Shown here: positions 1-37,633 of the stretch, piece after piece | Position numbering within the stretch: position 1 is the first letter of the stretch | Layout of the letters: the number at the start of each line of letters is the position of its first letter | Assembly (NCBI GenBank): GCA_021203065.1 | Contig: JAJQBX010000005.1 | Coordinates: 1-37,633 of the forward strand | DNA: 37,633 bases | Source of the DNA: Oscillospiraceae bacterium | GTDB lineage: Bacteria > Bacillota > Clostridia > Oscillospirales > Ruminococcaceae | Reading direction: 5' to 3' | The notes under the pieces: generated by a model | The model's input: the letters and a program-made list of their open reading frames with translations, nothing else | Told to the model about the DNA's origin: nothing | The model's database searches: none | Program-made: the position numbers and the translations under genes

Positions 1-31
1 TGATTTGTAAAGTTTTAAGAGAGATGAGGTA

Positions 32-101
32 GTAGGGGCGGATATTATCCGCCCGTTGTAGTACTGACCGCAAGGTTCGGGCGGATGATATCCGCCCCTA
101 C
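32..101. repeat. Long inverted repeat (24-bp arms)
   Basis: The arms at 32-55 and 78-101 are complementary at 23 of 24 positions, around a 22-bp loop. Each arm also contains the partial palindrome GGGCGGAT(N)ATCCGCCC. It lies downstream of the tuf terminator. It could fold as a bidirectional terminator or be a dispersed repeat; no open T-run follows it. No second copy was seen in this window. Confidence 0.8.
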
Positions 102-118
102 AGATGGCAACCAATTCC

Positions 119-145
119 GCATTACGCATTACGAATTACGCATTG
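119..145. repeat. 7-bp-period repeat GCATTAC/GAATTAC
   Basis: Units GCATTAC, GCATTAC, GAATTAC and a partial GCATT lie head to tail. The same array recurs at 18225-18257, 28918-28949 and 30187-30218, always at gene ends. Here it lies between the large inverted repeat and the tuf terminator. Confidence 0.8.
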
Positions 146-154
146 AAATAAACC

Positions 155-195
155 CCGAAAGCGCAGACACTCACTACGAGCATCTGCGCTTCCGG
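155..195 (-). terminator. Probable terminator of the str operon (after tuf)
   Basis: A 9-bp perfect stem (AAGCGCAGA at 159-167 with TCTGCGCTT at 183-191) is extended by three more pairs past one mismatch. Read on the minus strand it is followed by the weakly T-rich GGGGTTTATTTC. It lies 27 bp after the tuf stop codon. Confidence 0.65.
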
Positions 196-222
196 TCAAC
201 AAAGGGGTCAAGAAAATGTCAA

Positions 223-1422
223 TTATTCGGTTGCGATAACAACGCCAGAGCCTACGGTTCTGCCGCCTTCACGGATAGCGAAGCGGAGTCCGTTCTCGAT
301 AGCAATCGGGGTGATGAGCTCAACGCTGATCTCAACGTTGTCGCCGGGCATGCACATTTCCTTTCCGTCAGGAAGGGTGATGGTGCCGGTAACGTCGGTG
401 GTTCTGAAGTAGAACTGAGGACGATAGTTGGTGAAGAACGGGGTGTGACGTCCGCCCTCTTCCTTCTTAAGAACGTAAACCTGTCCTCTGAACTTGGTCA
501 AAGGATGGATGGAACCGGGCTTGCAAAGAACCTGTCCTCTTTCGATGTCCTTTCTCTGAACACCACGGAGAAGTGCGCCGATGTTGTCGCCAGCCTCTGC
601 GAAGTCGAGGGTCTTTCTGAACATTTCAAGACCGGTAACAACGGTCTTAGCTCTCTCTTCGGTGAGACCGATGATCTCAACTTCGTCGCCGAGCTTAACC
701 TGTCCACGCTCAACTCTACCGGTTGCAACAGTACCACGTCCGGTGATGGTCATGGTGTCCTCAACAGGCATAAGGAACGGCAGATCAGCCTTACGGTCAG
801 GAGTAGGAATATAGGAGTCAACAGCATCCATGAGCTCTCTGATGCAAGCATACTCGGGAGCGTTGGGATCTGTGGAAGTGGATTCGAGTGCCTGAAGAGC
901 AGAGCCCTGAATGATCGGGATGTCGTCGCCGGGGAACTCATACTTGGAAAGAAGGTCACGGATGTCCATCTCAACGAGTTCGAGGAGCTCAGGGTCGTCA
1001 ACCTGATCAACCTTGTTCATGAAAACAACGATTGCAGGAACGCCAACCTGACGAGCAAGAAGAATGTGCTCTCTGGTCTGAGCCATAGGTCCGTCAGAAG
1101 CAGCAACAACGAGGATTGCGCCGTCCATCTGAGCAGCACCGGTGATCATGTTCTTAACGTAGTCAGCGTGACCGGGGCAGTCAACGTGAGCATAGTGACG
1201 GTTGTCAGTCTCATACTCAACGTGAGCGGTGTTGATGGTGATACCACGCTCTCTCTCCTCAGGAGCCTTATCGATCATATCGTAAGCCTCATACTTTGCC
1301 TGACCCTTCATAGCCAGAACCTTGGTGATTGCTGCGGTGAGAGTGGTCTTGCCGTGGTCAACGTGTCCGATGGTGCCTACGTTAACGTGGGGCTTTGTTC
1401 TTTCAAATTTTTGCTTTGCCAT
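223..1422 (-). CDS. tuf: Elongation factor Tu
   Basis: EF-Tu delivers aminoacyl-tRNA to the ribosomal A site as a GTP complex in the cytoplasm. The 399-residue protein has the normal length. It shows the G1 loop GHVDHGKT at residues 19-26, DCPGHAD (G3) and NKVD (G4), followed by the two beta-barrel domains ending in GVVIATE. The start is ATG with an upstream GGGAGG. It is the last gene of the str operon rpsL-rpsG-fusA-tuf, 110 bp after fusA, and a terminator hairpin follows it. A candidate internal promoter in the fusA-tuf gap could allow extra expression, as is common for this very abundant protein. Confidence 0.98.
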
Positions 1423-1459
1423 TGGAATTTCCTCCCTTGAAATTTGTATTGGTACTCTA

Positions 1460-1504
1460 ATATTAACAGATTACCGAGCGAAATGCAAGAGAAATTTGCA
1501 TTTC
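1460..1504 (-). promoter_or_regulatory. Candidate internal tuf promoter overlapping a hairpin
   Basis: On the minus strand a TTGCAT (1483-1488) and a TAATAT (1460-1465) are separated by exactly 17 bp, which fits a vegetative promoter. The -35 lies inside a 9-bp perfect hairpin (GAAATGCAA/TTGCATTTC, 1480-1504). The hairpin has no following T-run, so it may be regulatory rather than a terminator. Activity is inferred. Confidence 0.4.
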
Positions 1505-1532
1505 ATCTCAAAAAGTTTTGTGAAATTTAATT

Positions 1533-3617
1533 TCAGTCGTTCGAATGCTTTCTTGTCGACATGATGCTCTCGGCAACTGACTTCGGAACGTCGGTGTAGC
1601 TGTGCGGCTCCATCGTGTACTGTCCTCTGCCCTGAGTCTTTGATCTGAGGTCATTCGAATAACCGAACATCTCGGAAAGGGGTACAAGTGCGTCTATCTG
1701 AGCAACACCGGTATTTATCTCCTGTCCCAAGATCTGTCCACGGCGGGAATTGAGGTCGCCTATAGCGGTTCCCATATATTCCTCCGGAACGATGCAGGCT
1801 ACCTTCATGATAGGCTCGAGTATAACCGGGTCTGCCTTCTTCATTGCATCCTTGAACGCCATAGAACCGGCAATCATGAATGCAGTTTCGGAAGAGTCGA
1901 CCTCGTGATACGATCCGTCATAAAGCTCAACCTTGACGTCAACAACCGGGTAACCAGCCAAGACACCGGACTTCATAGCTCCCTGAATACCCTTGTCTAC
2001 AGCCGGAATGAATTCCTTGGGAATAGCACCGCCGACGATAGAGTTGGTGAATTCGTAGCCCTTGCCGGACTCGTTCGGAGAAAGCCTGATCTTGACGTGA
2101 CCATACTGTCCCTTACCGCCAGACTGACGTGCATATTTGCACTCGACATCCGAAAGCTTTCTGACAGTTTCCTTGTAGGCAACCTGAGGTGCGCCTACGT
2201 TTGCTTCAACCTTGAATTCACGGAGCATTCTGTCAACGATGATTTCAAGATGCAATTCGCCCATTCCGGCGATGATGGTCTGACCGGTTTCTTCATCCGT
2301 CCATGTCTTGAATGTCGGGTCTTCCTCGGCAAGCTTATTGAGAGCGATTGCCATCTTTTCCTGACCGGCTTTTGTCTTCGGCTCGATAGCGAGCTGGATA
2401 ACCGGATCGGGGAATTCCATAGATTCAAGAATTATAGGATGCTTTGCGTCACACAGGGTGTCGCCTGTTGTTGTATTCTTGACGCCGACAACCGCATAGA
2501 TGTCTCCAGCGTAGCAGGTGTCGATGTCCTTACGGTGATTTGAGTGCATCTGCAGGACTCTGCCCATTCTTTCGTTAGCGTCCTTGGTGCAGTTAAGAAC
2601 CGTTTCACCGGCATTGAGTGTTCCCGAATAGACTCTGAAGAAGCAGAGCTTTCCAACGAACGGATCGGTAGCAATCTTGAAAGCGAGTGCTGCAAACGGA
2701 GCGTTATCGTCGGAGGGTCTTGTCTCCTCCTCGCCGGTTTCGGGATTGACTCCCTTTATGTCGGGAATATCTGTAGGAGCGGGCATATAATCGACAATTG
2801 CGTCAAGAAGCTTCTGAACGCCCTTGTTCTTATAGGATGTTCCGCATACAACCGGAACCATCTTATTGGCGATTGTTGCCGCTCTTATTCCAGCCTTGAG
2901 CTCTTCAATGGTGAGCTCGCCGCCGTCGAGATACTTCTCCATAAGGTCGTCGTTAAGCTCGGCTACCGACTCTACCAGCTGAGAACGATACTTTTCAGCT
3001 TCCTCAACCATGTTCTCAGGAATTTCCTCAACCCTGATGTCAGTTCCGAGTTCGTTATAATAGATATATGCCTTCATTTCAAGCAAATCGATGATTCCCT
3101 TGAAGAAGGTTTCGCTTCCGATAGGAAGCTGTATTGGAACGGCGTTTGCCTTAAGACGCTGGTGAATCATGTCGATGACGTGGTAGAAGTTCGCACCCAT
3201 GATGTCCATCTTGTTGACGTAAATCATACGGGGAACCTGATACTTGTCCGCCTGTCTCCAGACTGTCTCGGTCTGCGGCTCAACGCCTCCCTTGGCACAC
3301 AAAACTGTTACCGCACCGTCGAGAACTCTCAAGGAACGCTCAACCTCAACGGTAAAGTCAACGTGACCGGGGGTGTCGATGATGTTGATTCTATGACCCT
3401 TCCAGTATGCAGTGGTAGCGGCGGAGGTGATAGTAATACCTCTCTCCTGCTCCTGCTCCATCCAGTCCATCGTTGCCGCACCGTCGTGAACCTCGCCGAG
3501 TTTGTGGTTGATTCCCGTGTAGTAGAGAATACGCTCGGTGGTGGTCGTCTTGCCGGCGTCGATGTGAGCCATAATTCCGATGTTACGGGTCATCGACAAA
3601 GATACATCTCTTGCCAT
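1533..3617 (-). CDS. fusA: Elongation factor G
   Basis: EF-G is the GTPase that drives ribosomal translocation and, with RRF, ribosome recycling. The 694-residue protein has the usual length. The G1 loop AHIDAGKT is at residues 17-24, DTPGHVDF (G3) and NKMD (G4) follow, then domains II-V with the typical [12 protein letters not shown] stretch of domain IV. The start ATG is preceded by GGAGG at good spacing. It is third in the str operon, 129 bp after rpsG and 110 bp before tuf, on the same strand. Confidence 0.98.
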
Positions 3618-3676
3618 ACAAATCCTCCATGCCCCTTTGTGAGGGCTTTTTTACCCCAGCAACGTCAGTTGCTGAT

Positions 3677-3705
3677 GCGGTCTGTCTAACCCAAAAGCAG
3701 ACCGC
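3677..3705 (-). other. 8-bp hairpin in the rpsG-fusA gap
   Basis: GCGGTCTG (3677-3684) pairs perfectly with CAGACCGC (3698-3705) in the 129-bp gap. It could be a messenger processing site or translational control structure between S7 and EF-G. No T-run follows, so termination is unlikely. The role is not known. Confidence 0.4.
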
Positions 3706-3746
3706 CGAAAGAAAAACTTCTTTTAAAGACGACTTCCAGCCGGAAA

Positions 3747-4217
3747 TTACCAACGGAAATGAGCAAACGCCTTGTTTGCCTCTGCCATCTTGTGAGTGTC
3801 CTCACGCTTCTTGACAGCCGAGCCTGTACCGTTCATGGCATCCATGATTTCACCAGCAAGTCTTTCTTTCATGGTCTTCTCATGTCTGTCACGGGCATAC
3901 TTTGTGAGCCATCTCAAGCCCAATGTCTGTCTTCTTGCCGGACGTACTTCCATAGGAACCTGATAGGTAGCTCCTCCTACACGGCGAGCCTTTACCTCAA
4001 GGTTCGGCATTACGTTTTCCATAGCCTGCTCGAAAGCTTCGAGAGCCGGCTTGCCGGACTTTGTTTCTACAATTTCGAATGCGTCGTACACAATCTTCTG
4101 AGCAACGCCCTTCTTTCCGTCGATCATAATGTTGTTTATGAGACGGGTGACGAGCTTAGAATTATACACCGGATCTTCCAAAACATCACGTTTTGCAATA
4201 TTACCTCTTCTTGGCAC
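3747..4217 (-). CDS. rpsG: 30S ribosomal protein S7
   Basis: S7 is a primary 16S rRNA-binding protein that organises the head of the small subunit. The chosen start is GTG at 4217, giving 156 residues beginning PRRGNIAKR as in other S7 proteins. An in-frame ATG 18 bp upstream is rejected because the ribosome-binding site GGAGGG would then lie inside the coding sequence; from the GTG it sits at 7-nt spacing. The rest, including the [13 protein letters not shown] region and the AHFRW end, is typical. It is second in the str operon, 218 bp downstream of rpsL. In E. coli S7 represses this operon; no such site can be recognised here. Confidence 0.97.
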
Positions 4218-4435
4218 TTCGCTTCCCTCCTTCATTAAAAAATGTTATCATGGGTACTCGTTTTCACTTAAGAAAAGCTGTCGGAATGCGCCAAAAGCTC
4301 TTCCGCAGTGACCCCGTCAGTCCAATTGAGATCAACCCGGTGCAGATGTACACCATATATGTCAACCCCACATAGACTGTGGTGGATTTTCGCTTTTGAT
4401 TTTTTGTCCAGAACGCTTCCGGACTTCGTTTCCGA

Positions 4436-4858
4436 TTACTTCTTTGCAGCCTTAGGTCTCTTTGCGCCGTACTTGGATCTTGCCTGCATTCTCTTGGCGA
4501 CGCCCTGAGTATCGAGAGTTCCTCTTATGATGTGGTAACGCACACCGGGGAGGTCCTTAACTCTGCCGCCTCTGATGAGAACAACGCTGTGCTCCTGAAG
4601 GTTGTGTCCGATTCCGGGGATGTAAGCAGTAACTTCTGCGCCGTTAGTAAGACGAACTCTTGCGATCTTTCTCATAGCTGAGTTAGGCTTCTTCGGGGTC
4701 TGGGTCTTTACAGCAGTGCAGACGCCTCTTTTCTGAGGGCAGGACAAATCAACGCTGACTTTCTTCTTGGAATTATAGATCTTCTGAAGAGCCGGAGCGG
4801 TGGACTTGTAGACAGAAACTTCTCTTCCCTTGCGAACCAACTGGTTAAAGGTAGGCAT
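4436..4858 (-). CDS. rpsL: 30S ribosomal protein S12
   Basis: S12 sits at the decoding centre and influences accuracy; it is the classical streptomycin-resistance target. The 140-residue protein carries the conserved [11 protein letters not shown] loop and the [11 protein letters not shown] motif. The lysine of TPKKPNS corresponds to the residue usually altered in resistant mutants and is unchanged here. The start ATG follows AGGAGAG. It is the first gene of the str operon, and the consensus promoter at 4919-4947 lies about 60 bp upstream. Confidence 0.98.
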
Positions 4859-4918
4859 ATCTTCTCTCCTTTCGTAGAATTATGATTAGCGCAAATACAC
4901 ACTTGCGCACACTACTAA

Positions 4919-4947
4919 ATTATACATGTCACTTAAGAAAATGTCAA
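4919..4947 (-). promoter_or_regulatory. str operon promoter (before rpsL)
   Basis: TTGACA (4942-4947) and TATAAT (4919-4924) on the minus strand are perfect consensus hexamers with a 17-bp spacer. The start site would fall about 53 bp before the rpsL ATG. The promoter lies inside the frame of the recombinase C-terminal tail, evidence that this tail is not selected coding sequence. Confidence 0.9.
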
Positions 4948-5045
4948 GAAAAATTTTTCGGGGAAATATGACGAATTTCCGCCCAGCACGCCCGTCAAAA
5001 CTGGTATTTTCGTGCAAATCAATCACCGAATTGAGGCACAAAGCA

Positions 5046-5091
5046 AAGAAGACGCCTTTTGGCGTCTTCTTCGGTAGCTCGCTTGCGAGCT
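5046..5091 (-). terminator. Double hairpin at the recombinase end
   Basis: An 11-bp perfect stem with a four-base loop (5046-5071, GAAGACGCC TTTT GGCGTCTTC core) is followed after 4 bp by the palindromic hairpin AGCTCGC-TT-GCGAGCT (5076-5091). On the minus strand the 11-bp stem is followed by a T-rich run, so it is probably the terminator of the recombinase transcript. The same paired arrangement, with different stem sequences, occurs beside tRNA-Leu at 15857-15909. Confidence 0.6.
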
Positions 5092-6344
5092 GTGGTGCAG
5101 TTCCCCAATCCAAATCCGAACCATTCCCATACTTGCTCTGGACATTCTTCGCATCATCAAACGCAATCGTCTTCGTCCCGTCTTTGAAATTAAAAGTCAG
5201 AAGCATTTTGTCGTCGTACAGGTAAATCGCATTGATGAAGGTATCTATCAGCATTTTGCAGTGGGACTTCTGACTCACGTCAAGCTTGCGGAAGCGATGA
5301 AGCCAGAAGGACATGAATTCTTTGCTTATCCTCGGCTTCGCGAGTTTTTCGTTTGCAATCTTTATTTTTAAATCTTCTTTAGTTGCTTCCAATTCCTCAA
5401 GGCGTGATTTTGTGGATTTTGTGAGTATGCCTTGTTGGATAGCATTCAAGATGTTCTGAATTGCGGCTTCTGTTTCCCTGAGTTGTTGCTCATAGAGAGG
5501 AATGTTCACATTCTCCCTGTCTTGCAAATCCATTAGCATTGAGACAATGGCTTCAATCGTTGCATCGTCCATTACCATTTTCATAGTTGCGTCAACGACC
5601 AAGTCCTCAATCCAAATTTTTCTGACAGGTTTCTTGTGGCATTCTTTACGTTTCTTCTTCACAGAAGAGCATTTGTAATAGTGATGAACAGCCCCAGTCC
5701 TGCTCGTGCCGCTTTCTCCACAAAGGTATGCTCCGCAGTATCCGCAAAACAACTTCGTCGTCAGCAAATAATCATCCTCCGCCTTGTGCCTTGCAGGTGC
5801 ATTCTTGTTTTTAGCTAACTTCTGCTGAACTCTTTCAAACAAATCTTTGGGGACAAGCGCGGGAATACCGTCAGGAATTATGATGTCTCTGTATTGGTAT
5901 TCACCTATGTATCGGCGATTGCTCAGCATATGCTGAATATTTCCGTAATTCAGAGGTAGCCCTTTGGAGTTTCTGACACCTCGCTCATTAAGTATATCTC
6001 TGACTTCGGTCATAGTCGAGCCTTCGTCATAAAGCTTGAATGCATCCAAGACGAATGGGGCAGTTATTGGATCCGGCTGAAAATATTGCTCGTTGTTAAT
6101 AGTATAACCGAGAGTCAGCCCTCCTCCATTATATTTGCACTTGAGAGCATTCTCTGTCATGCCTCTGATTACTTTCTCAGACAAATCCGCAGAGTAATAC
6201 TCTGCCATGCCCTCAAGCATTGATTCGAGCAGAATGCCCTCTGCCCCGTCAGAAATATTTTCGGTAGCAGACACAACCTTGACACCGTTCTTCTTTAGAG
6301 TCGCTTTATACCTCGCACTGTCGTAACGATTACGAGCAAAGCGG

Positions 6345-6410
6345 TCAAGCTTCCACCACTGCCAAATTCGGAAACAGGTAGTCGCCTTTTCGATGATAAG
6401 TTATTTCCAT
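6345..6410 (-). pseudogene. tnpV: tnpV N-terminal remnant (21 codons)
   Basis: The ATG at 6410 has a strong AGGAGG at 8-nt spacing. The peptide begins MEITYHRKGDYLFPNL, which I recognise as the start of the TnpV family that accompanies TnpX-type transposons (normally about 120 residues). After roughly 16 codons the homology stops and the frame closes at a TGA. The adjoining recombinase fragment continues in a different frame. A deletion therefore removed the rest of tnpV and the start of the recombinase. The family assignment is from memory of the N-terminus. Confidence 0.7.
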
Positions 6411-6442
6411 GTTCGTGTCCTCCTTCGATTTGAACTAACTGT

Positions 6443-6471
6443 ATTCTAACACATTTCACATTGCACGTCAA
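6443..6471 (-). promoter_or_regulatory. Promoter of the tnpV remnant
   Basis: TTGACG (6466-6471) and TAGAAT (6443-6448) lie on the minus strand with a 17-bp spacer, about 30 bp upstream of the tnpV start. It probably once drove the mobility genes. From here to 6570 I see no gene. Confidence 0.75.
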
Positions 6472-6572
6472 TACTTTAAATCCATAAAGTGCAGATTTAC
6501 CAATAAAAATTTTTCGAGGAACTTGGCGAGAGAACTCTGAAATCTGTGTTAATGAGGGAAGAGTTTCTTAAA

Positions 6573-6697
6573 AGCAAGATACGCCCTGTCATACAAAAAC
6601 CTCAAAAGCTGTTTTTGATTACGAACATTCTTGATGGGAATTTTGGGTTCCCATTCCCTCGATTTATTGGTTCCCATTGAAAATGGTCACAGCGGCG
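6573..6697 (+). repeat. Left inverted-repeat arm of the restriction island
   Basis: This arm is repeated in inverted orientation at 15244-15368. The outer AGCAAGATACGCC..TGTCA.ACAA.AAC part and the inner block from TCTTGATGGGAATTT to ATGGTCACAGCGGCG agree at most positions; about 35 bp in the middle differ. The block contains the internal palindrome ATGGGAA...TTCCCAT. The gap 6411-6744 otherwise holds only the promoter and the terminator. Confidence 0.8.
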
Positions 6698-6710
6698 GTG
6701 CCGTTGGCAA

Positions 6711-6742
6711 AAAGAAAAAGCAGAGGGGCATTCCTCTGCTTT
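6711..6742 (-). terminator. Terminator of the restriction operon
   Basis: AAAGCAGAGG and CCTCTGCTTT form a 10-bp perfect stem with a 6-base loop, followed on the minus strand by TTCTTTTT. It starts 2 bp after the stop codon of the 112-residue ORF, so it closes the operon inside the left repeat arm. Confidence 0.85.
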
Positions 6743-6744
6743 GC

Positions 6745-7083
6745 TTAAATTCCCAACATAGTTCTCCCTCTCATAGCAACCTCGTCATCTTTCTTCTTCA
6801 GATAATCGATCTGTAGTACATCTCGTTGCATACGCAATTCATTTACAAGGGCTTCGTTAGAAACATTACAAAAGGGAACACTGTTATATCTGAGAACATC
6901 GGCTGAGACTTCAAAAACAGCTTGATTTGAAAAACGAACATCATGAATTTTTGAAATAGCTTTCTTCCTGTTCAGCGTTTCTTTCTCATCATATTCCGAA
7001 ACTATTTCGTCAATCTCCTCGATGTCTGTTAAGATTTCCGCCAACTCTGCTTCGAGTTTTTCTAAGTCTTCTTTAGTGGTCAT
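6745..7083 (-). CDS. Small coiled-coil protein, unknown function
   Basis: I do not recognise this 112-residue protein. Residues 1-45 are highly charged and heptad-like (EDLEKLEAELAEILTDIEEI) and should form a coiled coil. A basic stretch and a hydrophobic middle (VFEVSADVLRYNSVPFCNV) follow, then a second charged helix. No signal peptide, membrane segment or catalytic motif is visible. The start ATG has AGGAGG at 5-nt spacing. It is the last gene before the operon terminator, 161 bp after res on the same strand and inside the inverted repeats, so it travels with the restriction genes. It may be an accessory or antitoxin-like factor, but that is only a guess from position. Confidence 0.7.
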   Translation of the reverse strand: MTTKEDLEKLEAELAEILTDIEEIDEIVSEYDEKETLNRKKAISKIHDVRFSNQAVFEVSADVLRYNSVPFCNVSNEALVNELRMQRDVLQIDYLKKKDDEVAMRGRTMLGI

Positions 7084-7244
7084 ATGTACCTCCTATAATT
7101 TTAGACAGCAATCTGCTTGTCCTTTTATTGTCAAAACTTTTGCCAAGATTATCGTAGCACATATACGAAAGAAAGTCGGGCGAAATTTGTCGGGATAAAT
7201 GATTTTTCCTAATTTCATTACTCCTACTCGGAAAGCCTAGTCTC

Positions 7245-10200
7245 TCACCCCTTCACCAATCTGAGCAATTCATCATACCCATCGACCACATCATAGGTCA
7301 CCTCGCCGGAGCTGATGGCTTTGAAGTGTTCACGGGCGCAATTGATTTTGGACTTTTCTACATCTCTCAAGTCGAGAGAGCGCATTGAACCTTTTGTCTC
7401 GGCGATGAAATAGATATGCTTGACGGTACCCTCCTTGAAAGCTATTGCCCAGTCGGGGTTATAGTGTCCCATCGGGGTTGAAATATAGAACTTATCAGGA
7501 AGCTTGACATAAACCGCAACGGCATCATTCGTATCAAGATCGGTGGCGAACTTTCTCTCATTTGTGGAGTCATAAACTATATGGTCATAGAGATGATGAT
7601 TCGCCTTCATTGCATTGACGCCCAGTCTGCCCTTGATTGTCGGCTCGGTGAAGACGGTTGTATCATATCTGTCATCAAGCATATTGTAGGTTATATGCTC
7701 AACAATGGCGGTTGCTTTTTCGTCGTTTATGAGGGATGCGGCTTTCAGAATAAACTCCTCCGGGTTGTCTTTGAACTGATTGAAGACGCCCTTTTGTATT
7801 CCCGTGAGAATTGAAACAACGGCTTTTCTCGTCAGACCTGTTTCTTTTACGAGACTTCCTGTCAAGTCATATTTAACATTGCGGTTGGCGGTGATTCTGG
7901 TTCTTGAATTGTATGTCGAGGAATGTTCTTTGACGAACGATTCTCCGCTCAGGAGCGACTCTTTCGAGTCGATATTCTCCATCTGTCCGCTCTCTACTCT
8001 AAAGAATATCGGCGAAACTCTCAGCTTGCGGTTGAGAACGTCGATTGACTTCTCGACAAGCTCATTGGTGTCGAAATTGACGGTATAGACGGACTTCGAG
8101 TTGATTCTCTCCCAGAGTGCCTTGAATTGTGGCAGGGCAAGCTGGCTCTCGTCAACCTTGAGCTCGACATTGTTGCTTCTGGCGTCTTCTGGAAGCATGG
8201 CTTTCGGGTCATAGACGGAGTCGATAATTGAAATAACCGCCTCGGCACTGTCCGCCACTTCTTCGGCGATTTTTATCTCGCCATTTGCCTTGTCTTCATA
8301 GTATTTATCCGTCAATGCACCCTTCTTATCGACATAGCCGTTTACAATCAGGTCGAAGTGAATTGCGTCGGCGGTTTCTTTGTCTATGGTCTGCTCGTTG
8401 CCGTCCTTGTCTACGATAACTCTGCCGTTGAACAGTGCCGCAGTAACTGCCAACGGGCGATCGGAAACAGCCTCTGCCATTTCTGACTGAAGCCCTTTTG
8501 AGAAGCTGTCATAGCTCTCACTTGCAATAACCGTCAGGACGTTGACATTATGCACATCATTGCCGAGAGAATTAGTATCCATTCTCTCGCCTTTCTGGTT
8601 AACACAGAGGCGGAGTCCTCGTCCGACTTCCTGACGCTTTCTCACGTCGCTTCCGCTTTGCTTGAGAGTGCAAATCTGGAAGACGTTCGGATTGTCCCAG
8701 CCTTCACGGAGTGCGGAATGTGAGAAGATGAACCGTACCGGCGAACGCTTCGGGTCTCTGTCAAGAAGCAGCTCTTTATTCTTCATGATGAGGTCATAGG
8801 CATCTATATCGTCGGAGGTGCGCTCCTTCTTGTCGCCGAGTTTGCTGTTCGTCATGTGACCTTTTTTGTCTATCGAGAAATAGCCCGCATGGGTCGATTC
8901 CGCCGGGATTGAATCGAGGTACTCAAAATACTCGTCCTCGCCGAAGGCAGGCTCCAACGACTCCACCACGTCCCGATACTCTTCCTCAAACATATCCGCA
9001 AAGATGCCGTTTTTCGGCTGTCCCGCCTCGTCATACTGCTTATAATGCTCCACCTCGTCGATAAAGAACAGCGACAGCACTTTTATGCCCTTATAGTAGA
9101 GCTGGCGTTCGCGCTCTATATGCGAAAGAATGGTCTCACGAATCTGGAGGCGGCGAATCTGGTCCTCACTCACCTTGCCGACAACGTCCCCGGCATAAAT
9201 CTTCGTGCCGTTCAGGAACTCAATCGAGTTGTCCCGACCGTCGATGTCAGTTACGATATAGTTATTCTTATACTCCTCCAAGCCGTTTGAGTTGTCATAG
9301 AGATTAAAGCCGATTCCGACCGTCTTGACAACCTTCCGAACGCTCGACTTGCCCTTGCAATCAAACTCGATTGTCGCCGTCGGGTCCTTCTTCGAGAGGT
9401 TTATATTCTGCAGATAGACATAGCCCTCGGTAGCAGTACTGCCCGATTCGGTTATGCCCTTGACGGCTATCTTCTTGACAAGTCGCTTGTTATAGGCTTC
9501 CATCGCATCAAGGCGATAGACCATATTATAGATGCTGTCCGATTTATGGGTAGCGGAATAACGGAGTGTCATCAGCGGGTGAAACTCCTTTAATTTCAGC
9601 TTTGTCTTTTCGCCCTCGACCGACTGAGGTTCGTCGATTATGACTATAGGATTTGTCTTTGCGATTATATCAATAGGTCTGCGGGAACGGAACTCGTCAA
9701 GCTTCATCGAGATTCTTCTTGCATCCTTGCCGGTCGCATTGAACGCCTGCGAGTTTATTATCATGACGTTTATCGAGCTGTCATGGGCAAAGCGGTCAAT
9801 CTCGGTGAGCTGTGAAGACTTATAGATGAAATAGCGTATCTTCTTGCCGTACTCATCGGCGAAGTGGTCTGCCGTGGTCTCGAAAGACTTATAAACTCCC
9901 TCACGGATTGCCACGCTCGGCACCACGACGATAAACTTCGACCATCCATAATGCTTATTGAGTTCATACATCGTCTTGATATATGTATATGTCTTGCCGA
10001 CGCCCGTCTCCATCTCTATCGTCAGATTATACCTTCCCTCAAGCTTTTCCGAAGGCTTGATCTGGTTTTGACGTTGGGCTTTCTGGAGGTTTTCGAGTAT
10101 TGTGCGGTCGCTCAGGCTTCTTATTATCGGCTGATTGCTCCAACCTGTGAAGTCGTCATCATCCGTAAGCGAAAGCTGGCTCTCGTCGCCTCTATCCATC

Positions 10201-10298
10201 ATATATGTAGGCGTTAAGTAAGGCTGTCCCGCAAAGACATCCACCACAGCCTTCGCCGCATCCGCCTGAAATTTCTGGTGCTTATATTGAAGTTTCAT
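7245..10298 (-). CDS. res: Type III restriction enzyme Res subunit (helicase-nuclease)
   Basis: Res is the ATP-dependent translocase and nuclease subunit that cleaves DNA in complex with Mod. The start is set at ATG 10298 (1017 residues) because GAGGAGG lies 8 nt upstream; a longer frame to 10367 runs into mod. Visible motifs are Walker A ETGVGKT (residues 97-103), DEPQ Walker B (222-225), the motif VI region QEVGRGLRL, and a C-terminal PD-(D/E)xK-like nuclease, PDW...ETKG, with candidate residues D949, E967 and K969. Length is normal and there is no break. It begins 13 bp after the mod stop, consistent with co-translation. It appears intact, while two of its operon partners are damaged. Confidence 0.92.
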   Translation of the reverse strand: MKLQYKHQKFQADAAKAVVDVFAGQPYLTPTYMMDRGDESQLSLTDDDDFTGWSNQPIIRSLSDRTILENLQKAQRQNQIKPSEKLEGRYNLTIEMETGVGKTYTYIKTMYELNKHYGWSKFIVVVPSVAIREGVYKSFETTADHFADEYGKKIRYFIYKSSQLTEIDRFAHDSSINVMIINSQAFNATGKDARRISMKLDEFRSRRPIDIIAKTNPIVIIDEPQSVEGEKTKLKLKEFHPLMTLRYSATHKSDSIYNMVYRLDAMEAYNKRLVKKIAVKGITESGSTATEGYVYLQNINLSKKDPTATIEFDCKGKSSVRKVVKTVGIGFNLYDNSNGLEEYKNNYIVTDIDGRDNSIEFLNGTKIYAGDVVGKVSEDQIRRLQIRETILSHIERERQLYYKGIKVLSLFFIDEVEHYKQYDEAGQPKNGIFADMFEEEYRDVVESLEPAFGEDEYFEYLDSIPAESTHAGYFSIDKKGHMTNSKLGDKKERTSDDIDAYDLIMKNKELLLDRDPKRSPVRFIFSHSALREGWDNPNVFQICTLKQSGSDVRKRQEVGRGLRLCVNQKGERMDTNSLGNDVHNVNVLTVIASESYDSFSKGLQSEMAEAVSDRPLAVTAALFNGRVIVDKDGNEQTIDKETADAIHFDLIVNGYVDKKGALTDKYYEDKANGEIKIAEEVADSAEAVISIIDSVYDPKAMLPEDARSNNVELKVDESQLALPQFKALWERINSKSVYTVNFDTNELVEKSIDVLNRKLRVSPIFFRVESGQMENIDSKESLLSGESFVKEHSSTYNSRTRITANRNVKYDLTGSLVKETGLTRKAVVSILTGIQKGVFNQFKDNPEEFILKAASLINDEKATAIVEHITYNMLDDRYDTTVFTEPTIKGRLGVNAMKANHHLYDHIVYDSTNERKFATDLDTNDAVAVYVKLPDKFYISTPMGHYNPDWAIAFKEGTVKHIYFIAETKGSMRSLDLRDVEKSKINCAREHFKAISSGEVTYDVVDGYDELLRLVKG

Positions 10299-10311
10299 GC
10301 TCTTTGCCTCC

Positions 10312-10795
10312 TCAGATAACCCTGACTCTCGTATTCTCAGAATAATACTTGAATATCTCGAACACATTTATCTTTGAGGGGCTATCGGCGAAGCTTGAAT
10401 CACGGAAGACAGCCCTTATCGGCTGCATCTTCGCCATTTCTCTCACGACGCTTTCGGGGACATTCTCCGAGAAGCAAGCCACCAGTTCGCCGTCATTATA
10501 ATTATGGACAGTACAGCCGTCGATAACCCGGCTCTCATAAGGCAAAGAAAGCGGCACGCCCCAATCAACCAAGCATCCAAACAGCAAATCAAGCTCCGAC
10601 CTGTCAGCCTTGATATTATCCTCCATCCTCTCCACCAAGTCCTGACTATACTCATCCGCCGCATAATAAACCTCATTCATATTGGATTCATCCAACTTCA
10701 GCACCCTGAAGCCAATATCGAGATTTTCAGTAGTTAATGGCGACTCGCATTTTATGCGAGTACCCTCCCCGCCGGATTCTCTCTTTTCCGATTTC
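10312..10795 (-). pseudogene. mod: Type III methyltransferase Mod, C-terminal part (frameshifted)
   Basis: This frame continues Mod after a frameshift near 10790. It reads TRIKCESPLTTENLDIGFRVLKLDE, which I recognise as the conserved Mod tail, then an acidic region (YYAADEYSQDLVERMEDNIKAD) and ends with NTRVRVI 13 bp before res. The open frame extends upstream to 10842, but the part above about 10795 does not fit the family. No ribosome-binding site is evident, so it would be expressed only by frameshifting or if the base count is wrong. The tail is the region that normally contacts Res. Confidence 0.75.
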
Positions 10796-12157
10796 GCAAA
10801 TATTCTTATACCCCGCCTTGTAAGCCTCCGACTTCTCATCACACTTCTCCGGCAACTGCACCATTATAAACTTCCTATGTCCACCGTCTTCCGCATTTAA
10901 CTGCATAACAGCATGGGCAGTTGTGGCGGAGCCAGAGAAGAAGTCGAGGACAATAGCTTCCTTGTTATCGTAAGTGGTCATTCTAAGCATTCTGTCAATC
11001 AATTCTAACGGCTTGGGCGTATCGAACGTTGAATTTCCCATCAAAGCTTTCAATCGTGAGGTAGCTGTAGACATCAATCCGGCATCGTCCCACCAAGTCG
11101 TAGCAGTACGGCGAGTCTGTTCTGCTGAAGACTTATAATATTTTTGATAGAGGCTATTTCCACGTTTGACAACTAAACCTTGTTCATATTTTTCCTGCAT
11201 AGTTTCTTTAGAAAAACGCCAATATCCCTCAACACCTAAAAATTCAAAATACGGATTACCCTTTTTAGCACCGCCGGGACCATCTACCGGGACTAAACGA
11301 TAGTCACCTCTGCCGTCATTATCATTTAAATCAAATCCCTCTAAAATAGGATCTAATCCTATCATTTTTCTCTCTTCCTCAATCGTAGTTATATTCTTTG
11401 CATAGAACAATATAATATTGTGATTTGGTGAGATGATTTTGTCATTTGATATAGATGCTCTCGACTTATGGCATATGAGCGATATACGATTTGTTGCTCC
11501 AAATACTTCATCACATATCTTAGTTAAATTTGCAACCTCATTATCATCAATCCAAATAAAAATAACCCCATCATCAGAAAGAAGATTCCTTGCAAGTAAA
11601 AGCCTTGGGTAAATCATGGTGCACCAGTCGGAGTGGAATCTGCCGTTACTGTCGGTGTTTTTGAAGAGGCGGTTTTCTTCCTCGTCGTACATCCCCATCT
11701 GCCTGTTTTCCTCGTCTTGCGAGCGCACGAAGTCGTCGGCATAGACAAAATCGTTGCCGGTGTTGTAGGGCGGGTCTATGTATATCATCTTGACCTTGCC
11801 TAAGTAGCTTTCCTGAAGGAGCTTCAGGACTTCGAGGTTGTCGCCCTCGATATAGAGGTTCTCGGTGGTGTCCCAGTCAACGCTTTCTTCGGGGCAGGGG
11901 CGCAGGGTCTTGCGGATGGGCTTGTTCGCCTCGACAATCGAGGACTTCTTGCCAACCCAAGTGAACTCGTAAGCCTCGTCGCCGTCAACTATCTCGGAGG
12001 ATAGCATCTGCTTGAGGACTTCAAAGTTGATGGCTTTCTTGGGCTTTCCGTCCGAGCCGACTGCCTCCGTCAGGCAGTTCGGGAACATCTCGCCAATGCG
12101 GTCGATGTTGGAGGAAACGAGGTCTGGGGTTTCAAATTTCATTTTACTTTCTTGCAT
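10727..12157 (-). pseudogene. mod: Type III DNA methyltransferase Mod, N-terminal and catalytic part
   Basis: Mod is a beta-class N6-adenine methyltransferase that also supplies sequence recognition for Res. Motif IV DPPY is at residues 128-131 (IYIDPPYNTGNDF) and the AdoMet-binding FSGSAT at 407-412, the permuted order typical of type III. The start ATG 12157 has AAGGAG at 7-nt spacing and overlaps the DUF4391 gene by 19 nt. The recognition region, residues 225-345 (11125-11490), is visibly richer in A+T than its flanks. After ICEIGKERIRR the frame is lost at CGGCGGGGAGGG and ends early; the true C-terminus lies in another frame. Catalytic parts are complete, so residual methylation is conceivable. 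A sequencing error in the G-run is also possible. Confidence 0.85.
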
Positions 12158-12810
12158 GGGGTGGCTCCTTTTCTATAGCAGTTTTTTAATTTCTTTATCT
12201 CCGCATTGATTTCCATCTGCCGGTTGAGCTGTTTTTCTTTCCAGAGCTTCGATTGAAGCTTCGAGATTTCTTTTTCAATCCTTGCCCGCTCGGTGGCTTT
12301 TTGCACCGACTCGGAGAGGGTTTCCTGTGGCTCGGACTGAATGAGCTTGTCCCCGGCAATCTGCCTGACAAAGCTTTCGTAAACTTCGTCAAGACTAAGA
12401 CCGACAATGTCAAGATTCAAAGCTTCTTTCTCCGTCCAATCGGTATGGTAATAGCCTGAAACCTTGAAAGTGTCCTCGCTCTTGGCTTCCTTATAGCCTA
12501 TCCATAGCTCGTAACTACTATTATAGCACAAAATGAACAGAATGTGATAGGGAATTTCGGAATCTATCTGCCGGAGGACTTTTTCGTCGATTTCCTGAGA
12601 GTTCAAGGAGATTTCGAAGACTTCAATCTCGGTGACGTCCTTTCCGGCGGGAATGTTCAGAGTCGATTCGGCAAGCTTGTTGCGCCAATAAATAGCCTTG
12701 ATGTCATCAATAAAGCTCCGCTTCAAAGCCGGAGTGATGGACAGGTTGTCATAAAACTTCTGCTTCGGAATCCTGCGGTTAAACTCGGTTGAGGAGGGGA
12801 AGTTAAGCAT
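12139..12810 (-). CDS. DUF4391-family protein of the restriction operon
   Basis: The 223-residue protein begins MLNFPSSTEFNRRIPKQKFY and continues with IKAIYWRNKLAESTLNIP, which I recognise as DUF4391. This family is found beside helicase and Mod genes in type III-like loci; its biochemical role is unknown to me. The C-terminal 60 residues are a charged coiled coil (ERARIEKEISKLQSKLWKE). There is no signal peptide. The start has AGAGGTG 5 nt upstream and lies 10 bp after the helicase stop. The gene overlaps mod by 19 nt, pointing to translational coupling and to a function tied to Mod and the helicase. It looks intact. Confidence 0.8.
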   Translation of the reverse strand: MLNFPSSTEFNRRIPKQKFYDNLSITPALKRSFIDDIKAIYWRNKLAESTLNIPAGKDVTEIEVFEISLNSQEIDEKVLRQIDSEIPYHILFILCYNSSYELWIGYKEAKSEDTFKVSGYYHTDWTEKEALNLDIVGLSLDEVYESFVRQIAGDKLIQSEPQETLSESVQKATERARIEKEISKLQSKLWKEKQLNRQMEINAEIKKLKNCYRKGATPCKKVK

Positions 12811-12820
12811 AGCGGCACCT

Positions 12821-13879
12821 CTATTCTTTCACAACAAGGAAGCAAATAAGCTCAAAGTCTTCAAGCCCGCTGACGGTGGACTTGAGGGCGGTCGTCCCGC
12901 CCGGCTTGAACAGGCTGTCGATGTCGCTTTCTTCCTTTGTGTCGATGATGGAATCAATGGCGAGGCTCAGAAGCTCGGACATTTCGCTCATGTTCCTGCC
13001 GTCGTCGGTTTCATCGTTGAATTTGCGACAGAGGTCGGGAATCGGCTTGTCCTGTCCTCGACAGAGAAGCCGCATATCGTCAAGGAGCTTTTTCGGGTTG
13101 AGATAGTTACACTTGACTTCGCCGTCGTTTTGTATGTAGACCATATAGAACGGGTGAATCCTGTTCTGGTTGTCGATGTTGACACTGTTGTTGACGTTCC
13201 GCAAGACGAAGATAACTCCCGCCGGAAGCTCATCTGTCGCCCGAACAACGGCATGAAGACCCTTCGGCTTTTTCTCGATGTCGTCGTGGGTTTTGACATA
13301 GTCGAGCAAATCAAGCCGGAATTCGTTCAAACCGAGATCCATAATCGAGATTCCGCTCGACATATCCTCCATGTCCACAACCTCGCTCTGGAGACGTTTG
13401 AGCTGAACCTTTCTGTATTCAAGGTCGCCCTTTTCTTCGGGACTGAGAGGGTTTTCGTCGCCGGTGGAGGTGAGAACTTTCCTGTTACCATCGTTGACTG
13501 GATGCTCAATCTTTTTGGAAAGAAACGATTTAAGCTCCATAAGCTTTGTGTCATGTTCCGGCGTGATGTCAGTAATCATGAGCAATAGAAGCTCCAGTAC
13601 CTCCGAATCATCAGCAAGATACTTTTTCCATGAGATATAGTCCACATCCTCAAGGTCAATCCTGACTTTCTTTCCGATTGAGAAAAGCTCGGAGTTCTGG
13701 TCGTCGATGTCGAGGTCGTCTTCATATTCCGCTTCATAAACGTCAAGGTCAGCTTTGCCTGAGCTTTCGTAGCTGTCGATGGTGGCAATCGTCTGGTCGA
13801 TAAGGGTTTTAATTCTTTCGAGAGACAGCCTGAATGAATAGACCGAGCTTTCAAGCCGCTTGAGGAGGTTCACGTTCAT
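12821..13879 (-). pseudogene. PLD/SNF2 helicase, C-terminal fragment
   Basis: Third piece of the broken helicase. It starts at MNVNLLKRLESSVYSF and runs to a stop 10 bp before DUF4391. At about 13470 the reading jumps from NDGNRKVL directly to STGDENPLSPEEKGDLEYRK. In intact relatives the RKVL strand begins helicase motif IV, and the ENPLSPEE segment comes only after motif VI, so the second RecA lobe is missing by an in-frame deletion. The remaining tail (GVIFVLRNVNNSVNIDNQNR) is well preserved. The comparison with intact relatives is from memory. Confidence 0.7.
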
Positions 13880-14465
13880 CATCGAGATTTCCGAGCAGAG
13901 CATCGGTTGTGCGCTCTCCGGCATCAAGCTTGTTCCAGTCGTTAAAAGCCTTCTGTGCCTGCGAGAATATCTTTCCAATCGGCTTCTTGGTGTCGAGCTT
14001 ATCATCAAGCAAATCTATGTCTCCACCATATGCAATGGCAAGCTGATTCTTGAGGTCGTTGAAGCGATTGTTGACCGGCGTTGCGGAAAGCATCAAGACT
14101 TTCGTGTTTACGCCGTCACGGATAACTTTATCTATAAGCTTCTTGTAACGGTTGTCGGTAGTCTTGGAATGCGTGCCGATTCCGTTGCGGAAGTTGTGCG
14201 ACTCGTCAATAACCACGAGGTCATAGTTGCCCCAGTTCAATCTGTCAAGATCAATGCCGTTCGACTCTCCGCCTTTGCGGGAGAGGTCGGTGTGGAACAA
14301 TACGTCATATCTCAGCCTGTCCGAAGCTATCGGATTATTGCGGTAATTGCCTTTGTATGTATTCCAGTTCTCCGAAAGCTTTTTCGGGCAGAGAACCAGA
14401 ACGGACTTGTTGCGGCTTTCGTAATATTTGATAACCGCAAGTGCAGTGAAAGTCTTGCCAAGAAC
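13880..14465 (-). pseudogene. PLD/SNF2 helicase, first RecA-lobe fragment
   Basis: Second piece of the broken helicase. It reads VLGKTFTALAVIKYYESRNKS (motif I and Ia), then VVIDESHNFRNG (DExH box) and LMLSATPVNNRF (motif III). The upstream end is a scar at about 14465 that lacks the segment before the Walker loop. The downstream end is a second scar near 13880, where it changes frame and loses the sequence that should follow. No start codon or ribosome-binding site of its own is convincing. Confidence 0.72.
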
Positions 14466-15121
14466 TCGCTGAACACATGATATAAAGCTACGAAATAAAT
14501 GAACTCCGGCGAGTTTTCATCATAAGCCGCAGAGATGTTTTCGATTATCGTGTCAGTGACATCCTGAAGCCTGTCCTTGTCGTTCCAAAGAGAATTGAAA
14601 AGCTTTATATAAACAGAAGCCGCAGGCGCTTCAAGACGGTTCACCATATTGTATGCGTTGTTTCCCCGACTGCAACCAATGTCCACAGTTGTGAAGCCGT
14701 TTATAGGGGTATATACCAAATCCTCGGCGGTTTCAACAGTCATGAAGCCGCCCATGTTTTCGCCAGTCACATTCGACTTAAACTTGGCTTTTCTCCTGAT
14801 CCAGTCGGCGCACTCCTTTGCAATCGCCTTCTGGGTCATTTCGTTGCGAAGATGAATTTCAAACTCGGTACCATAAAGACTCTGCTCCCGGCTGAGGCGG
14901 GGAATATAGAACTCACGCTTTTGCTTCTCAGACTGTTCCTTGACAAAAGTCGGTGACGTGAATATAAACCGAAATTCCGAAACGCTCTCAAGCTGAGCTT
15001 TCAACTCCTCATATGCGTACATAGAAAAATAAGCCGCGGCAACAGACACACGACTTTCCCGAACGATCTTCTTTTCGAGGTCGTCCCTGACTTTATTTGT
15101 TGTATTGTTGAAAAGCTCCAC
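14466..15121 (-). pseudogene. PLD-like/SNF2 helicase, N-terminal fragment
   Basis: First gene of the restriction operon. GTG 15121 has GGAGG 9 nt upstream. The fragment holds a PLD-like N-terminal domain (VSVAAAYFSMYAYEELK, residues 26-42; no classical HxK motif is seen) and a linker region ending YFVALYHVFSEFL. There the sequence jumps, with a frame change, into the helicase Walker loop. In related full-length proteins of about 1050 residues, more sequence lies between these points, so this is a deletion rather than a single-base shift. Such PLD-SNF2 proteins accompany DUF4391, Mod and Res. Family architecture is from memory; the motifs are visible. The helicase is very probably non-functional. 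Confidence 0.75.
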
Positions 15122-15167
15122 CTATCTCAGCCTCCGACATTTTGATGATTTAGAATTATTCATAAAT

Positions 15168-15196
15168 ATTATACAACAAGGTGGAGAAGAAAGCAA
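15168..15196 (-). promoter_or_regulatory. Promoter of the restriction operon
   Basis: TTGCTT (15191-15196) and a perfect TATAAT (15168-15173) on the minus strand are separated by 17 bp, about 40 bp upstream of the helicase start. The promoter lies between the first gene and the right repeat arm, so the whole transcription unit sits inside the inverted repeats. The gap 15122-15491 holds only this promoter, the repeat arm and a 12-bp palindrome (CCAGACGTCTGG, 15415-15426). Confidence 0.8.
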
Positions 15197-15243
15197 GGGT
15201 TTGGGACTGCTCAGTATTCAAAATTCTCCGACTGTCAACGACA

Positions 15244-15368
15244 CGCCGCTGTGACCATTTTAATGGGGAACCAAATATCGAAGGCATGGGAACCCGAAAT
15301 TCCCATCAAGATTTGCCTGCCGGAAATAGCTCATTTAGAGTTATTGTCTGACATAGGCGTATCTTGCT
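15244..15368 (-). repeat. Right inverted-repeat arm of the restriction island
   Basis: This is the inverted copy of 6573-6697. The inner 70 bp (ATGGTCACAGCGGCG to TCTTGATGGGAA when reverse-complemented) and the outer 30 bp match well; the centre has diverged. Together the arms bound an 8.5-kb segment holding the restriction operon with its own promoter and terminator. Confidence 0.8.
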
Positions 15369-15491
15369 CCTACTTCTCCCGAAAAAATTTTTTGAAAATT
15401 TCAAAACACCTTGTCCAGACGTCTGGCTTTTCTGTGTTAGTGAAGGGACAAAACAATCCCCTGAAACTTCAACAGAAAGGACTACCATTTA

Positions 15492-15671
15492 TTGAGCCGG
15501 CGCAAGAAACTGATTAACAACTCCGGCATCCCGGAACGGGAAATAGAAATTATCGCACGGTGCATTTACCCTGACATTGTAGCTTTCTTTGAAAGTGAGG
15601 AAGGGCAACGGGAATTTGCTGAATGGCAATCAGAAACCGCAGAAACTAAAACAGGCAAGGTAGCCTCATAA
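15492..15671 (+). CDS. Small transposon-associated protein (59 aa)
   Basis: This short frame starts at TTG 15492 with AGAAAGG about 11 nt upstream. It encodes SRRKKLINNSGIPEREIEII, then CIYPDIVAFFESEEGQREF and a polar tail. I recognise it as the small hypothetical protein common in serine-recombinase conjugative or mobilisable transposons of Clostridia; its function is unknown. It is on the plus strand, opposite to the restriction genes. Its last codons and stop lie inside the stem-loop of its own terminator. It marks the right side of the mobile element as a remnant of mobility-gene DNA. A start codon other than TTG is possible. Confidence 0.65.
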   Translation: MSRRKKLINNSGIPEREIEIIARCIYPDIVAFFESEEGQREFAEWQSETAETKTGKVAS

Positions 15672-15690
15672 TCTACCTTGCCTGCTTTTT
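15652..15690 (+). terminator. Terminator overlapping the 59-aa ORF
   Basis: CAGGCAAGGTAG (15652-15663) pairs perfectly with CTACCTTGCCTG (15673-15684), followed by CTTTTT. The stop codon TAA (15669-15671) lies in the loop, so a terminating ribosome would cover the stem. Confidence 0.88.
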
Positions 15691-15794
15691 ACTTATTCGA
15701 TTTCTTCTTGTGTGGTCCTCTCGGCTTCGATTCAGGTTTCTTAACTGCTCCGTTTGGGAAATACATCTCCTCATATCTATCGAAATAAACAAAA

Positions 15795-15909
15795 AATCCG
15801 AACCCATCCCCAATCGGAAACGGGTTCGGATTATTGTTGACTTGATTGCATCAAGTGAAGAAGCCCAGAACTTTGTTCTGGGCTTCTTCAGCAGCTTGCG
15901 AAGCAAGCT
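15795..15909. other. Hairpin cluster downstream of tRNA-Leu
   Basis: Four stem-loops follow one another. They are AATCCGAACCC with GGGTTCGGATT (15795-15832), CTTGAT-TGC-ATCAAG (15841-15855), a 15-bp perfect stem with a 3-base loop (15857-15889) and AGCTTGC-GAA-GCAAGCT (15893-15909). The last begins 2 bp beyond the tRNA CCA end. Read from the tRNA they may process or terminate its transcript, though no strong T-run is present. The last two match in layout the double hairpin at 5046-5091. An open frame across this cluster on the minus strand is not considered a gene. Confidence 0.6.
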
Positions 15910-15911
15910 AC

Positions 15912-15998
15912 TGGTGCCGGTGACCGGGGTCGAACCGGTACGGTATCTCTACCACTGGATTTTGAGTCCAGCACGTCTGCCAATTCCATCACACCGGC
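15912..15998 (-). tRNA. tRNA-Leu (anticodon CAA)
   Basis: On the minus strand the sequence folds as a class II tRNA. The acceptor is GCCGGTG/CACCGGC. The D arm contains AATTGGCAGA. The anticodon stem CTGGA/TCCAG encloses the loop CTCAAAA, giving anticodon CAA (codon UUG). The long variable arm is TGGTAGAGATACC and the T arm contains GGTTCGACCCC. The discriminator A and the CCA end are encoded. A near-perfect promoter lies upstream. It forms the right-hand boundary of the accessory island. Confidence 0.95.
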
Positions 15999-16011
15999 AG
16001 GCACAAATTAA

Positions 16012-16040
16012 AGTATATCACAAGAAATCAGGGTTGTCAA
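16012..16040 (-). promoter_or_regulatory. Promoter of tRNA-Leu
   Basis: TTGACA (16035-16040) and TATACT (16012-16017) on the minus strand have a 17-bp spacer. The -10 ends 13 bp before the first base of the mature tRNA. Confidence 0.88.
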
Positions 16041-16071
16041 GCGTTTTCAGGCGAATTTCTGACTTTCCCGC

Positions 16072-16434
16072 TCACCGCCTCCCAAACCTGTCCCCGAACA
16101 CCTTTCCGAGGACAATTCCCAGCACTGTTGCCAGAATGATGAGTATTACGTATATCCACGCTGTGGTGTTGAAGAAGATATAGACGCAGGGGATGAACGC
16201 CGCTCCCGATTCGAGTGCCACAAGCCAGTCGCCGCCCTTGTTTCTGCCGTAGAAGAAGCCTACGATCATGCCGAAGCAGAGGTCGAAGACCGGTACCATA
16301 TTATAGATAGATCCGATTGCCGGGCTGTATTCCTCACCCATATTGCTGGCGAGTGCGATAAGAAGTATCGGCGCAGCATAGAAGAATACTATCATCGCTA
16401 TGAAATAAGGGAGTGTTTTTTCAAATCTGTCCAT
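16072..16434 (-). CDS. Small integral membrane protein, unknown function
   Basis: I do not recognise this 120-residue protein. It has four hydrophobic segments, about residues 8-28 (LPYFIAMIVFFYAAPILLIA), 40-60, 72-88 and 90-110, and ends in basic residues GDRFGRR, so it should sit in the cytoplasmic membrane. I chose ATG 16434, which lies 1 nt after the rqcH stop codon (TAAAATG), suggesting translational coupling. A longer frame from 16494 would overlap rqcH by about 60 bp. The ribosome-binding site is weak. Co-transcription with rqcH does not by itself reveal a role. Confidence 0.65.
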   Translation of the reverse strand: MDRFEKTLPYFIAMIVFFYAAPILLIALASNMGEEYSPAIGSIYNMVPVFDLCFGMIVGFFYGRNKGGDWLVALESGAAFIPCVYIFFNTTAWIYVILIILATVLGIVLGKVFGDRFGRR

Positions 16435-16435
16435 T

Positions 16436-18208
16436 TTACGCCTGCTTTCTGTCGGTTTTGAGGGCTTCGACCGTCTCTTCATCTGGTGTGACATAGAGGG
16501 TCTTCTGGTTTGTGAAGATGACCATCCCCGGCTTGCCTCCGGAGGGCTTTTTGACGTATCTTACAAGAGTATAATCAACCGGAACGAGAGAGGAATTTCT
16601 CGCCGAGGAGTTGTAAGCCGCAATCAGTGCCGCCTCCTCGATGGTCCTTTCCGGAACTTCCCCGCCAAGAGTCGAGATGATGACATGCGAGCCGGTGAAG
16701 TCCTTGACGTGAAGCCAGATGTCCGTCTTTTCGGCGGTCTTAAGCGTCAGCTGGTCGTTCTGGCGGTTGTTCCTGCCGACTGAAATCTTATATCCGTCGG
16801 AAGAGCGGTATTCTATCGGAGGAAGAGGCTTCGAAGCCTTTTCTTTCGAGCGTGAAAGCCTCACGTAGCCCTCGGAGGCGAGCTCCGCCTTTATCTCCGA
16901 AAGCTCACTTTCCGAAGAAGCACGGCTGAGAGAATCGAAAACCGACTCAAGGTACTTTATCTCGTTCTCGCCCGAAGCGATGAGCTCCCGAAGCTTTTTG
17001 TCTGCGGTGTCGGCTTTGCGGTATTCTTTATAGTACTGCTGTGCGTTCTGCGCCGGAGTCAGACGGCGGTCGAGAGCTATCGTAACCTCCGGATAGCTTT
17101 CATCATAAAAGTTATTGAGAACCACGCTCCCGTCGCCCTTTTCTATCCGGTATAAATTCGCATTGATGAGATCGCCCTTGATTCTGAGCTCGTCCCTGTT
17201 CCCGCACTCTTTTAACTCAAGCTTCTGAGCCGCAACCCGTCGCTCAGTCCGTTCACTCAGGCTCATAACGAGCTTGAACAGATCCTGCGCACGCTGTCTT
17301 GTCTGCAATGCGGTGTCTCTCTCACGGTAGAAGCTGTCAAGGAGCTCCGACGGGCTGTCGTACTCTTTCGAAATCATCAGGCTTCCATATTGGTGGATGT
17401 CAGTGAAGCAGAAGTCCTTCATAAGCCCGCTTCTGTCTTTCAGTATAACATACTTGTTTCTGCCAGCCTGAATGTCGCTTGCAGTGTTATTTAAATAGAA
17501 GAGAAGCCGCCCCATCTCGTCGTCCGAAAACTCGCTTGCCGGCTTCTCGCCGCCACGGAGCGAATAGAAGACCGCCTCCCGTGCGAATACAGGCGAAATT
17601 CCCTCGATGAGCCTGACAAGCGTCTTCGACGGATCTTTCTGAGAAGACGCCCTTATGCCACTTTCAAGCTCCGCCTTGTCAATCTCAAAAAGGCTCATTC
17701 TCTCATCTCTCGGAGGGAGTGAATAGGTTATCCCCGGCAAGACCATCCGCACACTCGACATGTCTTCGCTGACACGCTTGATCGAGTCGATGACCCGTCC
17801 GTCCTGATTTATGAGGACGACGTTTGAGCACCGCCCCATAATCTCAGCCGCAAGCGTAAGAATAACCCTGTCACCGAACTCATCTGTAGCCTCGAAATCG
17901 AAATTGAGGATTCTCTCAAACCCATCCTGCCGGATGTCGATAAGCTTCGCCGAGCCGAGGTGCTTTCTTAAGAGCATGCAGAACATAGGCGGAGTTTTCG
18001 GGTTCTCAAGCTCACTTTTGCTCAAATGAACCCTCGCAGTCCCCGCATTCGCCGAAAAGAGGACTTTCTTAGTGCCGCTCGACATCGTCCGAAGAGATAC
18101 TATTAAATTGTCCCGTGACGGCTGATGGATCTTATCCACCCGCGCCCCGATAAGGACGCCCGCCATTTCTTTTTTCAACAAACTCAGATATACTCCGTCT
18201 AATGCCAT
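16436..18208 (-). CDS. rqcH: NFACT protein RqcH (ribosome quality control)
   Basis: RqcH binds 50S subunits carrying stalled peptidyl-tRNA and recruits tRNA-Ala to add alanine tails that mark the chain for proteolysis. The protein was long annotated as fibronectin-binding. The 590-residue length is normal. The N-terminal NFACT-N domain starts MALDGVYLSLLKKEM and contains DKIHQPSRDNLIVSLR. A coiled-coil middle follows (about residues 290-440), then the NFACT-R domain with DIWLHVKDFTGSHVII. The start ATG follows CGGAGG. A heptamer repeat lies directly upstream, and a small membrane protein gene follows 1 nt after the stop. Confidence 0.9.
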   Translation of the reverse strand: MALDGVYLSLLKKEMAGVLIGARVDKIHQPSRDNLIVSLRTMSSGTKKVLFSANAGTARVHLSKSELENPKTPPMFCMLLRKHLGSAKLIDIRQDGFERILNFDFEATDEFGDRVILTLAAEIMGRCSNVVLINQDGRVIDSIKRVSEDMSSVRMVLPGITYSLPPRDERMSLFEIDKAELESGIRASSQKDPSKTLVRLIEGISPVFAREAVFYSLRGGEKPASEFSDDEMGRLLFYLNNTASDIQAGRNKYVILKDRSGLMKDFCFTDIHQYGSLMISKEYDSPSELLDSFYRERDTALQTRQRAQDLFKLVMSLSERTERRVAAQKLELKECGNRDELRIKGDLINANLYRIEKGDGSVVLNNFYDESYPEVTIALDRRLTPAQNAQQYYKEYRKADTADKKLRELIASGENEIKYLESVFDSLSRASSESELSEIKAELASEGYVRLSRSKEKASKPLPPIEYRSSDGYKISVGRNNRQNDQLTLKTAEKTDIWLHVKDFTGSHVIISTLGGEVPERTIEEAALIAAYNSSARNSSLVPVDYTLVRYVKKPSGGKPGMVIFTNQKTLYVTPDEETVEALKTDRKQA

Positions 18209-18224
18209 AAAATCCTCCGGTTTT

Positions 18225-18257
18225 AATGCGTAATTCGTAATGCGTAATGCGTAATTA
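18225..18257. repeat. 7-bp-period repeat GCATTAC/GAATTAC
   Basis: This is a copy of the array seen at 119, 28918 and 30187. It fills most of the 50-bp gap between the GH5 stop codon and the rqcH ribosome-binding site. Confidence 0.8.
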
Positions 18258-18259
18258 TG

Positions 18260-19387
18260 CTATTTCCCCGCTTTTTTGATAGCCTTGATAATATTGCTGT
18301 TTTGCCACTCCAAGTTTTCTCTGTCGAGTAGCGTTCCGTCGTCCCAGATATATGTGGGAATCCCTGCATCGGAGCAGAGACTGACGAGGGTCTTGCAGAA
18401 GAGAACCCTTGAATCCTCGTCGTTGCCGAGGCATGTGCCGTATTCGCCGATGATTACAGGGATGCCTTTTTCGACAAAATTCGACCTTAGCTTCTCAATC
18501 TTCGCCTCCATCAGCTCAATCTCTTCGTCACTGCCCCACTCATACTGCTGAGTGGTGGTGCAGAACTGCCACGGGGTGTAATAGTGGACAGAAAGGATGC
18601 ACCGGTCTTTGGGGTCATCCGGCATTTCGAAGTAGCTTGAACATGTCGAATCAATGTCCGTCCAATATCCCGCAATGACCAGATGCCGCTCGGGGTTGTT
18701 GCCGCCGCTTGAGCGCACCAAGTCGACAAACGCCTGATTGAGGCTGTTGAGCGTCTCGTAAGCCTTCCAGTCGTCAAGGTCGTCAAAGCCGACCTCGTTC
18801 ATCGACTCGAAGAGAAGCCGGTCGCCATAGTCCTCAAACCTGTCGCATATCTGCTGCCAGATGGCGAGGTATTTTTCCAAAACTCCGTCATAATCGGTCG
18901 AGGCATTCCGAATCCAAGCCCCGAACTCCGGGTCTCCGCCGCCGTCATGGTGGACATTTATGATGACATAGAGCCCAAGGTCATATGCATAGTCGACAAC
19001 CTCCTGAACCCTGTCCATCCATTCTTCATCTATGTTATAATCATCGTCAATATGATCACGCCAAGTGACCGGAATCCTTATGCAGTTGAAGCCCGAATCC
19101 TTGACGAACTGGATAAGCTCCTCCGTCACAACCGGATTTCCCCAGAGCGTCTCGTCGACCGAGTCGGAATTCTCGTCGATAACTCCGTCCCCGTCCCTGT
19201 CCGCATTGCAGACATCGAGCGAGTTTCCAAGGTTATACCCAATCCCCATCTCCGAGACAAGCTCCATGGAAGTAATGTCCCGCATATCATCAGTGTAGTT
19301 GATGGCAATATCCCCATCCCCGCAACCGGTAAACAAGCTGAGAACGAGAAGTATGCAGATTGTGAGGGAGAGTAATCTTTTGGACAT
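18260..19387 (-). CDS. GH5-family endoglucanase-like lipoprotein
   Basis: This is a secreted glycoside hydrolase, probably cleaving beta-1,4-glucan or a related plant polysaccharide outside the cell. A type II signal peptide (residues 1-22) ends in the lipobox LFTGC, so the protein should be anchored by Cys22. The GH5 landmarks are GYNLGNSLD (residues 50-58), the RIPVTW strand (104-109), NVHHDGG, the acid/base Glu198 in ESMNE and the nucleophile Glu315 in IGEYG. Between GNSLD and ETLWGNP is an acidic calcium-loop-like insertion, DRDGDGVID (residues 63-71). No carbohydrate-binding module or dockerin is attached. The start ATG follows AGGAAAGG. Substrate is inferred from the family only. Confidence 0.88.
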   Translation of the reverse strand: MSKRLLSLTICILLVLSLFTGCGDGDIAINYTDDMRDITSMELVSEMGIGYNLGNSLDVCNADRDGDGVIDENSDSVDETLWGNPVVTEELIQFVKDSGFNCIRIPVTWRDHIDDDYNIDEEWMDRVQEVVDYAYDLGLYVIINVHHDGGGDPEFGAWIRNASTDYDGVLEKYLAIWQQICDRFEDYGDRLLFESMNEVGFDDLDDWKAYETLNSLNQAFVDLVRSSGGNNPERHLVIAGYWTDIDSTCSSYFEMPDDPKDRCILSVHYYTPWQFCTTTQQYEWGSDEEIELMEAKIEKLRSNFVEKGIPVIIGEYGTCLGNDEDSRVLFCKTLVSLCSDAGIPTYIWDDGTLLDRENLEWQNSNIIKAIKKAGK

Positions 19388-19414
19388 AGTAAATTCCTTT
19401 CCTAAGGCACTTAT

Positions 19415-19492
19415 GGCTCCCCTGTCAAGGGGAGCTGGCAGCCACGAAGTGGCTGACTGAGGGGTGCTATTTTTGGCAACACCGAAAATAGC
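19415..19492 (+). repeat. Modular hairpin repeat, type A
   Basis: The conserved left block GGCTCCCCTGTCAAGGGGAGCT is followed by the variable stem CAGCCACGAAGTGGCTG, the conserved ACTGAGGGGTG and a third hairpin GCTATTTT...AAAATAGC. It fills the gap between nif3 and the GH5 gene. Confidence 0.85.
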
Positions 19493-19498
19493 TCGGCG

Positions 19499-20287
19499 TC
19501 AGCCGATTGTCTTCGCCAAAAAGCTTTCTTTCGAAACTACAAACTCAACTTCTGTAAACTGCTTTCCAAGCTTCTCTTTGAAATACTCCATCGCAATAGT
19601 TTCCGTCTCAAAGTGTCCCGCATCTATGAGAGTGATGCCGAGGCGTTCTGCTTCTATGAAGTCCTGCTGCTTCACATCTCCCGAGATATAGGCATCGCAT
19701 CCCATCTCAAATGCGTTTGTAACGTATGAGCCTCCCGCACCGGAAATCATGCCTACTGTCTTTATATTCCTGCCTCCCGCTACATACTTTATAGCGATGC
19801 AGTCAAATCTCTCTTTACAGAGCCTTGCGAGCTCTTCGGGGGTCATCACACCCTCACATTCGCAGATTGCGCCATAGCCAACAGCTCTGCCGGTGACGGG
19901 GTCAGCTCTGTTCACGTCAACCATCTTATGAATGTTCTTAAGCCCCAGCTTATCCACCATCATATCGCTTATGCCGTATTCTGCGCTGTCCAAGTTAGTG
20001 TGGGACGAGATGCAGGCGATCCCCTTTTTAAATAGTAATGCCGCAGGAACTGTACTGTCAAGGCTCTTAAGCGGGTCAAAGATGACTGGGTGATGGGTCA
20101 AAATCAGCTGACAGCCGAGCTTTTCAGCCTCCAATATAGCCGGAATCGAAGCGTCGAGGGCACAAAGAGCCTTGGTGACCGGTTCATCCCCGTCCCCAAC
20201 CAACAGCCCCGAATTGTCCCAGCTGTCCTGAGTTCGGTAGGGCGCAAAGCTGTCAATATAGTTATAAATGTCTCTTACCGTGGTCAT
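19499..20287 (-). CDS. Nif3-like dinuclear metal centre protein
   Basis: This belongs to the widespread Nif3/YqfO/YbgI family, which binds two metal ions; its physiological reaction remains unsettled. The 262-residue length fits the short form without the inserted PII-like domain. Metal-ligand motifs are visible: LTHHPVIF near residue 63-70, SHTNLDSA near 95-102, and DAGHFETE near the C-terminus. The N-terminal TQDSWDNSGLLVGD is typical. The ATG shares one base with the trmK stop (TAATG) and has GGGAGG upstream, so the two genes are translationally coupled. This trmK-nif3 pairing is common in Firmicutes. Confidence 0.9.
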   Translation of the reverse strand: MTTVRDIYNYIDSFAPYRTQDSWDNSGLLVGDGDEPVTKALCALDASIPAILEAEKLGCQLILTHHPVIFDPLKSLDSTVPAALLFKKGIACISSHTNLDSAEYGISDMMVDKLGLKNIHKMVDVNRADPVTGRAVGYGAICECEGVMTPEELARLCKERFDCIAIKYVAGGRNIKTVGMISGAGGSYVTNAFEMGCDAYISGDVKQQDFIEAERLGITLIDAGHFETETIAMEYFKEKLGKQFTEVEFVVSKESFLAKTIG

Positions 20288-20964
20288 TATTTTACCTCCC
20301 TCAAAAGCTTTTCTATTTCATCTGCAGTCGCTTCGAGCTCCCTGAGCAGATCTCCATCCGGGCTCACTCCTCTGCGCATGCCGTCAGCGGCGTCACGAAG
20401 CCTTTTCACCTGCGCAGAAAGGTACTTTCCCGAAATGCTCTCCCCAAGATCGAGTCCCACTGCCAGACATTCTGCCTGCGTGAGAATTTCTTCGATGCCG
20501 GTGTATCTGGCGTTAATAACCGGGTAGATAAATTTTCCGTCCGCAACGGCTTTCTGCCGGATGACTTCAAAACCATTCCGGGTAAGCCAGTCGACAAGCT
20601 CCCAAGCCCGGGTGTTCGGCTGTAAAATCAGGTTGACTTTTCTCGCCTTATCCCCGCCTTTTTCGAGAATATCCCTTATCATCTCCCCGCCCATTCCGGC
20701 AATGACGACGTCGGTGATGCTCCAATCAGAAAGATTTTCAAAGCCATCGGACAAAATTGTGACGATTCTGTCCTCAAGCCCGGCATCGGAAATATTCTTC
20801 TTTGCAAAAGACAAAGGACCCAAAGCTATGTCGCAGGCATAAGCCCTGTCGCATCTGCCGGAGCTCACGACCGAGATGGGAAGCTTCGCATGGTCGGTTC
20901 CGATGTCGGCTAAAACCCTGCCCCTTAGCATCTCAGAACAGCATAAAAGCCGCTTACTCAGCAT
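20287..20964 (-). CDS. trmK: tRNA (adenine22-N1)-methyltransferase TrmK
   Basis: TrmK methylates N1 of A22 in the D-loop of tRNAs using AdoMet. The start chosen is ATG 20964 (225 residues), giving MLSKRLLCCSEML before the AdoMet motif VLADIGTDHAKLP. A longer frame to 21042 would lie inside the DUF1858 gene. Family motifs include VVIAGMGGEMI and LILQPNTRAWELVDWL. A C-terminal coiled coil follows (LLRELEATADEIEKLL). The gene overlaps the upstream DUF1858 gene by 11 nt and nif3 downstream by 1 nt, so the three form a tight operon. Confidence 0.9.
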   Translation of the reverse strand: MLSKRLLCCSEMLRGRVLADIGTDHAKLPISVVSSGRCDRAYACDIALGPLSFAKKNISDAGLEDRIVTILSDGFENLSDWSITDVVIAGMGGEMIRDILEKGGDKARKVNLILQPNTRAWELVDWLTRNGFEVIRQKAVADGKFIYPVINARYTGIEEILTQAECLAVGLDLGESISGKYLSAQVKRLRDAADGMRRGVSPDGDLLRELEATADEIEKLLREVK

Positions 20965-21184
20965 CGCTGTTTTCACTTTCGGGATGATTCTCTGCGAAGT
21001 AGGCGTTAAGACCCTCCAAAAAGTCCTCAACGTCAACCCCATGCACCGTACAAGCCTCCTCGACCGTCTCGAATAGAGCCGCCGGACAGCTGAAGCAATG
21101 CATTCCTATCTCCATAAACAGATCCACGCACCCACTGTCATAGGCGACGATGTCGTATATCATTGTGTCTTTTGTTATTTCCAT
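20954..21184 (-). CDS. DUF1858 domain protein
   Basis: This 76-residue protein is almost entirely one DUF1858 domain, beginning MEITKDTMIYDIVAYDSG and carrying the MHCFSCPAA cysteine pair. The domain is found alone or beside redox and sulfur-related proteins; its function is not established. A longer frame to 21313 was rejected because its upstream part is translated hairpin repeat, and because GGAGG lies 7 nt before ATG 21184. The stop overlaps the start of trmK. The CxxC may bind metal or undergo redox chemistry, which is inference. Confidence 0.88.
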   Translation of the reverse strand: MEITKDTMIYDIVAYDSGCVDLFMEIGMHCFSCPAALFETVEEACTVHGVDVEDFLEGLNAYFAENHPESENSDAE

Positions 21185-21210
21185 TTTGAATCCTCCTTCG
21201 AAAACCATTT

Positions 21211-21295
21211 GTCGCCCTGCGGGCGACGCGCCTCCCTTTGGTCGGCGCACCCCTCCACCGGCTTCGCCGGTCCCCCTCCCCTTGACAGGGGAGGC
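21211..21295 (-). repeat. Modular hairpin repeat, type B
   Basis: Reading on the minus strand: GCCTCCCCTGTCAAGGGGAGG, a GGACC spacer, the stem CCGGCGAAGCCGG, then TGGAGGGGTGCGCC and two small hairpins (GCGCC...GGCGC and GTCGCC...GGGCGAC). It lies directly upstream of the DUF1858 ribosome-binding site. Confidence 0.85.
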
Positions 21296-21336
21296 AATAG
21301 TCATCCTACGCAAGAAACTGTGGGAGGAGCAATTAT

Positions 21337-21401
21337 GGCTCCCCTGATAAGGGTGAGCGAAGAAGTTCGCTTGCGAACTTCAGCGAAGCTGACTGAGGGG
21401 T
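21337..21401 (+). repeat. Modular hairpin repeat, type A (variant)
   Basis: GGCTCCCCTGATAAGGGTGAGC, the variable stem AAGTTCGCTTGCGAACTT, a second short stem (AGCGAAGCTGA) and the conserved CTGAGGGG. The first stem is weakened by an inserted T. It lies between the DUF1858 operon and the zinc-ribbon terminator. Confidence 0.75.
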
Positions 21402-21446
21402 TCTCCCTCTCATTATACTCCATCCCAACCATCTTTTCAACCCCAA

Positions 21447-21476
21447 AAGAAAAATCGGCGGGGGTTATCCGCCGAT
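21447..21476 (-). terminator. Terminator of the zinc-ribbon gene
   Basis: ATCGGCGG (21454-21461) pairs perfectly with CCGCCGAT (21469-21476). On the minus strand it is followed by TTTTCTTTT, a standard intrinsic terminator about 20 bp after the stop codon. Confidence 0.88.
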
Positions 21477-21497
21477 GAAAGTCTTGGTTCGCCTGAA

Positions 21498-21764
21498 TCA
21501 GCCTTGTCTCTGCTTGGCAAAGCACTCGCTGCAATATACAGGGCGGTCGTCGTGGGGCTTGAAGGGGACTCTTGCTTCCTTGCCACAGGATGCACAGACA
21601 GCTGTGTAGTACTGCTTGCCCTCTTCCTTCTTAGCTCTTCTGCAATCCTTGCACATCTTGGGCTCGTTCTCGAAGCCCTTTTCTGCATAGAATTCCTGCT
21701 CGCCGGCTGTAAAAACGAATTCTTTTCCGCAATTACGGCATACCAATTTCTTGTCTTCGTACAT
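21498..21764 (-). CDS. Two-zinc-ribbon protein
   Basis: The 88-residue protein holds two zinc ribbons. The first is CRNCGKEF with KMCKDC (four cysteines at about 9, 12, 38 and 41). The second is CASCGKEARVPF with VYCSEC (about 57, 60, 76 and 79). This duplicated CxxC pattern is recognised in small zinc-ribbon proteins of Clostridia, often near cold-shock-like or ribosome genes, but its function is unknown. The start ATG has GAGGG at 6-nt spacing. It is monocistronic, with a clear terminator downstream. Confidence 0.82.
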   Translation of the reverse strand: MYEDKKLVCRNCGKEFVFTAGEQEFYAEKGFENEPKMCKDCRRAKKEEGKQYYTAVCASCGKEARVPFKPHDDRPVYCSECFAKQRQG

Positions 21765-21810
21765 ATTATTCCCTCACTTCATAGTATTTGCCGTGCGGAC
21801 TAAACCTGCA

Positions 21811-21836
21811 ATTGAGCGTTAAAATTGAGCGTTAAA
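21811..21836. repeat. 13-bp tandem duplication
   Basis: ATTGAGCGTTAAA occurs twice in direct succession in the leader of the zinc-ribbon gene. The 213-bp gap 21765-21977 holds nothing else firm. A 12-bp direct repeat CCGCTCAGCTCC at 21947 and 21974 spans the sigma-factor stop codon. Confidence 0.8.
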
Positions 21837-21977
21837 ACAGTCTTTGCGAATTAGTAAACATGGCTTGATTATATTATAGAACCCGGGGAACGGGTTTCTA
21901 CCGAAAATAAATATCCGGGACAAAGGGCTCGGCACTTCTCGTGCCACCGCTCAGCTCCGTACTTTGCGTCCCTCCGC

Positions 21978-22511
21978 TCAGCTCCTGAGCTTCCTCCTGA
22001 TTCTCTGAAGAGCGTTGTCGACCGATTTCGGGGTTATCCCAAGCTCTTTTGCCGCTTCAGAATGGCTCTTCCCCTCAAGATAGCATCTTAAGACGCTTCT
22101 TTCAAGCTCCGAGAGCCTGCTACGGGCAATCCTCATGAGCTCGTCCGTCTCCTCGCTCGAAATGAGAATACTTTCGGGAGAACCGTGGTCGGCTATCTCA
22201 ATATCCTCAATCGGCTCTTCGCTGCCCCTTATCCGGGTGGATTTCCGAAGAGAATTCAGCATGCGGTTGTTGATACAGGAATAGGCATACGTCCCGAATA
22301 ATGCGCCCTTGCTCCCGTCGTAGGTCTTGACGGCGTTCATAAGCCCCATGAGCCCCTCCGAACAGAGGTCGTCATAGTCGCACCCACTTGCGGATTTTCC
22401 CGCAGAATAGATTCCTGCAAGGCGTCTTACCGTTTCAAGATGTCTCGAAACAAGCTCAGAATACGCTCCCTCGTCGCTTGAGGCGATCTCAATAAGCTCA
22501 GTGTCGGTCAT
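21978..22511 (-). CDS. Sigma-70 family factor (SigH-like)
   Basis: This alternative sigma factor directs RNA polymerase to a subset of promoters. Region 2 is visible as DYDDLCSEGLMGLMNAV followed by FGTYAYSCINNRMLNSL, and region 4 as LSELERSVLRCYLEGKSHSEAAKELGITPKSVDNALQRIRRKL, a helix-turn-helix. With the start at ATG 22511 it has 177 residues. An in-frame ATG at 22556 is possible, but would fall only a few bases from the start site predicted from the promoter at 22567-22595. The frame beyond that is not coding. Its place just after ftsZ resembles the sigma genes next to ftsZ in spore formers, but the region 2/4 arrangement is closer to SigH than to SigE or SigG. The regulon cannot be read from the sequence. 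Confidence 0.82.
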   Translation of the reverse strand: MTDTELIEIASSDEGAYSELVSRHLETVRRLAGIYSAGKSASGCDYDDLCSEGLMGLMNAVKTYDGSKGALFGTYAYSCINNRMLNSLRKSTRIRGSEEPIEDIEIADHGSPESILISSEETDELMRIARSRLSELERSVLRCYLEGKSHSEAAKELGITPKSVDNALQRIRRKLRS

Positions 22512-22566
22512 CGCCCGATACTCATCCTGCCTCAACCGAACCACCCCGCACTTCATTTCATCTTTT

Positions 22567-22595
22567 ATAATAACATTAATAAGCACAAAAGTCAA
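22567..22595 (-). promoter_or_regulatory. Promoter of the sigma-factor gene
   Basis: TTGACT (22590-22595) and TATTAT (22567-22572) on the minus strand have a 17-bp spacer. Transcription would begin near 22560, making the upstream candidate start codon (22556) nearly leaderless and favouring 22511. The promoter shows the sigma factor is expressed separately from ftsZ. Confidence 0.75.
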
Positions 22596-22660
22596 GTAGT
22601 TTTTGCAATAATTGAAAATTTTTTTGTTTCTCCTCAAATACCTGTGAGAGAATACAAAAA

Positions 22661-22738
22661 GCCTCCCCTGATAAGGGGAGGGGGACCGCCGGCGTAAGCC
22701 AGTGGTGGAGGGGTGCTCTCCGGCAAAGCCGAAGAGCC
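22661..22738 (+). repeat. Modular hairpin repeat, type B
   Basis: GCCTCCCCTGATAAGGGGAGG, GGGACCG, a stem CCGGCGTAAGCC(A)G, TGGTGGAGGGGTGC, and a terminal hairpin GCTCTCCGGC...GCCGAAGAGC. It fills the gap between the ftsZ stop and the sigma-factor promoter and may double as a terminator for ftsZ. Confidence 0.85.
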
Positions 22739-22746
22739 CACAATTA

Positions 22747-23820
22747 TTACTTGAACAGCTCTCTCCAGATTCCATCATAGATAGTCTCGTTCTCGTCAGG
22801 CTTGCTCTTCTGCTCCTCGCTCGGAGCTTCAGAAGAAGCCTCCTCACCCTCCTCAGCAGGAACGGTGTAGGTGTCGAAGTCAGAAGCGATGACGATGATG
22901 TCGATGGTGTCGGAAAGGTCTTCCTTGAAGTCAGCACCGAAGATGAGGTCGACGTCCTCAGCTGCAGCCTTGGTGATGGTGTCGGTGAGCTCGGCGATGT
23001 CGCCAGTTCCGATGTCCTCGCTCATAGTGATGTTGATAAGAAGTCTCTTTGCACCCTTGATGGAGGTCTCGAGAAGCGGGCTTGAGATGACCTGCTGAAC
23101 AGCGTCAGCAACCTTGTCCTTGCCCTCGCCGTGACCGATTGCCATGTGGGCATAGCCTGCGTTAGACATGATAGACTTGACGTCCGCAAAGTCGACGTTG
23201 ATTTCGCCGTGTCTAAGAATAAGCTCGGTTACACTCAGAACTGCGGTCTTTAAGATGTCATCAGCCAAGCCGAACGACTGACGCATTGTAAGGTTCTCTC
23301 TGCCAGTTAAAAGCTTCTGGTTAGGAATTACTACGAGCGAGTCGACGTTCTTGACAAGAGCATCGATTCCTCTGTCAGCCTGAGCCGCCTTTCTCTTGCC
23401 CTCAAAGGCAAAAGGCTTTGTGACAACAGCAACAGTGAGAATACCCATATCACGGGCAATCTCAGCGACCACGGGAGCAGCACCAGTTCCAGTGCCACCG
23501 CCCATACCGGCTGTGATGAATATCATATCAGCACCCTTTAAGGTGTCCTGAATTTCGTCCTTTGACTCCTGAGCGGCAGCCTCGCCAACCTCAGGCTTTC
23601 CACCTGCGCCAAGACCGTGGGTCAGCTTCTGACCGATCTGGATCTTGGAGGTAGCTTTAGAATTCTTGAGAGCCTGAGCGTCGGTATTGATAGAAATGTA
23701 CTCAACATTCTGAATTCCCGTCGCCACAATGCAGTTCAAAGCGTTTCCGCCGCCGCCGCCAACTCCGACGACTTTGATTTTTGCAAGGTCAATGCCTTCA
23801 TTTTCCATGATAAAGCCCAT
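22747..23820 (-). CDS. ftsZ: Cell division protein FtsZ
   Basis: FtsZ is the tubulin-like GTPase that forms the division ring at midcell. ATG 23820 was chosen (357 residues) because GGAGG lies 8 nt upstream; the frame to 23862 would translate the heptamer repeat. Key motifs are [13 protein letters not shown] (residues 17-29), NTDAQAL, the tubulin signature GGGTGTG (107-113), and FAFEGKRK. The C-terminal linker is acidic ([15 protein letters not shown]). The final peptide [11 protein letters not shown] differs from the usual DIPxFLR-type tail that binds FtsA, in keeping with the absence of ftsA here. It is the last gene of the dcw cluster and has its own promoter. Confidence 0.95.
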
Positions 23821-23846
23821 TTCTACTTCCTCCAATAGTCTATAAT

Positions 23847-23880
23847 AATGTACAATGTACAATGTACAATGTACAATTGT
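23847..23880. repeat. 7-bp-period repeat GTACAAT
   Basis: Four GTACAAT units lie head to tail in the ftsZ leader, just upstream of the ribosome-binding site. The sequence differs from the GCATTAC arrays elsewhere in the window, but the 7-bp period and A+T-rich make-up are the same. Confidence 0.85.
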
Positions 23881-23898
23881 CTAATGTACAAATCCTGT

Positions 23899-23956
23899 GC
23901 CGCCTCAGGCGGCTGATATATACATCTATTGTAACACGAAAATCTCGGTTTGGCAA
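23899..23956 (-). promoter_or_regulatory. ftsZ promoter and leader hairpin
   Basis: On the minus strand, TTGCCA (23951-23956) and TACAAT (23928-23933) are 17 bp apart in the ftsQ-ftsZ gap. Just downstream in the transcript, GCCGCC (23899-23904) pairs with GGCGGC (23908-23913), forming a stable 5-prime hairpin that could protect the messenger. This gives ftsZ expression independent of the rest of the cluster. Confidence 0.75.
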
Positions 23957-23985
23957 TAGTTTTGTGAGATTATTTCGCAATATTT

Positions 23986-24867
23986 TTATTCTTCCGCTTC
24001 TTCGGACGCTTCGGTGTCCTCGGTGTCGGTCATATTCTCGATAATCTCCTTGCTCTGCTCGAGCTCCTCAAGTCCCTCCGTGGGGATGAACGATACGCCG
24101 GAGGACGAGCTGATATAGATAAGCTTTCCGGTTGCATCGGCATCAAGGTTCGCCTCGATTATTGTAATCAGATAGCGCATCTTGTATTCATAGTCGAGCG
24201 AGCTTCCGAAATCAATCTCGATTCTGCCGTTGTCATAGCTCATGATTATGTCGGTACGGTCGGTTATGTCTATATAATCAATCTTATCCGGGCAAATCTC
24301 GTCTATAACGTCAAGAAGATTCATGATGATTGTCTTCTTGTTCTCATCAGAGGAGGTGAACTCGTCGCCAAGTGAGACGTCTATAAGGTCTAAGCCGTAA
24401 ATCTGCAAAAGCTCCTCATTCGGCTCTGCCTGCTCTGTGCTCAAATATCTTCCGCTTCTGCTGATGACGGCATAGCGGTTTCCCTCGTACTGACAGCAGG
24501 CGAACTCCTCCGCTTCGGTTATCTCTATCACGATAGTCCCCGGGAGCTCTCTTGAAACGGTGACGTCGTCGATATATATGAGTGCTTTTTTGATTCTCTG
24601 CGCCGTCGCACTCAGGTCGATATTGTAGAGGTTTTCGCTGTCACTCAAACCTGCGGCGGCTAAGATTTCCGATTCGGAATAGCGGGAGTTGCCAGAAATC
24701 TCGTAGTTCTCAACCTTGAAAAAAACGGTTCTCGAGAGGATATAGAGGATAATAACCGAGACGACAAACAGCATAAGATAGTAAAGGGACATATTTCCAC
24801 GGCGTCTGCGTCTTCTTTTGCGTCTTCGCTGTCCAGCCTGTGGATTCGTCTTTACAACGTCCTGCAC
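23986..24867 (-). CDS. ftsQ: Cell division protein FtsQ/DivIB
   Basis: FtsQ (DivIB) is a bitopic membrane protein of the divisome that links FtsL and FtsB/DivIC to septal wall synthesis. The chosen GTG at 24867 has AAAGGAGG at 8-nt spacing; the first ATG is 25 codons later. Residues 1-24 are a strongly basic cytoplasmic tail (RRRKRRRRRR), residues 28-48 are the membrane helix, and the POTRA domain follows (FFKVENYEISGNSRYSESEI). The C-terminal tail is acidic (DTEDTEASEEAEE). It lies 16 bp after murA. Confidence 0.9.
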   Translation of the reverse strand: MQDVVKTNPQAGQRRRKRRRRRRGNMSLYYLMLFVVSVIILYILSRTVFFKVENYEISGNSRYSESEILAAAGLSDSENLYNIDLSATAQRIKKALIYIDDVTVSRELPGTIVIEITEAEEFACCQYEGNRYAVISRSGRYLSTEQAEPNEELLQIYGLDLIDVSLGDEFTSSDENKKTIIMNLLDVIDEICPDKIDYIDITDRTDIIMSYDNGRIEIDFGSSLDYEYKMRYLITIIEANLDADATGKLIYISSSSGVSFIPTEGLEELEQSKEIIENMTDTEDTEASEEAEE

Positions 24868-24883
24868 CTTGTCGTCCTCCTTT

Positions 24884-26143
24884 CTAAATCCTCTTTATAT
24901 CTGCTCCCACCGATGAAAGAGCGGTTTCTATGCTCTCATATCCTCTGTCTATATAGTGTGTGTTTAAAATCTCGCTCTGACCCTCAGCTCCAAGTGCCGC
25001 AACAACAAGTGCCGCACCTGCCCGCAGGTCATATGCCCGGGCTTTTGCACCATAGAGCTTTTTAACGCCCTCAATAACTGCGACCTTGCCCTCAGCCTTG
25101 ATATTTGCGCCCATTCTTCTCAGCTCAGGAGCAGCCATAAAGCGGTTCTCAAAGATATTCTCGACAATAACGCTTGTGCCGGAGGATTTACTGAGCACCG
25201 CCATCACAATAGGCTGGCAGTCGGTAGGAAATCCGGGATAGGGCATGGTCCTGACAGTCCTTACAGCCGTTATCGGCTTTCTTGCGCTTATAAAAATCTT
25301 GTCGTCATATGGATAGACCCCACAGCCCATCTCGGAAAAGACCGACATGCAGGAATACATATCCTGAGGTCTCACGCCCCCAAGCATCAGCTCGCCCCGG
25401 GTTATCGCCGCCGCACCCATATAGGTTGCCGCCTCGATTCTGTCCGGCATAACAGTATATTCACAGCCGTGAAGCGACGGGACGCCGTCTATCACGAGCG
25501 TCGAAGTCCCCTGACCTGTGATTTTTGCGCCACATTTTATCAAGTACCCCGCCAAATCGGCTATCTCCGGTTCTCTTGCGGCGTTTCTGATGACCGTTTC
25601 GCCAGAGCCAAGAGCCGAATAGAGCATTATATTCTCCGTCGCCCCGACCGACGGGAGCGAAAGGGTTATATCTGCGCTCTGGGGTCTTACTCCCGCAGTG
25701 CAGTCCAAGATTCCGTGGTCTTCCGTTATCCTGACGCCAAGCCTCCTGAGGGCTTCGAGGTGCAGATCAATCGGTCGTGGTCCTAACTCGCACCCGCCGG
25801 GGAATGAAAGCCGGCACCTGCCAACTCTTCCCAAGATAGCTCCCAAGAACACAATCGACGAGCGCATTTCGTGCATAAGCCCGTCAGAAACAATGTCGCC
25901 CTCAGCGTCAGCCGAATTGACAGTAACGGTGCTCCCCTCATGAGAAATCGTGCACCCAAGAGACCTGAGAATTCTCATAGCGGCAAAGGCATCGGAAAGA
26001 GATGCACTGTTATGTATCACGCTGGTACTTCCACACAAAAGCGTTGCCGCTAATATCGGCAATACACTATTCTTTGCTCCGTGGATTCTTAATTCTCCCT
26101 CAATTCTCCTGCCGCCCTCAATCAAAAGCCTGCTACTCTCCAT
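24884..26143 (-). CDS. murA: UDP-N-acetylglucosamine 1-carboxyvinyltransferase
   Basis: MurA transfers enolpyruvate from PEP to UDP-GlcNAc, the first committed step of peptidoglycan synthesis, and is the fosfomycin target. The start ATG 26143 has GGGAG 8 nt upstream, giving 419 residues. The catalytic cysteine is in FPGGCELGPRPIDLH, so fosfomycin could react. The N-terminal HGAKNSVLPI carries the lysine that binds substrate, and the C-terminal region DLRAGAALV is typical. Firmicutes often carry two murA genes; this is the copy in the dcw cluster, between murG and ftsQ, in the place often taken by murC or murB. Confidence 0.94.
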   Translation of the reverse strand: MESSRLLIEGGRRIEGELRIHGAKNSVLPILAATLLCGSTSVIHNSASLSDAFAAMRILRSLGCTISHEGSTVTVNSADAEGDIVSDGLMHEMRSSIVFLGAILGRVGRCRLSFPGGCELGPRPIDLHLEALRRLGVRITEDHGILDCTAGVRPQSADITLSLPSVGATENIMLYSALGSGETVIRNAAREPEIADLAGYLIKCGAKITGQGTSTLVIDGVPSLHGCEYTVMPDRIEAATYMGAAAITRGELMLGGVRPQDMYSCMSVFSEMGCGVYPYDDKIFISARKPITAVRTVRTMPYPGFPTDCQPIVMAVLSKSSGTSVIVENIFENRFMAAPELRRMGANIKAEGKVAVIEGVKKLYGAKARAYDLRAGAALVVAALGAEGQSEILNTHYIDRGYESIETALSSVGADIKRI

Positions 26144-26212
26144 CTCAACCGCTCCCAAAACATGATGTTATAGAGCATAATATGATGGGATGGGGATTTG
26201 GGTGACGGAAAG

Positions 26213-26304
26213 GCAGTTCGGCAAAGCCGAACTGCGCTATTTTCGGCGTTGCCGAAAATAGCACCCCTCAGGCACTTCGTGCCAGCTCCCCTTATCAGGG
26301 GAGC
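26213..26304 (-). repeat. Modular hairpin repeat, type A
   Basis: On the minus strand: GGCTCCCCTGATAAGGGGAGCT, the stem GGCACGAAGTGCC, CTGAGGGGTGC, then two further hairpins (GCTATTTTCGGC...GCCGAAAATAGC and GCAGTTCGGC...GCCGAACTGC). Between this copy and the next lie two more perfect stems, AAGTTCGCTTTGCGAACTT (26310-26328) and AGAAAGAACG...CGTTCTTTCT (26329-26352). The 332-bp murA-murG gap is almost wholly such hairpins and holds no gene. Confidence 0.88.
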
Positions 26305-26386
26305 CAATAAGTTCGCTTTGCGAACTTAGAAAGAACGATAAAGCGTTCTTTCTCTTGTTCTCTCGATGTTTTGAGGAATTTCTTAA

Positions 26387-26473
26387 GCCTCCCCTGACAA
26401 GGGGAGGGGGACCGCCGACGAAGTCGGTGGTGGAGGGGTGCGCCCCGCAAGGGGCGCGTCGGCGAAGCCGACA
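26387..26473 (+). repeat. Modular hairpin repeat, type B
   Basis: GCCTCCCCTGACAAGGGGAGG, GGGACCG, the stem CCGACGAAGTCGG, TGGTGGAGGGGTGC, then hairpins GCGCCCCGCAAGGGGCGC and GTCGGCGAAGCCGAC. It ends 2 bp before the murG stop codon. Confidence 0.88.
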
Positions 26474-26475
26474 AA

Positions 26476-27609
26476 TCACGCATTCAATACTTCCTCAATA
26501 ACCTCCCCTACCCTGTCGGACGTATCCTTAATATAAAGCTTCGCCGCATTGCGGGATAGCTCTTCAAGCCTCTTCGGGTCGTGGATCAGGTCGCTTACTG
26601 TCTGGATGAGAAGCTCCGATGTCAGGTCCTTTTGCTCGAACATTATCGCCGCTCCGGCATCGGAGAGAACCTTGCCGTTGTAGAACTGGTGGTTCTCGGC
26701 TACTATCGGGGAGGGGACTAAGATTGAACCGCAACCTACTGCTTCAATCTCCGTCAGTGCGCCCGCTCCGCATCTGCTTATAATCAGGTCTGCCGCCTCC
26801 ATGCAGGTGGACATGTTGTCGATGTATTCTTTTACTATAAAATCGGGATGCTCCGAAAGATTTACGCCGTTAGTAGTTAGCGACGCCGCAAAGCTTCCCC
26901 TGCCGTTTTTGCCGTAGGAATGGATGTGGCTCACCTTGACATTGTTTTCGCAGTACCATGCGATGAGGTCTGATACCGTTTCGTTGATTCTCCCCGCTCC
27001 CAAGCTTCCGCCTGTTGAGAGAATGCAGAGCTGATCCACAGGCAGTCCGAGAGCTTTCTTAGCCTCAGCCTTAGGGAGTCTCTCAACAAACCCATGGCGG
27101 ACGGGAAGACCAGTGACGACGCACTTGTCCTTTTCTTTTATGTAGTCCTTGGCACGCTCAACGGTGAGCATGACCCTGTCAGCCTTTTTCGCTAAAATCT
27201 TGGTAGTGACGCCCGGAAAAGCGTTCTGCTCGTGGATGACGGTCTTTATCCCCATAGCCGCCGCCTTGTGAACGATAGGCTCGCAGGCATAGCCTCCCGT
27301 GCCGATGACTATGTCCGGCTTGAAATCGTCAATAATCTTCTTAGCCTTGTGCCCCGACTCAAGAAAATACTTGGTTGCAACAGCGTTTCTTTTTAGGTTG
27401 TTGAGATTCACCTTACGCTGGAAGCCGGCAACCTCCATCGAGACGAAGCGGATTCCCTCCTGCTCGATGAGCTTTTTCTCGATTCCATTCGGTGTCCCGA
27501 CGTATAGAAATTCTGCGTCGGGGTGCTTCTTTTTTATTATCTCATATATGGCAATGGCGGGGTTGACATGCCCCGCTGTTCCTCCGCCGGAAAGTATCAC
27601 TTTTAGCAT
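26476..27609 (-). CDS. murG: MurG glycosyltransferase (lipid II synthesis)
   Basis: MurG adds GlcNAc from UDP-GlcNAc to lipid I, making lipid II on the inner face of the membrane. The 377-residue protein begins with the G-loop SGGGTAGHVNPA (residues 7-18). It has the HEQNAFPG motif, the second G-loop STGGSLGAGRIN, and the sugar-nucleotide signature ISRCGAGALTEIEAVG. The start ATG follows AGGAG, 17 bp after the ftsW stop. It lies in the usual ftsW-murG order. The long repeat-filled gap after it separates it from murA. Confidence 0.95.
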   Translation of the reverse strand: MLKVILSGGGTAGHVNPAIAIYEIIKKKHPDAEFLYVGTPNGIEKKLIEQEGIRFVSMEVAGFQRKVNLNNLKRNAVATKYFLESGHKAKKIIDDFKPDIVIGTGGYACEPIVHKAAAMGIKTVIHEQNAFPGVTTKILAKKADRVMLTVERAKDYIKEKDKCVVTGLPVRHGFVERLPKAEAKKALGLPVDQLCILSTGGSLGAGRINETVSDLIAWYCENNVKVSHIHSYGKNGRGSFAASLTTNGVNLSEHPDFIVKEYIDNMSTCMEAADLIISRCGAGALTEIEAVGCGSILVPSPIVAENHQFYNGKVLSDAGAAIMFEQKDLTSELLIQTVSDLIHDPKRLEELSRNAAKLYIKDTSDRVGEVIEEVLNA

Positions 27610-27626
27610 AATTTTCTCCTATCAAA

Positions 27627-28901
27627 TCAAATATTTTCGCACTGCCGGGAAACTCCCAAGATTACTCCCATCTCAACAAGCTGAATCATCAGAGCCGAGC
27701 CGCCGTAGCTGAAGAACGGCAGCGTCACGCCGGTGTTCGGGAAAGCATTGCAGGCAACACCGATATTAAGTATCGCCTGAATCCCTATCTGGAATGTGAT
27801 TCCCGAGGTTATGAGCGTTCCGAACTTGTCGGGAGCTTTCCTTGCGATTCTGAAGCCACGGTATATAAACAGTGCAAAGAGGATTACAACAGCCAGTCCT
27901 CCGACATAGCCGAGCTCTTCGACGATTACCGAGATAATCATGTCGTTCTGAGCCTCGGGAAGCCAGAGATATTTCTGCCTCGATTCGCCGAACCCCAAGC
28001 CGAACCATCCGCCCGAGCCGATGGCAATAAGCGACTGCATCGTCTGCCAGTTGTCGTCTGTGATGACTCCGTCGTCGACGGTGGACATACTCGTAAGTCG
28101 GTCGGAGATGTAGGAAAGTCCGCCCTCGCGCACGGTCGAATAGACCAGCAGCACCGCAACTCCTCCGACTATGATGATTGCCAGCATCTTTGCGATGTCC
28201 TTATAGGGGATTCCAGACAGCAGAACGACGCAGAGCCAGATTGCACCCATAATCAGAAGCCCCGAAATGTGCCTCTGCAAAACCATGTTGAGGCAGACCA
28301 ACGCCAGCGAGCCTAAAAGCGGCAGGTATCTTGCAAGAAAAGGCATATTCTGCCGTTTGGGATTTTCAAGAAGCTTCACGCACAGAAACGACGTGAAGAT
28401 AATGAGCACCGGTTTCATAGCCTCCGACGGCTGGAACGAAAACGAGCCTATCTCGATCCAACGCCGGGCACTTGCACTCTCCGTTCCGAAGAAGGAGGTG
28501 TATGTAAGAAGCCCCAGCATGGCGGTATATCCCAAAATTATTACGTTCGAATTCATCAGGATATGGTAGTCAAAGAACGAAACAAACAGCATCGCAACAA
28601 CGCCGATGATGGCGGCGATGCCCTGAGTTCTCACGAACCGATAGCCATCGTCATAATAGGTGAGACCCTCGATATAGCTCGCCGAAAAGACCATAATAAG
28701 CCCGTAAACGAGCATGACAATAACGATAACAAAGAAGACAGGGTCCATGCTTCCGTCAATAAGCCGAAGCTTAGGCTCACGGATCTTCTTGGCTTTCTTG
28801 GCTTCTTTCCGGGCTTTTCTGCCAGAGCCCTTGGTGACGGTAATATCCCTCGAGGAGCTCTCAACGCCCGAGCCGATTATGTAATTTTTTCTTTCAGCCA
28901 A
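27627..28901 (-). CDS. ftsW: SEDS-family peptidoglycan polymerase FtsW/SpoVE
   Basis: This SEDS glycosyltransferase polymerises lipid II with a partner class B PBP at the septum. About ten membrane helices are visible after a basic cytoplasmic tail (RKARKEAKKAKKIREPKLR). Signatures are FSASYIEG, the catalytic-loop region near QRHISG, and NIGVACNAFPNTGVTLPFFSYGG. There is no ATG before residue 52, so I favour TTG 28901 (MAERKNY, 424 residues), with GGGGGCG upstream. A TTG at 28916 is the alternative. The start abuts a heptamer repeat. Its partner should be the PASTA-domain PBP in the same cluster. It may serve vegetative division (FtsW) or sporulation (SpoVE); the sequence alone does not tell. 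Confidence 0.9.
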   Translation of the reverse strand: MAERKNYIIGSGVESSSRDITVTKGSGRKARKEAKKAKKIREPKLRLIDGSMDPVFFVIVIVMLVYGLIMVFSASYIEGLTYYDDGYRFVRTQGIAAIIGVVAMLFVSFFDYHILMNSNVIILGYTAMLGLLTYTSFFGTESASARRWIEIGSFSFQPSEAMKPVLIIFTSFLCVKLLENPKRQNMPFLARYLPLLGSLALVCLNMVLQRHISGLLIMGAIWLCVVLLSGIPYKDIAKMLAIIIVGGVAVLLVYSTVREGGLSYISDRLTSMSTVDDGVITDDNWQTMQSLIAIGSGGWFGLGFGESRQKYLWLPEAQNDMIISVIVEELGYVGGLAVVILFALFIYRGFRIARKAPDKFGTLITSGITFQIGIQAILNIGVACNAFPNTGVTLPFFSYGGSALMIQLVEMGVILGVSRQCENI

Positions 28902-28917
28902 AGCGTTCGCCCCCAAT

Positions 28918-28949
28918 AATTACGAATTACGCATTACGCATTACGAATT
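28918..28949. repeat. 7-bp-period repeat encoding the MraY C-terminus
   Basis: GAATTAC and GCATTAC units fill the ftsW-mraY junction. On the minus strand they supply the last MraY residues (IRNA) and its stop codon, and the copy lies immediately upstream of the ftsW start. Confidence 0.85.
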
Positions 28950-29953
28950 GACAACCACGTTGCCAAAACACCCAGCACGCCTGCCGCCAGAGTCACACCC
29001 GAGAACACCCAGAGAATCTTATACTCGCTCCAGCCGCAGAGCTCGAAGTGGTGGTGGATGGGTGCCATCTTGAAGACTCTCTTGTGCCTTATCTTGAAGC
29101 TTGCAATCTGAATTAAATCGGAGAGCATTTCAATAACATAGATGATTCCGACGAGCGGCATGAGAAGCTCAAGCCCTGACGCCATTCCCATGGCGACCAC
29201 TGCGCCGCCAAGGAACATCGAACCGGTGTCGCCCATGAAAACCTTTGCGGGGTGCAGATTCCAGATAAGAAATCCTAAGCATCCTCCTGCTACCGCCATC
29301 GAAAATGCGCTCATCTCCCAGTTGTCCAAAAGCACGAATATCAGTACAAACGCCAGCGAATAAACAGTAGTGACCGAGCCCAAGAGCCCGTCTACGCCAT
29401 CCGTAAAATTAACAGCGTTGACGAGTAAATAGATGCACACGCCCATCAGCGGATAGTAGAACCATCCAAAATCGACCTCTCCGATAAACGGGAACACGAC
29501 CGAGGTGGTATTTCCAAGGAAGTGAAGTGCCACAAGATAGCCGACAACTATCACAACCTGCATTACAGTCTTCGCCTTGACGCTTAAGCCAAGATTTCTC
29601 TTCTTGACCACTTTGATATAGTCGTCAATAAAGCCGACCAGCATGAAGAGCATCGACACTCCGACAGCCAGAAGTAGCTTCCAGCCTGCGTTTTCCGGTG
29701 TATCTATCATGTGTGCCGAGCGGTAAGCCTTTATGATAAGATAGCCGATCCAAGTGCATATCGGCACTGACAGGATAAACATAAATCCGCCCATAAGAGG
29801 CGTTCCCTCTTTTGACTTGTGCCAAGCAGGACCGATGTCCAGTATATGCGACCCTGCTTTGAGCTTACGTAGATACGGAATGAGTATCACCCCGAGAGCC
29901 CCCGCAATCACCGCTGACAGTATTCCGACTATAATGTTAATCCAGTATGGCAT
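28934..29953 (-). CDS. mraY: Phospho-MurNAc-pentapeptide transferase MraY
   Basis: MraY transfers phospho-MurNAc-pentapeptide to undecaprenyl phosphate, making lipid I. The 339-residue, ten-helix membrane protein has the catalytic aspartates FIDDYIK (near residues 107-113), NAVNFTDGVDGL, and the histidine motif MAPIHHHFE. The start ATG follows GAAGGATG. The last five residues (SIRNA) are encoded by the heptamer repeat, so the native C-terminus has been replaced or trimmed by it. In many clusters murF and murD flank mraY; neither is present here. Confidence 0.95.
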   Translation of the reverse strand: MPYWINIIVGILSAVIAGALGVILIPYLRKLKAGSHILDIGPAWHKSKEGTPLMGGFMFILSVPICTWIGYLIIKAYRSAHMIDTPENAGWKLLLAVGVSMLFMLVGFIDDYIKVVKKRNLGLSVKAKTVMQVVIVVGYLVALHFLGNTTSVVFPFIGEVDFGWFYYPLMGVCIYLLVNAVNFTDGVDGLLGSVTTVYSLAFVLIFVLLDNWEMSAFSMAVAGGCLGFLIWNLHPAKVFMGDTGSMFLGGAVVAMGMASGLELLMPLVGIIYVIEMLSDLIQIASFKIRHKRVFKMAPIHHHFELCGWSEYKILWVFSGVTLAAGVLGVLATWLSIRNA

Positions 29954-29980
29954 GGTTTTTCATCCTTCTTTGTGCTAATT

Positions 29981-30069
29981 GTCGCCCTGCGGGCGACGCG
30001 CCTCCCTTTGGTCGGCGCACCCCTCAGTCAGCTGCTTCGCAGCTGCCAGCTCCCCTTATCAGGGGAGCC
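29981..30069 (-). repeat. Modular hairpin repeat, type A
   Basis: On the minus strand: GGCTCCCCTGATAAGGGGAGCT, the stem CAGCTGCGAAGCAGCTG, ACTGAGGGGTGC, then hairpins GCGCC...GGCGC and GTCGCC...GGGCGAC. The terminal hairpins match those of the type B copy at 21211, so modules are shared between the types. Confidence 0.88.
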
Positions 30070-30097
30070 TTATTGCGTTCTATGAGAGTTTGCTAAT

Positions 30098-30184
30098 GGC
30101 TCCCCTGCCAAGGGGAGCTGTCGCCGCAGGCGACTGAGGGGTGTGCGAGCCTGCAAGGCGAGCACGGTTCGGCGAAGCCGAACC
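30098..30184 (+). repeat. Modular hairpin repeat, type A
   Basis: GGCTCCCCTGCCAAGGGGAGCT, the stem GTCGCCGCAGGCGAC, TGAGGGGTG, then hairpins GTGCGAGCC...GGCGAGCAC and GGTTCGGCGAAGCCGAACC. It faces the copy at 29981 in inverted orientation, so the two together could form a long duplex in the murE-mraY gap. Confidence 0.88.
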
Positions 30185-30186
30185 TT

Positions 30187-30218
30187 AATTACGCATTACG
30201 CATTACGAATTACGCATT
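30187..30218. repeat. 7-bp-period repeat encoding the MurE C-terminus
   Basis: Units GCATTAC, GCATTAC, GAATTAC and GCATT. On the minus strand this encodes the last MurE residues (MRNS) and the TAA stop at 30203-30205. Confidence 0.85.
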
Positions 30219-31657
30219 TCTTTCAATGCCTCAGCAACTACCTCACGCTCATCAAAATGTATCTTCCCCGTAGAAAGAATCTGATAATCCTCGTGACCTT
30301 TGCCGCAGAGGACTATGACGTCGTCCTTTCGGGCGTTCTTTATTGCCCAGAAGATGGCTTCACGGCGGTTGTCTATTTCAATATATTCCTTGAAGCCGGG
30401 GGAAAGACCGGCTATTATGTCCTCGATTATGGCGTGGGGATCTTCGCTTCGGGGGTTATCAGAGGTGATGACGAGAAAATCTGCGCCCTCGGCAGCCGCT
30501 TTCGCCATCAGTGGACGCTTTTTTGCATCCCTGTCTCCTCCGCAGCCGAAGAGGCAGACGATTCTTGTATCAGCTCCTGCGCTTTCACGGACGTTGTTTA
30601 AAATATTCGTGATAGCATCCGGCGAATGGGCATAGTCGATGATGACGGTGAAATCTCTTCCCGTCGGAACTACTTCGCACCTGCCCCTGACGCCGTTTAT
30701 CTTCGAGATGAGCGGAACAGTCTTATCAGCACCGATTCCCGCAAGCTCCAAAACAGCTATAGCAGTCATCGTGTTCGAGACGTTGTAGCTTCCCGGGAGA
30801 GGAATGTCGACCTTATAGCTCTTGAGGGCGTTCGAGTACCAGTAGGTGCTCTCGTGCGCCGAAAGCTTTATCATGTCGGCATAGAAATCGGCTTCTTTTC
30901 TTATCGAAAGGGTGTATTTCGGGCAGTCTATTTCGTTAAAGAGCCTCTCGCCATACGGGTCGTCGATGTCGATGACGGCATTCTTGCTCCTCGAGAAGAG
31001 AAGCTTCTTCGCCTGATAGTAGTTTTCCATACTGCCATGAACGTCGAGGTGATCCTGAGTCAGATTGAGAAAAGCCGAAACCTCGAAGACGCACTTTCCA
31101 AGCCTCTCCTGCTCAAGTCCCTGAGAGGAAGCCTCCATAACAGCATACTCACAGCCCGCATCGACCATTTCGCTTAAGAGCCCGAAGAATTCATTCGGCA
31201 TGGGTGTTGTGTTCTCAGCGTGGATGTGGCGGTCAACTACCTCGTTTCCGCATGTTCCTATGAGCCCCGCCTTGATACCGAGGGCGTCAAGAAGCCGCTT
31301 TATGACGGTGGTAGTGGTGGTCTTGCCGTTAGTTCCGGTGATACCGATGAGCTTGAGCTTACGCTCCGGGTTGTGATACCAGTTAGCCCAGAGGGTGGAA
31401 AGAGCAAGCCTTGTGTCCCGAACGACTATCTGGTGCTCCTCTCCGCAGTCATGCTCGACAACAAAGACCTGAACGCCCCTTTTACTCAGCTCCCCAACAG
31501 AATCATGCGCATCAAACTTAGCCCCCTTGAGGGCGACAAAGAGCGTCGACTCAGAAACCTCGTCCCTTGAGTCGGAGGAAATCTTGTCAATTTCGATATT
31601 CGGAATATCCTCCGGAGTAACGGTGCATATCCCGGATAACAGGTCGTATAGTTTCAT
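30203..31657 (-). CDS. murE: UDP-MurNAc-tripeptide synthetase MurE
   Basis: MurE adds the third residue of the stem peptide. ATG 31657 was chosen (484 residues, MKLYDLLSGI); the frame to 31729 would translate a hairpin repeat. Visible motifs are the N-terminal SSDSRDEV substrate-binding region, the ATP loop GITGTNGKTTTT, and TSDNPRSEDP. DNPR is the signature of the meso-diaminopimelate-adding type, so the wall is predicted to be DAP-cross-linked. The C-terminus ends in the heptamer repeat (MRNS). The gene follows the PBP gene after two hairpin repeats; murF, which usually follows, is missing. Confidence 0.95.
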   Translation of the reverse strand: MKLYDLLSGICTVTPEDIPNIEIDKISSDSRDEVSESTLFVALKGAKFDAHDSVGELSKRGVQVFVVEHDCGEEHQIVVRDTRLALSTLWANWYHNPERKLKLIGITGTNGKTTTTTVIKRLLDALGIKAGLIGTCGNEVVDRHIHAENTTPMPNEFFGLLSEMVDAGCEYAVMEASSQGLEQERLGKCVFEVSAFLNLTQDHLDVHGSMENYYQAKKLLFSRSKNAVIDIDDPYGERLFNEIDCPKYTLSIRKEADFYADMIKLSAHESTYWYSNALKSYKVDIPLPGSYNVSNTMTAIAVLELAGIGADKTVPLISKINGVRGRCEVVPTGRDFTVIIDYAHSPDAITNILNNVRESAGADTRIVCLFGCGGDRDAKKRPLMAKAAAEGADFLVITSDNPRSEDPHAIIEDIIAGLSPGFKEYIEIDNRREAIFWAIKNARKDDVIVLCGKGHEDYQILSTGKIHFDEREVVAEALKEMRNS

Positions 31658-31683
31658 TTTCTCACACCCTTTCGTGTGGTAGT

Positions 31684-31764
31684 TGTCGCCTGACGGCGAC
31701 GCGCCGACTGCGTCGGCGCACCCCTCCACCGGCTTCGCCGGTCCCCCTCCCCTTGACAGGGGAG
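31684..31764 (-). repeat. Modular hairpin repeat, type B
   Basis: On the minus strand: CTCCCCTGTCAAGGGGAGG, GGGACC, the stem CCGGCGAAGCCGG, TGGAGGGGTGC, then GCGCCGACGCAGTCGGCGC and GTCGCCGTCAGGCGAC. It lies just upstream of the murE ribosome-binding site. Confidence 0.88.
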
Positions 31765-31806
31765 ACTTTTTGTTCTTCTATCATAAGCTTTGATAGAGGC
31801 AGTTAT

Positions 31807-31893
31807 GGCTCCCCTGATAAGGGGAGCTGTCGGCAAAGCCGACTGAGGGGTGTGCGAGCCCGCAGGGCGAGCACGTCGCCGCACAGCGGCGAC
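31807..31893 (+). repeat. Modular hairpin repeat, type A
   Basis: GGCTCCCCTGATAAGGGGAGCT, the stem GTCGGCAAAGCCGAC, TGAGGGGTG, then GTGCGAGCCCGCAGGGCGAGCAC-type and GTCGCCGC...GCGGCGAC hairpins. It lies about 20 bp after the PBP stop codon. Confidence 0.88.
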
Positions 31894-31915
31894 TAATTAA
31901 GCCTTTCGGCGTTTA

Positions 31916-34150
31916 TCAACCAGAGTCCTCATTAACAACAAAGTACGCCTCGATAATCGTGCCTACCTCTACCGTCGTTCCGACCGAGTAGTTTGAGGTG
32001 CCGGAGCAGACGGCTCCGGATTTCTGCGCCGCTCCGCCGAGCGGCAGAAGATTGAGTCCGGCGTTCGACAGCAATCTGTTTGCCTCCGAAAGCGAACAGC
32101 CGGATATATCGGGTACGGTCGTGTACTGGACGTCATAGTCCTCATCGGTGTAGACGACAACCGTACACCCGGTCGGCATGGTGCTTCCGCTTGAGGGCAC
32201 CTGCCTTATCACCGTGTCTCCACTTCCTATTACCTCAATCTCAAGCCCCAAAGCTTCAAGAGTCGAAGTAGCCTGCTCAACGGTTGAGCCTCTTATGTAA
32301 GGAACGGAAACGTCCATATCCTCAAGATCCTCTTCTGTATACTCCGCATAGTACCCGAGGTACGGCAGAATATCCGAAAGAGCTTCAACGACAACCGGTG
32401 CGGCAACGGCTGAGCCGTAGTAAAGACCGTTTGTCGGCTCGTCGACCATGACGAGCATTATTATCTCCGGGTCATCGGCGGGATAGAAAGCGACGTATGA
32501 GGAGACATAGGTGCTTCCTGTTGAATCCTCGTCAAGCTTCTGGGAGGTTCCCGACTTTCCGCCGATGCGGTAGCCCTTGATATAGGCATTGCTGCCCGAA
32601 TTGGTGTTTACAACAGTTTCGAGAACCTCACGCATCGTTTCGGAGGTCTCCTCCGAGATTACCTGCCGCTTGATGGTGGTCTCGTTCTGCATTATGATAT
32701 TTCCCTCGCTGTCGACAACCTTGTCTACAACGTATGGGGTCACGAGATAGCCGCCGTTGATGACCGCCGCAAATGCGCATATCATCTGGATAGGAGTTAT
32801 CTTGTTTGCCTGACCGAACGAGCTCGAAGCCAGATTTACAAGCGTCATGCTGTCCGAGTCGATATAAAGGCTGTTCGACTCTGCAGGAAGGTCGATTCCC
32901 GTCTTCTGCGTCAGTCCGAAAGCCTCGAAATATTTGCAGAATGCCTTTGCGCCGAGCTTCTGCCCTATCTGGACGAATGCCGGGTTGCAGGAGTTGGTCA
33001 TAGCCTCAACAAAGGTCTGAGAGCCGTGAGAGCTCGAGCTCCAGCAGTGGTAAATGGTGTCCATGACGGTTATAGAGCCGGAGCAGGTGAATGTGTTGCT
33101 TAAGCTGATTGCGTTCTCCTCAAGAGCCGCAGAGCCGGTTACAACCTTGAAAACAGAACCGGGAAAGTATAGGCTCGAGATAGCCTTGTTCGTCCACTGT
33201 GTGTAGAGCGATTCGGAAAGAGCCGCACTGTATTCCTCGTCGGTGGCTGTGTCTGAAAGCCCTGCTAGGTACTCAGAAAGCGATTCATCGGTTACAACCG
33301 ACGGCTCGTTTAAGTTATACGTCGGAGAGGAAGCCATCGCCAGAATTTCTCCCGTCTTGCAGTTCATGACAATTGCGCATGCGCCGTCCTCAGGGTCGTT
33401 CGAGGAGACAGCATTGGCAAGTGCCTCTTCAACATAATACTGAATCGTGGCGTCTATAGTCGAATAGACCGAATAGCCGTCGACCGCGTCGTAGCTCGAC
33501 TTGTACTTATACTGGATTTCCGAGCCGTTTGCGTCGATAGCGGTGACGATTGCGCCGTCAGTACCGGTGAGGTAATCGTCATAGTAAGACTCGATTCCAT
33601 AGATGCCGTAGCCGTCATAGTGAAGATGCCCGATAACATTCGCCGCCAAGTCGTCCTGAGGATAGTATCTTTCTGTAGTGGCTGTCGCCGCAACAGAGGT
33701 GATTCCCGCCTCGCTCATGATTGTTAAGATTTCTGTGGCGGTGGTCTTGTCTACCTCGGTAGCTATTACCTGATAGGCGTTGTCCTTATTCAGCTTTTCT
33801 TCTATGACATCCTCGTCGACGTCAAGATATTCTGAAAGAGTCTCAACGATGAGGTCCTTCTGGTCGGTGTCTCTGTCACGATATGTAGTCGGGTCGACAT
33901 AGACAGTGTAGACCGTCACGCTCTGCGCCAGAACCTGACCGTTTGCATCGTAAATTGTTCCTCTTGTTGCACTGATGGTTGTTGTTTTGAACTGCTGCTC
34001 GTTGGCTAACGCCTGATACTTTGCACTGTCCACGACTGCGACCTGATACATAGCGTATGACACATACACAAGTGCCGCCATCATGATAAGCAGCAATGGT
34101 ACCAGCAGTCGCCGCTTCATTTTTGGAGTCGGTTTGTTTTGTTCTGCCAT
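31916..34150 (-). CDS. Class B penicillin-binding protein with PASTA domains (SpoVD/PBP2x-like)
   Basis: This transpeptidase cross-links septal peptidoglycan outside the membrane, working with a SEDS polymerase. Of its 744 residues, 1-12 are cytoplasmic and 13-35 form the membrane anchor. A dimerisation domain follows (ATRGTIYDANGQVLAQS, 61-77). The transpeptidase domain has SVFK (Ser332, Lys335), SCN (387-389) and KSGT (532-535). Two C-terminal PASTA repeats (from about 620 and 690) bind wall fragments or beta-lactams. The position between ftsL and murE is that of ftsI/pbpB or spoVD. The start ATG follows AGGA. Whether it acts in vegetative division or spore cortex formation cannot be told. 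Confidence 0.93.
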   Translation of the reverse strand: MAEQNKPTPKMKRRLLVPLLLIMMAALVYVSYAMYQVAVVDSAKYQALANEQQFKTTTISATRGTIYDANGQVLAQSVTVYTVYVDPTTYRDRDTDQKDLIVETLSEYLDVDEDVIEEKLNKDNAYQVIATEVDKTTATEILTIMSEAGITSVAATATTERYYPQDDLAANVIGHLHYDGYGIYGIESYYDDYLTGTDGAIVTAIDANGSEIQYKYKSSYDAVDGYSVYSTIDATIQYYVEEALANAVSSNDPEDGACAIVMNCKTGEILAMASSPTYNLNEPSVVTDESLSEYLAGLSDTATDEEYSAALSESLYTQWTNKAISSLYFPGSVFKVVTGSAALEENAISLSNTFTCSGSITVMDTIYHCWSSSSHGSQTFVEAMTNSCNPAFVQIGQKLGAKAFCKYFEAFGLTQKTGIDLPAESNSLYIDSDSMTLVNLASSSFGQANKITPIQMICAFAAVINGGYLVTPYVVDKVVDSEGNIIMQNETTIKRQVISEETSETMREVLETVVNTNSGSNAYIKGYRIGGKSGTSQKLDEDSTGSTYVSSYVAFYPADDPEIIMLVMVDEPTNGLYYGSAVAAPVVVEALSDILPYLGYYAEYTEEDLEDMDVSVPYIRGSTVEQATSTLEALGLEIEVIGSGDTVIRQVPSSGSTMPTGCTVVVYTDEDYDVQYTTVPDISGCSLSEANRLLSNAGLNLLPLGGAAQKSGAVCSGTSNYSVGTTVEVGTIIEAYFVVNEDSG

Positions 34151-34204
34151 TTTGATTCCTTTCTCCGAAAATTTTCACGATTCGCCATTTTGCCTCTGAC
34201 TGAA

Positions 34205-34253
34205 GAAAGCTAAGTTTACCCTTCAATATTCAAGAAGGCAAAACTTAACTTTC
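34205..34253 (-). other. Long hairpin between ftsL and the PBP gene
   Basis: GAAAG-C-TAAGTTTACCCTTC (34205-34224) pairs with GAAGGCAAAACTTA-A-CTTTC (34234-34253), giving about 17 pairs with three mismatches around a 9-base loop. It is unlike the GC-rich modular repeats. It may control expression of the PBP relative to ftsL; no clear T-run follows. Confidence 0.5.
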
Positions 34254-34287
34254 CCTCGATACTATCAACAATACTTACTATATTTGC

Positions 34288-34791
34288 TCAGAAGCCAAGA
34301 TATTCGAATATATCACTGAACCAGTTCTTCAGAATTACGAATATATTCGAGCTTTCCGTCTCAACGACTTCTATGACAGTGTCCCCCTCAACCTCGACGT
34401 ATTCTATCTGGGATTTGTCTAACTTCTCAAGTCCTAAAACGTTCTGGGCATATTCCTCAACGCTCTTTAGCGAGGTTTTCGACTCATATTCAGCAGCCAA
34501 GCTTGCATTGTCGCTCTCTATCTCGGAAAGTGTGCTTTCGAGTGCCGAAATCTCGCTGAAAAGCCGGTTGGTCTCAACCTTGCCGTAAAGAAGTGCGAAC
34601 ATGACCGCAAGAACAACTGCCGCAGTCACAAATATGGTGAAAAGATTCTGCGGAAGCGCAATTGTATTATGCCGTATCTCGATACGGGGCTTAGCCTTCG
34701 GCTCAGCCTTAGGCTGAGTTTTAGGCACAACATTGCTCTTCGGCTCATACACCGACAGATCATAAGCTAAATTGTCGTCACGGTATGCCAT
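34288..34791 (-). CDS. ftsL: Cell division protein FtsL-like
   Basis: This small bitopic divisome protein partners FtsQ/DivIB and DivIC. The 167 residues comprise a cytoplasmic tail with repeated charged motifs (KTQPKAEPKAKPRIEIR), one membrane helix at about 50-69 (LFTIFVTAAVVLAVMFALLY), and a coiled coil (EISALESTLSEIESDNASL) with a NVLGLEKLDKSQIEYV motif typical of FtsL. A longer than usual C-terminal tail ends NWFSDIFEYLGF, which may be amphipathic. Identification rests on topology and on position between rsmH and the PBP gene, since FtsL sequences diverge widely. Confidence 0.82.
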   Translation of the reverse strand: MAYRDDNLAYDLSVYEPKSNVVPKTQPKAEPKAKPRIEIRHNTIALPQNLFTIFVTAAVVLAVMFALLYGKVETNRLFSEISALESTLSEIESDNASLAAEYESKTSLKSVEEYAQNVLGLEKLDKSQIEYVEVEGDTVIEVVETESSNIFVILKNWFSDIFEYLGF

Positions 34792-34817
34792 TACTTCACA
34801 TCCTTCTTGAGGGAAGA

Positions 34818-34868
34818 ACCCCTCAGTCAGCCACTTCGTGGCTGCCAGCTCCCCTTATCAGGGGAGCC
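34818..34868 (-). repeat. Modular hairpin repeat, type A (short)
   Basis: On the minus strand: GGCTCCCCTGATAAGGGGAGCT, the stem CAGCCACGAAGTGGCTG, ACTGAGGGGTT. It has the same stem as the copy at 19415 but no trailing hairpins. It fills the rsmH-ftsL gap. Confidence 0.85.
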
Positions 34869-34881
34869 ATAACTGCTCCTA

Positions 34882-35805
34882 TTACAACTTCTCAATAATC
34901 CGTAATTTAGCTGAATGACTACGATTATTGCTTTCCAGCTCCGCCTCGCTCGGCTCTATCGGCTTGCGGGTTATTATCTTCCCTCTCGGAGTCCTGCCGC
35001 ATACGCATACGGGGAACTCGGGCGGGCAGATGCAGCCTTGGGCGAAGCTTAAAAATCTCTGCTTCACCATTCTGTCCTCAAGCGAGTGGAATGTTATTAC
35101 GCACAGCCTCCCACCCGGCTTGAGCCGATCAAAGCCTTTGTCCAACGCTTCCGAAAGCTCCGAAAACTCATTGTTTACTTCTATTCTTATCGCCTGAAAG
35201 GTCTTCTTGCAGGGGTTCTTATCACGCCTGACCTTTGCAGGAACTGACTCTCTTATTATGTCCGCCAAATCTCCGACGGTTCTTATCTCGCCCTTTTCAC
35301 GCTCTCGGACTATATTCGAAGCTATGCTCTTGGCGAATTTCTCTTCTCCGTACTCAAAAAGAATTCTCGTCAGGTCTTCATATGAATATGTATTGACGAC
35401 GTCCTTGGCACTCAGTCCGCTCTCGCTCATCCGCATGTCAAGTTCACTATCCTCTGAGTGATAGGAAAACCCTCTCTCCGGGTTATCGAGCTGATATGAG
35501 CTGACGCCTATATCGAGAAGAAGCCCGTCAATCGAACTGATGCCTTGCTCATCCAAGATTTTATCGACGTTTCCGAAAGTGCCCTCAATCACGGTTGCAT
35601 TCAGCCCGAAAAGCCGCTCTCTGGCGACCTCGACCGCTTCAGGGTCACGGTCTATGGCAATCAGCCTGCCGGTTACGAGCTTTTTGGCTATTGCCCTTGA
35701 GTGACCGGCTCCGCCTGCCGTGCCGTCAACATAGATTCCATCAGGCTTGATGTCGAGCCCGTCTATACATTCATCCAAAAGAACCGGTATATGCCGAAAT
35801 TCCAT
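34882..35805 (-). CDS. rsmH: 16S rRNA (cytosine1402-N4)-methyltransferase RsmH
   Basis: RsmH (MraW) methylates N4 of C1402 in the P site of 16S rRNA. The 307 residues start MEFRHIPVLLDECIDGL and include the AdoMet loop DGTAGGAGHSRAI, LDIGVSSYQLDNPERGFS and the C-terminal ITFHSLEDRMVKQRF. The start ATG lies 12 bp after the mraZ stop, with AAAGG upstream. It is the second gene of the dcw cluster, where it is almost always found after mraZ. Confidence 0.96.
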   Translation of the reverse strand: MEFRHIPVLLDECIDGLDIKPDGIYVDGTAGGAGHSRAIAKKLVTGRLIAIDRDPEAVEVARERLFGLNATVIEGTFGNVDKILDEQGISSIDGLLLDIGVSSYQLDNPERGFSYHSEDSELDMRMSESGLSAKDVVNTYSYEDLTRILFEYGEEKFAKSIASNIVREREKGEIRTVGDLADIIRESVPAKVRRDKNPCKKTFQAIRIEVNNEFSELSEALDKGFDRLKPGGRLCVITFHSLEDRMVKQRFLSFAQGCICPPEFPVCVCGRTPRGKIITRKPIEPSEAELESNNRSHSAKLRIIEKL

Positions 35806-35817
35806 GAAACTTTACCT

Positions 35818-36252
35818 TTATTCAAGTGCCGCCATCGCCGCATAGAGGTCGTCGGGCGAGATGGACTGCGTGAACTCCTCATAGGTGTTCTTATCCCAAA
35901 TCTCTGCGGTATCGATAGCACCGACCACATAGACGTCCTTTAAGAGCCTTGCGTATTCCCTCAGAGCCTGTGGCACCAAAATTCTTCCGAGCTTATCCGT
36001 TTCAACCGGAATCGCTCCCTTGATGTAAATCTGCTTGAGGATTTCTTTGTCCTTGCCCTCACGCATGAGTGAAATCTTGTCACGAAGTGCCACCCAATGC
36101 TCAGTAGAGTATGCAACCAGACGATGGTCTGCGCCACGTGTCAATATAAAGCTGTCACCCAAGACATCACGGAATTTCTGTGGAAAGCTCATTCTGCCCT
36201 TGACATCAATAGTATAAGGAAGCTCTCCGCTCATTTTCAACTCTTCCGGCAT
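35818..36252 (-). CDS. mraZ: Transcriptional regulator MraZ
   Basis: MraZ is an AbrB-like DNA-binding protein that regulates the dcw operon it heads. Two tandem MraZ domains are visible: LPYTIDVKGRMSFPQKFRDVLG and IPVETDKLGRILVPQALREYA, each with the D-x-K/L-GR signature. Three starts are possible. GTG 36276 lacks a site. ATG 36252 has GAGGTG 6 nt upstream and is preferred (144 residues). ATG 36234 would match the family N-terminus most closely. The operator-like GTG array overlaps the start region, so autoregulation is likely. Confidence 0.92.
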   Translation of the reverse strand: MPEELKMSGELPYTIDVKGRMSFPQKFRDVLGDSFILTRGADHRLVAYSTEHWVALRDKISLMREGKDKEILKQIYIKGAIPVETDKLGRILVPQALREYARLLKDVYVVGAIDTAEIWDKNTYEEFTQSISPDDLYAAMAALE

Positions 36253-36263
36253 CAGATTCACCT

Positions 36264-36296
36264 CACTTTTTGCCACCTTTTAACACTCGATACCAC
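36264..36296 (-). promoter_or_regulatory. Probable MraZ operator (four GTG boxes, 10-bp period)
   Basis: On the minus strand GTG occurs at exactly 10-bp intervals (CAC on the plus strand at 36264, 36274, 36284 and 36294), with GAGTG or AGGTG contexts. A fifth lies at 36303, one base off phase. MraZ is known to bind direct repeats of about 10-bp period ahead of its own gene. The array covers the leader between the start site and the mraZ start. Confidence 0.7.
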
Positions 36297-36307
36297 TCAG
36301 TACACCA

Positions 36308-36336
36308 ATTATAGCATTATATTTCTCAAAATGCAA
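36308..36336 (-). promoter_or_regulatory. dcw cluster promoter (before mraZ)
   Basis: TTGCAT (36331-36336) and TATAAT (36308-36313) on the minus strand with a 17-bp spacer. Transcription should begin near 36301, directly upstream of the GTG array, so bound MraZ would block promoter escape or initiation. Confidence 0.82.
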
Positions 36337-36394
36337 TAGGAAATTCTCAATATCTCAGAAAAAATCTTTCACCTCCATCCAACAAAAATAATAG

Positions 36395-36423
36395 TTGCAA
36401 AAAGAATGAATATCATGTATAAT
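36395..36423 (+). promoter_or_regulatory. argC promoter
   Basis: TTGCAA (36395-36400) and TATAAT (36418-36423) on the plus strand with a 17-bp spacer, about 30 bp before the argC start. The spacer contains AATGAATATCATGTATAAT, which partly resembles an arginine-repressor box; this is weak evidence. Confidence 0.8.
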
Positions 36424-36453
36424 TGTTGCATGTGACTTAAAGGGGATATTTGT

Positions 36454-37494
36454 ATGAGCAAAATAAAAGTCGGAATAATCGGAGCAACGGGTTATGCGGG
36501 TGCTGAATTGGTGAGATTACTTGGGCAACGTGATGATATAGAGATAGTGAGCCTTGGCTCAAGAAGCTATGCGGGAACGCCATTCTCGAACGAATACGGA
36601 AGTCTCCGTGGCTACGAGGACGACGATTGCTGTGGGGAGGACATGGCAAAGATGTCGGAAAACGTCGACGTCATATTCACCGCAACGCCTCAGGGCTTCT
36701 GCGCTTCACAGCTGACGGAGGAGATTCTTGCCTCCTGCAGGGTCATCGACCTCAGTGCCGATTTCAGGATAACAGATCCGGACATTTATGAGCAGTGGTA
36801 TAAGATTCACCATCCCTGCCCCGGGTTTATAAAAGAGGCGGTCTACGGCTTGCCGGAGATAAATAGAGAGAAGATTAAGTCAGCGAGACTTATCGCCAAT
36901 CCGGGCTGCTACCCGACATGCTCGTTTTTAAGCATATATCCCCTGCTGAAAGCCGGCTATATAGATCCCAACACCATCATAATTGACGCCAAGAGCGGCA
37001 CAACCGGCGCAGGAAGAGGAGCGAAGACCGCAAACCTCTTCTGCGAGGTAAACGAGTCCATAAAGGCTTATTCAGTAGCCGCCCACAGGCATGTTCCCGA
37101 GATTGAGGAGCAGCTCTCTAACATAGTGGGAAGAGACATTAGAATCAGCTTCACCCCGCACCTCATTCCCATGCAAAGGGGAATCTTGGTGACGGCGTAT
37201 GCCAGTCTCGTAAAAACAGTTACCCCGGAAGAGCTTCACGAAGCCTATGAAGCCTGCTATAAGGACGAGTATTTCGTAAGGGTTCTCCCCTACGGCACTC
37301 CGCCGGAGACAAGATGGGTCAGAGGTTCAAACTTAGCCGACGTCTCCTGCAAATTGGACGAGCGCACGAACCGTGTCATCATGATGGGTGCTATCGACAA
37401 CATGGTCAAGGGTGCGGCAGGACAGGCGATACAGAATATGAACCTGATGTTCGGGTTGCCGGAGACTAAGGGGATTGAGCAGTTACCGGTTTAG
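36454..37494 (+). CDS. argC: N-acetyl-gamma-glutamyl-phosphate reductase
   Basis: ArgC reduces N-acetylglutamyl phosphate to the semialdehyde with NADPH, the third step of arginine (ornithine) synthesis. The 346 residues start with the dinucleotide fold KVGIIGATGYAGAELVRLL. The catalytic cysteine is in NPGCYPT, followed by KSGTTGAGRG and the His-containing HRHVPEIEEQL. The start ATG has AAAGGGG at 8-nt spacing. It is the only large plus-strand gene and is divergent from mraZ. The sequence ends before any following gene; AAGGAG near the last bases may be the ribosome-binding site of the next arg gene. Confidence 0.96.
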   Translation: MSKIKVGIIGATGYAGAELVRLLGQRDDIEIVSLGSRSYAGTPFSNEYGSLRGYEDDDCCGEDMAKMSENVDVIFTATPQGFCASQLTEEILASCRVIDLSADFRITDPDIYEQWYKIHHPCPGFIKEAVYGLPEINREKIKSARLIANPGCYPTCSFLSIYPLLKAGYIDPNTIIIDAKSGTTGAGRGAKTANLFCEVNESIKAYSVAAHRHVPEIEEQLSNIVGRDIRISFTPHLIPMQRGILVTAYASLVKTVTPEELHEAYEACYKDEYFVRVLPYGTPPETRWVRGSNLADVSCKLDERTNRVIMMGAIDNMVKGAAGQAIQNMNLMFGLPETKGIEQLPV

Positions 37495-37633
37495 TGCACC
37501 TACGGCGTGCGCCCCATGCGGGGGGGGGCCCCCCCCCCCCCCCCCCCACGGGGGGCGGGCCCCCCCCCCGCGTAAAGGGGGGGATAATAAAGAAATAATA
37601 AAAAAATAATTATAAAAAAAGATAAGGAGAAGC
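37495..37633. other. G/C homopolymer run at the window end
   Basis: After argC come runs of G and C of 8 to 19 bases, then an A+T-rich stretch ending GATAAGGAGAAGC. No gene, clear hairpin family member or open frame can be assigned. The composition is so unlike the rest that it is probably an assembly artefact at a contig end, perhaps a mis-read hairpin repeat. Confidence 0.6.

Follow-up and report, generated by a model that had tools for sequence, protein, structure and literature searches.

Mobile inverted hairpin elements in an Oscillospiraceae genome are associated with genes of the DUF559 nuclease family

Here we describe a family of intergenic hairpin elements that are mobile and whose halves are associated with genes encoding DUF559 (PF04480), a common family of Vsr/EDxHD-like nucleases of about 125 amino acids whose role is unknown. 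The elements were studied in the window, a 37,633-nucleotide stretch of DNA from an Oscillospiraceae bacterium (genome G000), and were followed into its genus and order. The best reading of the data is that the hairpin elements spread by, or together with, the putative DUF559 nuclease. The window hairpins are probably non-autonomous copies of a widespread mobile class, the gene-bearing members of which encode DUF559 and which would move by the action of this nuclease. This makes DUF559 a possible agent of a novel kind of DNA mobility.

Anatomy, distribution and mobility of the hairpin elements

The window bears 11 half-elements over seven sites. Each half comprises the hairpin H1, in which the 5′ arm is pyrimidine, a variable hairpin H2 that keeps its shape but not its sequence, and a G-rich block; H1 and the block are conserved. 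Two halves in inverted orientation form a complete copy, and outer hairpins are added to the halves in various combinations. The initial annotation had described at least eleven hairpin copies with shared blocks, an A/B split and variable central stems, all of which we found as claimed, although the unit proved to be the half, present in inverted pairs or alone.

Three halves are unpaired. The half at 19416 (19416..19492, plus strand, type A) carries H1, H2 and the block CTGAGGGG followed by an outer hairpin H3, GCTATTTT..AAAATAGC, and the element is missing here from G001, G006, G014, G026 and G030. The type B half at 22662 (22662..22713, plus strand) is absent in G006, G009, G014 and G030, where another, terminator-like hairpin sits. 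The type A half at 34819 (34819..34867, minus strand) lies in the gap from the mraW stop to the start of the ftsL-like gene and is absent in G001, G006, G025 and G030. The other halves form four inverted pairs. In the pair 21250/21336, a type B half (21210..21294, minus strand) with two outer hairpins outside its block (21210-21248) faces a type A half (21336..21401, plus strand) with an extra hairpin inside, which was recognised by eye, its H1 being too imperfect for our half-finder; the element is absent in G001, G006, G026 and G030. The pair 26264/26388 consists of a type A half (26215..26304, minus strand; outer hairpins at 26215-26262) and a type B partner with outer hairpins (26388..26473, plus strand); this element is absent in G006, G009, G026, G028 and G030. 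Both halves of the pair 30020/30099 are of type A: the first (29980..30068, minus strand) has two outer hairpins, and the second (30099..30183, plus strand) has outer hairpins as well; the element is absent in G009, G014, G025, G026 and G030. Finally, the pair 31720/31808 joins a type B half (31720..31764, minus strand), whose H1 is one pair short of the consensus, to a type A half with outer hairpins (31808..31893, plus strand), an element absent in G026 and G030. At this last site the outer hairpins of the type A half are shared with G001 and G028, while the inner part differs.

All seven window sites thus lack the element in two to five of up to ten close syntenic relatives; the window elements are therefore mobile. 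One site was found in three states, with a DUF559-bearing element in G000 and G009, a gene-less element in G001 and G002, and no element in G006, G014, G025 and G030. No target-site duplication was evident in the inspected junctions of present and empty sites, the flanks of which have diverged. For locus L124, the anchor protein had no orthologue in ten relatives.

The exact type-A H1, GCTCCCCTNNNAAGGGGAGC, occurs 70 times in the genome (31 on the plus and 39 on the minus strand), and the H1 hairpins total about 100. The copies noticed earlier in the gaps of the dcw cluster are real, but the family is genome-wide, and the number of hairpins varies between species of the genus. The generic half-finder located 94 halves in 429 kb, a set in which 20 of the 21 stretches had been picked for containing hairpins, and none in the same 429 kb after block shuffling. 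A chance origin is excluded, because the reversed H1 pattern and the block-shuffled DNA both gave zero. A search of the 429 kb that required a perfect H1, and so left the halves at 21336 and 31720 outside the count, gave 106 halves, 62 of which form 31 inverted pairs. In another count, 122 of 137 adjacent minus/plus pairs had a spacer shorter than 100 bp. As many as 95 of the 106 halves lie mainly outside ORFs of at least 120 aa, where such outside DNA makes up only 16.1% of the 429 kb. The description as a dispersed, modular hairpin family with a preference for intergenic gaps is thereby upheld. If the block is the element end, inverted terminal sequences CACCCCTC...GAGGGGTG are present.

Inverted pairs of palindromic units, their intergenic position, about 100 H1 hairpins and a number variable between species would also be expected if the hairpins were REPINs mobilised by a RAYT, the REP-associated tyrosine transposase that the initial annotation had suggested looking for. 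The mobility families searched were PF01797 (the Y1 tyrosine transposase) and PF04480. PF01797 had no match in G000, a genome with a completeness rating of 100%, and none in five relatives rich in hairpins (G001, G002, G009, G020 and G028); among the 31 genomes of the genus it matched in eight, seven of them without hairpins. This absence rules out the RAYT partner and leaves the REPIN explanation with practically no probability.

Conserved pairing and the question of an RNA role

The covariation of the central stem was borne out. In 31 distinct 31-mers among the matches listed, taken from 19 genomes of the order, 95.2% of the H2 cells were paired vs. 76.7% after shuffling, and two-sided changes numbered 31 vs. 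7.7; neither value was matched by any of 500 shuffles, and slid controls were 12-55% paired. Selection for pairing is one reading of this pattern, and an arm copied from the other arm by template switching would look alike. The family supplies many natural compensated hairpins, on which these two possibilities can be tested. An alternative fold, H1 with the distal block, had also been proposed. It gains modest support from the longest H1/block complementarity (mean 5.28 nt vs. 4.78 with shuffled partners, sd 0.07, 94 distinct pairs), which is, however, only 3 nt in the seven type D halves.

The H2 loops, read on the block strand, were GNA in 29 and TNC in none of the 46 distinct stems of G000, and GNA in 15 and TNC in one of the 18 distinct stems of G002, in a set that selects foldable stems, so that its 100% pairing is by construction. 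GNA loops suit folded single-stranded DNA, and their excess over TNC on the block strand fits such a fold.

Strong H2 covariation and the location of the copies between genes could also be produced by host RNA elements under selection, such as terminators, mRNA stabilisers or processing sites. We regard this as very unlikely. Between tandem genes 25 halves are co-oriented and 31 anti-oriented, and without an orientation bias a strand-specific RNA role is rejected; no T-run after the blocks was seen by eye, and the sites are polymorphic, being empty in relatives. Nor did Rfam give anything above the gathering score at the hairpins of the window and ten DUF559 loci. A lax threshold added one RAGATH-25 match (20 bits, E 0.54), and a Gut-1 match in L307 was not located at a half. 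The role in terminating or processing transcripts raised at the outset is therefore not favoured.

DUF559 genes among the hairpin halves

In the genus, every one of the 12 full-length DUF559 genes is located between two halves or next to one, and ten of them have a recognised half on either side. For the order we took 30 loci from a longer match list and, from the 47 entries that came next, a further 40, passing over seven; two of these 70 loci, L279 and L333, were dropped as no ORF was recognised. Of the remaining 68 genes, 49 have a half within 350 bp (31 on both sides, 18 on one), and 28 of the 31 both-sided loci have a common layout; no half was found at 19 loci, and 25 loci lack a matched pair of hairpins, which counts against the link. 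The density of halves near these genes is 3.7/kb within 200 bp vs. 0-0.15/kb beyond 1 kb. The comparison with control ORFs clearly shows the association: matched hairpins on both flanks were found for 11 of 12 DUF559 genes in the genus, 43 of 68 in the order and 13 of 26 in viral contigs, as against 1 of 116, 0 of 53 and 0 of 938 control ORFs. Moreover, the end of the DUF559 ORF overlaps the right half at 20 of the 68 order loci, and the script-chosen start lies 4-15 nt past the block in 20 of 33. With the ORF end overlapping a half and the start shortly after the block, gene and element are fused.

The hairpin pattern and PF04480 also co-occur among genomes (31 of 43 vs. 90 of 351, P 3e-9, for the pattern genomes among the matches listed), although within the genus this is confounded by descent. 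Three genomes, G010, G020 and G026, have 16, 34 and 10 hairpins yet no DUF559 match. In viral contigs, 57 relatives, many of them distant, included three in which the half-finder saw a half on both sides and three with a half on one side; the hairpin pattern itself was found there in 96 stretches, and among those examined one DUF559 gene (L206) lay beside a half. We rejected the idea that the window element comes from a phage or plasmid: its DNA matches, to nine phage records and one plasmid, were only partial. PADLOC gave weak partial matches only. In the titles and abstract openings of the open-access papers listed, nothing tied DUF559 to hairpin repeats.

The position of the gene within the element varies. 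In the genus it lies between two H1s at five of 12 loci by the finder (seven by eye) and elsewhere between blocks, so the element ends are not fixed by the data. We suggest that the DUF559 nuclease would recognise H1/H2 as folded single-stranded DNA and cut at or near the block, whereupon repair would copy the element into a new or an already occupied intergenic site; gene-less copies would be moved in trans.

End types, the nuclease tree and known systems

The same block class occurs on both sides of the DUF559 gene in 33 of 41 cases vs. 8.7 after shuffling. On the DUF559 tree, block class changes 16 times vs. 32.5 shuffled (14 vs. 23.2 without the window's genus), and host family 29 times vs. 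35.7 (28 vs. 30.1). The end type thus follows the nuclease tree, and in the genus elements with A/D, B and C ends go with three DUF559 clades. Among the observations that count against movement by DUF559, G000 has only an A-end nuclease though B ends are common in it, and the two sides of L251 carry halves of different type, A and B.

The hairpins might instead be MITEs of an ordinary transposase, with DUF559 as a frequent passenger. They resemble MITEs of a transposon with terminal inverted repeats in their inverted terminal sequences, if the block is the end, and in having gene-bearing relatives with the same ends, the DUF559 elements. Antitoxin-like small ORFs also occur between halves, and few mobility families were searched; on the other hand, the end type tracks the nuclease clade across host families, and the link of DUF559 to hairpins recurs, by eye, in several phyla. 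Nine scanned ORFs between distant halves included two DUF559 genes, one weak antitoxin match and no transposase. Taken together, we consider the passenger explanation unlikely.

DUF559 matches PDB 3hrl (E 3e-25) and, at E 2.3e-4, PDB 3r3p, a "mobile intron protein" which we take to be I-Bth0305I; in the latter alignment the E of ExDGxxH is kept, while D and H differ. EDxHD homing endonucleases of the I-Bth0305I type are small nucleases of mobile elements, according to PMC3943268, though these reside in introns and not in hairpin elements. The homology allows a further explanation, in which DUF559 would act as a homing endonuclease invading hairpins that are themselves moved otherwise. It would cut a gene-less element already in place, and gene conversion would copy the nuclease gene into it and also shuffle the hairpin modules. 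The site that is empty, gene-less or gene-bearing among relatives, the ORF in either kind of spacer and the modules that differ at an orthologous site with common outer hairpins are all consistent with homing. However, gene-bearing elements also occupy a site at which four relatives have no element, and the gene overlaps the element ends. Homing is, in our view, the most serious alternative, though clearly less probable than movement by DUF559. A report on Caulobacter VsrA, a Vsr-like protein with the same domain, also counts against the latter: it proposes a mismatch-repair enzyme, and the part of it seen mentions no hairpin element with VsrA (PMC12907096).

In REPIN/RAYT systems, as outlined in PMC3116915, short palindromic units in inverted orientation form many intergenic copies and the partner gene lies beside matching units. 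The present elements are alike in their inverted palindromic pairs, their short spacers (122 of 137 below 100 bp) and a partner type that tracks the unit type. They differ in that a PD-(D/E)XK/Vsr-like DUF559 nuclease takes the place of the Y1 tyrosine transposase, H2 is conserved in shape only, and outer hairpins occur in varied combinations. Where a REPIN has a palindrome of conserved sequence with a short tag at the foot, sequence conservation here covers H1 and the block but not H2.

The findings propose a partner gene for hairpin repeats that are plentiful between genes and for which we knew of none, and they suggest what DUF559, a common domain of unknown function, may do. BIME, RIME and BOX are mosaic palindromic intergenic repeats like the window hairpins; we know of no nuclease partner for them. 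If the nuclease moves the element, some 125 residues and a folded end would make a very small mobility system. More tentatively, with a chance that we put slightly below even, the elements may represent a novel class of mobile DNA in bacteria, present in several phyla, in which shape-recognised hairpin ends are moved by DUF559 without DDE, HUH, serine or tyrosine chemistry, and of which many familiar pyrimidine/purine repeats are gene-less copies. The layout with DUF559 between hairpins was seen, by eye, also in Deinococcus, Alphaproteobacteria and Cyanobacteria. Separately, a DUF559 gene of Sinorhizobium (L395) adjoins repeats.

Anatomy and covariation of the hairpin elements

All eleven hairpin copies that the initial annotation had reported in the window were found. 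Each half of an element is built in the same order, with a hairpin H1 (GCTCCCCTnnnAAGGGGAGC in type A, CCTCCCC..GGGGAGG in type B) followed by a hairpin H2 that differs from copy to copy, and then by a G-rich block, which is CTGAGGGG in type A, GGTGGAGGGG in type B, and CTGAGAGG followed by G in type C or by T in type D; a complete element comprises two inverted halves. Extra hairpins in differing combinations are often present beyond the block, and in several of these outer hairpins a GA/GA mismatch pair was seen by eye within the variable stem. Halves with a perfect H1 were counted in 21 stretches of the window's own genome (429 kb; the window and 20 stretches picked for holding hairpins). 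This gave 106 halves (A 58, B 30, C 11, D 7), 62 of which form 31 inverted pairs, with A paired to B in 25, while 44 are single.

The same 106 halves bear 48 distinct H2 hairpins. A C-G pair closes the loop in 45 of the 46 distinct foldable stems of this genome, and the loop, read on the block strand, is GNA in 29 and TNC in 0; the relative G002 has GNA in 15 and TNC in 1 of 18. GNA triloops with a C-G closing pair are unusually stable in DNA. The H2 stems covary, just as had been claimed from the window: among the matches listed, 31 distinct 31-mers from 19 genomes of the order were 95.2% paired vs. 76.7% after shuffling, and showed 31 two-sided changes vs. 7.7. The perfect arms of H2 may be upheld either by shape recognition or by arm-to-arm template switching.

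The family is spread genome-wide: the own genome contains 70 H1 hairpins that match type A exactly (control 0) and 104 copies of CTCCCCTNNNAAGGGGAG. A search of 60 genomes, among them the window's own, found the latter sequence in 13, all from the window's genus, its copy number varying from 0 to 104 by species. The single match in G027 differs in the loop and may be due to chance; the reversed control gave three matches in two genomes. In the order, AGGGGAGCTG-N6-30-CTGAGGGG is present in 43 of 394 genomes and 24 of 168 genera.

Mobility of the elements

The dcw cluster of the window (mraZ, mraW, a ftsL/divIC-like gene, a PBP gene, murE, mraY, ftsW, murG, murA, ftsQ, ftsZ and neighbours) lies behind genes for a serine recombinase (4886–6274, minus strand) and a type III-like restriction subunit (RE_endonuc, ResIII; 7245–10367, minus strand). 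The best named-record matches of its MraY were Clostridia, Oscillospiraceae and Ruminococcus MAGs, with a top identity of 58% in a set that may omit records very near the window.

The elements within this cluster are mobile. Synteny is kept in ten relatives with 91–96% identical MraY (the contigs of some do not span every gap), and at each of the window's seven hairpin sites the element is missing in 2 to 5 of them. For instance, the mraY-murE gap measures 252 bp in the window and 12–13 bp in G009, G014, G025, G026 and G030; other hairpin elements occupy it in G001, G020 and G028, and in G006 it holds repeats of another family. The window's copy in the murE-PBP gap shares its outer hairpins with G001 and G028 but has a differing inner part, thus indicating module exchange at a standing site. 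Furthermore, the site downstream of one 513-aa gene carries a DUF559 element in the own genome and G009, a gene-less type D element in G001 and G002, and nothing in G006, G014, G025 and G030; the answer is not clear-cut for G020, G026 and G028.

Another repeat family, TGTAGGGGCGGATATNATCCGCCCG...CGGGCGGATAATATCCGCCCCTACA, complete or partial, is likewise polymorphic in the dcw gaps of five loci (L086, L085, L081, L083, L089). Short AATTACGNATTACG tandem repeats occur at one element's edge and in one neighbouring gap of the window (28917–28949 and 30186–30218), and similar repeats adjoin elements in other genomes too.

DUF559 as a candidate partner gene

A REP-associated transposase had been proposed for this family, and the search for PF01797, a Y1 transposase family of this kind, gave 0 matches in the own genome and five hairpin-rich relatives. 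Pairs of halves with long spacers led us to an ORF for DUF559 (PF04480), a Vsr/EDxHD-like nuclease of ~125 aa, which lies between two halves in the own genome (L127), G014 and G030. Full-length PF04480 matches number 12 in 9 of the 31 genus genomes; all nine are hairpin-positive and all 12 genes are placed between halves or next to one. Four weak partial matches are located elsewhere. PF04480 matches 121 of the 394 genomes of the order, namely 31 of the 43 with the hairpin pattern (two counted on weak matches only) vs. 90 of the 351 without it (P = 3e-9).

We took 70 order loci (the first 30 and 40 of the next 47 entries of a longer list), two of which had no recognised ORF, leaving 68. Halves lie within 350 bp of the ORF on both sides in 31, on one side in 18 and on neither in 19, and the layout is H1-H2-block > ORF < block-H2-H1 in 28 of the 31 two-sided loci. 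In the 40-locus part, half density is 3.7 per kb within 200 bp and at most 0.15 per kb beyond 1 kb; background dcw loci (L001–L080) hold 9 halves in 1.40 Mb vs. 4 after shuffling. A second statistic, hairpins matched on both flanks, agrees with this link: it was positive for 11/12 genus genes, 43/68 order genes and 13/26 full-length genes on viral contigs vs. 1/116, 0/53 and 0/938 control ORFs.

Repeated gene-less type C elements adjoin the DUF559 gene in two loci (L262, L263). Small antitoxin-like ORFs lie between two halves at L136:13766–14062 (minus strand; weak Phd/YefM match, E 0.057), L137:14307–14549 (minus) and L248:5680–5865 (plus), the last two reading into a half.

The DUF559 profile matches two PDB chains: 3hrl, an endonuclease-like entry (E 3e-25), and 3r3p (E 2e-4), which bears the label mobile intron protein and is the EDxHD homing endonuclease I-Bth0305I. 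The residues invariant among 23 aligned DUF559 proteins include D51, E62, D64, H68, D77 and R80.

Fit of gene and ends, and range of the association

The DUF559 gene is fitted to its element. At 20 of the 68 order loci the ORF's end runs into the right half (in L275, CAATCCCTCAGTCAGCTTCGCTGA codes for the C-terminal QSLSQLR and the stop). Where the left half is forward (33 loci), the script-chosen start lies 4–15 nt past the purine block in 20, so that this block could act as the ribosome-binding site. Block class is equal at both ends in 33 of 41 elements vs. 8.7 by shuffling. On a quick tree of 61 proteins (52 with a named class; 36 of 58 inner branches weak), class changes 16 times vs. 32.5 shuffled and host family 29 vs. 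35.7; without the window's genus the values are 14 vs. 23.2 and 28 vs. 30.1, so host family is near random and class is not. The GAGAGGG class forms a single branch (support 92) across host families f1, f14 and f16, and in the window's genus three separate DUF559 lineages go with A/D, B and C ends, L251 being the one mixed case.

We infer that the nuclease would recognise the folded half and cut at the block or close to it, that repair would then make a copy of the element, and that gene-less copies would use the enzyme in trans. The movement may be transposition or homing into standing hairpins. Titles and abstract openings in the open-access literature revealed no paper linking DUF559 with hairpin repeats. 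Published work describes a DUF559 gene next to mam in Faecalibacterium (PMC8836110), a Vsr-like DUF559 enzyme in Caulobacter (PMC12907096), EDxHD enzymes (PMC3943268) and the REPIN/RAYT model (PMC3116915).

The stricter half-finder detected halves on both sides in 3 and on one side in 3 of 57 viral-contig loci found by protein profile, with more visible by eye. From 36 plasmid records with a match, eleven were chosen for spread and judged by eye: eight have two-sided hairpin flanks (two Deinococcus, two Sphingomonas, Sinorhizobium, Synechocystis, Pseudanabaena, Novosphingobium), Azospirillum has the left flank only, and Photobacterium and one E. coli record the right only. Two of three phage records were examined; a gut phage clone has hairpins left of DUF559, and Tunturi_2 has none there. 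Among 398 genomes of the phylum, 6 of the 7 full-length matches outside the order were inspected by eye, and in five of them hairpins flank the gene on one or both sides, the sixth (L422) having another repeat; six weaker matches (L423–L428) showed no hairpin flanks. DUF559 elements were also seen inside gene clusters (L393, L401, L394), among the hpa genes of two Deinococcus plasmids at two different points and, in Sphingomonas, between the genes for transhydrogenase subunits.
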